Shown: positions 1-64,000 of the stretch, piece after piece
Layout: every line of letters begins with the position of its first letter
Numbering within the stretch: position 1 is the first letter of the stretch
Source: Paracoccus caeni
GTDB taxonomy: Bacteria > Pseudomonadota > Alphaproteobacteria > Rhodobacterales > Rhodobacteraceae
DNA: 64,000 nt
Assembly (NCBI RefSeq): GCF_016629665.1
Contig: NZ_JAEPRQ010000002.1
Coordinates: forward strand, 62,001 to 126,000
Direction of reading: 5' to 3'
Program-made: the position numbers and the translations under genes
Notes under the pieces: generated by a model
What the model was told of the DNA's origin: nothing
Databases searched by the model: none
Seen by the model: the letters and a program-made list of their open reading frames with translations, nothing else

Positions 1-58
1 TAAGCGTGCAAAACGCCGCAAGAAATCAGAGCGGCATCAGACCACGGCAGAGGACCGC

Positions 59-571
59 ATGAGCAACGAACCCAAGAACGACAAATTCCACGATGGCGAC
101 GTGGCCTTCATCAAGTCGCTGGCCGAGCTGCTGAACGCAAGCGAACTGGCCGAATTGTCGGTCAAGCGGGAATATGACGAACATGACCGGCTGACCGTCA
201 GCCTGTCGAAATATGGCAAGCAGGTCGCCTATGCAGCCGCTCCGGCGCTGGCCCCTGCCCCGGTCGCCGCACCCGCAGCGGCCCCCGCCGCCAGCGCAGC
301 GCCTGCCGCCGCCGCGAATGACGACCCGGCCAGCCTGCCGGGCATCGTCACCTCGCCCATGGTCGGCACCGTCTATCTGGCGGCAGAGCCGGGCGCCGCA
401 GCCTTCGTCCAGATCGGCCAGACCGTCGCCGAAGGCGATACGCTGCTGATCGTCGAGGCGATGAAGACGATGAACCACATCCCCGCCCCGCGCGCAGGCA
501 CGGTGAAGCGCATTCTTGTCGATGACGGCAGCCCGGTCGAATACGGCGCGCCCCTGATGGTCGTCGAGTGA
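59..571 (+). CDS. accB: Biotin carboxyl carrier protein of acetyl-CoA carboxylase
   Basis: Carries the carboxybiotin group between biotin carboxylase and carboxyltransferase in the first committed step of fatty-acid synthesis. The 170-residue product has an N-terminal helical part (about 1-55), an Ala/Pro-rich flexible linker (about 58-92) and a C-terminal biotinyl domain. The motif EAMKTMN puts the biotinylated lysine at K136; the more usual form is EAMKMMN. An AGAGG ribosome site precedes the ATG. accC follows after 7 bases, so the two are one operon. Length and domain order are normal for the family. Confidence 0.97.
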
Positions 572-578
572 GGCGCGG

Positions 579-1934
579 ATGTTCGACAAGATCCTGATCG
601 CCAACCGGGGCGAGATTGCGCTGCGCGTGATTCGCGCATGCCGGGAAATGGGCATCGCCTCGGTCGCGGTCCATTCCACCGCCGATGCCGATGCGATGCA
701 TGTGCTGATGGCCGACGAATCCGTCTGCATCGGCCCGCCGCCCTCGGGTCAAAGCTATCTGTCGATGCCCGCCATCATCTCGGCCTGTGAAATCACCGGC
801 GCGCAGGCGGTGCATCCGGGCTATGGTTTCCTGTCGGAAAATGCCGGCTTCGTGCAGATGCTGGAAGATCACGACATCACCTTCATCGGCCCGCGCGCCG
901 AACATATCCGCATCATGGGCGACAAGATCACCGCCAAGGACACGATGAAGGCGCTTGGCGTGCCCTGCGTGCCGGGCAGCGAAGGCGGCGTCAACGATGT
1001 CGATGAGGCGGTGAAGGTCGCGGCAGAGATCGGCTATCCGGTCATCATCAAGGCAACCGCCGGCGGCGGCGGTCGCGGGATGAAGGTGGCACAGGACGAA
1101 AAAGGCCTGGAAGTCGCCTTCCGCACCGCGCGAGCCGAAGCGAAGGCCGCCTTTGGCAATCCCGACGTTTATATCGAAAAATACCTGCAGAAACCGCGCC
1201 ATATTGAGGTGCAGGTCTTTGGCGACGGCAAGGGTCGCGCGGTCCATCTGGGCGAACGCGATTGCTCCTTGCAGCGCCGCCACCAGAAGGTGCTGGAAGA
1301 AGCCCCCGGCCCGATCATCACCCCGGAAGAACGTGCGCGGATCGGCAAGGTCTGTTCGGACGCGGTCGCCAAGATCGGTTATGCGGGCGCGGGTACCATC
1401 GAATTTCTGTATGAAGACGGCGAGTTCTATTTCATCGAGATGAACACCCGCCTTCAGGTCGAACATCCGGTGACCGAGGCAATCTTCGGCGTCGATCTGG
1501 TCCGTCAGCAGATTCTGGTCGCTGCCGGTCAGGAGATGGAGTTCTCGCAGGATGATCTGACGATCCGCGGCCACGCGATCGAGGTTCGGATCAATGCCGA
1601 AAAGCTGCCGAATTTCGCGCCAAGTCCCGGCAAGATCACCCAATATCATTCGCCGGGCGGCCTTGGCGTCCGCGTCGATTCCGCGCTTTACGACGGCTAT
1701 TCGATCCCGCCCTATTACGACAGCCTGATCGGCAAGCTGATCGTGCATGGCCGCGACCGCCCCGAGGCGCTGGCGCGTCTGGACCGGGCATTGGGCGAAT
1801 TGATCGTCGATGGCGTCGAGACGACGACGCAATTGTTCCGCGATCTGTTGCAGGAACCGGATATCCAGTCCGGCAATTACTCGATCCATTGGCTGGAACG
1901 CTGGCTGGAACAGCGTTACGCCAACGCGGGCTGA
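579..1934 (+). CDS. accC: Biotin carboxylase subunit of acetyl-CoA carboxylase
   Basis: ATP-dependent carboxylation of biotin on AccB. The 451-residue protein has the N-terminal biotin-carboxylase fold ([20 protein letters not shown]), a glycine-rich ATP-grasp loop (GGGGRGMK) and the catalytic segment [10 protein letters not shown] at about 287-296, which aligns with the E288/R292 region of the E. coli enzyme. [11 protein letters not shown] is also intact. It is cotranscribed with accB and its stop lies 7 bases before the GTG proposed for aat, suggesting a three-gene unit. Full length, no oddities. Confidence 0.98.
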
Positions 1935-1941
1935 TCTTGTC

Positions 1942-2571
1942 GTGCTGTCGCCCGCGCAATTGCTGAAAGGCTATGCGCGTGGCGTCTTTCCGATGGCCGA
2001 CAGCGCCGGGGATCCGCGCCTTTACTGGTATGATCCGCCCTATCGCGGGGTGCTGCCGGTGGGCGGGGTCCATGCCTCGCGCTCGCTTCTGCGCGATCTG
2101 CGGCGGGGGGACTGGTCGGCGCTGCTGAACCATGATTTCGATGCGGTCGTTGCGGCCTGTGCCGATCGCGAAGACACATGGATCAACGCGCCGCTATCAC
2201 AGCTTTACCGCCAGCTTCATCAGTTAGGCCATGCCCATGCCATCGAGGTTCGGCGAAATGACCGCTTTGCCGGGGGCATTTTCGGTGTAACGCTGGGCGG
2301 GGCTTTCTTTGGCGAATCAATGGTTTCGGCGCAGACCAACGGGTCGAAGATGGCGTTGCTGTGGACCTCGTCGCATCTGGCGCGAAGCGGGTTCACGTTG
2401 TTCGATACCCAATATCTGACGCCGCACCTGAAGCGAATGGGCGGGTCCGAGATCACGCGCGAGGATTACCGGAAACGGCTGGCCGCAGCGCTGCGCAGCG
2501 ATGTCAGTTTCGGCGCCCTGCCCCTGCCAGACGCCGATCAGCTTTCGCAGGAAATCACCCAGACATCATAG
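1942..2571 (+). CDS. aat: Leucyl/phenylalanyl-tRNA--protein transferase
   Basis: Transfers Leu or Phe from tRNA to N-terminal Arg/Lys of proteins, creating N-degrons that are degraded by ClpAP. Family landmarks are YWYDPPYRGVLP near the N-terminus and GESMVSAQTNGSKMAL in the core (usual form GESMFSRRTNASK). The open frame extends back into accC, but the protein homology starts at VLSPAQLLKGY, so I choose GTG 1942 (209 residues), 7 bases after the accC stop; there is no clear ribosome site, consistent with coupling to accC. The 3' end overlaps the convergent DUF2155 gene by 34 bases. Confidence 0.93.
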   Translation: MLSPAQLLKGYARGVFPMADSAGDPRLYWYDPPYRGVLPVGGVHASRSLLRDLRRGDWSALLNHDFDAVVAACADREDTWINAPLSQLYRQLHQLGHAHAIEVRRNDRFAGGIFGVTLGGAFFGESMVSAQTNGSKMALLWTSSHLARSGFTLFDTQYLTPHLKRMGGSEITREDYRKRLAAALRSDVSFGALPLPDADQLSQEITQTS

Positions 2572-2969
2572 CGCGCATCGTCCAGCGCCGATAAAGCGGG
2601 GGAAGATGCGACCATCCAGCCGCTGAACAGCGTCACATTCTGGCTGGTATCGGCGATGGTCAGTTGCGCGAAGGCGTCAGAGCTTGGATCGCCCGCCGGA
2701 TAGCGGCACTGGCCCAGCCGGATTTGCAGCCGCCCGTAATCCGCTGCATCACCGACGGTCAGATGAAAATCGGTCGTCCGACCCGAAAGTTTATCAAGCC
2801 CGCGCAGAAACGCCCCGCCCGCCTGCGCAACCTGCTGCGGCGGCTGACGAACCGGCTCTTGCTGCGTCGTCGTCTCGGGCTCGCCAAGGCTTGGCAAGGT
2901 CTGTTGCGCCATCGCCGGGAAGGCCAGCATGGCTGACAACGCCAGCGCGGGAAGGGATCGGATCATCAT
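2538..2969 (-). CDS. DUF2155 domain secreted protein
   Basis: A 143-residue protein with a clear signal peptide (hydrophobic stretch about 5-20 ending AMAQ) and a C-terminal DUF2155-type domain that includes a pair of cysteines (GQCRYP and VISCES). Function is unknown; the family is typical of alphaproteobacteria and the protein should be periplasmic. It is the last gene of a minus-strand group with the MlaD-like gene (4-base ATGA overlap) and NDUFA12. Its 3' end overlaps aat on the other strand. Confidence 0.85.
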   Translation of the reverse strand: MMIRSLPALALSAMLAFPAMAQQTLPSLGEPETTTQQEPVRQPPQQVAQAGGAFLRGLDKLSGRTTDFHLTVGDAADYGRLQIRLGQCRYPAGDPSSDAFAQLTIADTSQNVTLFSGWMVASSPALSALDDARYDVWVISCES

Positions 2970-3448
2970 TGCGTCGCCTCGTCATCGCTGGACTGGCTGT
3001 CAACGAATTTCATCATCAGTTGCAGCAGGCTGACCGCGCCCTGCACATCCTCGATCTCATCGCCGGGGGCGAGATTGTCGGGGCTGCCGCCGGGCTGGAT
3101 CTGGATATAGGCACCGCCCAACAGCCCGTCAGACTGAATCAGCGCGGCGCTGTCGGTGGGCAGGACCACGCTTTCGGGAATGCTGAGGCGCGCATCGGCC
3201 ATATAGGTTTGCGGGTTCAGCGCCACCGAAGTCACCTTGCCGACCTTGACGCCCGCAAGCCGAACCTCGGTCCCGACCTCGACGCCGTCCACATCGGGGA
3301 AAGAGGCCGTCACCTCATAACCCTTCTGGCGCTGCCAGAGATCGCCGCCAAAACCCCATGCCAGAAAACCGGCGGCCACGATCAGAACCACCGCGCCGGT
3401 GATGGTTTCGACGCGCTGCTCGGCCCGATGCTCGGCCCCGGTCACCAT
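2966..3448 (-). CDS. MlaD/MCE-domain protein, outer-membrane lipid transport
   Basis: A 160-residue protein with one N-terminal membrane anchor (VETITGAVVLIVAAGFLAWGF, about 13-34) followed by a single MCE domain (ASFPDVDGVEVGTEVRLAGV to the GGAYIQIQPGG segment). MlaD forms a periplasmic hexamer that binds phospholipid between the MlaFE transporter and MlaC. The other mla genes are not in the window. The start codon directly abuts the stop of the NDUFA12 gene, and the 3' end overlaps the DUF2155 gene by 4 bases, so these three genes form an operon. Confidence 0.9.
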   Translation of the reverse strand: MVTGAEHRAEQRVETITGAVVLIVAAGFLAWGFGGDLWQRQKGYEVTASFPDVDGVEVGTEVRLAGVKVGKVTSVALNPQTYMADARLSIPESVVLPTDSAALIQSDGLLGGAYIQIQPGGSPDNLAPGDEIEDVQGAVSLLQLMMKFVDSQSSDDEATQ

Positions 3449-3826
3449 TTATTCAGGCTGCCACGCTTCGTAATCGCGCCGCGCCACCGGCTCGGCCCGG
3501 TAGAGCGAGCCTTGCGGATGATAGGCCTCGGGCGTGCCGGTCAGGTTCGGCAAATGCGGCTTTTCCCAGGGGCGCGTGGGCAGCGGCGCCTTGGTCGGCG
3601 GCTCGGCCCAGGTGTGGTGCAGCCAGCCATGCCATTCCGGCGAAACGCGGCTGGCTTCGGACACGCCGTTATAGATCACCCAACGGCGCTTGCCGTCCTT
3701 GGACTGATAGAAAATGTTGCCCTGATCGTCCTTGCCGACTTCTTCGCCGTAAAGCCAGGTCCAGACCTGAGTGTTGATCGTCTGGCTGTTCCACCAGGTC
3801 AAAACGCGCAGCAGAAACGACTTCAT
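3449..3826 (-). CDS. NADH:ubiquinone oxidoreductase accessory subunit NDUFA12
   Basis: Accessory subunit of respiratory complex I shared by alphaproteobacteria and mitochondria (B17.2 family). The signature runs from [14 protein letters not shown] through [19 protein letters not shown] to the P-rich C-terminus. I start at the second methionine (MKSFLLRVL, 125 residues), since homologues begin near that point; an upstream in-frame ATG at 3841 would add five residues. It heads the operon with the MlaD-like and DUF2155 genes. The main nuo operon is not in this window. Confidence 0.92.
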
Positions 3827-3937
3827 GGACACGGACCCCATCCTTCAAGATTGCTTTGAGATATGGCGCAAGTTTCGCCCAAGGTCCAGCCTTCCCGGTC
3901 ATACCGGCAATCAATCACGGGCTTTTGCCAAAGCGAA

Positions 3938-3970
3938 GGGCCGGTCCCGCAACATTGGCAGAACCGGCCC
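3938..3970 (-). terminator. Hairpin downstream of clpX
   Basis: Inverted repeat GGGCCGGT/ACCGGCCC with a 17-base loop, lying 25 bases past the clpX stop on the minus strand. The following minus-strand bases are not a clean T-run, so this may be a weak or Rho-assisted terminator. Confidence 0.5.
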
Positions 3971-3994
3971 TGTCAGCCATCGCATTCCGCCGGT

Positions 3995-5260
<1,266 letters not shown>

Positions 5261-5342
5261 CGTCCATTTCCTTCGTTACCGCCGCCCTTTTATCCGAACG
5301 ACGGGCGGCAACAGGGTTTGCCTGCGCCGCTTCCGTAATCCT

Positions 5343-5366
5343 CCGCGACGCTTTTACCCGTCGCGG
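5343..5366 (-). other. Hairpin between clpP and clpX
   Basis: Perfect 8-bp inverted repeat CCGCGACG/CGTCGCGG with an 8-base loop in the clpP-clpX gap. A second, 7-bp repeat GCCGCCC/GGGCGGC lies at 5281-5309 just upstream of clpX. There is no T-run, so these may attenuate or protect the transcript rather than terminate it. Confidence 0.35.
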
Positions 5367-5416
5367 CTATGATCCCTATGTTAAGGATGACGCGCAGCCG
5401 TCACAATCCCCAACCG

Positions 5417-6052
5417 TTATTTCTTCTCTGGCTCGGCCTTGCCGCGTGGCTCCAGCACCTCATCGATCAGGCCCCAATCCTTCGCCTCTTCCGGCGACAT
5501 GAAGCGGTCACGCTCCAACGCCTGCTCAACCTCTTCCAGCGTGCGGCCGGTATGCTGAACGTAAATCTCGTTCAGCCGCCGCTTCAGCTTTTCGGTCTCG
5601 CGCGCGTGGATCAGGATGTCGGTCGCCTGCCCCTGGAACCCGCCCGAGGGCTGGTGGACCATCACCCGGCTGTTGGGCAGCGAATAGCGCAGACCCTTTT
5701 CGCCCGCCGCCAGCAGCAGCGATCCCATCGAGGCCGCCTGCCCCACGACCAGCGTGGACACACGCGGGCGGATATATTGCATCGTGTCATAGATCGACAG
5801 GCCCGAGGTCACCACGCCGCCCGGGCTGTTGATATACATGCTGATATCCTTGGACGGGTTCTCCGCCTCAAGAAACAGCAATTGCGCACAGATCAGGGTG
5901 GACATCCCGTCATGGACCGGGCCCGAGACGAAGATGATCCGTTCCTTCAGCAGGCGCGAAAAGATGTCATAGGCCCGTTCCCCGCGAGAGGTCTGTTCGA
6001 CCACCATCGGGACCAGTGTGTTCATGTAGAATTCTGCCGGATCGCTCATCAT
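5417..6052 (-). CDS. clpP: ATP-dependent Clp protease proteolytic subunit ClpP
   Basis: Serine protease core of the ClpXP/ClpAP complexes. With the start at 6052 ([10 protein letters not shown]), chosen because AAGGAC precedes it at a suitable distance, the product is 211 residues; the longer open frame upstream has no ribosome site or homology. The catalytic triad is visible: S108 in GQAASMGS, H133 in MVHQPSGG and D182 in [11 protein letters not shown]. clpX lies downstream on the same strand. The 5' region is shared with the divergent pth. Confidence 0.97.
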
Positions 6053-6238
6053 CAGTCCTTGCCTGTTAGTCCCTAGCTCGTCGCGATTCGACCGGGTAAT
6101 CCCCATCTCATAGCCGCGAAAGGTTGACAGAGTCTTAGTAACCGGCAAGGTCCGCCGCAAGGGATGCAGCACATTTCGCCTGCCGCAACAGGTGCTTTTC
6201 ACCTAAAACCCTATCGAATGGCAGGACAGGAGAGGTCG

Positions 6239-6955
6239 ATGAAACTGATTGTTGGTCTGGGCAATCCCGGCGCGAAATATGCGGGAAACCGGCATAATAT
6301 CGGTTTCATGGCCGTGGATCGCATCGCCTCGGAGCATGGTTTCGGCCCGTGGAAGGCGCGTTTTCAGGGCGAAATCGCCGAAGGGCGGCTGGGCAGCGAA
6401 CGGGTGGCGCTGCTGAAGCCCACGACCTTCATGAACCTGTCGGGGCAATCCGTGGGCGAGGCGATGCGCTATCTGAAGCTGACGCCCGAGGATGTGATCG
6501 TGCTGCATGACGAGTTGGATCTGGCCCCCGGAAAGTGCCGGGTAAAGCGTGGTGGCGGCCATGCGGGGCATAACGGGCTGCGCTCGATCCACCAGCATAT
6601 CGGCGCGGAATATGAACGGGTGCGGCTGGGCATCGGCCATCCGGGCCACAAGGATCGGGTCGCGCCCTATGTGCTGTCGGATTTCGCCAAGGCGGATCAG
6701 GACTGGCTGGACGATCTGTTGCGGGGGGTGTCCGACGGGGCGGTCTCGCTGGCCGGTGGCGATGGCGGGCGGTTCCAGAATGCGGTGGCGGCGCGGGTGA
6801 CCCCGGCGCGCAATAGCGGGACCGAGGCCCCTGAAAAACGCCTGCCGCCCGAACCGAAACCCACCAAACCCGAGGTAAAACCGGACGCGCCGCCAAGTGA
6901 CGCGCCGCAGAGTTTTGTCGAAAAACTGCGCAATCTGACCGAGAGGTTCAAATGA
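6239..6955 (+). CDS. pth: Peptidyl-tRNA hydrolase
   Basis: Recycles peptidyl-tRNA released from ribosomes. Start at 6239 is set by AGGAGAGG just upstream and by the family start [11 protein letters not shown]. Catalytic residues are in place: N9 in GLGNPG, H19 in GNRHNIG, the asparagine in FMNLSG and the aspartate in HDELDL. The 238-residue protein exceeds the usual 190-200 because of a Pro/Lys-rich C-terminal tail of about 45 residues. It overlaps the DUF2332 gene by 4 bases. Confidence 0.97.
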
Positions 6956-8034
6956 GCGAACAGGCCGTCAGGGATGCATTTCGCGATCAGGCGCGGTCCT
7001 GCCGGATGCTGGGATCGGATTATACGGCCGCTTTGTGCGAGGCGCTTGCCGATCTGTTGCAGCCGGATCAGGGGGCGGTTGCCGCCCGCGTGCTGAACTG
7101 GCCCGGCGATCCGCGCAGCAGCGCCGATTCCGTGCCGCTGAGGCTGTGCGGGGCGCTGCATGCGCTGGTGCTGACCGACGCCGCGCCGGAACTGGCCCGC
7201 GCCTATGCCGCGCGGCGCGTCGATCCGGGGCTGCTTCTTGCCGCGCTGAAGGATCACGAGGCGACGGTGCTGCGCTGGATGGACAGCCCACCGCAGACGA
7301 ATGAGGTCGCGCGCTCTGCGGCCATTCTGGCGGCGGCGCGGTATCTGCACGGGCTCAACCCGCTACCGCTGCGGGTGCTGGAGCTTGGTGCTTCGGCTGG
7401 ACTCAACCTGAACTTTCATCGCTATGAGCTTGCACCAAATACGGAATTTTTAGAATCAGAGAGCGTCGTTCTGCGCCCGGAATGGCAGGGAGACCTGCCC
7501 GAAGGCGATCCGGTGGTGGACAGCGCAGAGGGCGTTGACCTGAACCCGCTCGATCCGGTGGCCGATGCTTTGCGATTGCGGGCCTATTGCTGGGCCGATC
7601 AGGTCGCCCGTCTGTCGCGGCTAAACGCGGCACTGGCGCTGGCGCAGCGGCATCCGCCGCAGGTCACGGCAGGCGATGCGGCGGGGTGGCTGGCAACACG
7701 GTTGGCCGAAAAGGCGCCCGGCAGGCTGACACTGGTGACACATACGATCGCCGCACAATATTTCCCCGCCGAAACCCTTGCCGCTTGCGAGGCCGCGATG
7801 GACGCCGCAGGCCGGGCCGCCACGCCGCAGATGCCGGTGGCGCATTTCAGCATGGAATCTGATGGCGGCGCGGACGGGGCGCGACTGACACTGCGCCTGT
7901 GGGATGGGCAGCAGCGTGGCTGGTATCTGGGTCGCGCCGATTTTCATGGCCGCTGGATTCGCTGGGCTCCGGTTCCGCTTACCCCGGATGAGGTGCAAAA
8001 TGCGGGTCTTGGACTGTTCGGCCGCAGGATGTAG
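6952..8034 (+). CDS. DUF2332 family protein
   Basis: A 360-residue protein of the DUF2332 family, which has a Rossmann-like methyltransferase-type core; [19 protein letters not shown] resembles a SAM-binding motif I. The enzyme's substrate is unknown. It overlaps the pth stop by ATGA, so translation is probably coupled. The base composition matches the surrounding chromosome. No truncation seen. A functional assignment beyond 'possible methyltransferase' would be guesswork. Confidence 0.8.
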
Positions 8035-8058
8035 CCTGAGCCGATGGGAGGACCGCCG

Positions 8059-8433
8059 ATGGAACCGTCGCTGAACGTCTTGGGCACCGATCTGGAACCC
8101 TGCTCGATGCAACCGCTGACCGGCTATTACCGGAATGGCTGCTGCGATACCGGGCCGGGCGATGCGGGCAGCCATACGGTCTGCGTGATCGTCACAGCGG
8201 AATTTCTGGCCATGTCGAAATATCTGGGCAACGATCTGTCCACGCCGCGCCCGGAATATCGTTTCGAAGGATTGAAGCCCGGCGACCGCTGGTGCCTTTG
8301 CGCCGCGCGTTTCCTACAGGCCGCGCATGAATTTGCCGCGCCGAATGTGGTGCTGGAGGCAACCCATGTTCGCGCGCTGGACATCATTCCATTGGAGCTT
8401 CTGCAAGCACATGCCGTCGATGCCCATGAATAA
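8059..8433 (+). CDS. DUF2237 family protein
   Basis: A small soluble protein (124 residues from 8059) with the DUF2237 hallmarks: NVLGTDLEPCS, GYYRNGCCDTG with adjacent cysteines, and GDRWCLCAARF. Start is the ATG at 8059 because GGGAGG lies 9 bases before it, whereas the in-frame ATG at 8044 would place that site inside the gene. Biochemical function is unknown. The conserved cysteines could bind metal (inference). Its 3' end overlaps the start of the next gene by about 14 bases. Confidence 0.85.
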   Translation: MEPSLNVLGTDLEPCSMQPLTGYYRNGCCDTGPGDAGSHTVCVIVTAEFLAMSKYLGNDLSTPRPEYRFEGLKPGDRWCLCAARFLQAAHEFAAPNVVLEATHVRALDIIPLELLQAHAVDAHE

Positions 8434-9013
8434 ACTGCTGACCGCAATAGCCCTGTCGCTGCTGGCGCTTCCGGCGCTGGCCGAGGATATCCCGATCCGC
8501 ACCGACGATGCCGAACGTCTGGCACAGCTTGATGCCACCACGGGCGAGGCCTTGCGTCAGGCCTTTGCCGGGGCGACGGCGGAAGAGGCGCAGACCATTG
8601 CCCGCGCCCTGACCGGCGAGGCGCTGCCCGCCGGGGTGGCGCTGGAGTTGATGCCGGGCGAATGGTCCTGCCGGATGGCAAAGCTGGGCGGGCTGCTGCC
8701 GGTGGTGATCTATCAGCCCTTCCGCTGCGTCTTCCGCAAGGACGGCACCTTCGAAAAACTGACCGGATCGCAGCGGACGATCGGGTCGGCGCAGGCGGAT
8801 GGCGAAAGGCTGCTTTATCTTGGCACCGGCTTCATCGCCGGGGATACACCGCCGGGCTATGCCGATCTGCCAGAGGACATCGACGCCACCGCCAGCCCGC
8901 AACGCTTCCCCGAGATCGGTGTGATCGAGCTGACCGGCCCCGATAGCGGTCGTATCCTGTTCCCTGCCCCGCATGTGGAATCGCGGCTGAATATCCTGAT
9001 CCTCAGCCGCTAG
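8420..9013 (+). CDS. DUF4893-like secreted protein
   Basis: A 197-residue protein starting MPMNKLL with a signal peptide ending LPALAED. The mature part contains GEWSCRMAKLGG and a hydrophobic, beta-rich C-terminal half (PHVESRLNILILSR). I recognise it as resembling the DUF4893 family; that is the least certain part. It is translationally nested with DUF2237 (start inside that gene; the alternative ATG is 8426). Periplasmic location expected; role unknown. Confidence 0.7.
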   Translation: MPMNKLLTAIALSLLALPALAEDIPIRTDDAERLAQLDATTGEALRQAFAGATAEEAQTIARALTGEALPAGVALELMPGEWSCRMAKLGGLLPVVIYQPFRCVFRKDGTFEKLTGSQRTIGSAQADGERLLYLGTGFIAGDTPPGYADLPEDIDATASPQRFPEIGVIELTGPDSGRILFPAPHVESRLNILILSR

Positions 9014-9028
9014 ATCATAAACGCCACG

Positions 9029-9060
9029 AAAAAAAAACCGGGCGCAAGATTGCCCCCGGT
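9029..9060 (-). terminator. Intrinsic terminator of the Asp/Gly/Ser-repeat protein gene
   Basis: On the minus strand a GC-rich stem (ACCGGG/CCCGGT with inner pairs) is followed by a run of nine T residues (A-run at 9029-9037 on the plus strand). It is a textbook intrinsic terminator for the gene ending at 9081, and may also stop the convergent DUF4893-like gene. Confidence 0.85.
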
Positions 9061-9080
9061 TCTGTCTTGGTGGGTTGGCG

Positions 9081-9836
9081 TCAGCCGTTATTCTCGCCGC
9101 CGTCGCCACCTTCGCCGCCACCGTCAGACCCGCCGTCGGAACCATCCGAGCCATCAGACCCGCCGTCGGAGCCGTCGCCGCCGTCCGAACCGTCAGAGCC
9201 ATCAGATCCGTCCGAACCATCGGACCCGTCAGAGCCATCGGCTCCGTCATCGCCACCCGGATCACCGCCGTCATCCGAACCGTCGTCGGTGCCAGTATCG
9301 CCACCATCGTCAGTCCCGTCGCCGCTGCCGTCATCGGTGCCATCATCTGTGCCCGTATCACCATCATCGGTCCCGTCATCCGGTGCCGACATGGTGTCGT
9401 TGTCCTGCCCGCTGGACCGCTCGGGCGCCTCGCGCAGTTCCACTCCGTCAACCGAGATCAGGCTGCCATTGGCAATGCTATAGACCAGTTCGGTCGGCTG
9501 ACCGGCTCGCTGTGCGTTGACGGTCAGGATCGGGCCTTCGCGCAGGATATGCACATCGGTGAAACCCTGTCCGATCAGCGACTCGGCAATCGCCTCGTCA
9601 TTGTCGAGCTGTTCCAGCAACGGATAATCGGGCGGGGTGACCGCACCGACCGGTGCGCCAGGGTCTGCCGCGACGCCCGGAACCACGGCGGTGTTGCCGT
9701 CCGGGGTTTCGACCACGGTGGTATTGCCTTCGACCACTTCGCCGGTCTGCGCCAGCGCCGTCGAACCCATCATCAGCGCGCCAAGCGCCAGAACCTTGCC
9801 GCCGATCATGGCGGTCGTCATTGTCCGTTTCAGCAT
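9081..9836 (-). CDS. Secreted protein with a long Asp/Gly/Ser repeat tail
   Basis: A 251-residue protein of unknown function. The start at 9836 is fixed by a strong AAGGAGGAAA site. Residues 1-29 are a signal peptide ending STALAQ; residues 30-140 form a small folded region with a repeated 'D..DEAIAESLIGQGFTDV' and 'LVYSIANGSLISVDGVEL' pattern like PepSY-type or BON-like modules. Residues about 152-249 are almost only D, G, S and T, first as DDGTDDG-like and then as DGS repeats. The tail is highly acidic and probably disordered; calcium binding is a possibility only. The same tail makes the DNA look tandemly repetitive. Confidence 0.8.
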   Translation of the reverse strand: MLKRTMTTAMIGGKVLALGALMMGSTALAQTGEVVEGNTTVVETPDGNTAVVPGVAADPGAPVGAVTPPDYPLLEQLDNDEAIAESLIGQGFTDVHILREGPILTVNAQRAGQPTELVYSIANGSLISVDGVELREAPERSSGQDNDTMSAPDDGTDDGDTGTDDGTDDGSGDGTDDGGDTGTDDGSDDGGDPGGDDGADGSDGSDGSDGSDGSDGSDGGDGSDGGSDGSDGSDGGSDGGGEGGDGGENNG

Positions 9837-9893
9837 GACATTTCCTCCTTCATGCTCATCGGGCAGACAACCCGGCGAGACAGTCAGAGGTTT

Positions 9894-9931
9894 CCTCGCG
9901 CCCTGTCGCAATTGCGTCATCGGGCGCGAGG
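9894..9931 (-). other. Hairpin downstream of trpB
   Basis: Inverted repeat CCTCGCGCCC/GGGCGCGAGG (10 bp) lies 12 bases beyond the trpB stop on the minus strand. There is no T-run, so a terminator role is tentative. Confidence 0.4.
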
Positions 9932-9942
9932 GAAAAGTTCGA

Positions 9943-11169
9943 TCAGGCTTTAATATCTACGCCCAAGTGCTTGGCAACAGTGAAGATATCCTTGTCACCA
10001 CGACCGCACATATTCATCACGATGATATGATCCGCAGGCAGATCGGGCGCGATCTTGATGACATGGGCCAGCGCGTGGCTGGGCTCCAGTGCCGGGATGA
10101 TGCCTTCGGTTTCACAGCAAAGCTGAAACGCCGCCAGCGCCTCTTTATCGGTGACGCTGACATATTCGGCGCGACCGATATCGTTCAGCCAGGCATGCTC
10201 TGGCCCGATGCCGGGATAGTCCAGACCGGCGCTGATCGAATGGCCTTCAAGGATCTGGCCATCATCGTCCTGCAACAGATAGGTGCGGTTGCCGTGCAGC
10301 ACGCCCGGACGCCCGCCCGACAGGCTGGCGCAATGCTCCATCCGGTCATCGACGCCCTTGCCGCCGGCCTCGACCCCAATGATGCGGACGGATGTGTCGT
10401 CAAGGAACGGGTAGAACAGGCCCATCGCGTTCGAGCCGCCGCCGATTGCGGCAATGATCGTGTCGGGAAGGCGGCCTTCGCGCGGCATGATCTGTTCGCG
10501 GACTTCCTTGCCGATGATCGACTGGAAATCGCGGACCATCGCCGGATAGGGATGCGGACCGGCGACGGTGCCGATGCAGTAGAAGGTGTCGCGGACATTG
10601 GTGACCCAATCGCGCAGTGCGTCGTTCATCGCGTCCTTCAGCGTGCCGCGACCGCTGGTCACCGGGATCACATCCGCCCCCAGAAGCCGCATGCGGAACA
10701 CGTTCGGCGCCTGACGCTCGACATCGTGGGCGCCCATATAGACCACGCATTTCAGGCCAAAGCGCGCGCAGACGGTGGCGGTTGCCACGCCATGCTGGCC
10801 TGCCCCGGTCTCGGCGATGATCCGGGTCTTGCCCATCCGCATCGCCAGTAGGATCTGGCCCAGCACATTGTTGATCTTATGCGCGCCGGTGTGGTTCAGC
10901 TCATCCCGCTTCATATAGATTTTCGCGCCGCCCAGACGCTCGGTCAGGCGTTCGGCGAAATAAAGCGGCGACGGGCGGCCGACGTAATGGGTCCACAGAT
11001 CATCCATCTGCGCCCAGAATTCGGGATCGGTCTTGGCCCGCTCATATTCGGCCTCAAGATCAAGGATCAGCGGCATCAGCGTTTCGCTGACAAAGCGACC
11101 GCCGAAGATGCCGAAACGGCCCTGCTCGTCGGGGCCGGTCTTGTAGCTGTTTACCAGATCATCGGCCAT
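9943..11169 (-). CDS. trpB: Tryptophan synthase beta chain
   Basis: Pyridoxal-phosphate enzyme that condenses indole with serine. The product is 408 residues from [10 protein letters not shown]; the longer frame upstream lacks homology. The PLP lysine is K98 in [10 protein letters not shown], and the phosphate-binding GGGSNAMG is intact. Upstream on the same strand is a GNAT gene and then trpF, so trpF-GNAT-trpB form one cluster; trpA is not in the window. A hairpin lies just downstream. Confidence 0.98.
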
Positions 11170-11215
11170 GGCTGCGCCTTCACGGTTGGAATGGGTATTG
11201 AGGCAAGGAAGAAGC

Positions 11216-11665
11216 CTAGAGCGTCTTCTTATAGCCGATATGGCTTGGGGTGAAGCCCAGCCGGTCATAGAAACGATGCGCATCGGTGCGGGATTTGTTG
11301 GTGGTGAACTGCAACACCGTGCAACCCGCGCGACGCGCCCGGTCCTCGGCATCCGCCATCATCTGCGCGCCGATGCCATGGCCGCGATGGTCGGCATGCA
11401 CCCGCACCCCCTCGATCAGCGCGCGCCGTGCAGCAGAAAGCGAGAGGCCGGGAATATAGGTCATCTGATAGCAGGCGGCGATGCTGCCTTCGCGTTCGCC
11501 GACGATCAATTCGTTGGCGGCCGAGGCGGCGATTTCGTCAAACGCCGCTTCGTAATCCACAAGATCGCCCTGTTCACGGTCGCGGCCAAGAAAGTCGTCG
11601 GCCAGCATGGCGACGATCTCCGCCACCTCGTCACGGCGGGCGGGACGAAATGTGATGTCAGACAT
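11216..11665 (-). CDS. GNAT-family N-acetyltransferase
   Basis: A 149-residue acyl-CoA transferase of the GNAT fold. The N-terminus ([24 protein letters not shown]) and the acetyl-CoA loop [17 protein letters not shown] (R/QxxGxG/A type) are clear, and the C-terminal [15 protein letters not shown] is usual. The substrate is unknown. It sits between trpF (8-base overlap) and trpB (46 bases), so it is expressed with tryptophan genes; whether this is functional or chance is open. Confidence 0.92.
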
Positions 11666-12293
11666 TAGCAGCCTCGATGAACGCGCGGATCAGGGCGGCG
11701 TCTTTCTGGCCCGGCTCGGTCTCGACACCCGAAGACACATCGACACCGCGCGCGCCGGTCAGGCGGATCGCCTCGGCCACATTCGCGGGGGTCAGGCCGC
11801 CTGCCAGCAACCATGGGCGCAGCCATTTGCGACCGACCAGCAGCCGCCAGTCAAAGGCCAGACCGTTGCCACCGGGAATCGGCGATCCCTTCGGGGCTTT
11901 GGCATCGACCAGAAGCATGTCGGCAACCAGCCCGTAATCGATCAGCGCGGCAAGATCGGCAGGCTCGGCGATACCCACCGCCTTCATTACCGGCAGGCCG
12001 GTCAGCGCCTTCACCTCGGCCACGCGGTCGGGGCTTTCCTTGCCGTGAAGCTGGATCATGTCCAAGGGCGCGTGGGCCAGCGTATCGCGCAGAAGATCGT
12101 CCGTGGGATCGACGAACAGCCCGGTCTTGGCGATGCCAAGCGGTATCTCGGCCATCAGCGCCCGCGCCTGTTCCGGCGTCACCGCACGAGGCGATTTTGG
12201 GAAGAAGACGAATCCCAGATATTGCGCGCCCGCCTTGACGGCCGCATCGACATGGACCGCCTCGCGCAATCCGCAGATTTTGACCTGAGCCAT
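11658..12293 (-). CDS. trpF: Phosphoribosylanthranilate isomerase
   Basis: Third step of tryptophan synthesis from anthranilate. The 211-residue TIM-barrel protein starts MAQVKICGLREAVHV, with catalytic C7 in KICGL and the phosphate-binding C-terminal motif GVDVSSGVE. The open frame extends far upstream without homology, so the ATG at 12293 is used; it overlaps the LapA-like gene stop by one base (TGATG). The cluster order on the minus strand is LapA, trpF, GNAT, trpB. Confidence 0.97.
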   Translation of the reverse strand: MAQVKICGLREAVHVDAAVKAGAQYLGFVFFPKSPRAVTPEQARALMAEIPLGIAKTGLFVDPTDDLLRDTLAHAPLDMIQLHGKESPDRVAEVKALTGLPVMKAVGIAEPADLAALIDYGLVADMLLVDAKAPKGSPIPGGNGLAFDWRLLVGRKWLRPWLLAGGLTPANVAEAIRLTGARGVDVSSGVETEPGQKDAALIRAFIEAANV

Positions 12294-12712
12294 CAGCGGG
12301 AAGCGGGCAGCGTCGTCCCCGGAGCGGGTTCGGGCGAGGGAATGGGCGTCGGTGCAGGCGTGGTTTTCGGGCGTTCCAGAATCGCCAGAACTTCGTCCTG
12401 CGGGGCGGCATGGTCCTGACGCAACTGGCCGACTTCGCTTTCCAGACGAGCGGCGCGGTCGCGATGGGCGCGCGCCTCGCGACGGATATGCGCCTCGCGC
12501 AGCCACTCCCAGACAAGACCCGCCAGCATGCCACCGGCAAAGGCCACGAAGATCACAAGAAACAGCGGCAGATTGACCGTCCATTGCCCGCCAAGGAACT
12601 GCCCGAAATTCGCCGGGAAGGCCGACAGGGTGACGATTTCCCTGTTGGCAAGCGCCAAGGCGATCAGAAACAGTGCCAGAAGCACGACGAACAGCAGACG
12701 AATGGCTCGCAT
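12293..12712 (-). CDS. LapA-like (DUF1049) membrane protein
   Basis: A 139-residue protein with two predicted membrane segments (about 4-22 and 47-67), then a coiled-coil region (EAHIRREARAHRDRAARLESEV) and a Pro-rich tail. It matches the lipopolysaccharide-assembly protein A family, which regulates LpxC stability or LPS assembly in enterobacteria; that role is not established in this group. It overlaps trpF by one base, and lies downstream of ihfB. Confidence 0.85.
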   Translation of the reverse strand: MRAIRLLFVVLLALFLIALALANREIVTLSAFPANFGQFLGGQWTVNLPLFLVIFVAFAGGMLAGLVWEWLREAHIRREARAHRDRAARLESEVGQLRQDHAAPQDEVLAILERPKTTPAPTPIPSPEPAPGTTLPASR

Positions 12713-12775
12713 CGATATTCCCCGGTTGCGGCGGCCAAGGAGTGACCGCCGGTATTGACCGACCTTCTACGCCGG

Positions 12776-13060
12776 TCAGGCCTCTCCGTTCAACCGATCG
12801 CGCAGCAATTTGCCGGTCTTGAAGAACGGCACGTGCTTTTCATCGACATCGACGGCATCGCCCGTGCGCGGATTGCGCCCGGTGCGCGAGTCGCGCTTCT
12901 TGACCGAGAAGGCGCCAAAGCCGCGCAACTCGACCCGGTCACCGCGCGCCATGGCGTCGATGACCTCTTCAAAAACCGTATTCACGATTCGCTCGACATC
13001 GCGGCGGAACAGATGCGGGTTTTCGTCGGAAATTTTCTGGATCAGTTCTGACCGGATCAT
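12776..13060 (-). CDS. ihfB: Integration host factor subunit beta
   Basis: Nucleoid protein that bends DNA with IhfA. The 94-residue product starts [17 protein letters not shown] and keeps the beta-ribbon arm with [10 protein letters not shown] and the conserved C-terminal [12 protein letters not shown]. The start at 13060 removes an N-terminal extension without homology. It lies downstream of rpsA, after that gene's strong terminator, so it probably has its own promoter in the 13061-13216 gap. Confidence 0.97.
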
Positions 13061-13216
13061 GGCTTCCCCAAGACTGCGAGATGGCATTGAACACTTACGA
13101 CACATGCCACCAAAGGTTCCCAATGCAACGCCTTCGGGCGGCTATGGTTGCATAGGGTTGCAGGTTTGGCCCTGTCGCGCAAGGTCCGTCCTTGGGCCAA
13201 CCCCTGTCATAGGCAT

Positions 13217-13250
13217 AAAAAAACCCGCCCGGCAGGGTCTGCCGGGCGGG
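13217..13250 (-). terminator. Intrinsic terminator of rpsA
   Basis: A perfect 12-bp stem CCCGCCCGGCAG/CTGCCGGGCGGG with a 3-base loop (13224-13250), followed on the minus strand by seven T residues. It lies 27 bases past the rpsA stop. Confidence 0.95.
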
Positions 13251-13277
13251 ATATTAACTTCTCTGCCTGATCTTGGA

Positions 13278-14957
13278 TCAGTTGTTGCGGTTCAGAGCCG
13301 CGCCAAGGATGTCGCCCAGCGATGCGCCCGAATCCGAGCTGCCATACTGGTCGATCGCTTCTTTCTCTTCGGCGATCTCGCGTGCCTTGATCGACAGACC
13401 CAGACGGCGGGTCTTGGTGTCCACGTTGGTCACGCGGGCATCGACCTTGTCGCCAACGCCGAAACGCTCGGGGCGCTGGTCCTGACGGTCGCGGGCCAGA
13501 TCGCTGCGGCGGATGAACGACTTGACGCCGTTATATTCCACTTCGATCCCGCCTTCTTCGATCGCGGTCACTTCGACGGTGACGATCGTGCCACGCTTCA
13601 CGCCGTCAACGGCTTCAGCCATGTGCTCGTTTTCCAGAGCCTTGATCGACAGCGAGATACGCTCTTTCTCGACATCCACGTCCTGAACAACGGCTTTGAC
13701 CACGTCGCCCTTGCGGAAGTCCTGAATGGCGTCTTCGCCACGGGCATCCCACGAGATGTCCGACAGGTGGACCATGCCGTCGATATCGCCGTCGAGGCCG
13801 ATGAACAGACCGAATTCGGTGATGTTCTTGACTTCGCCTTCGATGACGGTGCCCGACGGATGGGTTTCGGCAAAGACTTCCCACGGGTTGCGTTGGGTCT
13901 GTTTCAGGCCCAGCGAAACGCGGCGTTTGGCTTCGTCGATTTCCAGAACCATCACGTCAACCTCTTGCGAGGTCGAGACGATCTTGCCCGGATGAACGTT
14001 CTTCTTGGTCCAGCTCATTTCGCTGACATGGACCAGACCTTCGACACCGGCTTCCAGCTCCACGAAGGCGCCGTAATCGGTGATGTTGGTCACGCGGCCC
14101 TGATGGACCGAGCCGATCGGGAACTTGTCGCCGACGGTATCCCATGGATCGGCCTGAAGCTGCTTCATGCCCAGGCTGATGCGGTGGCTGTCTTTGTTGA
14201 TCTTGATGACCTGAACCTTGACGGTCTCGCCGATCGACAGGATTTCCGACGGGTGGTTGACCCGGCGCCATGCCATGTCGGTGACGTGCAGCAGGCCGTC
14301 AACACCGCCCAGATCGACGAAGGCGCCGTATTCGGTGATGTTCTTGACGACACCGTTCACGGTCTGGCCTTCGGTCAGGTTGGCGATGACCTCGGCGCGC
14401 TGCTCGGCGCGGCTTTCTTCCAAAATGGCGCGGCGCGACACGACGATGTTGCCACGGCGGCGGTCCATTTTCAGGATCTGGAACGGTTGCTTCAGACCCA
14501 TCAGCGGGCCGGCGTCGCGAACCGGGCGAACGTCGACTTGGCTGCCGGGCAGGAACGCAACAGCGCCGCCCAGATCAACGGTGAAGCCGCCTTTGACGCG
14601 ACCGAAGATGGCGCCATCGACGCGCTCTTCATCGGCATAGGCTTTTTCCAGACGATCCCAGGCTTCTTCGCGGCGAGCTTTCTCGCGCGAGATCGAGGCT
14701 TCGCCGCGGGCGTTTTCGACGCGGTCCAGATAGACCTCGACTTCGTCGCCGACTGCCAGCTTGGCTTCTTCACCGGGATTTGCGAATTCTTTCAGATCGA
14801 CGCGGCCTTCCATCTTGTAGCCGACATCGATGATGGCCTGACCCGCCTCGATGGCGATGACGCGGCCTTTGACAACCGAACCTTCGTCCGGGGTGTCGAT
14901 TTCGAAGCTTTCGTTCAGGAGGGCTTCGAATTCCTCCATCGTGGCTTTAGCGCACAT
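13278..14957 (-). CDS. rpsA: 30S ribosomal protein S1
   Basis: Brings mRNA to the 30S subunit. The 559-residue protein begins MCAKATMEEFEALL and contains six S1 RNA-binding repeats, seen as recurring GAFVDLGG/GLVHVSEMS-type segments. The ATG follows AAGGAAA. A strong intrinsic terminator lies after the gene. In many relatives cmk is directly upstream; here the upstream gene is instead the TrgB-like Nudix gene, with a 244-base gap holding no clear gene. Confidence 0.98.
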   Translation of the reverse strand: MCAKATMEEFEALLNESFEIDTPDEGSVVKGRVIAIEAGQAIIDVGYKMEGRVDLKEFANPGEEAKLAVGDEVEVYLDRVENARGEASISREKARREEAWDRLEKAYADEERVDGAIFGRVKGGFTVDLGGAVAFLPGSQVDVRPVRDAGPLMGLKQPFQILKMDRRRGNIVVSRRAILEESRAEQRAEVIANLTEGQTVNGVVKNITEYGAFVDLGGVDGLLHVTDMAWRRVNHPSEILSIGETVKVQVIKINKDSHRISLGMKQLQADPWDTVGDKFPIGSVHQGRVTNITDYGAFVELEAGVEGLVHVSEMSWTKKNVHPGKIVSTSQEVDVMVLEIDEAKRRVSLGLKQTQRNPWEVFAETHPSGTVIEGEVKNITEFGLFIGLDGDIDGMVHLSDISWDARGEDAIQDFRKGDVVKAVVQDVDVEKERISLSIKALENEHMAEAVDGVKRGTIVTVEVTAIEEGGIEVEYNGVKSFIRRSDLARDRQDQRPERFGVGDKVDARVTNVDTKTRRLGLSIKAREIAEEKEAIDQYGSSDSGASLGDILGAALNRNN

Positions 14958-15201
14958 ATATAATCGGTTTCCTTTATGGTCGATTTCACTGGCCTGACGG
15001 TTGGCTCCGCCGGTCTTTATGGCTGCCCTTCAGGAACGACAAAGGGTCGCGGCTTGTCGCCCGACCCGTAATTCAGTGGTCTGTTGTGACCATGTCGCCC
15101 ATTAAGACTGTGGGGGATATACGCAGGGAAGACGGGGGATTCAACGCAAAACGTGCCATTTGGCACCGAAAACGGCGGAAATCGGGGGATCGACCCGGCA
15201 C

Positions 15202-16284
15202 TCAGCCCGATGCTTGCGCCAGTTCCGCCCTGATCCGGTCTTTCTGCGTCTCCAGCCACAGCACGATCATCGCCAGCGGGCCATTGGTCACCTGCCCCCC
15301 GGTCACCATCCGCACCAATGTCTCGCGCGGCAGGACATGGCCGCGAATATCCTCGGCCTCGCCATCCAGCCCATGCACGCCGGTAATCCCGTCAGGCAGA
15401 TCGGCAATTGCCGCAAAGGTATAAAGAAACTCGCCCAGCGTGCCCGGACTGGGGTAATAGTTCACCGCCGGATAGAGCCTGCCCAAGTTCAGATCGGCCT
15501 CTTCCAGCGCCTCGCGACGGATCGCATCCTCGACGCTTTCCCCGGCATCGACACGCCCGGCAATCGGCTCCAGCAGCCATGGTTGCGGATCGTGGCGCAA
15601 AGCGGGGATCAGCCGGAACTGCTCGATCACCATGACCCGGTCACGGACCGGATCCCACGGCAGCACGATCACCGCATCGCCCGAGACCAGCGCTTCCCGC
15701 GTAATCACCGGCGTGAAACCACCATCATGCTTTCTATGCGCCAGATCCCAGGCCTCGACCGCGAAGAAGCCCGCATAAGGCTGTCGTTTCGCGACAACCC
15801 GCAGATCCTCGGAACCATGCGGCGCGACCACCTCCCCGCCCGAGGGCGCACTGGCCCTGCCCCGCAACCGGCTGGCGGCCAAGACGCCAAGCATCGGCAG
15901 GCGCCGCGACAACAGCTTCACATCCTGATCGGCAGGCGCTTCGACGATCAGCGTAGCGATTTCCGCCGCCAGATCGGTCAGCACGGGATGCCACGGCCGC
16001 ACGGCCTCACCCTGACCGACCGCCCCAAACACCGGCCCCTCGGGTCGCGACAGCGGCTGCAGCCCCATCACGGCGATATAGCGTTGAAGCGCATCATTCG
16101 ACTGCACTCGCACGGCATTGATCGCGCCGTCTTCGTCCTTCAGCACCGGCCAACCGTCACGCTCGATCCCTGCCCGCTCGCCGCCAAGCAACCGGCCCTT
16201 CACCTCAACCTGCGCGCCCGTCAGTCCAAAGGCCGCCAGCATCAGACGCTGCGCCAGCAGCCCGACCAGATAGATATCCTGCAT
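15202..16284 (-). CDS. TrgB-like Nudix hydrolase with N-terminal GGCT-like half
   Basis: A 360-residue protein. The C-terminal half is an ADP-ribose-pyrophosphatase-type Nudix domain: EQFR, then LEPIAGRVDAGES and a Nudix box at 243-265 that reads G-x5-E-x7-REALEEADL. The second conserved glycine of the box is an aspartate here; the metal-binding glutamates are intact. The N-terminal ~150 residues look like a degenerate gamma-glutamylcyclotransferase-like domain, as in Rhodobacter TrgB (tellurite resistance). Activity on ADP-ribose or a related compound is inferred. It overlaps the DUF2059 gene by one base. Confidence 0.85.
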   Translation of the reverse strand: MQDIYLVGLLAQRLMLAAFGLTGAQVEVKGRLLGGERAGIERDGWPVLKDEDGAINAVRVQSNDALQRYIAVMGLQPLSRPEGPVFGAVGQGEAVRPWHPVLTDLAAEIATLIVEAPADQDVKLLSRRLPMLGVLAASRLRGRASAPSGGEVVAPHGSEDLRVVAKRQPYAGFFAVEAWDLAHRKHDGGFTPVITREALVSGDAVIVLPWDPVRDRVMVIEQFRLIPALRHDPQPWLLEPIAGRVDAGESVEDAIRREALEEADLNLGRLYPAVNYYPSPGTLGEFLYTFAAIADLPDGITGVHGLDGEAEDIRGHVLPRETLVRMVTGGQVTNGPLAMIVLWLETQKDRIRAELAQASG

Positions 16285-17123
16285 TACAAATCCCGTCCGC
16301 CAAGCTGCCCCGCCGCGGCAAGGCCAAGTTCATAAGATGTCTGTCGGTAAGCATGATCGAAACCGGCAAACAACAGCCCGGCCAAAGCCTGAGACGCCCC
16401 GGTCTCGGCGAAACTCACGAATTCATCAAGCTCGGCATCGCTTAACGGCGCATAGGTCATCAGCAGATAGCTGTTCAGCCAGTCGATCGTATCCTGTCTT
16501 ACCTGAGCTTCCTGCGCCCAGGCATCCGACAGGATCTGATCTTCCGTCATCGGCATCGGATATCCGCCGCCATCGTTGAAGCCATTCGAAAAGGCAATCG
16601 CGGCATTCAGCCCGCCCGCAACATTCGGGTCGATCAGATCGGCCCCGTCGATCAGCCGGTCGATCTGTGCCACGCGCGGCGCATCCACCGTCGCGGCAAG
16701 CTGATAGGTCGCGCGCGCATCCGCCTCGACCGCCTCATCCATGAAGGCAATCCGGGCGGAAACTTCCAGCGCCATGATCCGCTTGCCAAGCGCGGTCTCA
16801 TAGAAATCCAGCGCCTCGCCGATCAGGGCCGCGTCCATAGTCGGAATCGCCTCCTGCATCCCGGTCACAAACAGATCCTGCATCCGCGCCGGATCATGAA
16901 TCGCCCCAACCTGATCAAGCCAAGCCCCGGTTCCACCACGCTGGAACAGCATTTCGGCCATATCATCCGCCTCGTCCAGCGCCTCATCGCGCAGAACCGG
17001 CATCATCTGCTCCATCTCCATCACCTGCCAGACCCGAGCGGCGAGATCTTCGGATGAAACGGGCTGGGCCGAGATGGGGGTCGCGATCAACAGAGCCACG
17101 CAAAGGCAGAAATTTCGCAACAT
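16284..17123 (-). CDS. DUF2059 secreted protein
   Basis: A 279-residue protein with a signal peptide (MLRNFCLCVALLIATPISAQ) and two DUF2059-like helical segments: VLRDEALDEADDMAE...YETALGKRIMALEVSARI, and a later LSDAELDEFVSFAETGASQA. The family is of unknown function and mostly periplasmic. The stop overlaps the Nudix start by one base, so they form an operon. It is the last core gene before the tRNA-Ser and genomic island. Confidence 0.85.
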   Translation of the reverse strand: MLRNFCLCVALLIATPISAQPVSSEDLAARVWQVMEMEQMMPVLRDEALDEADDMAEMLFQRGGTGAWLDQVGAIHDPARMQDLFVTGMQEAIPTMDAALIGEALDFYETALGKRIMALEVSARIAFMDEAVEADARATYQLAATVDAPRVAQIDRLIDGADLIDPNVAGGLNAAIAFSNGFNDGGGYPMPMTEDQILSDAWAQEAQVRQDTIDWLNSYLLMTYAPLSDAELDEFVSFAETGASQALAGLLFAGFDHAYRQTSYELGLAAAGQLGGRDL

Positions 17124-17253
17124 GTCAGGCCCCGCGCTGGCGATATCGGGCGCCCGATGCGACCCATTTTCGGATTAGTCCGTTTTTTCGGCGAAACCCT
17201 CTTGCACTTCAACCCCCGCCCCTCTAAATCCCCGCCTCACCACCCAAAAGCGC

Positions 17254-17343
17254 GGAGAGGTGCCGGAGTGGTCGAACGGGGCGGTCTCGAAAACCGTTGA
17301 GCCTTCACGGGTTCCGTGGGTTCGAATCCCACCCTCTCCGCCA
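17254..17343 (+). tRNA. tRNA-Ser(CGA)
   Basis: A 90-base class II tRNA with encoded CCA. The acceptor stem GGAGAGG/CCTCTCC is perfect, the anticodon loop CTCGAAA gives anticodon CGA (serine, UCG codon), and the T-loop TTCGAAT is normal. A long variable arm is present as expected for tRNA-Ser. Its last 15 bases form the left attachment site of the adjacent island, which leaves the tRNA intact. Confidence 0.98.
17329..17343 (+). repeat. Left attachment site (attL) of the island
   Basis: The 15 bases CCACCCTCTCCGCCA are the last bases of tRNA-Ser including CCA, and recur exactly at 25722-25736. The matching bases end at the CCA; flanking sequence diverges. Confidence 0.9.
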
Positions 17344-17410
17344 ATAATTTCAGCTAACTGGTTGATAATTATGTGGTTTTTCGGCACAGAGGCAGGCGAA
17401 TTCCTCCATT

Positions 17411-17719
17411 TTATCCCCCACCCGGGTTTGGAACTCGGGGGAACTTCGCGGACGATTGTGAAATAATCTGATCCCCTCGAGTGCTCCGGATCAGAAGAGT
17501 TCGGCCTTGACGCTTGCTTTCCAGCTTCCCGGCCTTGACCAGATTGCTGACTGTCTTGGTGGTCCTGCCGATCTGTTCGGCGTATTCGTGGGCCGTCACC
17601 CACTCCGGGCGCGGAGACAAGCGGACGGCGCGGATTTCCGCCCGAAGCTCTGAAACCTCGGCAAGTAGTCGATCAAGCTTTTCCGCCTCCACGGCTATCA
17701 ACATCAACGGCTGGCTCAT
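17411..17719 (-). CDS. Excisionase-like helix-turn-helix protein
   Basis: A 102-residue protein starting MSQPLMLIAVEAEKL, with an AGGAAG site before ATG 17719. Residues about 8-30 form a leucine-zipper-like helix; residues 37-75 (WVTAHEYAEQIGRTTKTVS to GKLESKRQGR) form a winged helix-turn-helix of the MerR/excisionase type. Placement next to attL and the DNA-binding fold suggest an excisionase or island regulator; this is inferred. It is the last gene of a minus-strand series of small ORFs. Confidence 0.7.
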   Translation of the reverse strand: MSQPLMLIAVEAEKLDRLLAEVSELRAEIRAVRLSPRPEWVTAHEYAEQIGRTTKTVSNLVKAGKLESKRQGRTLLIRSTRGDQIISQSSAKFPRVPNPGGG

Positions 17720-17769
17720 TTCGCTTCCTCTCGGGTTGCGGCCCCCGACCGAAGCCGGGGGCGCGGTTA

Positions 17770-18312
17770 TCATTCGTCAACACCGAGGATGGCCTTGATC
17801 TCGTCCCAAATGACCTTGCCCTCTGGCGGGCCGTCGCTGATCTCATGAACGCCGTTCAGCGTTGCACCCATCAGCTTGCGCAAGGCGTCGTGTGCGGTCG
17901 TGGCAGGCAGTTCCAGTATCCTGCTCATGAGCGCAGCCGCCGCTTCCTGCGCCGTATCACCAGAGCCGGTGTCATCCGCCCTGTAGAAAGCATCGGCGTC
18001 CTTGTTCAGGCGGGTGATTTCTTTGTGCATCCGCGTGATCGGGCTTTCGCTGACCGGCCATTCCCCCGTGCCAGCTTCGACTTGAAGCAACTGGACGCCT
18101 TCCTCGGCCACAGCCATCAGCCCTAGTGCGGCTTCAAGAGAATAGGTGACAGCGTGTCGGGCGTCCTCGTGATCGAACCGGCCCGCGTTCATGTTCTCCA
18201 GCGCGAGATGCGCCGTCTTGATCAGGCCGTTCGCGGTGCTGATGCACTCAAAGGCCCAATCCTTCGGACGATCTGTCCGCATCAGTTTGTCCATCGTCAG
18301 GGGATAGGTCAT
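17770..18312 (-). CDS. Island protein of unknown function, 180 residues
   Basis: Starts MTYPLTMDKLMRTDRPKDW after a GGGGG-rich ribosome site. No family recognised. The sequence is helical, acidic and without membrane segments; AAAALMSRILELPATTAHDAL is a likely helix bundle. The start overlaps the previous small ORF (18309-18524) by ATGA, so it is the fourth of four overlapping genes. Phage-type small proteins of this kind often accompany early regions of prophages; that is context, not homology. Confidence 0.65.
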   Translation of the reverse strand: MTYPLTMDKLMRTDRPKDWAFECISTANGLIKTAHLALENMNAGRFDHEDARHAVTYSLEAALGLMAVAEEGVQLLQVEAGTGEWPVSESPITRMHKEITRLNKDADAFYRADDTGSGDTAQEAAAALMSRILELPATTAHDALRKLMGATLNGVHEISDGPPEGKVIWDEIKAILGVDE

Positions 18313-18524
18313 TTCAACACCCCCTCCGGCAGATTGATGCTGTCCAGCGCCTCGTTCAGGCCGGATGCGAGCATGAACGCGGCCTGCGCCAGTTCGATCA
18401 CCAGCGCACGTTCCCAATCTGCCGGGCGTTCAACGAAGTGGCAGAGGGTATCGGCCAGCCTTTGCAATGCAGCGGCATCGTTCTGGCAGGTTTGCAGGTA
18501 TTGCTCTAGGGGTGCCTTGCTCAT
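18309..18524 (-). CDS. Small island protein, 71 residues
   Basis: Starts MSKAPLEQYLQTCQND. Predicted all-helical, with a hydrophobic helix ALVIELAQAAFMLASGLNEAL at about 40-60. Unknown function. It overlaps both neighbours by 4 bases (ATGA), so translation is coupled along the chain. Confidence 0.65.
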   Translation of the reverse strand: MSKAPLEQYLQTCQNDAAALQRLADTLCHFVERPADWERALVIELAQAAFMLASGLNEALDSINLPEGVLK

Positions 18525-18757
18525 GCCTCGCCCTCCGCTTCAACGAGACGATTCCACACGTCATCAACCGACGCATGTGCGGCTTTCATCTGGGCTTCCA
18601 GCGCATCGGCGCATCCAATGAGTGCATCAAAGCTCTTGCGGCGCATCTGCTCCGTGCATCCATCTGCATGGTCAACGCAAATGGCCAAGGCGGCGATGAG
18701 GTTATCGGCCATGCCTAGCTGAAGATAGATCGCCTCTAGTTTATCTCTGGTGATCAT
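18521..18757 (-). CDS. Small island protein, 78 residues
   Basis: Starts MITRDKLEAIYLQLGMADN. Helical, with two cysteines (CVDHADGC) and an aromatic-poor core. No recognised family. Overlaps its upstream and downstream neighbours by ATGA. Its general build (short helical, acidic C-terminus) resembles the 71- and 70-residue neighbours, which may indicate a distantly duplicated family. Confidence 0.65.
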   Translation of the reverse strand: MITRDKLEAIYLQLGMADNLIAALAICVDHADGCTEQMRRKSFDALIGCADALEAQMKAAHASVDDVWNRLVEAEGEA

Positions 18758-18966
18758 GCCTCATCCCCCATCAAGCGTTGGGTCTGGCGGATCGCGCTGC
18801 GGATATAGGACCGGGCTTCCCGTTCGGTTTGGGTATAGCCATGCCGGTTCTCGGTCGCATCCAGCGCTAGTGTCAGGCTGTCGTGGATGTCGGCAAGGCG
18901 TGCCTGTGCAACGACACACGGCAGAAATGCCGCCAGAGCCGTTTGCGTCTGTGCAATATGAGTCAT
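18754..18966 (-). CDS. Small island protein, 70 residues (first of the chain)
   Basis: Starts MTHIAQTQTALAAFLPC. Helical; the C-terminal part EREARSYIRSAIRQTQRLMGDEA is strongly basic/acidic amphipathic. First gene of the four-member overlapping chain; a large nested hairpin (18974-19048) lies only 8 bases upstream of its start codon. Unknown function. Confidence 0.65.
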   Translation of the reverse strand: MTHIAQTQTALAAFLPCVVAQARLADIHDSLTLALDATENRHGYTQTEREARSYIRSAIRQTQRLMGDEA

Positions 18967-18973
18967 TTTGTCT

Positions 18974-19048
18974 TCTCACGGTTGATGGCTTGCTAAGGCC
19001 CACGCCGGGTTCGGCCCGGCAGCCGGGGGTTAGCAACTCGCCGTGAGA
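18974..19048 (-). promoter_or_regulatory. Nested hairpin in the leader of the four-ORF chain
   Basis: Three nested inverted repeats share one centre: TCTCACGG (18974-18981) with CCGTGAGA (19041-19048), TTGCTAA (18990-18996) with TTAGCAA (19030-19036), and GCCGGG (19004-19009) with CCCGGC (19015-19020). The structure ends 8 bases before ATG 18966 on the minus strand, placing it as a 5'-leader element that could control translation or transcription. A partial second copy of the TTGCTAAGCCCACG part lies at 19209-19222. Confidence 0.55.
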
Positions 19049-19335
19049 CGAGCAGAACGCTTTTAAGGTTTCCCTCTGGACAGCACGTTCTCCCCCGGCC
19101 TATATAGGCAGGGTTATGAACCGCGCCGCCAAGCGCGTTCATCATTTCGCCGCCCTTCCTCGCCAAAGGAAGGAACCTCGCCAAAGGTGTTGCGGCTATC
19201 ACGGTCCGGGTTGCTAAGCCCACGGACCACGCTACACTCATCAGGCCTACTAGATCAAGCACTTCCCTTCGGGGCGAATGCTTGCTTTGTGATGCCCATG
19301 GCGCAATCATCGGCATCTCAATCGGGGGCTGCGCG
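19049..19335. other. Gap with short repeats, no clear gene
   Basis: Together with the hairpin before it, this is the largest gene-free stretch of the island (18967-19335). It holds two near-tandem copies of CCTCGCCAAAGG (around 19153 and 19171) and a second TTGCTAAGCCCACG. Promoters for the minus-strand chain and the plus-strand genes must lie here; I see no convincing -35/-10 pair. Confidence 0.5.
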
Positions 19336-19539
19336 GTGTCCAGAATCACAGCTCGACTAAAATCCCTACTTCAGGCCAGTCGTGAGGCTGGGTTTTCGGT
19401 GCGATCTGCCGAGATCGAGGGCGATAGGATTACGATTGTTTTTGGAGAGCCTGAAAGCGCATTTAACCCGGTTGACTTCGTAGACTGGAGCCGCCCTCCA
19501 TCAAAGCGCTCGGCGAAGAAGATTCCAGAAACAAAGTGA
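19336..19539 (+). CDS. Small hypothetical island protein, 67 residues
   Basis: With GTG 19336 (GGGGGC upstream) the product begins SRITARLKSLLQASREAGF and has a beta-rich middle (EIEGDRITIVFGEP). This resembles a small protein type often found in alphaproteobacterial prophages (a resemblance from memory). An ATG at 19282 would add 18 residues without a ribosome site. Function unknown. Confidence 0.65.
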   Translation: MSRITARLKSLLQASREAGFSVRSAEIEGDRITIVFGEPESAFNPVDFVDWSRPPSKRSAKKIPETK

Positions 19540-19617
19540 GGTTGCACCAATGGTTAAATCTTCACCAGTCTGGGCATGCCTAATGCAGTACGTTGCCAGA
19601 AAACCAAAGGAATACCT

Positions 19618-19845
19618 ATGTATCGCCCTTTCCTCATCTTATCAGCGCTCGCCGTAGCGGCATGCGAACCTTCGTCACAGCAGTCCGCGTCTGCTAGCAT
19701 GGCCAACCCCGCGTCGGTCAACTGTGAAAGGATCGGCGGCCGCCTCGAAATCCGTAACAGCGCAGGCGGCCAGACCGGATACTGCCATCTGCCGGATGGC
19801 AACGTGGTCGAGGAATGGGAGTTGTTTCGGACGGGAGCAAAATGA
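19618..19845 (+). CDS. DUF333-like lipoprotein
   Basis: A 75-residue lipoprotein: signal peptide with lipobox AVAAC, then a short Ser/Ala linker and a domain that matches DUF333 (hemolysin-like YhoJ/YoaF type): NPASVNCERIGGRLEIRN then GQTGYCHLPDGNVVEEWELFR. The start ATG 19618 follows AAAGG. Function of the family is unknown; it is expected in the inner leaflet of the outer membrane. It overlaps the next ORF by ATGA. Confidence 0.8.
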   Translation: MYRPFLILSALAVAACEPSSQQSASASMANPASVNCERIGGRLEIRNSAGGQTGYCHLPDGNVVEEWELFRTGAK

Positions 19846-20057
19846 CCCGGAAGTCGCGAAGTATCACAGCAGTTGAGCGCGCCTATCTCGATTTGTTGCT
19901 AGACGTGCCCAGCGACTTCATGCGGACCGCGGCAGACCGGGAGGAAATCGCCGCCGGGTATGAGGCGAAGGCAGCTAAGTCCCATCCCGCGGTGGCGGAT
20001 TTGCTTAAACAAGCGGCACGGCGGGTGAGAGATAACGATCTTCCCCAGCCGGACTGA
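19842..20057 (+). CDS. Small hypothetical protein, 71 residues
   Basis: Starts MTRKSRSITAVERAYLD within the stop of the DUF333 lipoprotein gene (ATGA). Helical and charged, no membrane segment. No family recognised. The gene ends 65 bases before a strong terminator. Confidence 0.65.
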   Translation: MTRKSRSITAVERAYLDLLLDVPSDFMRTAADREEIAAGYEAKAAKSHPAVADLLKQAARRVRDNDLPQPD

Positions 20058-20122
20058 CGCTTCATGCTTGACACGCTTTAATGCCCCAACCTCTATAAAA
20101 GGCATCTACGCATATCTTGCTC

Positions 20123-20153
20123 GCCCCGCCTCATCTTCGGCGGGGCTTTTTTT
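20123..20153 (+). terminator. Intrinsic terminator of the DUF333 operon
   Basis: Stem GCCCCGCC/GGCGGGGC (20123-20130 with 20139-20146), loop of 8 bases, followed by seven T. It closes the plus-strand DUF333/71-residue operon. Confidence 0.9.
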
Positions 20154-20294
20154 GGAGCGGCAGCGTATCGCTCACCAGCAACCGCGTTAGTTTTTGAGCG
20201 AGAACAGCATGTTGACTCCGGCTACGACTTCCGAAAGTTTTAGTATGAGATATCCGGCCAAGGCGTGGGACGGATAGCCAAGCTAGGAATTGCG

Positions 20295-20492
20295 ATGCCA
20301 GATGCCGTTTCCCGCCTAGAGCAAGAGCTTCAGATCAGGCAGCGGACCGTTCTTTTCCTCGTATCGGAGTACGTTTCGCGAAACCCGGCTGAGCGTTCGA
20401 GGATCATCGCCTTTTTGGAAGAGTTGCTTCCTGACATGGACGAGGCAGCCGCGCAGATCGCGCGAGAAATATTGCACGACCTGAAAGTCTAA
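20295..20492 (+). CDS. Small hypothetical protein, 65 residues
   Basis: Begins MPDAVSRLEQELQIRQRTVLF; an alternative GTG at 20265 would add ten residues. The AGGA site favours 20295. Almost entirely helical, with likely helices 5-18, 20-40 and 43-63. No family recognised. It lies alone after the terminator. Confidence 0.55.
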   Translation: MPDAVSRLEQELQIRQRTVLFLVSEYVSRNPAERSRIIAFLEELLPDMDEAAAQIAREILHDLKV

Positions 20493-20560
20493 CCAAGCCG
20501 ACTAGTGGTGCGACGGGAGTTCGTGACAGTAAAGGGTTGAGCAACCCGCACCTCTGAACG

Positions 20561-20773
20561 CTATCCAAACTTTGCACCGGATGCCCCGATCCGTTGCTGA
20601 ACTTCAATGTAACTCTCGGTGACGGCCAGTAAATGCGTGCCGTGCTGATACGGGTTATCTAGCAGTATCTCCGCCCCTTCGCCTTTTTGCTCTAGGTAGA
20701 TGATATGCTCGACGCTGACGGTGACTTTTTGGCCTGGCATATTGAACGTCAGCCGGGTGAGTTCGATGAACAT
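20561..20773 (-). CDS. FlbD-like small protein, copy A
   Basis: A 70-residue protein: MFIELTRLTF, then VEHIIYLEQ, AEILLDN and VTESYIEVQQ. The layout (LTRL start, xxxIxxIE strand, then a G-x-V-x-ES-xx-V end) recalls the FlbD/YlzI family of flagellar-cluster proteins. It shares VEHI, EI-L and VTE-Y with copy B next to it. The function here is not known; no flagellar genes are in the window. Confidence 0.6.
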   Translation of the reverse strand: MFIELTRLTFNMPGQKVTVSVEHIIYLEQKGEGAEILLDNPYQHGTHLLAVTESYIEVQQRIGASGAKFG

Positions 20774-20782
20774 ATATCGTCC

Positions 20783-21004
20783 TTATGTGGGGTTGGGGGA
20801 AGCGAACCTGACGCCGAGATGACCGAGGTCATTGACGATAACCATGTATGGCTCGGTCACGTTGACGATTGTGCCGTCGGAAAGTTTGATTTCGGTACCT
20901 GCATCATCAGCCACCTCGCGAACCGACACGATGTGCTCGACCGCCAAGGCTATTCGGCTCGGCTCGCGACCGGGTTCATTGAGATGAAGAATCATGAAAG
21001 CCAC
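20783..21004 (-). CDS. FlbD-like small protein, copy B
   Basis: A 73-residue paralogue of copy A, 9 bases upstream of it on the same strand. Common features: VEHIVSVRE, TEIKLSDG and VNVTEPYMVIVNDLG. They look like a tandem duplication that has diverged. Presence in a mobile island is the odd part. Same reservations on family as for copy A. Confidence 0.6.
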   Translation of the reverse strand: MAFMILHLNEPGREPSRIALAVEHIVSVREVADDAGTEIKLSDGTIVNVTEPYMVIVNDLGHLGVRFASPNPT

Positions 21005-21263
21005 GCGCCGTCTCCCGTATCAGTGGAAGCGGCTACGGTAGGCACATCGAAGCATCGGGGCAATCGCTATCGGACGGGTTCGAGAGCTTAGGTTCTATCC
21101 CACGTCGGTCAGGTTGAAAATTCAGAAATCGTCCCCATATAAGTTCGGCTACGTTGTTTCCAACCGCACCCTGTCTCCTTGATCTTGGCTTCAGTTTGCT
21201 ACTCGAACTGACCTGCCGAACCGCTGCATCCTGCGAGCGGCCCTAACTTAAGGAGACCTCACG

Positions 21264-21470
21264 ATGGCCAATGGCACCGTGAAATGGTTCAACGCAACAA
21301 AAGGTTTTGGTTTTATCGCACCAGAAAGCGGATCAAAGGACGTCTTCCTGCACGTCTCAGCTCTTGATCGCGCTGGAATTCAACAAATTTCTGATGGTCA
21401 GGCGGTCTCGTTCGAAGTCGAGCGCGGACGCGATGGCAGAGAGTCGGCGATTAATCTGGCGTTTGCCTAG
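21264..21470 (+). CDS. cspA: Cold-shock protein (CspA family)
   Basis: Single-stranded RNA/DNA-binding CSD-fold protein of 68 residues with RNP1 KGFGFI and RNP2 VFLHVS. AAGGAG precedes the ATG. An approximately 250-base leader (21005-21263) with no other gene precedes it, as expected for a structured Csp 5' UTR. It lies inside the island, and its immediate downstream gene has a TTG start with its own ribosome site. Confidence 0.97.
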   Translation: MANGTVKWFNATKGFGFIAPESGSKDVFLHVSALDRAGIQQISDGQAVSFEVERGRDGRESAINLAFA

Positions 21471-21529
21471 AATTTGGCGCCACGGGTCCGGCCCTGTCTG
21501 GGTCGGACTGTAACTGAAGGAGCAAGATC

Positions 21530-21724
21530 TTGGTATCAAAAGCAGCTGCCGAAGCGCTATTTAAAACGACCAAACCGGATACTCCTTGGGACCGGACGAA
21601 TGACACTGCGAGACAGATTATCTCCGACGAGGTGAGCCTTCGCGACGCAAATGTCCGCCGATTGCGTGAACTTCGGGCCGCTCAGTCTGTCATCGCCCCT
21701 GCAGTGACTAAGAAGAAAAAATAA
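21530..21724 (+). CDS. Small basic hypothetical protein, 64 residues (TTG start)
   Basis: AAGGAG lies 7 bases before TTG 21530, so the TTG is a supported start. The product is helical and ends in a run of lysines (TKKKK). Location 59 bases after cspA suggests a joint transcript. No family recognised; it could act as a nucleic-acid binding protein, but only the charge supports that. Confidence 0.6.
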   Translation: MVSKAAAEALFKTTKPDTPWDRTNDTARQIISDEVSLRDANVRRLRELRAAQSVIAPAVTKKKK

Positions 21725-21784
21725 ATTGGCGTCAGCTTTCCGATTCCTTGGGTAATCTTGCCTCATCGTCAATTGGGAGACAGC

Positions 21785-21943
21785 ATGATGGTTGAAATCA
21801 TCGATCTCGAAGCTCGTAAAGCCTACGGGACGATTTACGAGGCGATCATCGAAGCCAGCAAAGAGCTTGGCATAGATGAGCCAGGTGCGATCACCATAGC
21901 GGTGCGAACTCTCGAGATCCTGCAAGCGCGCGGAAGACGATGA
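21785..21943 (+). CDS. Small hypothetical protein, 52 residues
   Basis: Starts MMVEIIDLEARKAYGT, with GGGAGAC upstream. One predicted helix bundle; ends ARGRR. It overlaps the next ORF by ATGA (21940-21943). No recognised family. Confidence 0.6.
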   Translation: MMVEIIDLEARKAYGTIYEAIIEASKELGIDEPGAITIAVRTLEILQARGRR

Positions 21944-22119
21944 AAGCGCCGAGAGATATGACGAAAGCGCGGGCTTTATCGGATGAGGAAGTCTACCTCA
22001 CAATTCTCGATAACTGCTCGGCAATGGGCGTCGAGATGACCAAGGCACAGGAAATGGCGCATCGCGCAGTTGCAAACCGCCGAGCAGCCCTTAAGCCATT
22101 GATCCGAACGGCTAGATGA
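21940..22119 (+). CDS. Small hypothetical protein, 59 residues
   Basis: Overlaps the stop of the 52-residue ORF by ATGA. The product begins MKAPRDMTKARALS and ends KPLIRTAR; basic (many K/R), helical. Too short for standard ORF cut-offs but the overlap and composition support it. Unknown function. Confidence 0.55.
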   Translation: MKAPRDMTKARALSDEEVYLTILDNCSAMGVEMTKAQEMAHRAVANRRAALKPLIRTAR

Positions 22120-22157
22120 CGCCGCATGGGTGCTTAATGTACTTCAACATACCCTCG

Positions 22158-24143
22158 TCAGCCAAACGTCATATCATCGGCCAAGGCCGCAATCGTGATA
22201 TTCTTGACTGTCAGGATGTCGCCGCCGCCGAAATCAAACACGACATCCTTGCCGACCTGTTCCGCGTGGGTCCGCGCTTGCCCAAAATTACGAATGCCGT
22301 TGGAGAGTGCGATCGTATCAACGTTGTCTTCAAAATCGGTGATCACGTCGCGATCAAAACCCTTGGTGAAGACAAATGTATCCGCACCGCCACCGCCAGA
22401 AAGCGTATCATTGCCGGTGCCGCCACGAAGCATGTCGTTGCCCTGATTGCCAAAGAGCCGATCATGTCCCGCGTCTCCGAACAAACGATCATGCCCCGCT
22501 CCACCTGAGAGAGAGTCGTTGCCTGATCCGCCATAAAGTGTGTCATTACCAGCGTCACCGCGAATGTGGTCGCGGCCAGCGTCACCGGCAAGGTAGTCTC
22601 TGCCTACCCCTCCTTCCAAACGATCGTTGCCGGTGCCGCCTACGATCCTGTCATCACCTGCACCGCCATAGATAGTGTCATCTCCTGCGCCGCCGCGCAG
22701 GCTGTCATGTCCATTGTCGCCCCCGATCAGGTCATTGCCATCGCCGCCGGACACAACGTCATGCCCATTCCCGCCCCATAGGCGATCATCTCCTCTATCG
22801 CCAAAAATGGTATCGTTGCCGCCATTACCCTTTATGCGATCATCGACATAAGTTCCCTTGATTGCGTTGCCAGCCGCGCTGCCTTCAAAGACGGGCAGCA
22901 TCAGTGCGCGAGAAGTGATAACGACATCATCATCGTGCGCATAGGCCAGTTCGGCCTGAAACGTGGAGACGATCCGGCCCTGATGGTTGATCAGCGTGTT
23001 GCCCGATCCCATGCTTTCATAGGGGTCGCCCTCGCTGATCTTGAACGATCCGGTCAGCGCCCGCCCGTTGGTTCCGAATACCCGGCCATAAAGAACCCCA
23101 CCGTCGTATCTGTCATCAATCGCATCGGGAATCTGGTGAAAATAGGTTACCAACGTCCGGCCCGCGCCAAGATCGACTACATCTTGTAAGTGCTGTTCGC
23201 CACTGCGGCGGTCAGAATTCACCATCACGGCCGAGGTTGCGCCCGATCCGGTCCGGTCAAGCAGGCGGAAATAGACATCGGTATTACTGCCGGTGTCTTC
23301 CTCTTCCCGGTTCCACGCCAACGCATAGCCGCCGATTGAGCGACCGGCAATTTCGCTGCCGCTTTGTTCAAGCCCGAAACGCGAATCTGCATCGCGGATC
23401 AGTGGTGCCACCGCCTTTGCAGCGCCAACAGCGCGACCGTCTGCGGTGAAGGCCTGCGTCCAAACCGCATAGCCTTGCAGATCACCCTGCTTCGTTTTCT
23501 GGTGCCAACTGACCGCATAGCCACCACCGGCAGAAGCCGCGATTGAAGGGGAAATAAATCCGGGGCCAGTTAGCGGGCTGATACCGACCTCTGCATCATC
23601 GACCAGCCGAACCGCCCTCCCGATCTGCTCGCCATTGGCGTTGTGGCGATAGGCGAGGATATCATAATCACCAGGGCTTTCATAGCGCGCAACCAGCGTG
23701 ATCGACTGTCCATTCTTCAGGGTGACGATATCAACTGTGTGGTGATCATTCGTCGTGTTCGGCGTCAACTGCTTGGCCGGTCCGATTTCCGTGCCATTGG
23801 CCCTGAAAAATTTGATGTAGCTGTCGTAGTTTCCATCGTCGGTGCCATCGATTGCAGACGGACCTTTGCTCTGGAAGATCACTGCAAAGTTCCCGTTAGA
23901 AAACGTAGTCCCTGCGGGAGAACTCTGCACATCATCCGTCAGGTTGGGAATACGCGAGTCGGTATCCGACGCACCGCTGAGATCGCTCGCCCAGACACGG
24001 CCATAGACACCGAAGGTGCCTGAAGCGCCGGGATCGGGATAAAGATCCTCCCAAAGGCCAAGAATATTCCCATCCCTCATAGTAAAAATGTACGGATCCC
24101 ACTGGGCACTTTTACGATTGGCGGACAGGATATAGCTTGGCAT
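22158..24143 (-). CDS. RTX-type calcium-binding secreted protein
   Basis: A 661-residue acidic protein. Residues 1-425 form a beta-rich, propeller-like or lectin-like region of repeated 'G.YAVSW..D..V' segments, with no recognised catalytic motif. Residues 441-584 contain sixteen consecutive nonapeptides of the RTX form GGxGxDxLx (for example AGNDTLYGG, SGNDSLSGG). The C-terminus (DILTVKNITIAALADDMTF) resembles a type I secretion signal. Export by a TolC-type system is inferred; no transporter lies nearby. It lies on the minus strand, in the island's right half. The nonapeptides make this DNA repetitive. Confidence 0.92.
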   Translation of the reverse strand: MPSYILSANRKSAQWDPYIFTMRDGNILGLWEDLYPDPGASGTFGVYGRVWASDLSGASDTDSRIPNLTDDVQSSPAGTTFSNGNFAVIFQSKGPSAIDGTDDGNYDSYIKFFRANGTEIGPAKQLTPNTTNDHHTVDIVTLKNGQSITLVARYESPGDYDILAYRHNANGEQIGRAVRLVDDAEVGISPLTGPGFISPSIAASAGGGYAVSWHQKTKQGDLQGYAVWTQAFTADGRAVGAAKAVAPLIRDADSRFGLEQSGSEIAGRSIGGYALAWNREEEDTGSNTDVYFRLLDRTGSGATSAVMVNSDRRSGEQHLQDVVDLGAGRTLVTYFHQIPDAIDDRYDGGVLYGRVFGTNGRALTGSFKISEGDPYESMGSGNTLINHQGRIVSTFQAELAYAHDDDVVITSRALMLPVFEGSAAGNAIKGTYVDDRIKGNGGNDTIFGDRGDDRLWGGNGHDVVSGGDGNDLIGGDNGHDSLRGGAGDDTIYGGAGDDRIVGGTGNDRLEGGVGRDYLAGDAGRDHIRGDAGNDTLYGGSGNDSLSGGAGHDRLFGDAGHDRLFGNQGNDMLRGGTGNDTLSGGGGADTFVFTKGFDRDVITDFEDNVDTIALSNGIRNFGQARTHAEQVGKDVVFDFGGGDILTVKNITIAALADDMTFG

Positions 24144-24265
24144 CGGTAATTCTCTCGTTCGACAGGCGACGCGCTATTAGGGCCGAGATCGGCAAATTTG
24201 GCAATTATGGAGTTTTCCGACGGCGTTGATCCGCTAGCCTAATCAACGCTACGGCGTGATCGGGT

Positions 24266-24430
24266 TTAAAGACCGGCCAGCGCATCCACCGCTGGGCCGC
24301 TCTGAGCTCCGGATATCACCCCGGTCCAAGCTGTCGTGATCAGCGCCTGCACCGGCGCGGCAACGACGATCTTGTTGGTCGGCAACGCACTGGCGGTTCG
24401 CAGGAATGGCTTCGAGCCATTTTCAGTCAC
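24266..24430 (-). CDS. Small hypothetical protein, 54 residues
   Basis: GTG 24430 directly abuts the stop of the 136-residue secreted protein gene, with GAGGAG 5 bases upstream. Product contains TNKIVVAAPVQALITTAWTG, a moderately hydrophobic stretch that could be a single membrane segment. No recognised family. It may be a fragment of a larger phage-type gene. Confidence 0.4.
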   Translation of the reverse strand: MTENGSKPFLRTASALPTNKIVVAAPVQALITTAWTGVISGAQSGPAVDALAGL

Positions 24431-24841
24431 TCACTCCTCAAGAACTTCCCCTCCGAGTTCCTTGAGATGCCCGACCATAGCACGGGCGGCACCCGCGTGT
24501 TGAGCACAGCCTTCTGGACCGGCAATCTCTAACATTGCTGGATTCACGTACATGGAAAAATAAATTTCCGTGCTGACCCCCAGTTGCTCAGCCACAGTTT
24601 GGGCAGTTCCTGCGATAAGCGCGGCATCACCGTGTGTCACATCCGAAAGCTTACAATTGGTCGCTACGAGATTAGCCAGCACGAGTTCATGTAACGTTGC
24701 CTCGGTCGAAATTGGAGCGAGCGCTGCGACCGGTGGCGTGCGAATTATCGAGGTTTCCGCTAAAACCGGCGTGTTCGTCACGATGAGAAGGCCGAGAGCG
24801 GCAAATCGTGTTAGGTTCGACCCGGTGAGGTTTCTCGTCAT
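24431..24841 (-). CDS. Secreted hypothetical protein, 136 residues
   Basis: Start ATG 24841 follows GGAGCG. A signal peptide ends PVLAET (about residue 29). The mature part has two cysteines (NCKL, GCAQH) that may form a disulfide, and a helical pattern. Function unknown. It lies upstream of the 54-residue ORF, with no gap. Confidence 0.65.
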   Translation of the reverse strand: MTRNLTGSNLTRFAALGLLIVTNTPVLAETSIIRTPPVAALAPISTEATLHELVLANLVATNCKLSDVTHGDAALIAGTAQTVAEQLGVSTEIYFSMYVNPAMLEIAGPEGCAQHAGAARAMVGHLKELGGEVLEE

Positions 24842-25108
24842 CGTCGCTCCAGTCGCGAAGGGAAATTTAGAAGCCATGCGCATTTCCGCAGAGTTTCTAA
24901 TGTTGTCCCCTTAGGAACGCCAGTCCTTCAAAGATTACCTTCAGTGGCCCGCCCCCGGTTCAAAGCCGAGGGTGGTTCGAAATTGTCGGCGGGGGTCAAA
25001 CCGCCCCTGCCCGCCTGAGCGCCCCGGCCAGCGCATATTTGCCGACCGGTCAAACGCCCGGTGTTCGCTTTGACCCATCCTGATAAAACGAATGCAGGAG
25101 GTAGCGAT

Positions 25109-25228
25109 ATGAAACTATTGAGTTTATCCGTTGTTCTTTCGATGATGTGCGTTGGCGCGCCTGTTTTCGCACAGGCTCAAGATGCAGATGTCATCGACGG
25201 CTATTCGTCGAACACCGCGCTGGTCTGA
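25109..25228 (+). pseudogene. 5' remnant of a secreted-protein gene
   Basis: A 39-codon ORF with an ideal AGGAGG site. Residues 1-22 form a signal peptide ending VFAQAQ, but the frame then runs into sequence that is the antisense of a helicase fragment (from about 25200) and stops. I read it as the 5' end of a small periplasmic protein gene cut by a deletion. Confidence 0.6.
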
Positions 25229-25344
25229 TCCACCAATGCCACGCGGTCCACGATGAACAGCGCATAGCTGCCCTTGCGGTCGGCCTCTCGTAGCAAGTGC
25301 GCTGATGTCAGCGTCTTCCCGGCGCCAGTTCCGGCCAAGCTTGC
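25201..25344 (-). pseudogene. DEAD/DEAH helicase fragment
   Basis: In a frame different from the integrase fragment, the minus strand encodes GTGAGKT (Walker A) followed by LFIVDRVALVDQTSAVFDE, the motif Ia region of superfamily II helicases. It begins without a start codon at about 25343 and ends at TAG 25201. The rest of the helicase is absent. Confidence 0.7.
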
Positions 25345-25594
25345 GATTATCGAAGGCGACGGCGCGTGCTTCAGCCAGCGTCACGAAATCGGGACTTCCA
25401 AGCCCCAGTTCAGTGCGCTTTCCGTTTATCACGATGCGCTGGACCCAGAACCGACCGCCCGTCTTATCCACTCGAAGGAAAAGACCGTGGCCGTCAAAAT
25501 ACTTGCCCGGTTCGGTGACTGTCTGCACCATACGGGCTGTCAGAGCCTTTGCTGGTTTGCGCAAGGGATATAAACCTTTCTTTCCGCCAAACAT
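25337..25594 (-). pseudogene. Tyrosine-integrase N-terminal (arm-binding) fragment
   Basis: Encodes the arm-DNA-binding domain of a P4-type integrase (DUF4102): PGKYFDGHGLFLRV, then WVQRIVINGKRTELGLG and LAEARAVAFDNRKL. The typical core and catalytic domains (R...HxxR...Y) are missing; the frame leaves homology at about 25340 and joins the helicase fragment. The gene reads inward from attR, 128 bases away, the usual layout for tRNA islands. Confidence 0.85.
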
Positions 25595-25721
25595 TCCCCC
25601 AGACGGAACGGGAACCACAGGAACAATAGCGGAACACGCAGGAATCACGCAAGTTAAAAATCACCAGCAAAATAAGGGCTATCGAGCACTTACAAGAACA
25701 TGGTGGAATTGGCGAAGGCTG

Positions 25722-25736
25722 CCACCCTCTCCGCCA
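25722..25736. repeat. Right attachment site (attR) of the island
   Basis: Exact copy of the 15-base tRNA-Ser 3' end at 17329-17343. It is embedded in non-tRNA sequence, so only the attachment core was copied. Confidence 0.9.
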
Positions 25737-25947
25737 TTTTCTTCAAATCCACACCGGTTAACCGATTGAGACGGTTATATCGCTGTTTTTGGTGCCAGAT
25801 TCACGTCCAATCAGCCATTCAGTACATCTTACAGTATATCCTAAGTTGCGCTGCTTAATGGCGAATTTTAGCTACATTTGGTGCATGGTCGAATCTGCCA
25901 AGCCCGCCCTTTAAGGTTCGATCCACCTCCCATAGATGCATGGCGCC

Positions 25948-26451
25948 CTAAAATCGCATGCCGACGCTGAAGCTGACCTCTTCGCTGCCGATGCCAAAGC
26001 TTGCTGCGCCGAAGCTGAAGCCGATCAGCGCGCCGGTCATCACCTGCGGCACCGTATGCTCGCCGGCATGGACCCTGCTCCAGCCGGTCGCGCCCGCAGC
26101 GCCATAAAGGGCGGCACCGGCTGCGCGGTCATCGGCGAAGCATTTGCCCGCCAGATCGGAAGCGCCAAAGAACGCAGCTGCCGTGTGACCCGACGGGAAG
26201 CCTTTCCCCTCGCCGGAAGGGCGCGCAGAAATCGGGCTGCCGTCGAAATATTCCTTCATCCCCCAGACCACCGCCGCCTGTAGAATCCCGCGGACGGCGA
26301 AATCTTCGAGCCTGCCGTCACGCTCGGCACAGACGGCGGCGGCAAGCGGCAGGCCGTATTTCATCGCCGTGCCGAAACTCTCGAAGGGATCGGCGCTGGC
26401 GGGGGCAGCTATCGAGGCCACCAGAAGAAAGGCCGAAAGTTTATCAATCAT
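25948..26451 (-). CDS. PAP2-superfamily protein, secreted
   Basis: A 167-residue protein with signal peptide (MIDKLSAFLLVASIAAPASA). Carries parts of the PAP2 phosphatase signature: K-x-n-RPSGEGKGF, then PSGHTA and SRVHAGEHTV. In the third motif (SRx5Hx3D) the final aspartate is glutamine (HTVPQ), so catalysis may be changed. It may hydrolyse phospholipid or isoprenoid pyrophosphates, but the missing residue makes this unsure. First core gene right of the island. Confidence 0.75.
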   Translation of the reverse strand: MIDKLSAFLLVASIAAPASADPFESFGTAMKYGLPLAAAVCAERDGRLEDFAVRGILQAAVVWGMKEYFDGSPISARPSGEGKGFPSGHTAAAFFGASDLAGKCFADDRAAGAALYGAAGATGWSRVHAGEHTVPQVMTGALIGFSFGAASFGIGSEEVSFSVGMRF

Positions 26452-26582
26452 GAAGCGACCGTGCGTTGTCGGTGTACGGGCTGTGTATGCCCCGTGCCTG
26501 ATCTGTGTACGCGGATCACAGGCAAAATCCCAGCATTTGCTGACATAAATCACCAAGACAGCGTGAAACGGCATCCGCCCCG

Positions 26583-27248
26583 TTAATCGACGCTTAACCG
26601 GATCACCCGGTCCATCCGTTCAGCCAGTTCCAGATTATGCGTGGCGATCAGCGCGGCAAGCCCCGTTTCGCGGACAAGGCTCATCAACACGTCGAACACC
26701 CGATCCGAGGTCGCGGGGTCAAGGTTTCCCGTCGGCTCATCCGCCAACAGCAATGCCGGAGAATTGGCCAGCGCGCGGCAGAACGCCACCCGTTGCTGTT
26801 CGCCGCCCGAAAGCTCTGCCGGGCGGTGATCGGCGCGATGCGACAGACCGACCCGGCCCAAGAGATCGGCGGCACGTTCGGCAGCTTCGCGCTGCGAGAC
26901 GCCAGTGGCAAGCTGCGGCAGGACGATATTCTCCGCGGCACTAAATTCCGGCAGCAAGTGGTGGAATTGATAGACAAATCCAAGCTCGGCCCGGCGCGCT
27001 TCTGTCCGCACCTTGTCGGACAAGCCGGTCATGTCGCGACCGTTCAGGACCACCTGCCCGGCATCGGGCGTATCCAGCAGTCCCGCGATATGCAACAGCG
27101 TCGATTTTCCCGCCCCCGATGGCGCGACCAGCGCCACCACTTCGCCCCTGCCAACGGCAAGATCGATGCCGCGCAGAACCGGGACCGGGCTGGTCGTGTC
27201 CTTGCCATAGGTCTTGGTAACGCCCTGAAGATGCAGAACTTCACTCAT
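26583..27248 (-). CDS. lolD: Lipoprotein-releasing ABC transporter ATPase LolD
   Basis: ATPase of the Lol system that extracts outer-membrane lipoproteins. The 221-residue protein has Walker [10 protein letters not shown] (42-50), signature LSGGEQQR (146-153), Walker B LLLADEP (167-173) and the LolD-type [14 protein letters not shown]. It overlaps the permease gene by 8 bases on the same strand. Confidence 0.95.
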
Positions 27249-28542
27249 AACGCAGGGCCTCGACCGGGTTCATGCGCGCGGCGCGGCGCGCGGGGAAGAT
27301 GGTGACGATGAAGGACAGGGTCAGCGACAGGCCGACGGCGCGCAGGATGTCGTAAAGCCGCAACTCGGCTGGCAGACGGTAGATGCCGCGCACTTCGGGC
27401 TGCCACGCCCCGCCATCCGTGATGAAGTTGATCGCCGCCATGATGCTGTCCACGTTCAGCGCCAGCAGCACCCCAAGCACCACGCCCACAATCGTCCCGA
27501 TGATCCCGGTAAAGGCGCCGCAGAGGAAAAACACCCGCAAAACAGCGCCTTCCGTCAGACCCATCGTGCGCAGAATGCCGATATCGCGGCCCTTGTTCTT
27601 GACCAGCATGATCAGCCCCGAGGTGATGTTCATCGAGGCGATCAGCACCAGCACCGACATGATGACGAACATCACGTCATCCTCCATGTCCAGCGCCTGC
27701 AGATACCCGCCCGAAGCGTCAAGCCAGCTCCAGACCTGCGCGCCCTCGCCCGCCGCCTGCATCAGCGGCAGGGTCCAGTCGGCGACGCGTTCCGGGTCGT
27801 CCACATAGACCTGTATCTCGTCGGCAGCGCCTTCGCGGTTGAAATAGCTTTGCGCCTCTTCCATCGGCAGATAGGCACGGGCGCGGTCCACGTCGGGACG
27901 CCCGCTTTGGAAGATGAAGACTACCTCATAGGATTTCACGCGCGGCGCGGTGCCGAATGCGGTCTGCGCGCCCTTCGCGGCCATCAGTTGCACGGTATCC
28001 CCAACCCCAAGCGCCAGATCGCGTGCGATCCCCGAGCCGATGGCGATCCCGTTCCCCAGGTTTTCGACATCGCCCACGGCGTTCTGCGGGTCCACGATCC
28101 GCGGCATCGCCTTCAGATCTTCCAGTGTGATTCCAAAGATCTGCGCGACATTGGAATTGTCATTCGCCGACAACATCCCCTGCCCGCTGACGACTGGCGT
28201 GACATGAGTGACACCCTGCACCGCCGCCAGACGTTCGGCCATCTCGAGGTAATCTTTGATGCCGTTCTGGACCACATAGGTCTCGCCCGTCAGGTCGTTC
28301 TCGATGAATTGCGGGCCGGTATAGACGGTCGTATGGGCATTCGCGCCCAGCGTCGCATCAACCAGTTCGGTGCGGAACCCGGTCCTGACGGCAAGCGTCG
28401 CGATCAGCGCCATCACCCCAAGCGCAATCCCGATCATGCTGATCCAGGTCATGACGCTGACCCCGCCTTCGGCACGGCGGGCGCGCAGATAGCGCCAGGC
28501 GATCAGGAATTCATAACGGGAAAAGGGCGCGGGGCTGGCCAT
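27241..28542 (-). CDS. Lipoprotein-releasing ABC transporter permease (LolC/LolE family)
   Basis: A 433-residue protein with one N-terminal membrane segment ([20 protein letters not shown]), a large periplasmic domain and three C-terminal segments, the LolC/E topology. Alphaproteobacteria usually have one such permease rather than a C/E pair. I choose the start [19 protein letters not shown] (28542); the longer frame lacks homology. Forms an operon with lolD. The 5' end lies 133 bases from the divergent radA. Confidence 0.93.
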
Positions 28543-28675
28543 GCGTGAAGCCTCTGATTTTGCGCTGACACTTACCGCGCCATGCCCAAAGATCAACCCG
28601 ACAATGGCGTGAAGCATCTTCGTTGCCGAAATACCGATATTGCGATGCTGGCCGCGCAATGCCACAAGATGTGGC

Positions 28676-30040
28676 ATGGCAAAATCCGTTACCGCCTTCA
28701 CCTGCACAGCCTGCGGCGCTGCCCACAAGAAATGGGCCGGGCGCTGCGAGGCCTGTGGTGCATGGAACACCATCGTCGAGGAAGCCCCGCTGTCCCAAGG
28801 CCCCGGTCGCGGTCTTGGTGCCGCCAAGGGCCGGACGGTCGCGCTGACCGGGCTGGAGACCAACGAGCCCCCGCCCCCACGCCGTCAATCTGGCATGGCC
28901 GAGCTTGACCGGGTGCTGGGCGGCGGATTGGTGCCGGGTTCGGCCATTCTGGTCGGCGGCGATCCCGGCATCGGCAAATCAACGCTGCTGCTGCAAGGAG
29001 CCGCCGCCTTCGCCCGTATCGGGCTGGATGCCGTCTATATCAGCGGTGAAGAGGCCAGCGCGCAGGTTCGCATGCGCGCGCAGCGACTGGGCCTTGCGGA
29101 TGCACCCGTCCGCCTTGGGGCCGAAACGAACCTGCGCGACATCCTGACCACACTGGATACCGAACGCCCCGATCTTGCGATCATCGACTCGGTCCAGACG
29201 CTCTGGTCCGATCAGGTCGAGGCGGCGCCGGGCAGCGTGGCGCAGGTCCGTGCCGCCGCGCATGAGCTGGTGACCTTCGCCAAACGGCGCGGCGTGGCCA
29301 TCGTCATTGTCGGCCATGTCACCAAAGACGGCCAGATCGCAGGTCCCCGCGTTGTCGAGCATATGGTCGATACCGTCTTGTATTTCGAGGGAGAACGCGG
29401 CCACCAGTTCCGCATCCTGCGCAGCGTCAAGAACCGTTTCGGCCCCGCAGATGAGATCGGCGTGTTCGAGATGACCGGCGCCGGTCTGGCCGAAGTTCCC
29501 AATCCTTCGGCACTGTTTCTCAGCGAACGCGGCCAGCCCATCGCGGGCAGCGCCGTCTTTGCCGGGATCGAGGGCACCCGCCCGGTCCTGACCGAAATTC
29601 AGGCACTTGTGGCGCCCTCGACGCTGGCTTCGCCGCGCCGCACGGTTGTCGGTCTCGATTCCGGTCGCGTCTCGACCATTCTGGCGGTGTTGGAGGCGCG
29701 CTGCGGCATCCCCTTTGCCGGGCTGGACGTGTTCCTGAACGTCGCAGGCGGCATGCGTGTCAATGAACCTGCCGCCGATCTGGCCATCGCCGGTGCGCTG
29801 CTTTCTGCGCGAGAGGACAGCGCATTACCGCCGGAAGCGGTGCTTTTTGGCGAAATCAGCCTCTCTGGTGCGCTTCGCCCTGTCGCTCAGGCGGAAAACA
29901 GGTTGAAAGAAGCGCAGAAACTTGGTTTTTCACAAGCGATTTTGCCCGAGGCCCAAAAGGTCGAGGGCGCGGGCGGCATGGGCATCAGGCGCATCGCCGA
30001 TCTGACGGGCTTTGTGGGTGATGTATTCGGCGCCGGCTGA
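28676..30040 (+). CDS. radA: DNA repair protein RadA
   Basis: RecA-like ATPase that promotes branch migration in recombination repair. The 454-residue protein begins MAKSVTAFTC and has a C4 zinc finger (C10, C13, C24, C27), Walker A GDPGIGKS (95-102), the RadA motif KNRFG and a Lon-like C-terminal domain. The open frame's first ATG (28640) would add twelve residues without a ribosome site. The CvpA-family gene follows after 40 bases. Confidence 0.97.
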   Translation: MAKSVTAFTCTACGAAHKKWAGRCEACGAWNTIVEEAPLSQGPGRGLGAAKGRTVALTGLETNEPPPPRRQSGMAELDRVLGGGLVPGSAILVGGDPGIGKSTLLLQGAAAFARIGLDAVYISGEEASAQVRMRAQRLGLADAPVRLGAETNLRDILTTLDTERPDLAIIDSVQTLWSDQVEAAPGSVAQVRAAAHELVTFAKRRGVAIVIVGHVTKDGQIAGPRVVEHMVDTVLYFEGERGHQFRILRSVKNRFGPADEIGVFEMTGAGLAEVPNPSALFLSERGQPIAGSAVFAGIEGTRPVLTEIQALVAPSTLASPRRTVVGLDSGRVSTILAVLEARCGIPFAGLDVFLNVAGGMRVNEPAADLAIAGALLSAREDSALPPEAVLFGEISLSGALRPVAQAENRLKEAQKLGFSQAILPEAQKVEGAGGMGIRRIADLTGFVGDVFGAG

Positions 30041-30080
30041 ACCACCTGAAATGAAATGATAACCGGCACGGGGCATTCAA

Positions 30081-30710
30081 ATGGACGGCTTCACGATCAT
30101 CGACGCAGTGGTGGCAGTGGTCATCATCCTCTCGGCCATTCTGGCATGGTCACGGGGGTTCGTGCGCGAATCGCTGGCGATCCTTGGCTGGATCGGCGCA
30201 GCCGTTCTGGCCTTCATCTTCGCCGGAACCGTGCGCCCGATGATTGCGCAAATCCCGGTTCTGGACCGTTTCCTTGGCGATAGTTGCGAATTGGCGACGA
30301 TTGCGGCCTTCGCCGTGGTCTTTGCGCTGGCGCTGGTCATCTTCTCGATCATCACGCCGCTGTTCTCATCGGTGGTCCAGCGCTCGGCCCTTGGCGGGAT
30401 CGATCAGGGCATGGGCTTCCTGTTCGGGGTGGCGCGCGGAATCCTTCTGGTCGCCATCGCCTTCATCGTCTATGACCGCGTCGCGACCAGCCAGCCGGTG
30501 CCGATGGTCGAAAACTCGCGCTCTGCGCAGGTGTTCGAGCGGCTTCGCGGCCAGATGGACGAGCAGATCCCCGATGATGCGCCGGGCTGGATCGTCAGCC
30601 GTTACGAGCAGATGGTCCGTGGCTGCACCGCCACCGAAACCATCGATCTGAACGACACGCCGCCCGCCGCGACGCCGGAAACCACCCCGGAATCCGCCCC
30701 CGCGAACTGA
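30081..30710 (+). CDS. CvpA family membrane protein
   Basis: A 209-residue protein with four membrane segments in the first 140 residues and a cytoplasmic Pro/Thr-rich tail. Colicin V production (CvpA) proteins are linked to purF in many bacteria, and here the next gene is purF. Role in envelope integrity is known from other species. AGGCGG-type site is not obvious; the ATG is the family start MDGFTIIDAVVAVVIILSA. Confidence 0.9.
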   Translation: MDGFTIIDAVVAVVIILSAILAWSRGFVRESLAILGWIGAAVLAFIFAGTVRPMIAQIPVLDRFLGDSCELATIAAFAVVFALALVIFSIITPLFSSVVQRSALGGIDQGMGFLFGVARGILLVAIAFIVYDRVATSQPVPMVENSRSAQVFERLRGQMDEQIPDDAPGWIVSRYEQMVRGCTATETIDLNDTPPAATPETTPESAPAN

Positions 30711-30760
30711 GCCGATCAGGGTGAAATCGTACCTCATGTCGATTTCATGACGAAAAACTT

Positions 30761-30780
30761 CCCTCGCATCACTGCGAGGG
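30761..30780 (+). other. Hairpin upstream of purF
   Basis: Perfect 8-bp stem CCCTCGCA/TGCGAGGG with a 4-base loop in the gap between the CvpA gene and purF. No T-run follows. It may end the radA-CvpA transcript or act in the purF leader. Confidence 0.4.
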
Positions 30781-30842
30781 CGTGACTTTCTGTGCTACCC
30801 ACACTACATAGCGGGCAGCCCAAAGCCATTCAGGATGCTGAG

Positions 30843-32333
30843 ATGCAACCATTCCTGGCCCACCCTTTCGATTCGGACCGCCTGCACGAAGAATGCGGCA
30901 TATTCGGGGCGATCGGCGTGGTCGACGCCTCCAATTTCGTCGCCCTTGGACTGCATGCCTTGCAGCATCGCGGTCAGGAGGCCGGGGGGATCATCTCCCA
31001 CGACCCTGAACAGGGTTTCAACAGCGCCCACCGTTTCGGCTATGTCCGTGACAATTTCACGAAGGCCGACGTGATGGCGACCCTGCCGGGGCCGCTGGCC
31101 ATCGGCCATGTGCGCTATTCCACCGCCGGCACCAAGGCCGCCACCGCGATCCGCGACGTGCAGCCCTTCTTCGGCGAATTTCACATGGGCGGCTGCGCCG
31201 TCGCCCATAACGGCAATATCACCAACGCCGCCGCCCTGCGCCGCGAGCTGATCGAGCGTGGCTCGATCTTCCAGTCCTCGTCGGACAGCGAATGCATCAT
31301 TCACCTGATGGCCCGCTCGATCCAGCGCAACATCCCCGAGCGGATGAAGGACGCCCTGCGTCGCGTCGAGGGTGCGTTCAGCGTCATCGCCATGACCCGC
31401 ACCAAGCTGATCGGTGTCCGCGACCCCTTGGGCGTGCGCCCGCTGGTTCTGGGCAAGGTTGGCGATGACGGCTTCGTTCTGGCCTCGGAAACCTGCGCGC
31501 TGGACATCATCGGCGCCGATTTCTTGCGTGAGATCGAACCGGGCGAGATGGTCGTCATCTCGCGCGGCGAGGTTGAAAGCTCGCGCCCCTTCGGCCCCTC
31601 GACCGGCCGTTTCTGCATCTTCGAGCATGTTTACTTCTCGCGCCCCGATTCGATCATCGGCGGGCGTTCGGTCTATGAAACTCGCCGTCAGATCGGCGTG
31701 GAACTGGCCCGCGAAGCCCCGATCGAGGCTGATCTGGTCTGCCCCGTCCCCGACAGCGGCACCCCGGCGGCCATCGGCTATGCACAGGAATCGGGTATTC
31801 CTTATGGGATGGGGATCATCCGCAACCAGTATATGGGCCGGACCTTCATCGAACCGACCGAGCAGATCCGTAATATGGGCGTCCGGCTGAAGCTGAACGT
31901 GAACCGTTCGCTGATCGCGGGCAAGCGGGTGGTGCTGGTTGACGATTCCGTGGTGCGCGGCACCACCAGCCGCAAGATCAAGGACATGATCCTTGATGCG
32001 GGCGCGGCCGAGGTGCATTTCCGCATCGCCTCGCCGCCGACCGCCTGGCCCTGCTTCTACGGCGTCGATACGCCCGACCGGGGCAAGCTGCTGGCCGCGA
32101 ATATGTCCACTGAAGAGATGCGCGAATGGATCGGCGTCGATTCACTGGCCTTCGTGACGCTGGACGGCCTTTACCGCGCAGTTGGCGAAGCCAAGGGCCG
32201 CAACAATGCCTGCCCGCAATATTGCGATGCCTGCTTCTCGGGTGATTATCCGGTGGCGCCGTTCGATCAGCTTGAACGGGGTTTCCGCATGCAGCCGGGG
32301 TCGGAAACAGCGATGAAGGAAGCTGCCGAATAA
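30843..32333 (+). CDS. purF: Amidophosphoribosyltransferase
   Basis: First committed step of purine synthesis (PRPP to phosphoribosylamine). The 496-residue protein begins MQPFLAHPF; the N-terminal nucleophile cysteine is C18 in HEECGIFG, exposed after removal of a propeptide. The PRPP-binding VVLVDDSVVRGTT lies at about 363-375. C-terminal cysteines CPQYCDACFSG could hold an iron-sulfur cluster as in Bacillus PurF. Length is normal. Confidence 0.97.
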   Translation: MQPFLAHPFDSDRLHEECGIFGAIGVVDASNFVALGLHALQHRGQEAGGIISHDPEQGFNSAHRFGYVRDNFTKADVMATLPGPLAIGHVRYSTAGTKAATAIRDVQPFFGEFHMGGCAVAHNGNITNAAALRRELIERGSIFQSSSDSECIIHLMARSIQRNIPERMKDALRRVEGAFSVIAMTRTKLIGVRDPLGVRPLVLGKVGDDGFVLASETCALDIIGADFLREIEPGEMVVISRGEVESSRPFGPSTGRFCIFEHVYFSRPDSIIGGRSVYETRRQIGVELAREAPIEADLVCPVPDSGTPAAIGYAQESGIPYGMGIIRNQYMGRTFIEPTEQIRNMGVRLKLNVNRSLIAGKRVVLVDDSVVRGTTSRKIKDMILDAGAAEVHFRIASPPTAWPCFYGVDTPDRGKLLAANMSTEEMREWIGVDSLAFVTLDGLYRAVGEAKGRNNACPQYCDACFSGDYPVAPFDQLERGFRMQPGSETAMKEAAE

Positions 32334-32351
32334 TCCGGCAGGGCCTGACAT

Positions 32352-32609
32352 ATGCCCTATGACAGTCAGGCGTTTCTGGTCGTCATAGGCGTTGCATTGC
32401 TGTGCGGCACCGCAATCTGGCTTTGGTATCTTGCCCGCCACTCATTTCAGGCACGGGCAATCATCCTTATCCTTTGGCTGATCGGCCTTGCGATGAGCGT
32501 CATTCTTGGCGGGCTCTATGTGATCATCATGGGCGCAGCCACGGTGATGCTGCTGCTTTTCCTCTGGCTTTTGCTGGTGTCATCGCGCCGCTGGCCGTGG
32601 TGGCTGTGA
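32352..32609 (+). CDS. Small membrane protein, 85 residues
   Basis: Three hydrophobic segments (about 7-27, 34-52, 54-77) ending RRWPWWL. GGCAGGG precedes the ATG by 8 bases, and it lies 18 bases after purF, so cotranscription is likely. No recognised family. Confidence 0.6.
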   Translation: MPYDSQAFLVVIGVALLCGTAIWLWYLARHSFQARAIILILWLIGLAMSVILGGLYVIIMGAATVMLLLFLWLLLVSSRRWPWWL

Positions 32610-32735
32610 CCCACCCGCAGATCTTCAACGAAACGAAGATACAGTTGCACCGCGCGCCTTTCTGTTCCCCGCCCTGCTGAAAAGATAGGCACCTCTTATC
32701 GCTTGCCCGCGCTGGGCATCGTCAAAGGGGGCCTC

Positions 32736-33248
32736 ATGCTGACAGGGTTCGTGCTGTTCTATGTCGGGGCCGTTCTGGTGCTGAACGGGCTATGGATGCT
32801 GGGCCGGATCGAGGATCGCGAGATCGTCGTCATCAACCTTGTCACCGCCTGCGTGTCGGGCGCGGTGGTGATCCATGACGCTTTCGGGAGCGGCGCGGAT
32901 GCCACCTCGATCCGCAATGCCACGCTGTCGCTGCTGTTCTGCACCACCTATCTTTGGGTGGCGTATAACCGGCTGATCAAGGTCGATGGGCGCGGTCTCG
33001 GCTGGTTCAGCCTGTTCGTGGCAATCACCGCCCTGCCCGTCGCGGCGCGCGGTTTCTGGCAGGCCGGAAGCGTGGCCGAACATTGGATGGCGGCGAACTG
33101 GCTGTTCTGGGCGGTGCTATGGTTCTCGTATTTCCTGCTGCTGGCGGCGCAGTTGCCAATCAAGCGGCAGGTGGCGTGGGTCACGCTGATCACCGGCATC
33201 ACCACAGGCTGGGTGCCGGGATTTCTGATGATCGAAGGGGTGCTGTAG
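32736..33248 (+). CDS. AmiS/UreI family transporter
   Basis: A 170-residue protein with six or so membrane segments beginning MLTGFVLFYVGAVLVLNG, the signature of proton-gated urea/amide channels (AmiS/UreI). Start 32736 follows GGGGGC; an upstream ATG at 32703 lacks one. No urease or amidase genes are next to it, so the substrate is uncertain. Confidence 0.9.
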   Translation: MLTGFVLFYVGAVLVLNGLWMLGRIEDREIVVINLVTACVSGAVVIHDAFGSGADATSIRNATLSLLFCTTYLWVAYNRLIKVDGRGLGWFSLFVAITALPVAARGFWQAGSVAEHWMAANWLFWAVLWFSYFLLLAAQLPIKRQVAWVTLITGITTGWVPGFLMIEGVL

Positions 33249-33354
33249 AGTAGAGGTAACGGAATTCTGCGTATCTCGCCCGCTCCGCACGGTTTTGCGA
33301 AGCGGAATGGATCAGCAAGAATTTGGTATTAGATCAAGCAAGGTCAGACAGACG

Positions 33355-33924
33355 TCAGTCCGAATGTTGTTTCCACCGTGCTGCCAATGCCTCAAAACGA
33401 CAGAAAATTTGTTCATTTTGTAGTCTGGCTCGCAGTGTCTCGATTGCATTTCGACATTTATCAAAGTCGTTGATCAAAGTGCTTTTATACCAACTGCGAT
33501 ACAAGTCATCATCCAAATCCTCTTCAAGTACACCGATTGCAACCAACTCGTAGTCGTTGAGAATAGTTCTGATTACATTGAGTTGCGGCGAGTTCTTCTG
33601 GTTGTCCCGAACCCAGAACTCCAGCCCTGTTTCAACGTCGTTCTTGAGGCGGTTGAATTCCATCCTGTTGTGCAGATAGTCACTGTCCCATTCGCGTTTA
33701 GAGATAAATTCCAAGGTGGTTCTTCTTCGCGCGATACGCCGCTGTTCAGCCACATTTTGTTCGGCAATACGGCGGGCATTCTTGATATGAAGATGCGCAA
33801 CCAGCCAAGCAACGAGTGCAGAAACAAGAACGCCCCCCATGGAAATGAGGGGCGCATAAGCCGATATCCACGACTGCGAACTCGAAATCACATAATAAAC
33901 GCGATCAGCACTCAGGCGCGCCAC
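33355..33924 (-). CDS. DUF4760 membrane protein
   Basis: A 189-residue protein with GTG start 33924: an N-terminal membrane segment (SMGGVLVSALVAWLVAHL), then a charged helical cytoplasmic region (RRTTLEFISKREWDSDYL and FWVRDNQ) fitting the DUF4760 family. Its sequence is more AT-rich than neighbours, suggesting recent acquisition. The start overlaps a 19-codon upstream ORF. An in-frame GTG at 33891 is another possible start. Confidence 0.75.
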   Translation of the reverse strand: MARLSADRVYYVISSSQSWISAYAPLISMGGVLVSALVAWLVAHLHIKNARRIAEQNVAEQRRIARRRTTLEFISKREWDSDYLHNRMEFNRLKNDVETGLEFWVRDNQKNSPQLNVIRTILNDYELVAIGVLEEDLDDDLYRSWYKSTLINDFDKCRNAIETLRARLQNEQIFCRFEALAARWKQHSD

Positions 33925-33964
33925 CCCACCCTTCGCGGGGCATGTTCACGGTTTTTTTAATCAT
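33905..33964 (-). CDS. 19-residue upstream ORF of the DUF4760 gene
   Basis: An ATG at 33964 with a perfect AGGAGG 8 bases upstream encodes 19 residues, MIKKTVNMPREGWGGAPEC. It overlaps the start of the DUF4760 gene by 20 bases. The strong ribosome site suggests that it is translated, either as a leader peptide that couples DUF4760 translation or as a functional micropeptide. Confidence 0.5.
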   Translation of the reverse strand: MIKKTVNMPREGWGGAPEC

Positions 33965-34077
33965 ATGGCCAGCCTCCTGCTAACGAACTTATCCCCAATA
34001 TGGGGCTTCCTCATAACCGAGTCAAATTAAAGAAGTGTCAAGGCGCCACCCGCAGCAATCTGCGAGTACGCCGCAAC

Positions 34078-35163
34078 TCATCTGTTCAACCCGCCGCTGA
34101 CGCTGGGCACATCACCCGGCACAAAGCCATAATGCTTCAGCCAACGCAGATCGCTTTCGAAGAAGGCACGCAGATCGGGGATGCCGTATTTCAGCATCGC
34201 CATCCGGTCGATGCCCATGCCGAAGGCAAAGCCCTGCCATTCCGCCGGATCGATCCCGCCCGCGCGCAGCACGTTCGGATGGACCATCCCCGAGCCCAGA
34301 ACCTCCAGCCAGCTATCGCCCTCGCCCACGACCAGACGGCCGTTTTCCCACGAGCATTGGATATCCACCTCAGCCGACGGCTCGGTGAAGGGGAAATGCG
34401 AGGCGCGGAAGCGGGTTTTGACGCGGGTGCCGAAGAAGGCCGAGAAGAACTCTTCCAGCACCCATTTCAACTGCGCCATCGAGATGTCGCGGTCGATGGC
34501 CAGACCCTCGATCTGGTGGAACATCGGGGTGTGGGTCTGGTCCATGTCCATGCGGTAAACCCGGCCCGGCGCGATCACGCGGATCGGTGCGCCCTGTGCC
34601 TGCATCGCCCGGATCTGCACCGGAGAGGTATGGGTGCGCAACACATGTGGCGGGCGGTTGTCGCCCGGCGCACGGTGCATGAAGAATGTGTCATGTTCCT
34701 GCCGCGCAGGATGTTCGGGCGCGATGTTCAGTGCATCGAAATTATACCAGTCGGTTTCGACCTGCGGCCCTTCGGCGACGGCGAAGCCCATATCGGCAAA
34801 GATCGCGGTGATTTCTTCGGTGACCTGGCTGATCGGGTGGATGGTACCCTGCGGGCGCGGACGGCCCGGCAAGGTTACATCCAGCCATTCACCCGCCAAT
34901 CGCGCCTCAAGCGCGGCATCGTCAAGCGAGGCTTTGCGGGCGCGCAGGGCGGCATCAATCTCATCGCGGATTTCGTTCAGCACCCGGCCGGTGGTCTGGC
35001 GTTCCTCGGGCGTCATCCGGCCCAGTTCGCGCATCTTCAGGCTGATCTCACCCTTCTTGCCAAGTGCGGCAAGGCGCACATCCTCGATGGCGGTGGGATC
35101 GGCTGCGTCCTTGATACGGTCAAGCCATTGCTGGCGGAGGGGGGTCAGGTCGTCCATCGTCAT
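34078..35163 (-). CDS. pheS: Phenylalanine--tRNA ligase alpha subunit
   Basis: Class II synthetase alpha chain, 361 residues. The N-terminal coiled-coil ([24 protein letters not shown]) is followed by the catalytic core with [12 protein letters not shown] and [17 protein letters not shown]. pheT, usually next in the operon, is not adjacent; the DUF4760 region follows instead. The start is [13 protein letters not shown]; the third residue is an alternative. Confidence 0.97.
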
Positions 35164-35285
35164 GCCTTCGCGTCGGTGTTGCGACAGGCGTTAGCATTTG
35201 TGGCCGGGATGGGGAAGGCTTTGCGGGCCGGACCTGTCCTCTGGAAAGCAGAGAACCGCGGCTGGGCGGCCACTTAACCTTCCTG

Positions 35286-36641
35286 CTAAGGCCGGGCCTC
35301 GACCTTCAGCCACACCCCGCCATGCGGGCGCAGCGTCAGGATCATGCGCGGCTCGGGGTTGCGACGCGGAATAGCGGTGAAGCGGAACCGGGCCAGTAGC
35401 GTGGCGAGGATGATTACCGCTTCCTGCAAGGCAAAACTTGCGCCAACGCAGATGCGCGGGCCAGAGCCGAAGGGCAGAAAGGCATAGCGGTCCGGCGTGG
35501 TCAGGAAACGGTCGGGATCGAAGCTGTCAGGCTGATCCCACAACAGATGGTGGCGATGCAGCGCATAGATCGGCAGCATCACCGTATCGCCGGGCAGGAT
35601 CTCGCGCCCGCACAGCCGGTCGGGCTTTTGTGCCGTGCGCGAGATCAGCGCGGCGGGCGGATAAAGACGCAAGGTTTCATTCACGATGCGGGTGATGAGC
35701 GGCAGACGGCCCAGATCATCGGCGGTGGCGGGGCCGTCCAAGGCGCGGGCCTCGGTCGCCGCGGCCTCTTGCACCTTGGGATCGAAGGCGCAGAGATACA
35801 GCGCCCAGGCAAGGGTCAGCGCGGTCGTTTCATGCCCGGCGACGATGAAGGTCAGCAGATTGTCGCGAAGCTCATCGCGGGTCATGGCGCGGTCGGTTTC
35901 GGGGTCCGAGGCGTCCAGCAGCAAATCCAGAAGATCGGGCGGACCATCCTTGGCCGCCACCTTGGCGCGGTCGGCGATGGCCTTGTCGGCGATACGCTTC
36001 ATCTGCCCCAGACTGCCGCGTGAAAAAAGCCGCCCCGGACGCGGCACCCAACCGGGCACGCCAAGGATGTCCAGCACCGACAGCTTTGCAGCCTGCGACA
36101 GATAGCCTTCGATTGCGTGATGCACGGCATCCCGGTCAAAGTCGGAATCGCCGGACAGTGTAACGTCTGAGATCACCTCGAACGTGGCGGCGATGGTTTC
36201 GGCAAAGATATCGACCGGGCCTTTTGCGGTCTCCAGCCTGCGGCAAGCGGCTTCGGCGGCGGCGGTCATCACCGGGGCAAGCGCGGTGACGTGGCGATGG
36301 GCGAATGCCGGGGCGACGGCGCGGCGCTGCCAGCGCCAATGCGCGCCCTCGGCCACGAAAAGACTGTCGCCGATGGCCGGGTTCAACAGCAGCTTGGTGG
36401 TGACGGATTTCGGATAGTCGTCCACCCGCTCTTTCAGGATCACGCGCAGGCTTTCGGGGTCCATCACCATGTGAAAGCGAATGCCGGTCTTGCCCGACAG
36501 GATCGGTTGACGGGTGGCGATATCCGGGATCAGCTCCAGCACATTGCGCCGGGCGGTCATCGCGGTGCCGACGACGCCAAGGATCTGCCGGTTAAGCCGG
36601 ACCTTGACGGGTTCGCGGGTGGCGTTCGCTGTCGCTTCCAT
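35286..36641 (-). CDS. Cytochrome P450
   Basis: A 451-residue haem-thiolate monooxygenase. Motifs: I-helix AGHETT, K-helix ETLR, PERF-like DPDRF and the haem-binding FGSGPRICVG with the axial cysteine. Its substrate is unknown, and no ferredoxin or reductase is nearby. The long open frame upstream (to 37403) is a shadow of the acyltransferase. Start ATG 36641 has a weak site and may be off by a few codons. It lies in a minus-strand series between pheS and the acyltransferase. Confidence 0.93.
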   Translation of the reverse strand: MEATANATREPVKVRLNRQILGVVGTAMTARRNVLELIPDIATRQPILSGKTGIRFHMVMDPESLRVILKERVDDYPKSVTTKLLLNPAIGDSLFVAEGAHWRWQRRAVAPAFAHRHVTALAPVMTAAAEAACRRLETAKGPVDIFAETIAATFEVISDVTLSGDSDFDRDAVHHAIEGYLSQAAKLSVLDILGVPGWVPRPGRLFSRGSLGQMKRIADKAIADRAKVAAKDGPPDLLDLLLDASDPETDRAMTRDELRDNLLTFIVAGHETTALTLAWALYLCAFDPKVQEAAATEARALDGPATADDLGRLPLITRIVNETLRLYPPAALISRTAQKPDRLCGREILPGDTVMLPIYALHRHHLLWDQPDSFDPDRFLTTPDRYAFLPFGSGPRICVGASFALQEAVIILATLLARFRFTAIPRRNPEPRMILTLRPHGGVWLKVEARP

Positions 36642-36700
36642 GGGGACAACATAGACATGGCAGGGCGTCGCGTTCAATCGCGCCGTCTTTTGATCCTGCG

Positions 36701-37702
36701 TTACGAGAAGCCCAGAATCCTGCGCCATCCGATCCGCCCGGCAAGCCGATCCAGCAGCAGCGGACCGATCACGCCGAGGCTTCCCCCCAGCAGGACATGA
36801 ATGGCGATTCCGGTGATCCCGGCCACCTCCAGCGCCGCTCTGATCCCGCCCGAGAAAATCGTATGCGCCAGAAAGATCGCCATCGAGGCGACCCCGCAAC
36901 GGCGCAGCAGGGCGCCCATACTGCCCCGCAGCGGCTGATAAGAAATCATCAGCAACAGGCCCGACACCGCCGCCAGCCCAATCGCCAATGAGAACGGATA
37001 GCCCTGCGGTGAAGCCGACATCGCGGCGATACCGACGGACAGCAGGAACGCCACGCACCCCATAATCGCGGGAAACGGCCCAAGACGCCGTGCGCGCTGG
37101 ATCAGCGAAAGCCGGGCAATGGCGATACCCGCGATGAAATAGGGAAGATGCCGCAGCGCCTGCTCGGTCCAGACGCTCGCCTGCAGATTGGCGTTCGCGG
37201 CAAAAAGGCCGATGAGCAGCAGGGTTGCCAAGACGGGCCGCCGGATGCCGACCGCGCCGATCACAAGGATCAGGAACAGCGCCCAGAGAAACCAGAAATG
37301 CGCGCGTGGCGGCAGCGGCAGGAACGGAAATTCGGACCAGCCCAGCGGCGAATTGGCATAGGCCCCGGCAAACAGCCGCAGGGCGAAGAAAATCCATGTC
37401 CACAGGAAAAGTGGCCAGATCAACCGCTCAGCCCGGCCGGCGATGAAGACCGGAAGCGGCTTTCGGCGAGCAGCGGGAAGAAAAATCAGCCCCGCCAGCA
37501 CGAAGAACAGCGGCATGTGGAAGGCATAGATGCCACGATCAATCGCCATGACCAGCGGGGTCGCGGGCAGGATGTCGGCATCGACCAGCCCGCGCAGCGC
37601 GTGGCCCACCACCACCAGAATGATGCCGATCCCGCGCGCCTGATCGATCCAGTCCAGCCTTGGGCGGACCTTCAGCACTTGGGGGTCGGGAACGCGCTGC
37701 AT
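36701..37702 (-). CDS. Acyltransferase family 3 membrane protein
   Basis: A 333-residue integral membrane acyltransferase with about ten segments. Typical family features: WIDQARGIGIILVVVGHALRG at the N-terminus, then YAFHMPLFFVLAGL and RAERLIWPLFLWTWIF. It acetylates sugars or lipids in other bacteria; its substrate here is unknown. I use MQRVPDP (37702) because the earlier in-frame ATG at 37732 lies inside the rplT terminator. Confidence 0.9.
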   Translation of the reverse strand: MQRVPDPQVLKVRPRLDWIDQARGIGIILVVVGHALRGLVDADILPATPLVMAIDRGIYAFHMPLFFVLAGLIFLPAARRKPLPVFIAGRAERLIWPLFLWTWIFFALRLFAGAYANSPLGWSEFPFLPLPPRAHFWFLWALFLILVIGAVGIRRPVLATLLLIGLFAANANLQASVWTEQALRHLPYFIAGIAIARLSLIQRARRLGPFPAIMGCVAFLLSVGIAAMSASPQGYPFSLAIGLAAVSGLLLMISYQPLRGSMGALLRRCGVASMAIFLAHTIFSGGIRAALEVAGITGIAIHVLLGGSLGVIGPLLLDRLAGRIGWRRILGFS

Positions 37703-37719
37703 CACAATAGGCTCTGACC

Positions 37720-37758
37720 AAAAAGAAACCATGCCGGAATTGCGTCCGGCATGGTTTC
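37720..37758 (-). terminator. Intrinsic terminator of rplT
   Basis: A 14-bp stem GAAACCATGCCGGA/TCCGGCATGGTTTC (37725-37738 with 37745-37758), loop of 6, followed by five T (after one C-equivalent) on the minus strand. It ends the rpmI-rplT transcript 60 bases after rplT. Confidence 0.93.
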
Positions 37759-37819
37759 AGAACTTGCGATCAGGTCCAAGTCAAGCGCGACCGGCAGGTC
37801 ACCGCTCAACCCTCTGCGA

Positions 37820-38179
37820 TCAGGCTGCGGCTTTCGCCTTTTCAACGATAGCGCCGAATGCTTCGGGCTCGTTGATGGCCAGATCGGCCAGAACCTTGCG
37901 GTCAACCTCGATCCCGGCTTTCGCCAGCAGGTTGATGAAACGCGAATAGGTCATTTCGGCATCGACCAGACGGACGGCAGCATTGATCCGCTGAATCCAC
38001 AGCGCGCGGAAGTTGCGCTTGCGGTTCTTGCGGTCGCGGGTCGCGTATTGGTTTGCCTTGTCCACGGCTTGCGTGGCGGTGCGGAAGTTGCGCGAACGGG
38101 CGCCATAATACCCTTTGGCCGCATCAAGAACCTTCTTGTGACGGGCGTGGGTAACCTTGCCGGATTTAACTCGTGCCAT
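37820..38179 (-). CDS. rplT: 50S ribosomal protein L20
   Basis: A 119-residue rRNA-binding assembly protein, with the family start [21 protein letters not shown] and full length. It lies 17 bases downstream of rpmI. L20 represses its own operon in enterobacteria through an mRNA site; such a site is not evident here. Confidence 0.98.
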
Positions 38180-38196
38180 TGTTCAGTTCCCCTCGA

Positions 38197-38397
38197 TCAG
38201 CGGTTATAGGGCATGTATTTCTTGACGATCTTGGCATCCGCGTCCGACAGGACGGTGGTGCCGCGCGCGTCACGAATGAATTTCGTGGTACGCTTGATCA
38301 TGCCGTGGCGCTTACCAGCCTGGGCGGATTTCACCTTGCCCGAAGCCGTGAACGAGAACCGCTTCTTGGCGGCAGATTTGGTCTTCATCTTCGGCAT
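38197..38397 (-). CDS. rpmI: 50S ribosomal protein L35
   Basis: A 66-residue protein starting [14 protein letters not shown]. The first ATG of the frame (38403) directly follows AAGGAG and has no spacer, so the next ATG (38397, spacing 6) is the real start and gives the usual length. In an operon with rplT. Confidence 0.97.
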
Positions 38398-38507
38398 TTT
38401 CATCTCCTTGGATCAGAGTGAACGCGCGACTCGGCAATGCCATATTGGCCGGACGCACGGGTAGGAAGCGCGCCGTATAAGCGCGCCCCGCGGATTTGGC
38501 AAGAGGG

Positions 38508-38783
38508 TCAGTTCGTTACCGCACCCTCGGGTTCCGCGACGGGTTCTTCGGCAACGGGTGCCGCTGCGCCCTCGCCCCCGGTCAGCCGGTCCCATGCCGC
38601 AAACACGGATTCGGGCTGCAACGGCTCATCGCTGGTATAGGCCGCGGCGAAGATCGCCACGATGCCAAGGATCAGCATGATCGCGGCGGCGCGCGGCGGT
38701 TGCGTCTGCAAAAGCTGCACCACAGCGGCAATGACCGAGATCGCACAAAGCGCCACCCCGGCCAGAAGAAGATAGTCAGACAT
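38508..38783 (-). CDS. Small membrane protein with acidic tail, 91 residues
   Basis: Two hydrophobic segments (about 4-23 and 32-49), then a Pro/Glu/Ala-rich tail (VAEEPVAEPEGAVTN). No recognised family. It is followed on the minus strand by a GCGCGC hairpin at 38468-38486 without T-run. It lies 30 bases downstream of pyk on the same strand. Confidence 0.65.
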   Translation of the reverse strand: MSDYLLLAGVALCAISVIAAVVQLLQTQPPRAAAIMLILGIVAIFAAAYTSDEPLQPESVFAAWDRLTGGEGAAAPVAEEPVAEPEGAVTN

Positions 38784-38813
38784 AGGCTCGCCTTCTTTGG
38801 GTCGGTCCGTCGA

Positions 38814-40259
38814 TTACTCTGGGTCCGAGGCGTAGATCAAGCGCTCATCACAGGGGGCGATCCGCACGATATTGGTGGTGCCGGGCACGTTGAAGGGCAC
38901 ACCGGCGATCACCACCACCTGACGCGTCTCATCGGCGAAACCGAAGTCGCGGGCGGCGCGGGTGGCGTTCACCACCGCTTCCTTGAAGCGGTAAAGGCGC
39001 GGCGTCATCACGCAATGGGTGCCCCAGAGAAGGGTCATCTGACGCAGCACCGTCTCGATCGGGCTCAGCGCGATGATCGGGACGCGCGGGCGTTCACGGG
39101 CGATCAGCCGCAGGGTCTTGCCCGATTGGCTGAAGGCGCAGATCGCGGCCACGTCGGTCGTCTCGGCAATCTCGCGCGAGGCGGTGACGATGGCGTCGGC
39201 GACGCTGTGCAGCTCGGCCTGACGGGCGGCTTCGATGATATTGCGATAGTTCGGATCGGCCTCGACCGAGCGGGCGACGTTGTCCATCGTCTGCACGGCC
39301 TGGATCGGGAAGGAACCGGCGGCGCTTTCGGCGGACAGCATGACGGCATCGGTGCCTTCATAGATTGCGTTGGCGACATCGCTGACCTCGGCCCGCGTCG
39401 GCACCGGGCTTTCGATCATCGATTCCAACATCTGCGTGGCGACGATCACCGGCTTCGCCGCCGCGCGGCACTTGCGGACCAGCCGCTTCTGGATCGGCGG
39501 CACCGAATGCACCGGCAGTTCGACGCCCAGATCGCCCCGCGCCACCATGATCCCGTCCGAAGCGGTCAGAATCTCTTCGAACGCATTTACCGCAGCAGGT
39601 TTTTCGATCTTGGAAATGACGGCGGCGCGACCGCGCGCCAGTTCCTTCGCCTCCAGCACGTCCTGTGCGCGTTGCACGAAGGACAAAGCCAGCCAGTCCA
39701 CGCCCAGTTCGCAGGCAAATTCCAGATCGGCCCGGTCCTTGTCGGACAGCGCCGCCAGCGGCAGCACCACATCGGGCACGTTCACGCCCTTGCGGTCCGA
39801 AATCGTGCCCGCGACCGTCACCGTGCATTCGGCGAAATCCGGGCCGCATTCGTTCACGCTGAGGCGGATCTTGCCGTCATTGACCAGCAGTTCGCTATTC
39901 GGCACCAGCGCCTGAAAAATCTCGGGATGCGGCAGCTGCACCCGCGTCGCATCGCCGGGCGCAGAGTTTAGATCGAAGCGAAAGCGGTCGCCAACGCCCA
40001 GTTCATGCGGACCGGCGGCAAACTGACCAACGCGCAGCTTCGGCCCCTGAAGATCGGCCAGAATGGCAATCGGACGCCCGGTTTCGGTCTCGACCGCGCG
40101 GATCGCATTGTAGCGTTCGCGGTGGTCCTCATGGTTGCCGTGGCTCATGTTCAGGCGGAATACGTCTGCTCCGGCGTCAAACAGTGCCCTGATCATCTCC
40201 TTGGTAGATGACGCCGGTCCCAAAGTAGCTACGATCTTTACGTTGCGATGTCTTCTCAT
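38814..40259 (-). CDS. pyk: Pyruvate kinase
   Basis: Glycolytic enzyme converting phosphoenolpyruvate and ADP to pyruvate and ATP. The 481-residue protein starts MRRHRNVKIVATLGPAS and has ISKIEKPAA (catalytic lysine) and MVARGDLGVELP. The C-terminal allosteric domain is present. Divergent from the N-formylglutamate amidohydrolase gene, 96 bases away. Length is normal. Confidence 0.97.
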   Translation of the reverse strand: MRRHRNVKIVATLGPASSTKEMIRALFDAGADVFRLNMSHGNHEDHRERYNAIRAVETETGRPIAILADLQGPKLRVGQFAAGPHELGVGDRFRFDLNSAPGDATRVQLPHPEIFQALVPNSELLVNDGKIRLSVNECGPDFAECTVTVAGTISDRKGVNVPDVVLPLAALSDKDRADLEFACELGVDWLALSFVQRAQDVLEAKELARGRAAVISKIEKPAAVNAFEEILTASDGIMVARGDLGVELPVHSVPPIQKRLVRKCRAAAKPVIVATQMLESMIESPVPTRAEVSDVANAIYEGTDAVMLSAESAAGSFPIQAVQTMDNVARSVEADPNYRNIIEAARQAELHSVADAIVTASREIAETTDVAAICAFSQSGKTLRLIARERPRVPIIALSPIETVLRQMTLLWGTHCVMTPRLYRFKEAVVNATRAARDFGFADETRQVVVIAGVPFNVPGTTNIVRIAPCDERLIYASDPE

Positions 40260-40355
40260 ACGTCCCGCCCTTCCACGTTTAGCGCTATCTATGCCGTAAA
40301 GCGGACCTCACGGCAACTGGCGTCTGGCCTTCGTCCGACATAGACATGGTTCACC

Positions 40356-41114
40356 ATGAAAGACGACAAGCCAATGACAGAACATGCCTTCCGGACCGTC
40401 GGCGAGGATCGCCCTTCCCGCTGGCTGATCACTTGTGACCACGCAACGAACCGGGTGCCGGACTGGCTCAACGGCGGCTCTCTGGGCATCGCGCCCGAGG
40501 ATATGGCCCGCCATATCGCCTATGACGTTGGCGCGGCGGGACTGACGCTTGCACTGGCCGAGCGGATGGATGCGCCGGCGATCCTGACCGATTTCTCGCG
40601 CCTCGTGATCGATCCGAACCGGGGCGAGGATGACCCGACGCTGCTGATGCGGCTTTACGACGGCACGGTGATCCCGGCGAACAAAACCGCCGATCTGGCC
40701 GAGCGTGAACGGCGGCTGAACCTGCTGCACCGCCCCTATCATGCCGCGCTGGAGGCTCTGGCCGCACGCCATGCCCAACGCTGCATCTGTGCGATCCACA
40801 GCTTCACCCCGCAACTGCGAGGCCGCCCGCCACGCCCGTGGCATGTCGGCATCCTCTATTCGCACGAGGATTCGCGACTGGGCGCGGCCATGGTGCGCGC
40901 CTGCCGGGAAGAGGGTTGGGTGACGGGCGAGAACCAGCCCTATGACGGACATCTGCAAGGTGATTCCATTGACCGGCACGCGCTGCGCCATGGCCGCCCG
41001 AACATGCTGATCGAGATCAGGAACGATCTGATCGCCACGCCTGACGGACAAGCCGAATGGGCGGTTCGCCTCGCCCCGGTGATCGCCCGCGTTCTTGAAG
41101 AGAGCGGGCTTTAG
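40356..41114 (+). CDS. N-formylglutamate amidohydrolase family protein
   Basis: A 252-residue zinc-dependent hydrolase family member. Landmarks: LITCDHATNRVP with likely metal ligands, DFSRLVIDPNRG and AIHSFTP. In the Hut pathway it would act on N-formylglutamate, but no hut genes are nearby, so the substrate is open. The start at 40356 is MKDDKPMTEHAF; M7 is an alternative. Structured repeat R1 begins 26 bases after the stop. Confidence 0.9.
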   Translation: MKDDKPMTEHAFRTVGEDRPSRWLITCDHATNRVPDWLNGGSLGIAPEDMARHIAYDVGAAGLTLALAERMDAPAILTDFSRLVIDPNRGEDDPTLLMRLYDGTVIPANKTADLAERERRLNLLHRPYHAALEALAARHAQRCICAIHSFTPQLRGRPPRPWHVGILYSHEDSRLGAAMVRACREEGWVTGENQPYDGHLQGDSIDRHALRHGRPNMLIEIRNDLIATPDGQAEWAVRLAPVIARVLEESGL

Positions 41115-41140
41115 CTCCCGTGCCGACTGAGAGCTGAGGG

Positions 41141-41307
41141 CCGTGCCCGACCGTCGGGTGGGCACGGCAACGCTTGTGCCGGACACTTTATGGTGCCGCC
41201 CGGTCGGACCTCACCTTGCGCGAGACATCACCAAAGTGCCCACCCGGTGGGGGCGGTCGGGCACGGCCCGGCGGTGCCTGCGGCACCTTGATTCCGGGCG
41301 AGCGCTT
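41141..41307. repeat. Structured intergenic repeat, copy R1
   Basis: A 167-base element. Outer arm CCGTGCCCGACCG (41141-41153) pairs perfectly with CGGTCGGGCACGG (41254-41266); inner arm GGGTGGGCAC (41156-41165) pairs with GTGCCCACCC (41236-41245); a 3' hairpin GGTGCC/GGCACC (41273-41287) follows; then TTGATTCCGGGCG and GCGCTT close the element. Conserved middle: CACTTTATGGTGCCGCCC. It lies between the amidohydrolase stop and the RNA ligase gene. See R2 and R3. Confidence 0.9.
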
Positions 41308-41469
41308 GAGCCACACCGCCATCGTTGAAGAGCTGAGGGCTGGTGTCGTCTGTCAGATATTTCTGTCTTTCAGTCAAATTTCTGACCCAAGAGGCCTCCA
41401 ATCCGGGATCAGGCAATCGACGTTAAGAGCCCATAGCTGCCGATCAGCACTTTGTGCTAACACCTGTCC

Positions 41470-42090
41470 ATGAAAAAATACGGCCGCACATTTCACCTGC
41501 CAATTTCACCCGGCGCCACCAGCGACGACAAGATCATGTCGTCACTGGATGGGCTTAAAGTCGAAGACCTCGTTGTCACAGAAAAAATGGATGGCGAGAA
41601 TACGACCATTCATTCAGGCGGCTCCCACGCGCGCAGCCCGGACAGCCGCTACCACCCCTCCCGCGATTGGCTCAAAGCGTTTGCCGCAGGTATTTCGCCC
41701 TATCTGATGGAAGGTGAGCGCATCGTTGGTGAGAACCTCTACGCACGCCATTCTGTAGCATATGATGCGCTGCCTTCATATTTCCTGGGTTTCGCCTGGA
41801 TCGTGCATGAGGAGGTGCAGCCGTGGGATCTGACCTTGGCGCGGTTTGAGGAGTTACGCGTTCAAGCGGTGCCAACGCTCTATCGCGGCCCCTATCAGAA
41901 TGGCATTTTTGATCGCCTTGCAAAGTCCCTCGATTTGACGAGGCAGGAGGGTTTCGTGGTGCGCACGGCAGAGGGGTTCATGGAAAGTGCGATGCCAGAA
42001 CGCGTAGGCAAGTATGTGCGGGAAGGGCACGTCCAGTCAGAGATACATTGGATGAAGGCCGAACTCATACCCAACAAGCTTGCTGACTGA
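41470..42090 (+). CDS. Stand-alone RNA ligase family protein
   Basis: A 206-residue nucleotidyltransferase fold resembling the Rnl2 class. Motif I is EKMDGE with the AMP-accepting lysine K39, motif III-like GENLYARHS (87-95), motif IV EGFVVR (160-165), and motif V VGKYVR (179-184). Seals 3'-OH and 5'-phosphate RNA ends in related proteins. There is no kinase, phosphatase or toxin partner nearby. It is bracketed by repeats R1 (163 bases before) and R2 (150 bases after), in the same orientation. Slightly more AT-rich than its neighbours. Confidence 0.85.
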   Translation: MKKYGRTFHLPISPGATSDDKIMSSLDGLKVEDLVVTEKMDGENTTIHSGGSHARSPDSRYHPSRDWLKAFAAGISPYLMEGERIVGENLYARHSVAYDALPSYFLGFAWIVHEEVQPWDLTLARFEELRVQAVPTLYRGPYQNGIFDRLAKSLDLTRQEGFVVRTAEGFMESAMPERVGKYVREGHVQSEIHWMKAELIPNKLAD

Positions 42091-42242
42091 CCGGCAGCTT
42101 TGTCCGCATAGCAGACGCCGTGGATCCGGTGAAGTGGGTCAGCTTTGCTTGACGGTTGGGGTGGAAGTGCCTGACGGGACCAGCCGACAAGCACATGAAT
42201 TCATCGCCCTGTGAGTCAAATATCTGTGGAATCAGACAGCGG

Positions 42243-42416
42243 GGCACAGCCGGGGATGGGCACCTGCAACACTTGTGCCTGACACTTTATGGTGCCGCCC
42301 CGTCGAACATTCCCGTGGCGCGCAGCCTCGCCAAAGTGCCCAGCCGCGGGACGGCTGTGCGCTGCCCGGCGTCGCCCGAGGGCGACTTGATTCCGGGCGG
42401 GCGCTTCACAGTCGAA
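42243..42416. repeat. Structured intergenic repeat, copy R2
   Basis: A 174-base copy. Outer arm GCACAGCCG (42244-42252) pairs with CGGCTGTGC (42352-42360), and differs from the R1/R3 arm sequence but keeps the pairing; inner arm TGGGCAC (42257-42263) pairs with GTGCCCA (42336-42342); 3' hairpin GTCGCCC/GGGCGAC (42371-42386). The element ends 6 bases before the stop of the transaminase gene (minus strand). Confidence 0.9.
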
Positions 42417-42421
42417 CGGCT

Positions 42422-43282
42422 TCAGACCGCAGCCTTGCGCATCTCTTCCAGATAGATCTCGCGCAGACGTGTCGCGACCGGACCCACCTGCCCTGCGCCG
42501 ACAGCCGCGCCGTCGATCTCGACCACCGGCATCACGAAGGCCGAGGCCGAGGTAATGAAAGCCTCATCCGCCGCCTGCGCCTCGGCGATGGTAAAGCTGC
42601 GCTCTTCCACCTTCATCTGCGCCTCGCTGGCAAAGCGCAACACGGCCGCGCGGGTGATCCCGTGCAGAATGTCATGCGACAGCGCGCGGGTGATGATCGT
42701 GTTGCCCTTGACGATATAGGCGTTGTTCGAAGTGCCCTCGGTCACTTGGCCATCCTCGACCAGCCATGCATCATCGACGCCGCGCGCCTTGGCCTCCATC
42801 TTGGCCATCGACGGGTAAAGCAGCTGCACCGTCTTGATGTCGCGCCGCGACCAGCGCAGATCCTCGACACTGATCACCTTCCAGCCGGTCTTGGCCGCCG
42901 GATTGTCGGCGAGGCCCGGCTTTGCCTGCGTGAACATCACCACGGTCGGCACGGTATCTTCGGGCGGATAGGCGAAGTCGCGATCGCCCGGATTGCCGCG
43001 CGTCACCTGCAAATAGATCATCCCGTCGGTGATGCCGTTATTCTCGATCAACGTGCGCTGGACGTTTAGATATTCCTCATCCGTCAGCGGGTTGCCCATG
43101 GAAAGCTCGGACAGCGACCGCTTCAGCCGCTCGATATGGCCGTCGAAGTCCAACAGCTTGCCGTCCAGCACGCTGACCACTTCATAGACGCCATCGGCCA
43201 TCAGGAAGCCACGGTCGAAGATCGAGACCGTCGCCCGGTCCTCGGGCAGATATTCACCGTTCACATAGACTGTCCGTGTCAT
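42422..43282 (-). CDS. dat: D-amino-acid transaminase
   Basis: Class IV PLP aminotransferase, 286 residues, starting MTRTVYVNGEYLPED. The PLP lysine is K150 (DIKTVQLLYPS) and E182 lies in TEGTSNN. Amino-acid specificity is inferred from overall similarity to D-AAT rather than BCAT; the latter is possible. It may supply D-Ala/D-Glu. The upstream extension to 43324 lacks homology. Repeat R2 abuts its 3' end. Confidence 0.9.
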   Translation of the reverse strand: MTRTVYVNGEYLPEDRATVSIFDRGFLMADGVYEVVSVLDGKLLDFDGHIERLKRSLSELSMGNPLTDEEYLNVQRTLIENNGITDGMIYLQVTRGNPGDRDFAYPPEDTVPTVVMFTQAKPGLADNPAAKTGWKVISVEDLRWSRRDIKTVQLLYPSMAKMEAKARGVDDAWLVEDGQVTEGTSNNAYIVKGNTIITRALSHDILHGITRAAVLRFASEAQMKVEERSFTIAEAQAADEAFITSASAFVMPVVEIDGAAVGAGQVGPVATRLREIYLEEMRKAAV

Positions 43283-43448
43283 CGAGATCCTCCGTAGCGG
43301 CACGCGGCACGGTCGTGCGCCCAAATGCCCGCCGCCGTCAACCCATCCCGGACCAACCGCGCAGGAAATGATCTTTCCCCTGTTGCATCATCCAGTGCGA
43401 AACATTATTGCTGGATTCGCGTCGAATGTTTTCAAACAGGATCCGATA

Positions 43449-44405
43449 ATGAGTTTCCGCACGCAGCCCCTGCCCCCGGCACGCCTGAACAGGTGTCAGC
43501 TTTTTGGGCCGGGTTCGCGCGTGAGCCTGTTTGAAAAGATGGCGAAATCCGATGCCGATGTGATCAATCTGGACCTTGAGGATTCGGTCGCGCCGGATGA
43601 CAAGGAACAGGCGCGCAAGAACATCATTCAGGCAATCGGCGACATCGACTGGGGGCAGAAAACCCTGTCGGTCAGGATCAACGGGCTGGACACGCCCTTC
43701 TGGTATCGCGATGTCGTCGATCTTCTGGAACAGGCGGGCGAACGGCTGGACCAGATCATGATCCCGAAAGTCGGGAACGCCGCCGATATCTATGCCGTCG
43801 ATGCGCTGGTCACCGCGGTAGAGCGCGCCAAGGGCCGCAGCAAACCGATCCGCTTCGAGGTTATCATCGAAAGCGCCGCCGGTATCTGCCATGTCGAGGA
43901 AATCGCCGCCTCGTCGCCACGGATGGAGGCGGTCAGTCTGGGTGCGGCGGATTTCGCGGCCTCGATGGGCATGGCCACGACCGGAATTGGCGGCACGCAA
44001 GAGAATTACTACATGATCAGGGAAGGGCAGAAATACTGGCCCGATCCGTGGCACTGGGCGCAGACCGCAATCGTCGCCGCCTGCCGCACGCATGGGCTGC
44101 TGCCGGTCGATGGCCCCTTCGGCGATTTCAGTGATACCGACGGTTTCGTCGCGCAGGCCCGCCGCTCGGCCACGTTGGGCATGGTCGGCAAATGGGCGAT
44201 CCATCCCAGTCAGGTAGCGCTGGCCAACGAAGTCTTTTCGCCCAGCGAAGCCGCCATCGGCGAAGCGCGCGAGATTCTGGCAGCAATGGATGAGGCCAAG
44301 CGTTCCGGCGCGGGAGCCACAGTTTACAAAGGTCGTCTGGTTGATATCGCCTCGATCAAGCAGGCCGAGGTGATCGTCCGTCAGGCGGAACTGATCGCGG
44401 GATAA
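43449..44405 (+). CDS. mcl1: L-malyl-CoA/beta-methylmalyl-CoA lyase
   Basis: A 318-residue CitE-family lyase like Rhodobacter Mcl1, which cleaves malyl-CoA and condenses glyoxylate with acyl-CoA in the ethylmalonyl-CoA pathway. Motifs: LFGPGSRVSLFEKMAKS, NLDLEDSVAPDDK and the catalytic-site VIIESAAG. Start MSFRTQPLPPAR. Glyoxylate-cycle-free acetate use is implied if other pathway genes are elsewhere (inference). Confidence 0.93.
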   Translation: MSFRTQPLPPARLNRCQLFGPGSRVSLFEKMAKSDADVINLDLEDSVAPDDKEQARKNIIQAIGDIDWGQKTLSVRINGLDTPFWYRDVVDLLEQAGERLDQIMIPKVGNAADIYAVDALVTAVERAKGRSKPIRFEVIIESAAGICHVEEIAASSPRMEAVSLGAADFAASMGMATTGIGGTQENYYMIREGQKYWPDPWHWAQTAIVAACRTHGLLPVDGPFGDFSDTDGFVAQARRSATLGMVGKWAIHPSQVALANEVFSPSEAAIGEAREILAAMDEAKRSGAGATVYKGRLVDIASIKQAEVIVRQAELIAG

Positions 44406-44458
44406 GAGCTACCACCGGCGAGGATCAGTGGAGGGGTCCAAGCCGAATGTGGGGGGAG

Positions 44459-44495
44459 ACGGGCCTCGCTGAAAGATGCGGGGCCCGTTGCATTT
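44459..44495 (+). terminator. Putative terminator of mcl1
   Basis: Stem ACGGGCC/GGCCCGT with a 16-base loop, then TTGCATTTT. It lies 54 bases after the mcl1 stop. The T-run is interrupted, so strength is uncertain. Confidence 0.55.
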
Positions 44496-44578
44496 TGAAG
44501 ATGAGCTTGGTGGGCAGCACGCTGAACCAGCGGCAAACCTTCATCGGCATGTCGGAACGCATTGCGGGCAAAGTGCCC

Positions 44579-45493
44579 CTATTGCCGCCGCCATTGGGAA
44601 GGGCTGGTCCCGTATCTCAGCTTGAACGCCCGGCTGAACGCCGCTTCCGAGTTATAACCGGCGGCTTCCGCGACTTCGCTGATCCGTCGCGTTGTCCGCT
44701 GCAACATCTCGGCCGCCTTATCCAGACGCAGGCCGATCAGATAGCGCAGCGGCGGCTCGCCCACCAGCGTCGCAAATCGACCCGCAAAGACCGAGCGTGA
44801 CATCCCTGCAGCCCGCGCCAGTTCAGAGACCGTCCATGCGCGTGCGGGCTGGGCATGCATCGCGCTCAGTGCGCGGCTGATCGCGGGATCGGAGGCACCG
44901 GAAAGCCAGCTTGCCCGTGCGTCAGGCTCTTGCGCCCACAACCGCAACACCCTGATCAGCAACAGCTCGACGATCCGCGAAATCATGATCGCGCCACCCG
45001 GTTCGCGCGTCTCGATCTCTTGCAAGGCAAAGCGCGAGGCGGTCTCCAGCCAATCCATCGCGCCGTCGGTGATCTGGCGCAGGATGATGACCTTGGGCAG
45101 GCAGGCCAACAAACGGTAAGACAGCCGCTCATCGATATGGAATGTCCCGCGCAACCATACGCAGTCGCCGAATGCGGGTTTCGCCTTCGAGGTCCCCGCT
45201 TCAGGCGACAGGGGCGGATAAGACACCGCGAAAGCCGAACCCGAGGCCAGAAGCGCGACATCGCCCCGTTCCAGCTTGGCGGGCTGCTGCCCGAATGCGT
45301 CGCAATGAAGAAGCACCGATCCGCTTCTGACGATCAGCAATGACCGCTCGGCGCTGTCGAAAACAGTCATAGCAGACAAATCAGACGAATATGCTTCCAT
45401 ATTGCCACCGATGAAGCGTATCGATGTCAGAACATCTGACAATGCATCGGGCAAATCAGGTGTTTGTGCAATGTTTTCGCGAGTAACCGTCAT
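44579..45493 (-). CDS. AraC-family transcriptional regulator
   Basis: A 304-residue regulator starting MTVTRENIAQT with an N-terminal cupin sensor (DVALLASGSAFAVSYPP) and a C-terminal AraC double helix-turn-helix (AWTVSELARAAGMSRSVFAG and RRISEVAEAAGYNSEAAFSR). Divergent from the alpha/beta hydrolase gene, with a 63-base spacer; control of that gene is the obvious guess. Confidence 0.93.
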   Translation of the reverse strand: MTVTRENIAQTPDLPDALSDVLTSIRFIGGNMEAYSSDLSAMTVFDSAERSLLIVRSGSVLLHCDAFGQQPAKLERGDVALLASGSAFAVSYPPLSPEAGTSKAKPAFGDCVWLRGTFHIDERLSYRLLACLPKVIILRQITDGAMDWLETASRFALQEIETREPGGAIMISRIVELLLIRVLRLWAQEPDARASWLSGASDPAISRALSAMHAQPARAWTVSELARAAGMSRSVFAGRFATLVGEPPLRYLIGLRLDKAAEMLQRTTRRISEVAEAAGYNSEAAFSRAFKLRYGTSPSQWRRQ

Positions 45494-45556
45494 AGTTTCT
45501 CGTTCTATCTTCTCTATTCTTCCACTGCAATTCACGCGTTCCCATGGAGGTAGTTT

Positions 45557-46243
45557 ATGACTGAAGATACGACCATCATTCTCGTTCACGGTTTCTGGGG
45601 TGGTGCCGCACATTGGAGCAAGGTCATCGCCGAACTTGACCGGCAAGGGCATCGCAATGTCCGCGCGGTCGAACTGCCGCTGACTTCGCTTGCCGATGAT
45701 GCCGGACGACTGCGCAAAATGGTGGCCCAGCAGGCTGGCAATGTGGTGCTTGTCGGTCACTCCTATGGCGGCGCGGTGATCACCGAGGCGGGCGATCTGC
45801 CGAATGTGACCGGGCTTGTCTATATCGCGGCCTTTGCACCCGATGCAGGCGAAAGCCCCGGCGCGATCACCGAGCAGAATCCGCCGGAAGCGATTGCCAG
45901 CGTCGTTCCCGACAGCGATGGCTATCTTTGGATCGACTACGAGAAATACCACGAAAGCTTCTGTCAGGATCTGGACGCGGAAGAGGCGTGGATCATGTCG
46001 GTCACGCAGAAGGCGCCTTTAGGCTCGACCTTCGGCGACAACATCACCGCACCGGCATGGCGGAAGAAACCCAGTTGGTATCAGATCTCCAGCGCCGACC
46101 GGATGATCAACCCCGAGAACCAAAGACGCATGGCCGAAAGGATGGCCCCGCAAAAAACCATCACGCTGGATGCGGGTCATGCCTCGCTTGCATCGCAACC
46201 TGCCGAGGTCACGGCGCTGATCCTCGAAGCTGCAAAAGCCTGA
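45557..46243 (+). CDS. Alpha/beta hydrolase
   Basis: A 228-residue serine hydrolase with HGFWGG oxyanion motif, nucleophile S69 in GHSYGG and H208 in DAGHASL. Similar proteins act on esters; the substrate is unknown. Strong GGAGG upstream of ATG 45557. Divergent from the AraC regulator. Confidence 0.93.
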   Translation: MTEDTTIILVHGFWGGAAHWSKVIAELDRQGHRNVRAVELPLTSLADDAGRLRKMVAQQAGNVVLVGHSYGGAVITEAGDLPNVTGLVYIAAFAPDAGESPGAITEQNPPEAIASVVPDSDGYLWIDYEKYHESFCQDLDAEEAWIMSVTQKAPLGSTFGDNITAPAWRKKPSWYQISSADRMINPENQRRMAERMAPQKTITLDAGHASLASQPAEVTALILEAAKA

Positions 46244-46504
46244 CCAAGTCGCGAGAGGGTGGTGGCCCGACAGGGTCGCCACCTTGCTCAACCGCGTCAG
46301 GCCATCGCGTCTATCGCCACCGCCAGTTTATTCAGATCGGCCGCATAGAAACCCGCCGCATTGATGCAGTTCGTCTCAAGAAGCCGCAAACTTTGGTCGA
46401 TGGCATCTGATCGTGCCGCAAACACTACCAACTGGGTATCACAACATCTTCAGGATCGTGCATCTTCCGCTCGAAGATCAAATCGCGGCAGGCCGAACAA
46501 GCCC
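46244..46504. other. Intergenic region with a possible small remnant
   Basis: A 261-base gap. The minus strand holds an open frame ending in AADLNKLAVAIDAMA that might be the C-terminus of a lost gene, without a ribosome site. I do not call a gene here. Confidence 0.4.
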
Positions 46505-47488
46505 CTAGGACGCCCCTGCCTCCGCCGTCGCGCGACGGTCGATTTCGGCCAGGACGATACCGTGGAAATCGTTCAGGAACATATGCCCCCAGAGGTTCAG
46601 ATAGCCGTTGATCGGGGTCTGGACGCGATACCACGTGGTCAGGCTAAGCTGCGTCCCGCCCGAGGGCAGCGGCGTCAGTTCATATTCGCCGCGCACCAGC
46701 TCCAGATAATCGCTGTCGGGACGGATGTGATCGTCGATGCCTCTTGGGATCGAGTCCGCGTCGAACTCGAAACCCCATGACAGGCGGCGATCCTGTTCCC
46801 ATTCGGTGATCCGCTCGCGGAAGCTGACGCCGCGCGTCCATGACAATTCCCGCGCCGCGCCGACGCCGCTGCCCTGCATCCGCGCGTCCAGAGGCTTCGG
46901 AATGAACATCAGGCTATGGCTGACCGTCCAGCCCAGTTGATCGGGGTCGATATCGGGAATGTCCACGGTATTGCGCCAGACAACATCTGCGGGGGCGTCG
47001 ATCTCGACCACCGAGGTGACATGGGTGATCTGGTTCGGCCAGGTGATCATGTTCTCGACCGGCAGGACCAGCAGCGGCAGAACCGCGATGCAGGGGGTCA
47101 GATTGCGCTTGCCGCGGTTTCGCACCCAGGCATGGGTCAGATAGGCACCCAAAGCCAGTGTCGGCAATGCAATCGGGATCGCCATGATGATGCAGACGAT
47201 GCCCTCGCCAAAGAACAGCGCGGTGATCGAGAGGATGCCGAAGAACACGCCCCAGCTTGCAAAGATCGAGTCCAGAACGCGACGCTCGGCGCGTGGATCG
47301 TAGAATGCGGCGACGACGCTGCCGACGCCGGTGGGGAACAGCACAAGTCCTGCGATGGCGGGCAGGCCCTCATCGACATGCTGTCCGGCCCAGACCAGCA
47401 TATAAAGCAGAATGCCGTAGATCAGCCCGATCGGAATGGCGAGCTTCAGCCGCTTCAGAACTTCACGCAAGACGCACCTCATTTGCAA
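46505..47488 (-). CDS. SRPBCC-domain membrane protein
   Basis: A 327-residue protein: four predicted membrane segments in residues 1-145, then a C-terminal START/SRPBCC-like lipid-binding domain (HVTSVVEIDAPADVVWRNTV ... GYLNLWGHMFLNDFHG). The combination suggests a membrane-tethered ligand carrier; ligand unknown. The start MQMRCVLREVLKRLK may be a few codons off. Confidence 0.82.
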   Translation of the reverse strand: MQMRCVLREVLKRLKLAIPIGLIYGILLYMLVWAGQHVDEGLPAIAGLVLFPTGVGSVVAAFYDPRAERRVLDSIFASWGVFFGILSITALFFGEGIVCIIMAIPIALPTLALGAYLTHAWVRNRGKRNLTPCIAVLPLLVLPVENMITWPNQITHVTSVVEIDAPADVVWRNTVDIPDIDPDQLGWTVSHSLMFIPKPLDARMQGSGVGAARELSWTRGVSFRERITEWEQDRRLSWGFEFDADSIPRGIDDHIRPDSDYLELVRGEYELTPLPSGGTQLSLTTWYRVQTPINGYLNLWGHMFLNDFHGIVLAEIDRRATAEAGAS

Positions 47489-47646
47489 ATCGGGATCGCG
47501 GGCAGCGATTTCTGCTGGCCTTCAGGCGGGGGCGGAATAGCCCTGCGGGCCTGCGTTGAAAAGAACGAACTGAAACAATGGCTAAGATGACTTGAAACGC
47601 GTTAAATCACCAATGACAACGAAATCCGGGCACGCCCCCCTGCCCC

Positions 47647-48504
47647 TCACGCCCGGCGCAGCTTTCGGAATGCGGCCGAGGCGCCCCATCCGGCAAAGAC
47701 CGCGATGCCAAGCGACATCAGCCCGTAAACCAGCGGCTGATCGAAGGCGAGACGGTAGAGCCAGCGTTCAAGCCCGACCTTGCGGACATTGATCGGGGCG
47801 ACGAAGACATCCATCACCTCGCCATTGCGAAGCAGGAAGATGCGCGTCTTGTAGGCCCCCTCGACCAGATTGGCCGGCAGGCGGACATCGGCGCGAAACA
47901 ACGTCTGGTCGATCAACGACACGCTGCCCTGATCCAGCCGGTAAAGTCCCTCTTGTTCGCGGATACGGATCAGCGCCTCGGTAAAGGGAACGGCGCTTTC
48001 GACCGCGATCTGCCCGGCAAAGGCCCGCATCGCGTGCGACAGCGAGATCCGATAGCGGTTATCCCATTCCGGCAGCAGGATCTGATCCAGAGGGCCAGAG
48101 GTGGCAACGGCATAAAAGCCGGGGGCCGCGCCGATCTGGACGGATTCGGAGTTGATCCAGATCCCCGCCTTACGCTCTTTCCGCCAGACGGTCGCGCTGC
48201 GCGAGGGGGCTTCGACGGTGACGATGATCTGCAAGGGTGGTCCTTGAGGGATCGGCGTCTCACGTTTGACGGCACCGTAGATCAGGATCTCTGACCCGTC
48301 GAAACTTGCGGTGATCGCAACGGAATCGCTGGAAAGCCCCGCCACGACCTGCTCGACCGGGTGGACCTGACCTGCCGTCGGCGCCGCCGGACTGTTTTCG
48401 AGCGGAAGCGCGACAGCACCCGGATCTTCGGTCACGACCGCATCCTGGGCCAGCGCCGAGCCAGCGAGAAGCGAGAGGCAAAGGATTGCGGGACCAAAGC
48501 GCAT
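47647..48504 (-). CDS. TIGR02186 family periplasmic/membrane protein
   Basis: A 285-residue protein with signal peptide (MRFGPAILCLSLLAGSALAQ) and a C-terminal membrane segment (GLMSLGIAVFAGWGASAAF). The TIGR02186 family is typically paired with TauE/SafE exporters in alphaproteobacteria, as here: the upstream gene overlaps by one base. Its role in export is unknown. Confidence 0.9.
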   Translation of the reverse strand: MRFGPAILCLSLLAGSALAQDAVVTEDPGAVALPLENSPAAPTAGQVHPVEQVVAGLSSDSVAITASFDGSEILIYGAVKRETPIPQGPPLQIIVTVEAPSRSATVWRKERKAGIWINSESVQIGAAPGFYAVATSGPLDQILLPEWDNRYRISLSHAMRAFAGQIAVESAVPFTEALIRIREQEGLYRLDQGSVSLIDQTLFRADVRLPANLVEGAYKTRIFLLRNGEVMDVFVAPINVRKVGLERWLYRLAFDQPLVYGLMSLGIAVFAGWGASAAFRKLRRA

Positions 48505-49421
48505 CAGTTGATCCCCGCCACGATCTCGTAAAGATCGTCAGGCGTCAGGAACAGGTCCAGCGCCAGCTTGCCACAGACCAGCAGCACCAGAAGCGCCAGC
48601 AGGATCCGCAACTGCTCGGCCCGCAATTTCGCGCCAAGCGTCGTGCCGAACTGCGCGCCCACGACCCCGCCAAGGATCAGCAGCACCGCCAGCATGATAT
48701 CGACGGTGTTGTAGCTGACCGCATGCATCAGCGTGGTGAAGGCGGTGACGAAGGTGATCTGGAAGAGCGAGGTTCCCACGACGACCTTGGTCGGCATGCC
48801 AAGCAGATAGATCATCGCCGGAACCATGATGAAGCCGCCGCCGACGCCCATGATCGCAGCCAGGACGCCCACCGCAACGCCCAGCAGCAGCGGAGGAAAG
48901 ACGCTGATATAAAGCCCCGAGGCGCGGAATTTCATCTTCGCGGGCAGACGATGGATCCAGTTATGCTGATGCAGGCGCTTGCGATAGGTGGGATTGGTCT
49001 TCGACCGGCGCAGCGTTCGCAGGCTTTCCTGCAGCATCATCATCCCGATCAGGCCCAGAAACACGACATAACAAAGCTGCACCACCAGATCGAGCTGGCC
49101 CATATTCTGCAGGATGTTGAAGATCGCGACGCCCAGCCAAGACCCGACAAGCCCCCCGGCCAGCAGCACCCACCCCATACGGAAATCGACGCTCTTGCGC
49201 TTCATATGCGCCAAGACGCCCGAGACGGACGAGGCCACGACCTGATTGGCGCCGGTCGCCACCGCAATGGCGGGAGGGATGCCGATGAAGAACAACAGCG
49301 GCGTGATCAGAAAGCCGCCGCCGACGCCAAAGAGGCCGCTCATCAGACCGACGATTCCCCCAAGCCCGACGAGGGTGAAGGCGTTGACCGAAACCTCGGC
49401 GATGGGAAGATAGATCTGCAT
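48504..49421 (-). CDS. TauE/SafE family sulfite or anion exporter
   Basis: A 305-residue membrane protein with two duplicated halves of four segments. Family marks GLMSGLFGVGGGFLITPLL and GVGGGFIMVPAMIYLLGMP. It likely exports sulfite or organosulfonates. MQIYLPIAEV (49421) is chosen; M at 49457 is also possible. Overlaps the TIGR02186 gene by one base. Confidence 0.93.
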   Translation of the reverse strand: MQIYLPIAEVSVNAFTLVGLGGIVGLMSGLFGVGGGFLITPLLFFIGIPPAIAVATGANQVVASSVSGVLAHMKRKSVDFRMGWVLLAGGLVGSWLGVAIFNILQNMGQLDLVVQLCYVVFLGLIGMMMLQESLRTLRRSKTNPTYRKRLHQHNWIHRLPAKMKFRASGLYISVFPPLLLGVAVGVLAAIMGVGGGFIMVPAMIYLLGMPTKVVVGTSLFQITFVTAFTTLMHAVSYNTVDIMLAVLLILGGVVGAQFGTTLGAKLRAEQLRILLALLVLLVCGKLALDLFLTPDDLYEIVAGIN

Positions 49422-49599
49422 ATCGTTCGCGTTGCCTGTGCTGTCAGAACCATGCAACGCGTCGCCCTTCAGGTCAAACCGCTTTCAGGGCCGGAGCAAG
49501 ACTTGAAGCGAGGCTGTTGCATCGCTAATCAGGAAAGAAGATTTCAACTGGAATGACTTGCGCGCCCAAGGGCGTGCCCTAACTGGCAGCGGGGGCAGT

Positions 49600-50400
49600 T
49601 TGCGCATCCTCATCACCAATGACGACGGCATCAACGCTCCCGGGCTGGAAGTGCTGGAAAAAATTGCGGCGGAACTGGCCGGACCGGATGGCGAGGTCTG
49701 GACCGTCGCCCCGGCCTTTGAACAATCAGGCGTGGCCCATTGCATCAGCTATGCCCATCCCACCATGGTCGCCCGCCTGTCCGGGCGGCGCTATGCGACC
49801 GAAGGCAGCCCCGCCGATTGCGTGCTGGCCGCTGTCTCGGACATCATGGTGAACGAGCCGCCCGATCTGGTCCTGTCCGGCGTGAACCGGGGCAACAATT
49901 CCGGCGAGAATGTGATGTATTCCGGCACCATCGGCGGCGCGATGGAGGCGGCGCTTCAGGGTTTGCCCGCCATCGCCCTGTCGCAATATCTGGGTGCCGC
50001 GACCGCCGATCTGGCCAATCCGTTTGAGGCGGCGGCGGCCCATGGCGCCAGTGTGATTCGGCGTTTGCTGGATCACGGCGACTGGACCTCGGATGCCGAG
50101 TTTCGGCTGTTCTACAATATCAACTTCCCGCCCCTGCCCGCCGCCGATGTGCGTGGTATCCGCGTCGTGCCGCAGGGACGGCGGCAGGGCAGCAATTTCA
50201 CCGTCGTGCCTTATACGGCCCCGAACGGGCGGCGCTTCATGTGGGCGGCGGGCGGATCGCAGACGGCTCCGGCGCGGGCGGGCACCGATGTTGCGGTGAA
50301 TATGGATGGCTATATCTCGATCACGCCGATGCGCGCCGACCTGACCTGCCACAAATCTCTGCCGGAATTGGTGGCGGCCTTCGAAGACGAGGCGGTATAG
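49600..50400 (+). CDS. surE: 5'-nucleotidase SurE
   Basis: Metal-dependent survival nucleotidase. The family start (M/L)RILITNDDG points to TTG 49600 with GGGGGC upstream; metal ligands D8/D9 and the [10 protein letters not shown] loop are intact. 266 residues. The longer frame (TTG 49558) has no homology before this. pcm follows after 5 bases. Confidence 0.95.
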
Positions 50401-50405
50401 GCCGG

Positions 50406-51071
50406 ATGACCAGCGAGGACAGCCCCGACGAGGAAACCCCGGCCGAGCGCAAGATGCGCTTTCTGTTCCAGCTTCGCTCTCGCGGGGTCACTGATCCTCG
50501 AGTTCTGGCGGCGATGGAGCGGATCGATCGCGGCGTCTTCGTGCGCGGCCAGTTCGCCGACCGGGCTTATGACGACACGCCCTTGCCGATCCCCTGCGGG
50601 CAGACGATCAGCCAGCCCTCGGTCGTGGGGCTGATGACGCAGGCGCTGGCCGTTGGGGCACGCGACACCGTGTTGGAGATCGGGACCGGGTCGGGCTATC
50701 AGGCGGCGGTTCTGGCCGGGCTGTCGCGGCGGGTCTATACCGTGGACCGGCACCGCAGGCTGGTGCAAGAGGCCGAGGTGATCTTCCGGCAGCTCAATAT
50801 CTCGAACATTACCGCGCAAGTCGCTGACGGATCACGCGGTCTGCCCGATCAGGCCCCCTTTGATCGCATACTTGTCACCGCTGCGGCCGAGGATCCTCCC
50901 GGCCCGTTATTGGCACAGTTGAAGATCGGCGGTATCATGGTGGTGCCTGTCGGTCAGTCGGATGCGGTTCAGACCCTGATCCGCGTCACCCGCACCGAAG
51001 GCGGATTTGACTATGATGAGTTGCGACAAGTGCGTTTCGTGCCGCTGGTCGAGGGGTTGGGACAGACATGA
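50406..51071 (+). CDS. pcm: Protein-L-isoaspartate O-methyltransferase
   Basis: Repairs isoaspartyl residues in aged proteins. 221 residues from ATG 50406; motifs include [13 protein letters not shown] and the SAM-binding [13 protein letters not shown]. Overlaps or closely follows surE, and ends within the 5' region of the LysM/M23 gene; the surE-pcm-NlpD-like order is conserved in many proteobacteria. Confidence 0.96.
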
Positions 51072-51106
51072 CCCCCGCAGGTGGCAGGCAAGATGAGGAT
51101 GACCGA

Positions 51107-52228
51107 ATGAGCAGAACTTTGAGGCTGGTGGCCAGCGCGGGCTTGGCCGTGGCGATGCTGGCATCTTGCGGGCCGAACGGCAATTTCGATCCCGATCTGC
51201 GTCGATGGGCACCGGGCGGGCTGAACACCTCGGACGCCGCCGCCCGCGCCGCACCGCGTCCCGCGCCCGACAATCGCGGCGTCATCACCTTCCCCAATTA
51301 TCAGGTCGCAATTGCGGGCCGAGGCGACACGCCCGCCTCGATCGCAAGCCGCCTTGGTCTCAACGCGCAGGAATTGGCCGGGCATAACGCCCTGCCCGCC
51401 GATGCGACGCTGAATGCAGGCCAGCCGCTGGTTCTGCCGCGCCGGATCGCCGGATCGGCGGGCACTGGCGGCGGCGGCACCGGCGGGGTCAGCGATCCCT
51501 TTGCTGGCGGCGGCGCTGCGGCGCAACCCACCGCCCCTGCGGCGACCAGCGCTGCCGGACAGCCGGGCCAGCACGTCGTGGCCGCGGGCGAGACCGCTTG
51601 GTCCATCGCACGGCGCTACAACGTCAATGTGCAGGATCTGGCAAGCTGGAACAGCCTGCCGTCGAACATGACCTTGCGTGTCGGTCAGCGCCTGATGATC
51701 CCGGTTGCCGGGCAAGCCGCGCCTGCGGGCAACACCACCACCGCCCCCGGCAGCGGCAGCCCGACGCCGCGCCCGCCATCCGCCGCACAACCGCTGCCGA
51801 ACGAGACGCCCCGCGCCGCCGCCGATCCTGGCCCGGAAGCGCCGGCGACCGATCTGGGTGCAACCCGGACGGCGGCATCCGGCAGCGGTCAGTTCCGCAT
51901 GCCGGTCGCAGGCTCGATCATTCGGGTCTATGAAAAGGGCCGCAACGACGGCATCGACATCGCCGCAACGTCAGGGACGGCGGTGAATGCCGCAGGCGGT
52001 GGCACGGTGGCGGCAGTCACCAAGGACACCGCTGGCACGCCGATCGTGGTGGTCCGCCACGACGGCAATCTGATGACGGTCTATACCGGCATGGACGGGC
52101 TTAACGTCAACAAGGGCGATCAGGTCAGTGCCGGGCAGCAGATCGGCAAGGCGGGCAATGGCGGCTTCGTTCATTTCGAAGTGCGTCAGGGTTTCGACAG
52201 CGTCGATCCCGAACGCTATCTGCAATAA
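51107..52228 (+). CDS. LysM/M23 lipoprotein (NlpD-like)
   Basis: A 373-residue lipoprotein: lipobox MLASC (C21), two LysM domains (about 66-111 and 152-197), a Pro/Ala-rich linker and a C-terminal M23 domain. The M23 domain lacks the first metal histidine (NDGIDI instead of HxGxD), and the HxH motif has a single histidine (FVHFEVR), so it is probably an amidase activator rather than a hydrolase, as NlpD. Start at 51107 (GAGGATG before it); an earlier in-frame ATG at 51068 overlaps pcm. Confidence 0.93.
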   Translation: MSRTLRLVASAGLAVAMLASCGPNGNFDPDLRRWAPGGLNTSDAAARAAPRPAPDNRGVITFPNYQVAIAGRGDTPASIASRLGLNAQELAGHNALPADATLNAGQPLVLPRRIAGSAGTGGGGTGGVSDPFAGGGAAAQPTAPAATSAAGQPGQHVVAAGETAWSIARRYNVNVQDLASWNSLPSNMTLRVGQRLMIPVAGQAAPAGNTTTAPGSGSPTPRPPSAAQPLPNETPRAAADPGPEAPATDLGATRTAASGSGQFRMPVAGSIIRVYEKGRNDGIDIAATSGTAVNAAGGGTVAAVTKDTAGTPIVVVRHDGNLMTVYTGMDGLNVNKGDQVSAGQQIGKAGNGGFVHFEVRQGFDSVDPERYLQ

Positions 52229-52243
52229 GGAAGAGGGTGGCGA

Positions 52244-53728
52244 TTACGCCACCCCTCCGAACGACAGCAGATCGACCATCCTGAAATCATCGCCAGTCAT
52301 CGTGCTGTCGATGGTTTTCAGGAACGGCTGCCAGTCAGGATCCTGCGTCAGATAGGAACCGCTATCCCCCTGAAGCAGGCCCAGAAACACCTCGGCCACG
52401 ATGCGCCCGCCGACCGGGCCCAGCCGTTCGCCATTCTCGATCAGATCGGCCTCGCGCAGGATGTAGAACCACAGCGGCGTGCGGTCATCCATGCCATGCG
52501 GTTTCAGATCCTCAAGATCGCCGCGCGACAGTTCAGGCACCTGCATCGCCTTTGCAACCCGTTGGCCCGAAGGCAGCGAAAAGGTCAGATGTCGCAGCAG
52601 GTTGCGCTGCGCCAGCGAGGCAGGGTTGGTCTTCGGATCAGGCGATGAGACCACCGAGGGCGGCAGCCTGAACAGAGCCGAGGACAGGCGCGTGTCGATT
52701 CTTTTGTTATGGCGGACCAGACCGTCCCCGAAATCGAAGAAGGTCGGCCAGTCGATGAACCGGCGGTCCGAGCGGCAGCCGCCCGACAGATCGTCCGGAT
52801 CGGTGGGGTTCGATGGTGTCGGCGTGAAGATCATCGCAAAGAAGGGCGATCCGCCATTGCCGGTGAAATTCGCGCGATAGGACGGCCGGATCTGGCTATG
52901 GCCAAAGCGATAGGCCGCGACCGAGAATTCGACCGGGATATAGGCCTCGTTCCGCCATTTGTAGAACTTGCGACCGTTTTTCAGGATATCGTCGATCATC
53001 GCCTGTCCGCAGGTCATGCGCAGATATTCGTGGACGATGATCCACTGATAATGCCAGCGGACGATGCGCTGCGCCTCGGCAAAGACCTCATCTGCGGCTT
53101 TCAGCTTGATCTTGGTGCGGACATAATCGACGACCGCGTTGTGAAAGCTGATGAAGGCCACCTGAAGCTGGCTGATGATCAGGTTCTCATCATTGCGGGG
53201 ATCGCCTATCAGCGCGACATTCTGACGGTTGCGCGGCAGGTCCCATTTGTCAGGCGCCCCCGTCGGCTCAAGATACATCTTCGCCGCATTGGCAGGCAAC
53301 GTATCGTAAAGATGCGGCGATCCGCCGGGACCGGAGCCATAGACATTATCCAGCCCGAAACTGGGCGTGCGGAAGTTGGCGATCTGTTCGGGGTCGGCCT
53401 GTCGTTCCAAAGTGGATGTCGGATCGAAGGTGATGTCGTGGTCAAGGAATTGACCCAGAAACGTCACCCCTGCCGTCTGGGTCGGATTATCGCTGTTCTT
53501 CTGCGAGAATTGCGGCTCGGTAATCAGATCCTGCGGGCTCTGGTCCAGATCGTCTCTGGCATCCATAACGCCGTTGACCTTGCCGATATCCAGCAGCGCC
53601 GCGCGCACATCGGGCGTATCCGCCGCGAAGGGGGGCAGTTCGCCGAACATCCGCCCGAACCTGCCTTCATCCGAATATTTCGACCTCGGTGGGACGATAT
53701 CTCTTGGATATACGCCATGCCTGGGCAT
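52244..53728 (-). CDS. Animal-type haem peroxidase
   Basis: A 493-residue protein starting MPRHGVYPRDIV, GGGGAGT upstream. Distal histidine H97 is in FLDHDITFDPTS (which also carries the calcium site), distal arginine is in DPRNDEN, and proximal histidine H277 is in FGHSQIRP. Family members oxidise halides or organic substrates with peroxide; no secretion signal is visible. The earlier in-frame start (53752) would add eight residues. Confidence 0.92.
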   Translation of the reverse strand: MPRHGVYPRDIVPPRSKYSDEGRFGRMFGELPPFAADTPDVRAALLDIGKVNGVMDARDDLDQSPQDLITEPQFSQKNSDNPTQTAGVTFLGQFLDHDITFDPTSTLERQADPEQIANFRTPSFGLDNVYGSGPGGSPHLYDTLPANAAKMYLEPTGAPDKWDLPRNRQNVALIGDPRNDENLIISQLQVAFISFHNAVVDYVRTKIKLKAADEVFAEAQRIVRWHYQWIIVHEYLRMTCGQAMIDDILKNGRKFYKWRNEAYIPVEFSVAAYRFGHSQIRPSYRANFTGNGGSPFFAMIFTPTPSNPTDPDDLSGGCRSDRRFIDWPTFFDFGDGLVRHNKRIDTRLSSALFRLPPSVVSSPDPKTNPASLAQRNLLRHLTFSLPSGQRVAKAMQVPELSRGDLEDLKPHGMDDRTPLWFYILREADLIENGERLGPVGGRIVAEVFLGLLQGDSGSYLTQDPDWQPFLKTIDSTMTGDDFRMVDLLSFGGVA

Positions 53729-53931
53729 CTTGGTTACTCCCCTTATAAACACCTGTTTCCTCGTGATTATCGGCGCCTGGCCGATCCTCTGAAAATATCA
53801 CGAAAAGGAGAGCTGCATATAAAATTAGCAAGAAACGGGGAGCGCGGTTTACATCGCGTTTGGGATATTTTCAGCGGCAGATATTGGTTCCGCACAAGCC
53901 ATTGGAAATTTGGTCATTCGGAATCGATATT

Positions 53932-54477
53932 TCAAAATTCTTTATCCAGAAGGCGGTCGATATCTTCATAAGTCCGGTCCCATTCCTCCTCATCGATCGG
54001 AAGAAATCGCAGATAGTGCAGAAGAAACGCACCCTCGCTGGCCAGAAAACCAAGCCATAACCGCCGCCCCTCGAGCGTTGAAAGGTCCAGTCCCAGAAGT
54101 CTGTCCCGATACCATTCCCGAGTCGATTCGAGGTTTTCGGGCGTTTGCAGCAGTGCCGCCATCAGGCTGGCGGCCTTGGTATAAGAGGTCTCGTCACCCT
54201 CTTTCGTGGCGGTGATATGCGCGCGGATGCGCCGCTCGGGGTCCAGAGAGTCACCCGTCAATTCATCGAAGCGCTGATCGTAACCGATGTTCCAGCGGGC
54301 AAACATCGCATCGATGATCTCGTCCTTGCTGGAGAAGGTATATTGCACCCCGCCCTTGGTGATGCCGCTTGCCTTGGCAAGTGCATCGATGGTCAGCGCC
54401 GCGGCCCCCCGCTCTCGCACCAGCTTTTCCGCGGCATCAAGCAACTGTTCGCGGTCGATCTTCTTCGGTCTCGCCAT
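53932..54477 (-). CDS. TetR-family transcriptional repressor
   Basis: A 181-residue repressor starting MARPKKIDREQLLDAA; GGAAGAGG upstream. HTH: TIDALAKASGITKGGVQYTF. Divergent from the MFS pump gene, with a palindrome in the gap; repression of the pump is the expected role. Substrate unknown. Confidence 0.94.
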   Translation of the reverse strand: MARPKKIDREQLLDAAEKLVRERGAAALTIDALAKASGITKGGVQYTFSSKDEIIDAMFARWNIGYDQRFDELTGDSLDPERRIRAHITATKEGDETSYTKAASLMAALLQTPENLESTREWYRDRLLGLDLSTLEGRRLWLGFLASEGAFLLHYLRFLPIDEEEWDRTYEDIDRLLDKEF

Positions 54478-54493
54478 CTGCCTCTTCCATTTC

Positions 54494-54507
54494 AATACGA
54501 TCGTATT
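54494..54507. promoter_or_regulatory. Putative TetR operator between tetR and the MFS gene
   Basis: A perfect 14-base palindrome AATACGATCGTATT lies between the divergent regulator and efflux genes, 17 bases upstream of the TetR start and 69 bases upstream of the MFS start. Its place and symmetry fit a TetR dimer site. Confidence 0.75.
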
Positions 54508-54575
54508 TAAATGATCGTCACATGATTCGCCATCCGGCCATCGTGCCGGATCGCATCTTTTTCAGAGGTTCCGAC

Positions 54576-56063
54576 ATGACTACCCGTTCGCCCTGGCTTA
54601 TTCTGGCCATCGTTTCGACGGCCCTGTTTCTGATCGTCGTCGATATGACGGTTCTCTATACGGCTTTGCCGACGCTGACGCACGATCTGGACGCGACGGC
54701 GGTTGAAAAGCTGTGGATCGTCAATGCCTATTCGCTGACCGTGGCGGGCCTATTGCCCGCGTCGGGCGCGCTTGGCGACCGTTACGGGCACAGGCGTATG
54801 TTCATGATCGGGCTGGTCATTTTCGGAGCGGCCTCGCTGATGGCGGGGATGGCATCCTCGGCCGAGATGCTGATCGCGGCGCGGGCGGTGCTGGCCGTGG
54901 GCGCGGCGGCGATGATGCCCGCGACACTGTCGATCATCCGACAAAGTTTCGACGATCCCGATCAACGCTCGTTGGCGATTGGCGTCTGGGCGGCGGTCGC
55001 GTCTGGCGGCGCCGCGCTTGGGCCGGTTCTGGGCGGCGTCATTCTGGAGCATTTCCACTGGGGAATGGTGTTCCTGATCAACCTGCCGGTGGTGCTGATC
55101 GCGCTGCCGCTTGCGATGATCTATGTGCCGCGCGCGCGTCTGGACGGCGGGCATCCGTTCGATCCGTTGGGTTCGGTCCAGATCCTTGTCGCCCTGCTGG
55201 GTCTGACGCTGGCGATCAAAGAGGTCGCGAAGCCCGAACCGACATGGCAGGGTTTCGTTCTGCCCTTGCTGGTCGGTGCGGCGGCGCTGACCCTGTTCCT
55301 GCGCCGCCAGATCCGCAGCGCCCATCCGATGATCGATCTGAACCTGTTCCGCGACCGCCGTTTCTCGGCAGGCGTGATCGGGGCGATCTCTGCCGCGGCA
55401 GCGTTGATGGGGATGGAGCTGGTCATCACGCAGCGCCTGCAACTGGTCTCTGAACTGTCGCCGTTGCAGGCGGGGCTGTTCATCCTGCCGATCCCGCTTG
55501 CCTCGTTCATCGCCGGTCCGGTGGCCGGGATGGCGCTGTCGCGGGTCGATGCGGGGCGGCTGATGACGCTGGCCCTTGCGGCAACGGGGCTTGGCGCGAT
55601 CATCTATACCGCCAGTTTCGACGGCGCGGTGCCGCTGCAATTGCTGGCCTTCGCCATCATGGGCGCGGGGATCGGAGCGACCATGACAGCCGCCTCTTCG
55701 GCCATCATGATGAACGCACCGGCAAACCGCGCCGGGATGGCAGCATCGGTCGAGGAAGTGTCCTACGAGTTGGGCGGCGCGCTTGGGATCGCGCTTCTGG
55801 GCAGCCTGATGTCGGGCGTCTATACGGCGACCTATCTGGCAGGCGGCGACGCGGCCCCGGCGCTGGCGGCGGATTCGCTGGATCAGGCGCGGCTGGTCGC
55901 CGAGAGCCTGCCCGTGGCCGAGGCGCGGCAGGTGATCGGGGCTGGCATTGCCGCCTTTGATCGGTCGGTGCTGGTCGTTATGATCGCCTCGACGACGGTG
56001 CTGGTGGCGGCATCGCTGTGGATCGGGCGGCTGTCGCGCCGCATGGTCGGGCTTCGCGCCTGA
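54576..56063 (+). CDS. MFS drug transporter, DHA2 family (14 TM)
   Basis: A 495-residue proton-coupled exporter with about 14 membrane segments, MFS motif A as GDRYGHRR, and an N-terminal MTTRSPWLILAIVSTALFL. Similar to QacA/SmvA-type pumps for cationic compounds. Controlled presumably by the divergent TetR. A terminator follows. Confidence 0.93.
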   Translation: MTTRSPWLILAIVSTALFLIVVDMTVLYTALPTLTHDLDATAVEKLWIVNAYSLTVAGLLPASGALGDRYGHRRMFMIGLVIFGAASLMAGMASSAEMLIAARAVLAVGAAAMMPATLSIIRQSFDDPDQRSLAIGVWAAVASGGAALGPVLGGVILEHFHWGMVFLINLPVVLIALPLAMIYVPRARLDGGHPFDPLGSVQILVALLGLTLAIKEVAKPEPTWQGFVLPLLVGAAALTLFLRRQIRSAHPMIDLNLFRDRRFSAGVIGAISAAAALMGMELVITQRLQLVSELSPLQAGLFILPIPLASFIAGPVAGMALSRVDAGRLMTLALAATGLGAIIYTASFDGAVPLQLLAFAIMGAGIGATMTAASSAIMMNAPANRAGMAASVEEVSYELGGALGIALLGSLMSGVYTATYLAGGDAAPALAADSLDQARLVAESLPVAEARQVIGAGIAAFDRSVLVVMIASTTVLVAASLWIGRLSRRMVGLRA

Positions 56064-56098
56064 GGCCCCTGTCGGATCGGTATTTGGACAACGAAGAA

Positions 56099-56137
56099 GC
56101 GGCGCGGTCTCTGCTGACAGGCCGCGCCGCGTGTTTG
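56099..56137 (+). terminator. Terminator after the MFS gene
   Basis: Stem GCGGCGCGG/CCGCGCCGC (56099-56107 with 56122-56130) with a 14-base loop, followed by GTGTTTGTT. Moderately U-rich tail. Confidence 0.65.
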
Positions 56138-56225
56138 TTGCAGAAATCGTGCCATGTCAGAGTCGTTTCCGGTTCGGCGCAGGAAAGCCGTTGACGCGCC
56201 GCAAGGCGCGCGGCAAGCAATCGGC

Positions 56226-57677
56226 ATGATCGATTTGCGCCCGGTGGCACAGCCTATTGGACGGACCGTCGCAACCCTTGGGGTGGCGATGCTGTTGCCC
56301 GCTGCTGTCGATTGGTGGCACGGCAACCCGCATTGGCAGGCCTTCCTGCACAGCGGCGTTCTGACCTTCGTCATCGGTCTTCTGATCACCGTCGCCACGC
56401 GCGGCGAGGACAAGTCGTTGAACCTGCAGCAGGCTTTCCTGCTGACCTCGGGGCTGTGGATCGCGATCCCGATCTTCGGCACCCTGCCCTTCATTCTGGG
56501 CCAGCCCCATGCCAGTTTCACCGACGCCTTCTTCGAGTCGATGTCGGGCGTCACCACGACCGGCACCACCGTCTTTGAAACGCTGGACAAGCTGCCGATG
56601 GGCACGCATCTGTGGCGTGCCATCCTGCACTGGATCGGCGGTCTGGGGATCGTCGTGGTGGCGATGATCTTCCTGCCGATCATGAAGGTCGGCGGCATGC
56701 AGTTCTTCCGCTCGGAAGGGTTCGACACGCTGGGCAAGATCCTGCCCCGCGCGGGCGAGATCGCCGCCGAGATGACCCGCATTTACCTGTTCCTGACCGG
56801 CGCCTGCATCGTCACCTATCTGCTGCTTGGCATGTCGGGTTTCGACGCGGTGGTGCAGGCGCTTGGCACGGTCTCGACCGGGGGCTTCTCGAACTACGAT
56901 CTGAGTTTCGGGCAGTTTCTGGGGCCGATTGAATGGGCGGCTTCGGTCTTCATGATTCTGGCGACCATTCCGTTCATCCGCATGGTGCAGGCGATGCGCG
57001 GGAATTTCGAACCGATCTGGCAGGACAAGCAGATCCGGGCCTATCTGCGGTGGGTCTTCTATTGCTGCGCGCTGATCGTGATCTATCGGTTGATCGACAC
57101 CCGCCATGAGGCAGAGCCGCTGGACGTGATCCGAGAGACTGTCTTCAACACAATCTCGACCTTCTCCGGCACCGGCTTCTTCTCGACCGATGTGATGAGT
57201 TGGGGGCACCTGCCCTTCACGCTGCTGTTCATTGGCGGGCTGATCGGCGGCTGCACCGGCTCTACCACCTGCTCGGTCAAGGTGTTCCGCTATCTGGTGC
57301 TGTTTCAGGCCGTGAAGGCGCAGTTGAAGCGGATGCTGTCACCGCATCGCGTCTATCCCCTGCGATATGAGGGGCGGCCGCTGGATCAGGATGTCATCGA
57401 CTCGGTCATGGCGTTCTTCACGCTGTTCATGCTGACATTCGGTCTGCTGATCGTCGGCCTGTCGCTGACCGGGCTTCACCCGCGAACCGCCCTGACCGCC
57501 GCATGGACCGCGATCGCCAATATCGGCCCGATCTGGGGCCCCGAAATCACCGCGAACGGTTCGATTGCCGAATTCCCTGAATCGGCGAAATGGATGATGA
57601 TCGTCGGGATGTATCTGGGCCGGCTCGAGCTGGTCTCGGTTCTGGTGCTGTTCCTGCCGCGATTCTGGCGGTCCTGA
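56226..57677 (+). CDS. TrkH family potassium uptake protein
   Basis: A 483-residue membrane protein, pore-forming subunit of the Trk system. MIDLRPVAQPIGRTVATLG is the usual family start (56226); ATG 56154 would add 24 non-homologous residues. Selectivity-filter segments such as SGVTTTGTT and STVSTGGFS-like stretches occur in each repeat. TrkA is not in the window. Confidence 0.93.
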   Translation: MIDLRPVAQPIGRTVATLGVAMLLPAAVDWWHGNPHWQAFLHSGVLTFVIGLLITVATRGEDKSLNLQQAFLLTSGLWIAIPIFGTLPFILGQPHASFTDAFFESMSGVTTTGTTVFETLDKLPMGTHLWRAILHWIGGLGIVVVAMIFLPIMKVGGMQFFRSEGFDTLGKILPRAGEIAAEMTRIYLFLTGACIVTYLLLGMSGFDAVVQALGTVSTGGFSNYDLSFGQFLGPIEWAASVFMILATIPFIRMVQAMRGNFEPIWQDKQIRAYLRWVFYCCALIVIYRLIDTRHEAEPLDVIRETVFNTISTFSGTGFFSTDVMSWGHLPFTLLFIGGLIGGCTGSTTCSVKVFRYLVLFQAVKAQLKRMLSPHRVYPLRYEGRPLDQDVIDSVMAFFTLFMLTFGLLIVGLSLTGLHPRTALTAAWTAIANIGPIWGPEITANGSIAEFPESAKWMMIVGMYLGRLELVSVLVLFLPRFWRS

Positions 57678-57682
57678 GCGCG

Positions 57683-58459
57683 TTAGAGCCGCGTGGCAAG
57701 GACGGTCTGCCGCTCAAGTTCAGCATAGGAATTGGTGGTCATGAAGGCCACATCGACAGCATCGCGACCCACAGCGATCACCGCCATCTCATCCGCATGG
57801 GCCATGCCGGTCGGGTCGATCAGGTGCCAGTTGCCGTCCAGATAGACCTCGACCACCGCGTGAAAATCAGGCGGCTCGACCCCCGGAGCGAAGACGCTGG
57901 CGATGCGGGCGGGGATCTGGGCCGCGCGGCAGAGGGCAATCATCAGATGGGCATAGTCGCGGCAGACGCCCTGACGCGACAGGAAGGTGTCGGCGGCGGT
58001 GGTCTGCGCATCGCTGCTGCCCGAGATGTAATCGAGCCGTTGTTCACACCAGTCGCGGATCGCGGCGACCTTTTGACCGCCGCGTAACTCTCCGAAACGC
58101 TGCGCCGCGAAGGGGATGAAGCGTTCTGCCTGACAATAGCGCGAAGGCAGCATGTAGCGCAGGGCGTCACCCGGCATCTCATCCAGTTCCATCGCCGAAA
58201 GGTTTGGAAAATCCGGGCGCGGTCGGGTGATCTGAACTTCGGCGGAATAGCTGCAGGCGATCTTTTCGGCGGTGCGGATGATGATCTTCTCGCCGACACC
58301 TTCCTCGGCGGGGACGCGGGCGAAATGTTCGACATCGCCGAAGTCGATCTCGGTTTTCAGAAGCTCCTGCCCGGTGGCGCCCGCCGCCTCGATCACAAGG
58401 ATCGCGGGGCCGGGTTGGGCAAGGGTGTAAACAAGTTCGACGTCGATCTTCAGGCGCAT
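57683..58459 (-). CDS. Transglutaminase-like cysteine peptidase family protein
   Basis: A 258-residue protein. Catalytic triad C166 (GVCRDYAHL), H200 (DFHAVVEVY) and D215 (LIDPTGM). N-terminal beta domain precedes it. Function unknown; related proteins cleave or cross-link peptides. Start at MRLKIDVELVYTLAQ (58459); the ORF runs to 58480. Convergent with TrkH, 5 bases apart. Confidence 0.9.
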   Translation of the reverse strand: MRLKIDVELVYTLAQPGPAILVIEAAGATGQELLKTEIDFGDVEHFARVPAEEGVGEKIIIRTAEKIACSYSAEVQITRPRPDFPNLSAMELDEMPGDALRYMLPSRYCQAERFIPFAAQRFGELRGGQKVAAIRDWCEQRLDYISGSSDAQTTAADTFLSRQGVCRDYAHLMIALCRAAQIPARIASVFAPGVEPPDFHAVVEVYLDGNWHLIDPTGMAHADEMAVIAVGRDAVDVAFMTTNSYAELERQTVLATRL

Positions 58460-58565
58460 CGGCAAGGCTCCACTGGTCACATGAAGCGGGAACGCAGCGG
58501 GCTGGCGGCGGGTTCATATCGACTCGGGATTCAACATCTAGCGACAGAGGTGTGCTTAAGCAGAG

Positions 58566-58734
58566 GGCAGTGCCCGACCGCGGGTGGGCACTGCGACAGT
58601 CGTTCCCAGCACTTTATCGTGCCACCCCGTCGTCGCTATCTGTTGCGCGGAACATCACCGAAGTGCCCGCCCGTCCGGGCGGTCGGGCACTGCCCGGCGT
58701 CGCCCAAGGGCGACTTGATTCCGGGCGGGCGCTT
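58566..58734. repeat. Structured intergenic repeat, copy R3
   Basis: A 169-base copy. Outer arm CAGTGCCCGACCG (58568-58580) pairs with CGGTCGGGCACTG (58680-58692). 3' hairpin CGCCC/GGGCG (58701-58712). Inner arms GGGTGGGCAC and GTGCCCGCCC pair with one wobble. Conserved CACTTTATCGTGCCACCCC in the middle. Ends 2 bases from the tex stop codon. Confidence 0.9.
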
Positions 58735-58735
58735 C

Positions 58736-61039
58736 TTACTTGCGGCGCATTGCCTCGGCCAACGCAGCGCCGAAAGCGCCCTGCCCTGTATCCTTCTGCC
58801 CCTGCGGACTGGCCTGCGCATGACGCTTGGCGTTTTGCTGCGGGCGCTCGGACCGTTCCGGCTTTTCCGAACCGCCATCCTTGCGCATGGTCAGGCCGAT
58901 ACGCTTGCGGGGCACGTCCACCTCGGTCACGCGAACCCTCACCACATCGCCGACCTTCACCACCTCGTTCGGGTCTTTCACGAAACGGTCGGCCAACTGG
59001 CTGATATGGACCAGCCCGTCCTGATGCACGCCGATATCGACGAAAGCGCCGAAGGCCGCGACGTTGGTGACAGTGCCCTCCAGCGACATCCCGGGTTTCA
59101 GGTCGGTGATCTCTTCCACGCCATCGGTGAAGCTGGCGGTGACGAAGCTGGGCCGGGGATCGCGGCCCGGCTTTTCCAGCTCGGACAGAATATCGCGGAT
59201 CGTCGGCAGGCCGAAATGTTCATCCACGAACTGCTCGGCCCGGACCCCCTTCAACGCCGAGCCATCGCCCATGATCGCCCGGATATCACGCCCGCAGGCC
59301 GCCACGATCTTGCGCGCGACGCCGTAAGCTTCGGGGTGGACGGATGAGGCGTCCAGCGGCTCATCCCCGTCGCGAATGCGCAGAAAGCCCGCGCATTGTT
59401 CGAAGGCGCGAGGGCCAAGGCCGGTCACCTTCTTCAGCGCCGCGCGCGAACGGAAAGCACCCGATGCCTCGCGATGCGCCACGATATTCTGCGCCAGCGA
59501 CGGACCAAGCCCCGCGACATGGGCCAGAAGCGGCGCCGAGGCGGTGTTCAGATCGACGCCGACGGCGTTCACCGCATCCTCGACCACGGCTTCCAGGGTT
59601 TTCGTCAATTGCCGCTGGTCCACGTCATGCTGATATTGCCCGACGCCGATGGATTCCGGCGGCACCTTCACCAGTTCGGCCAGCGGATCCTGCAAGCGCC
59701 GCGCAATGGACACCGCGCCGCGCAAGGACACGTCCAGCCCCGGAAACTCTTTCGCGGCCAGTTCGGAGGCCGAATAGACCGAGGCCCCCGCCTCGGACAC
59801 GATCACCTTGGTCGGCTGCTTCACCGACTTCGGCAGCGCCTTCAGGACCTCGCCCACCAAACGCTCGGTCTCGCGGCTGGCGGTGCCGTTGCCGATGGCG
59901 ATCAGATCGGCATTGTGACGCGCGATCAGGGCCAGCAGCGTCGCCTGCGAGCCGCGCAGATCGTTCTTGGGCTGGAACGGGTAGATCGTGGCCGTGTCCA
60001 GCAGCTTGCCGGTCGCATCGACCACGGCCACCTTGACGCCGGTGCGGATACCGGGATCAAGCCCGATGGTGGCCCGAGGCCCGGCGGGTGCCGCCAGCAG
60101 AAGGTCTTTCAGATTGCGACCAAAGACCCGGATCGCCTCGTCATGGGCGCGTTTGCGAAGCTCGGTCAAGAGGTCGATATACATGGTGTTGGACAGCCTG
60201 ACCCGCCAGGTCCAGCCCGCCACCTGTCTGAGCCACAGATCACCCGGCTGATTGCCCAAGCGACCGATGGCCTGCACCACGATCCCCTCGGCCCGCGCCG
60301 CCCCGGTCTCGGGGTCGGGCGAGATGTCGATGGTGACGATTTCCTCCTTCGCCGCCCGCAGGATCGCCAGTGCGCGGTGCGAAGGGATCCCCGCCCATGT
60401 CTCGCGGTGATCGAAATAATCGCTGAACTTCGCGCCTTCGGTTTCCTTGCCCGCGATCACCTTGGCGGCAATGAACGCCTCGGCCCGCATGAAGTCGCGC
60501 AGAGCGCCCAGAAGGCCGGCATTTTCGCTCAGCTCCTCAACCAGAATGTCGCGCGCGCCGTCCAGCGCGGCTTTCACATCTGGCACGGCTTCGGTGATGT
60601 AGCCCGCCGCAAGCGCGGCAGGATCGGCAGCCCGGTCGTCCTGAATGGCGCGAAGCAGCGGCTCCAACCCGTTTTCGCGGGCGATCATCGCCTTGGTGCG
60701 GCGCTTGGGCTTGAAGGGCAGATAGATGTCTTCCAGCGTCGCCTTGGTTTCGGCAGTGGCAATCGCGCGGGCCAGATCGTCGGTCAGCTTGCCCTGTTCG
60801 GTGATCGAAGACAGGATCGCCGCCCGCCGTGCCTCCATCTCCCGCAGATAGACCAGACGCTCGGCCAGCGTCCGCAATTGCGTGTCGTCCAGCCCGCCCG
60901 TCACCTCTTTGCGGTAACGCGCGACAAAGGGGACCGTCGCGCCACCATCCAGCAATTCCGCCGCCGCGCCGACTTGGGCAGGGGTGGCATTGATCTCGCC
61001 CGCGATGGTGCGGGCAATGCGGGTGGTGGTGGCGTCCAT
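58736..61039 (-). CDS. tex: Transcription accessory protein Tex (RNA-binding)
   Basis: A 767-residue RNA-binding protein with YqgF-like, HhH and C-terminal S1 domains ([19 protein letters not shown]). Start [16 protein letters not shown] with AGGAGG upstream; earlier ATG lacks homology. Typical Tex length. Essential for toxin expression in Bordetella; general role in RNA metabolism. Its stop is two bases from repeat R3. Confidence 0.95.
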
Positions 61040-61110
61040 GCTGATCCTCCTGACAGGCCGGAGTGCCGTCTTAACCATCGCGGCCCGCGCCGCCAAGCCA
61101 TCACAAGCGT

Positions 61111-63630
61111 TCAGCCCTGACGCAGTTCGGGCACGTTCAGCAATTCCGCACGGATTTCCGGGGTCGGCGCGTTTTCCAGCAAAGCCCGCTGCAGGCTTGG
61201 CGAGCGTCTCAGCACGTCGCGAAAGCCGCGTTCGTCAAGCTGAAGCAGGCTCACCGGGGTCAGCGCCGTCGCCTGCCCGATCGAGGGGCGGCCGGTCAGC
61301 GCGGTGAAGGCGCCGAACATATTGCCGCGTTCCAGCCGCCTGATCTGCCCATTCACCTCCAACTCGACCACCCCCGAGGCGACGAAGAAAACGCTGCGCG
61401 AGACGCTGCCGCGCTGCAAGATAACCTTGCCGCTGTTGACGTAACTGCGGTCAAGCTCTTGCAGCAGCGCCTGCAATTCTTCCTCGCCCAGATCAGCGAA
61501 TAGCGGAAAACTGGGCAATGTCCCCTGTTGTGCCGGGGCCAGATCCAGATGCGGGCGCAGTTCGGTCGCCGCGCGCCTTTGGGCGATGCTTTGCATCAGC
61601 ACGCTGTGCAGTTCCTCGCCGATCAGCCCGTCATCGCGCATGGCGTCAAATTCGCGCTCTTCCAGCCGCAGCGACAGGCGGCGGATATAGCGACGTTCCA
61701 GCTTGTCGGTATAGTCGGGATATTGCAGGCGCAGCCCCTCGATTGCGGCATCAAGCGCCTCGCTGCGGCGGTTGACCAGATCATGCAGGATTTCGGCCAC
61801 GCGGTCTCCATGGATGCGGCGGATGCGGCCGTCGATGAAGACGCCCAGATCGCGCAAGATCAGCCGCTTGGCCAGCAGGATTTCAACCCGGTCGGCGGTG
61901 ACATTGGCCAAGGGCCCGCTGATGCCGAAGCGGTTGCGCAGGAAGGCCGCGATCCGAAAGCCCGGCCCGTAGCGCAGATTGCGCTTGGCGGCGCGTTGAT
62001 AGCCCATGCGGCCATCGGTGCGGGTCGCCTCGATCAGGCGGTCGGCGTCGAACAGCATCGATTCCGACAGCCGGACGCTGATCACATGGACCCGGAAGTA
62101 ATCAAGAATCTCCTCGCGCTCGTGACCGGCAAGCGCCAGAAGGCCCAGCGTGACCCGGTCGCGGTCAAGGATATTGCGGTTATCTTCGGATTCGGCTGCC
62201 AGCATGGCGCGGTCCACCCGCTTGCCGAACCGCTGCGCCTCGGATTTCAGGGTTTCGGGGGACATGCCGTAATTCTCGGTCGTCTTCTTCAGATCCTCGC
62301 GCACCTCCTGAAGGGCAACCGCGATGACCTGTTTCGACAGCGCCGTATCAACCGGCGACAGCTTGTCGAGCCGCAGCCGGTTGATGACCCAGCTCAGCGT
62401 GGTCCCCTGCACCATCAGCGTCCAGAGGGTAAAGCCGGTCGCCAGAATCCCGACCTCTCGCTTGATGGCGACATCGACATAGGGGTTCTCGGTCACCGCC
62501 AGCGCCAAAGCCAGCGTCACCGCGCCGCGCAGCCCGCCCCACAGGATCGCCACGCGATAAGGCACCTCGACCACGGGCGAGACGCGCAGGCCGGTCAGCA
62601 GCGGCATCAGCCCGAAAAGGATGATCGCCCGCGCCACCAAAGCCGCGACGACGACGACAAGGATCAGCCCCAGATCGACCAGATGCACGTCATCCAGAAG
62701 CCGCGGGATCAGCAGCGCCGCCAGCACGAAGATCAGCGCCCCGGACCAATGCGACAGCAAATCCCAAACCGCCCGCAGCTTCGCCCAGGCCGAGGGCAGG
62801 ATCCTGCCCGGCCCGGCGAAATTCATCGTCAACCCCGCCGCGACGACGCCGATCACCCCGGATGCGTGGAACACTTCTTCCGCGACGATGTAGGACAGGT
62901 AGGGCACCGCCACCGAGATCGAGATCTGCGCCAGCTCAAAACGGTGAATGCGGCTCATCAACTCAATCGCGACGAAGGCGATCAGCCATCCCGCCGCGAC
63001 GCCGCCGACGAACAGCATCGGGAAGCTGCCAATCGCCTGCCCCAATCCCGGCGGTGGCAGTTCCATCATGACATAGGTGATGAACAGCCCCGCCAGCGAA
63101 ATGGCGGCGGCATCGTTCAGCAGGCTTTCCCCCTCGATGATCCGGGCCAGCCGCTGCGGGGTCGAGAGGTCGCGGAAGATGCCGACCACTGCCGATGGAT
63201 CGGTGGTGGAGACAATCGCACCGACCAGCAGGCAAACGACCAGCGGCAGCGCGCTGACCCATGACAGCGCATAGCCGATGGTCAACGTGGCGACCAACAC
63301 CGCCACCACGGCCAGGGTCAGGATCGGCACCCAATCGTCCAGCATCCGGCGGATATTCATGTCCAGCGTCGTCTGAAAGATCAGCGTCGGCAGAAAGACG
63401 TAAAGGAACACGTTCGACCGGATCGGCAATTCGATGATCGTATCGGCCAGCGGATTCAGCGCATCCGTCAGGTCGGTATGCAGCAGAAACAACGCCCCGC
63501 CCCCGATCAGAATGCCAAGACTGGCCAGCATGACGCTGAACGGCAGCGACAGGCGCGAGGCCAGCGGCTCGGCCAGCCCGATCAGCACGAAAAGCAGTGC
63601 GGCTACGGTGGTGAGAAGGGCAATATCCAT
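61111..63630 (-). CDS. Sodium/proton antiporter with C-terminal cyclic-nucleotide-binding domain
   Basis: An 839-residue protein: about 12 membrane segments in residues 1-410 with a CPA1-type transport core ([21 protein letters not shown] and [10 protein letters not shown]), a long cytoplasmic region, and a CAP_ED-type domain near 690-800 ([25 protein letters not shown]). The architecture resembles NhaP/SOS1-like exchangers controlled by ligand. The ligand is unknown. Start [16 protein letters not shown] 63630 is fitting. Confidence 0.93.
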
Positions 63631-63847
63631 TCAGGTCGCGCATCATTGGTATCGCCGCGATGGAAACATCATCTGCGCCGGGTTGACCACGCGGATTCCG
63701 TGCCGCTCACCATCTCGTGCGGCTGGTTTCGGGGTGAAGTTGCGTTGCTGCAACCCGGCTCTGCGCGGCGGGGGGATTGAAACCCGGCTCTGGCGGATAC
63801 AGTTGACGGGTAAGGTTACCGATCCAACCGCAAGACAAGGACAGACA

Positions 63848-64000
63848 ATGACCACGTTGTTCGACCCGCTTCCCCTCGGCCCGCTGCTTCTGAAAAACCG
63901 TATCGTCATGGCCCCCCTCACCCGCAGTCGCGCCAGCGAGGGCCGGGTTCCGAATGCGATGATGGCCGAATATTACCGCCAGCGCGCCGGTGCCGGGCTG
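63848..64000 (+). CDS. Old Yellow Enzyme family NADH:flavin oxidoreductase (5' part, cut by window end)
   Basis: The first 51 residues are visible: [20 protein letters not shown], then [16 protein letters not shown] and [12 protein letters not shown]. These are the OYE/NemA N-terminus with flavin-contacting [16 protein letters not shown] precedes the ATG. Likely reduces activated alkenes or nitro compounds; the remainder lies beyond 64000. Two copies of AACCCGGCTCTG occur 28 bases apart upstream. Confidence 0.9.

What the first reader, a model, noticed from the sequence alone, without database searches (positions are those of the whole stretch)
41141..58734. Three-copy, ~170-base structured intergenic repeat with covarying stems
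Seen: R1 (41141-41307), R2 (42243-42416) and R3 (58566-58734) share order and conserved blocks (CACTTTAT-GTGCC-CCC, CACC(A/G)AAGTGCCC, TTGATTCCGGGCG-GCGCTT) in one orientation. The outer arms differ in sequence between copies yet stay complementary: CCGTGCCCGACCG with CGGTCGGGCACGG in R1, GCACAGCCG with CGGCTGTGC in R2, CAGTGCCCGACCG with CGGTCGGGCACTG in R3. The 3' hairpin also swaps both sides (GGTGCC/GGCACC versus GTCGCCC/GGGCGAC). Such compensatory changes indicate selection on secondary structure or on mobility as a folded strand. Inference: either an undescribed RNA/mobile repeat family or a bidirectional terminator-like element. Two copies abut stops of genes read from the other strand.
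Basis: seen in the sequence. Interest (0 to 1): 0.85.

Follow-up and report, generated by a model that had tools for sequence, protein, structure and literature searches.

The report
Folded repeat found behind genes
Three similar stretches of about 176 letters in this window belong to a large, apparently undescribed family of folding repeats that mostly sits just behind genes in one family of bacteria; it has likely spread as small mobile DNA and is predicted to shape the ends of messenger RNAs.

Summary
R1, R2 and R3 are 3 of 59 full-length copies (>150 bits, ~176 nt) among 79 covariance-model matches in the host genome. Matches occur in 119 of 196 sampled genomes of the order, 61 of 87 genera; in a class sample, 3 of 289 genomes match, all of the host's family. 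No Rfam family matches.

Two long stems (P1/P2) and a 3' hairpin (P4) covary against a phylogeny-aware null: 18 of 37 pairs reach z>4, against 1 of 400 background pairs. The small central hairpin is not supported.

55 of 59 copies lie downstream of at least one gene. Copies amplified separately in different lineages. Yet at 8 sites shared by two related species the element persists, in 5 while both flanks decayed. No target duplication, Y1 transposase or reverse transcriptase was found in the host.

Best reading: a new member of the CIR/REP/ERIC kind of structured intergenic repeat, spread as non-autonomous mobile DNA and probably kept as a folded mRNA 3'-end element. Function and mobiliser are not shown.

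The parts
41132..41307 (+). R1, full-length copy of the repeat
   Evidence: cmsearch 171.5 bits, model 1-176
42231..42406 (+). R2, full-length copy of the repeat
   Evidence: cmsearch 161.2 bits, model 1-176
58559..58734 (+). R3, full-length copy of the repeat
   Evidence: cmsearch 196.9 bits, model 1-176, the best-scoring copy of the genome
41142..41153 (+). R1 stem P1, 5' strand (pairs with 41254-41265)
   Evidence: coordinates; covariation of P1
41155..41164 (+). R1 stem P2, 5' strand (pairs with 41237-41246)
   Evidence: coordinates; covariation of P2
41266..41299 (+). R1 3' hairpin P4 (41266-41271 with 41294-41299; 41273-41278 with 41282-41287), with GATTC at 41290-41294 on its unpaired side
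42241..42252 (+). R2 stem P1, 5' strand (pairs with 42352-42363)
42253..42262 (+). R2 stem P2, 5' strand (pairs with 42337-42346)
42364..42398 (+). R2 3' hairpin P4, with GATTC at 42389-42393
58569..58580 (+). R3 stem P1, 5' strand (pairs with 58680-58691)
58581..58590 (+). R3 stem P2, 5' strand (pairs with 58664-58673)
58610..58617 (+). R3 conserved CACTTTAT box in the central domain (R1: 41184-41191; R2: 42283-42290); a hairpin drawn around it is not supported by covariation
58692..58726 (+). R3 3' hairpin P4, with GATTC at 58717-58721
41470..42090 (+). RNA ligase-like gene bracketed by R1 and R2; this stretch is missing between the same two neighbours in the three relatives whose gap was read
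   Evidence: Pfam PF09414, 85.5 bits; gaps

Best explanation
R1-R3 are three of 59 full-length copies of a structured ~176-nt intergenic repeat family of the order Rhodobacterales that has likely spread as a small non-autonomous mobile element and would act, where it sits behind genes, as a folded 3'-end element of mRNA. Shown: the family, its copy number and distribution, the P1/P2/P4 fold by covariation, the position behind genes, lineage-specific amplification, and retention at shared sites in two species with the element better conserved than its flanks. Inferred: that copies moved with an enzyme supplied in trans, long enough ago that no two copies in the host exceed 91.5% identity. Also inferred: that transcripts of one or both neighbouring genes run into the element and that its GC-rich stems stop polymerase or 3' exonucleases, as reported for REP elements. 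The enzyme is not identified.
For: 59 full-length copies in the host; 119 of 196 order genomes; 75 of 80 named loci from a 3'-motif scan carry a model match at E<=0.01. Covariation: 18 of 37 pairs z>4 against 1 of 400 background pairs. Position: 55 of 59 host and 91 of 97 external copies downstream of a gene; convergent gaps 16 of 59 and 41 of 97 against 20 of 179 host background gaps. Half of the gene ends beside copies (35 of 69) have under 25 nt between stop and element, and canonical terminators are fewer there. Mobility: all 59 host copies have their nearest relative in the host among 102 sequences compared. In-place constraint: 8 shared sites, element identity 0.57-0.87; in 5 of 8 both 50-nt flanks are at 0.24-0.54 (unrelated flanks mean 0.36, maximum 0.52); 7 double compensatory changes against 2.3 expected, reached in 4 of 2000 shuffles (the alignment was fitted to the model).
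Against: No expression data. In two of the 8 shared sites the flanks are nearly as similar as the element (0.83 against 0.82 and 0.80; 0.57 against 0.54), and 28 single changes break a pair against 18 that give a wobble pair. Rare variants in the host include 56 other mismatches and 25 A.C against 23 Watson-Crick and 21 G.U. Orientation relative to genes is not consistent: same-direction context 28 against 11 in the host, 20 against 30 outside. Some copies stand beside an intrinsic terminator, and no U-run is conserved across genera. No clean occupied/empty site was found and no mobiliser.
Confidence: 0.5

Rival explanations
1. A purely selfish, now inactive mobile repeat: copies survive behind genes only because insertions elsewhere are harmful, and they do nothing for the host.
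For: Patchy distribution in the genus (6 of 25); lineage-specific amplification; degenerate and internally deleted copies; mismatches among rare variants in the host.
Against: Element better conserved than both flanks in most shared sites, and excess double compensatory changes in place.
Confidence: 0.22
2. A DNA site linked to the cell cycle: the GATTC (CcrM, GANTC) site on the unpaired side of P4 and the orientation relative to replication are what matters, as proposed for CIR elements.
For: GANTC intact in 50 of 59 host and 88 of 106 other copies against 0.05 expected per 40 nt; a CcrM relative in the host; orientation follows GC skew in 75 of 111 copies over five genomes, p 2.7e-4, mostly from G006 with 35 of 45, and in the host's contigs.
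Against: The N position is no more variable than the others (6 of 17 and 8 of 41 changes, p 0.11 and 0.59). No orientation bias in G055 (13 of 24) or G192 (5 of 11), whose skew did not resolve arms, and a runs test is significant in only 1 of 8 genomes.
Confidence: 0.12
3. A multi-copy small-RNA gene family transcribed from its own promoter on the + strand.
For: Order-wide, G.U pairs exceed A.C mismatches on the + strand in P1 (63 to 19) and P2 (89 to 25); conserved unpaired boxes.
Against: P4 inner shows 1 to 10 and P3 35 to 45; copies often begin a few nucleotides behind a stop, with no conserved upstream block that could be a promoter.
Confidence: 0.08
4. The covariation is mutational: template switching between near-identical inverted arms keeps them complementary without selection on structure.
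For: The four arms share sequence within a copy (first against third arm 0.802, permuted 0.700, never reached in 1000), and the alternative pairing H2 covaries too (6 of 10 pairs z>4).
Against: Strand asymmetry of wobble pairs in P1 and P2; P4 covaries although it is not part of the four arms.
Confidence: 0.08

Closest known systems
CIR elements (CcrM-associated intergenic repeats) of Caulobacter and Brucella
   Same: Intergenic, multi-copy, folded into two arms, with a GANTC site exposed in a loop of one arm; mobiliser unknown (description from passages of PMC2229807).
   Different: About 176 nt against ~110; GANTC on the unpaired side of an internal loop, not at a terminal loop; the 5' arm encloses a central domain of about 75 nt; no match outside the host's family in the samples searched. 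CIR sequences themselves were not at hand.
Br-REP1 and Br-REP2 of Bradyrhizobium
   Same: 3'-UTR and convergent-gene location, GC-rich palindromes that contain GATTCCGG, as P4 does (consensus from passages of PMC5082802; likeness judged by eye).
   Different: Much shorter units; no P1/P2 part and no CACTTTAT box in the printed consensus.
ERIC elements of enterobacteria
   Same: Intergenic, 100-200-nt class, folded, tens to hundreds of copies, effects at 3' ends reported (passages of PMC10969869 and PMC2229807).
   Different: ERIC has a TA target duplication and terminal inverted repeats; no duplication signal here; different host group.
REP elements with RAYT (Y1) transposases
   Same: Hairpin repeats behind genes; reported to block 3' exonucleases and to act in termination (passage of PMC5082802).
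   Different: REP units are short single hairpins (recalled); no PF01797 match in the host or in G006, the two richest genomes of the genus sample.

Membership tests
CIR elements | Strictly intergenic | tested here: met
   58 of 59 host copies overlap no called gene; one overlaps by 6 nt (own gene caller)
CIR elements | Conserved GANTC in an exposed loop | tested here: met
   50 of 59 and 88 of 106 copies; but no N-position signal, so methylation as the reason is not shown
CIR elements | GANTC at a terminal loop; two arms joined by a linker; ~110 bp | tested here: not met
   176 nt, GATTC on the side of an internal loop, arms adjacent without linker
CIR elements | Sequence relation to CIR1-4 | not testable with these tools
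   Chen and Shapiro 2003 is not held and CIR sequences are not at hand
REP/RAYT | Y1 transposase (PF01797) in the genome | tested here: not met
   none in G000 or G006; present in 3 of 25 genus genomes, two with the repeat (G008, G015) and one without (G021)
ERIC/MITE | Target-site duplication at the ends | tested here: not met
   no excess of equal 3-9-mers at any offset tested among 59 copies; old copies may have lost it
ERIC/MITE | Parent insertion sequence with the same ends | tested here: inconclusive
   no recurrent mobility gene seen by eye in the 25 largest of the neighbour clusters from 814 open frames; genomes were not searched for it as a whole
Intrinsic terminator | GC hairpin followed directly by a U-run | tested here: not met
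   a T-rich tail follows GGGCGC in the host consensus and is not conserved in other genera
Known Rfam family | Score above a gathering cut-off | tested here: not met
   only a tRNA in the window; at E<=1 two eukaryotic/viral microRNA models far below cut-off at R3

The most novel reading that the evidence does not exclude
A bacterial counterpart of a SINE: the folded ~176-nt + strand, as RNA or single-stranded DNA, is the mobile form, inserted at the replication fork with a strand preference beside gene ends by an enzyme that is neither a Y1 transposase nor a known-type reverse transcriptase of the host. Its nearly two-fold symmetric P1/P2 helix is the docking site of a dimeric protein, and copies are then kept as CcrM-marked 3'-end elements.
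Probability: 0.1. Interest if true: 0.85.

Novelty: new member of a known kind. Interest (0 to 1): 0.55.

Why it matters
If the 3'-end role holds, a repeat of tens of copies per genome shapes the ends of many mRNAs in a large group of bacteria and has gone unannotated. It is a clear case in which a mobile-looking repeat is retained with structural constraint at shared sites, so domestication of such repeats becomes directly testable. The coupled four-arm pattern and the GATTC loop tell which mutants to make. What mobilises CIR- and ERIC-type repeats is an open question, and this family offers many genomes of one genus with and without copies for a gene-presence comparison.

Tried and rejected
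RAYT/IS200-type mobilisation: rejected as the present mobiliser in the host; PF01797 matches 3 of 25 genus genomes, G008 and G015 (with the repeat) and G021 (without), none in G000 or G006. Reverse transcriptase (PF00078): 9 of 25 genus genomes, among them G006 and G008 but not G000, G015, G018 or G024. A carrier gene next to the copies: 814 neighbouring open frames clustered, the 25 largest clusters looked at by eye without a family search, no recurrent mobility gene. Target-site duplication: no signal. Central hairpin P3: conserved in sequence, not supported by covariation. Local hairpins H1/H2 as the main fold: weaker than P1/P2 (1 of 10 and 6 of 10 pairs z>4). Phage carriage: no blastn match among phages; two viral contigs carry the 3' motif and were not followed. 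Plasmids: 85 records, all Pseudosulfitobacter; the 40 listed cover 37% of the query. GANTC-specific selection: not shown. HRC-8-4, a published Rhodobacterales motif, lies between ccoNOQP and ccoGHIS and is a terminator-like stem, so not this (passages of PMC8632094). Clean empty sites: comparisons of close loci gave none, because neighbouring sequence differed as well.

Rows dropped before counts: 2 of 46 nhmmer hits, matched over fewer than 120 positions; the order-wide set of 121 sequences left out duplicates, lengths outside 150-200 and 29 of the 44 host copies in A2; orientation used only copies printed in cut lists (G055 24 of 27, G192 11 of 13, G173 20 of 46, G234 11 of 17, G006 45 of 45). 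G173 was sampled for GC skew over the first 2.86 of 4.01 Mb. Of the host's 20 weaker matches I inspected 9.
Full report
What is there. The three copies are present on the + strand at 41132-41307, 42231-42406 and 58559-58734. A DNA search of the own genome gave 42 matches. A covariance model built from 44 copies gave 79 matches at E<=0.01: 59 full-length copies above 150 bits and 20 weaker ones. Nine weaker ones were inspected: one is a diverged full-length copy and eight are 76-83-nt forms that look like deletions between the direct repeats formed by the arms, three joining the first arm to the third and five the second to the fourth.

Distribution. Six of 25 genomes of the genus have matches (of 41 genomes searched, none of the 16 others). 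In the order sample it is 119 of 196 genomes and 61 of 87 genera, with at most 14 candidates scored per genome, so these are lower bounds. In a class sample it is 3 of 289, all three of the host's family, with at most 9 candidates scored per genome.

Fold. On the 44 host copies, P1 (columns 11-22 with 127-138), P2 (24-33 with 110-119), P3 (54-57 with 64-67) and P4 (139-144 with 169-174; 146-151 with 157-162) together pair in 94.1% of cells; the covariation score is 0.216 against 0.097 shuffled (0 of 500) and at most 0.053 for slid partners. Two measures are not clear of the shuffles: pairs with a change on both sides (11; 25 of 500) and further pair types (28; 415 of 500). On 121 sequences of mean identity 0.60, a tree-based null gives 18 of 37 pairs with z>4 against 1 of 400 random pairs; none of the four P3 pairs is supported. 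Over all 14,028 column pairs, 4 reach E<0.05: three in the structure and one in the alternative pairing of the two 3' arms. Within a copy the first arm matches the third at 0.802 against 0.700 permuted. Thus the long helix is nearly two-fold symmetric, and part of the covariation could come from template switching.

Which strand. Order-wide, G.U pairs exceed A.C mismatches on the + strand in P1 (63 to 19), P2 (89 to 25) and outer P4 (7 to 2), but not in P3 (35 to 45) or inner P4 (1 to 10). Between two species the count is 18 to 10, and rare variants in the host show none (21 to 25). So the + strand is favoured as the folded one, as RNA or single-stranded DNA, but not proven.

Where it sits. 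55 of 59 host copies and 91 of 97 external copies lie downstream of at least one gene; convergent gaps are over-represented (16 of 59 and 41 of 97 against 20 of 179 host background gaps) and divergent ones rare (4 of 59 and 6 of 97 against 48 of 179) (own codon-usage gene caller trained on the host). Orientation relative to genes differs: same-direction contexts are 28 against 11 in the host and 20 against 30 outside. Gene ends beside the element carry fewer canonical terminators: 5 of 69 before the element against 29 of 100, and 12 of 69 against 33 of 100 anywhere in the gap; shuffled control 7 of 200. The first comparison searches a shorter stretch in the element set. Terminators do stand beside some copies in other genomes.

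How it evolves. Among 102 sequences, all 59 host copies have their nearest relative in the host; the highest identity between host copies is 0.915 and the mean 0.756. Two other species of the genus share 8 sites, out of 11 copies in one and 17 in the other. At these, element identity is 0.57-0.87; non-orthologous copies average 0.61 with a maximum of 0.74. In 5 of 8 pairs both 50-nt flanks are at 0.24-0.54, against a mean of 0.36 for unrelated flanks; in one pair the flanks (0.82, 0.80) are as similar as the element (0.83), and in one the element itself is at 0.57, which has lost 42 nt. Stem positions are more conserved than loop positions in all 8 pairs. There are 7 double compensatory changes where 2.3 were expected (4 of 2000 shuffles reach 7), 18 single changes to a wobble pair, and 28 single and 3 double changes that break a pair (the alignment was fitted to the model). 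The reading is lineage-specific bursts followed by retention with constraint.

Mobility. No target-duplication signal, no Y1 transposase in G000 or G006, no reverse transcriptase in G000, and no recurrent neighbour gene seen. Between the same two convergent genes, the host has about 1.3 kb (R1, an RNA ligase gene, R2). The blocks aligned to these genes are 185 nt apart in G016, 197 in G005 and 146 in G023, where I read the gap and found other GC-rich inverted repeats. From coordinates alone they are 98 apart in G007, 262 in G014, 964 in G021 and 1977 in G019 (gaps not read). The RNA ligase part matched only a second place in the host and one place in G024 beyond short pieces. So a gene bracketed by two copies was gained there or lost elsewhere.

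Replication. Orientation follows GC skew in G006 (35 of 45) and, weakly, in G234 (9 of 11) and G173 (13 of 20), not in G055 (13 of 24) or G192 (5 of 11); in total 75 of 111, p 2.7e-4. A runs test is significant in 1 of 8 genomes. In the host, contigs with clearly positive skew hold 7 plus and 26 minus copies and those with negative skew 10 plus and 4 minus; four contigs are unresolved.

GATTC. The unpaired side of P4 contains GATTC, a GANTC site, intact in 50 of 59 host and 88 of 106 other copies. The host encodes a relative of CcrM. CIR elements of Caulobacter and Brucella also carry GANTC in an exposed loop (passages of PMC2229807). The N position is not more variable than the others, so selection for methylation is not shown.

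Comparison. It works like REP/ERIC/CIR repeats at gene ends: REP effects on termination and mRNA decay are summarised in PMC5082802 (passages), ERIC effects at 3' ends in PMC10969869 (passages). It fails a tested feature of each (length and loop position for CIR, Y1 enzyme for REP/RAYT, target duplication for ERIC), so I file it as a separate family of the same kind. The eight paper searches listed no paper whose title or printed abstract start describes it; they cover an open-access library only, and of five papers I saw passages, not the whole text (PMC8632094, PMC10969869, PMC3281130, PMC5082802, PMC2229807).

Verdict. A real, large and apparently undescribed family of structured intergenic repeats. 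The fold and the retention in place are shown, the mRNA 3'-end role is the most likely function, and the mobiliser is unknown.

Noticed in passing
window 41470-42090: An RNA ligase-like gene lies between R1 and R2; the same gap in three relatives that were read lacks it.
   Followed up: partly
L011, L028, L033, L199, L203, L208 beside the copies: A second palindromic repeat, GTAGGGTGCGTGCTCCGCACGCACC and variants, stands directly beside several copies elsewhere in the host; its GTAG start recalls REP units (recalled, not tested).
   Followed up: no
L174, L180, L184, gap between the two convergent genes: Relatives carry other GC-rich inverted repeats, some with GGGATATTT, in the gap that holds R1 and R2 in the host.
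   Followed up: no
L217 (G225:C37:33017-33191): A genome of the same genus gave a single match, of the host's subfamily (162 bits; only 14 candidates were scored).
   Followed up: partly
L362, L363: Two viral contigs carry the 3' motif of the repeat.
   Followed up: no
G000:C11:414184-414552 and G000:C20:34222-34630: Tandem pairs in the same orientation, 0.82 and 0.86 identical.
   Followed up: no
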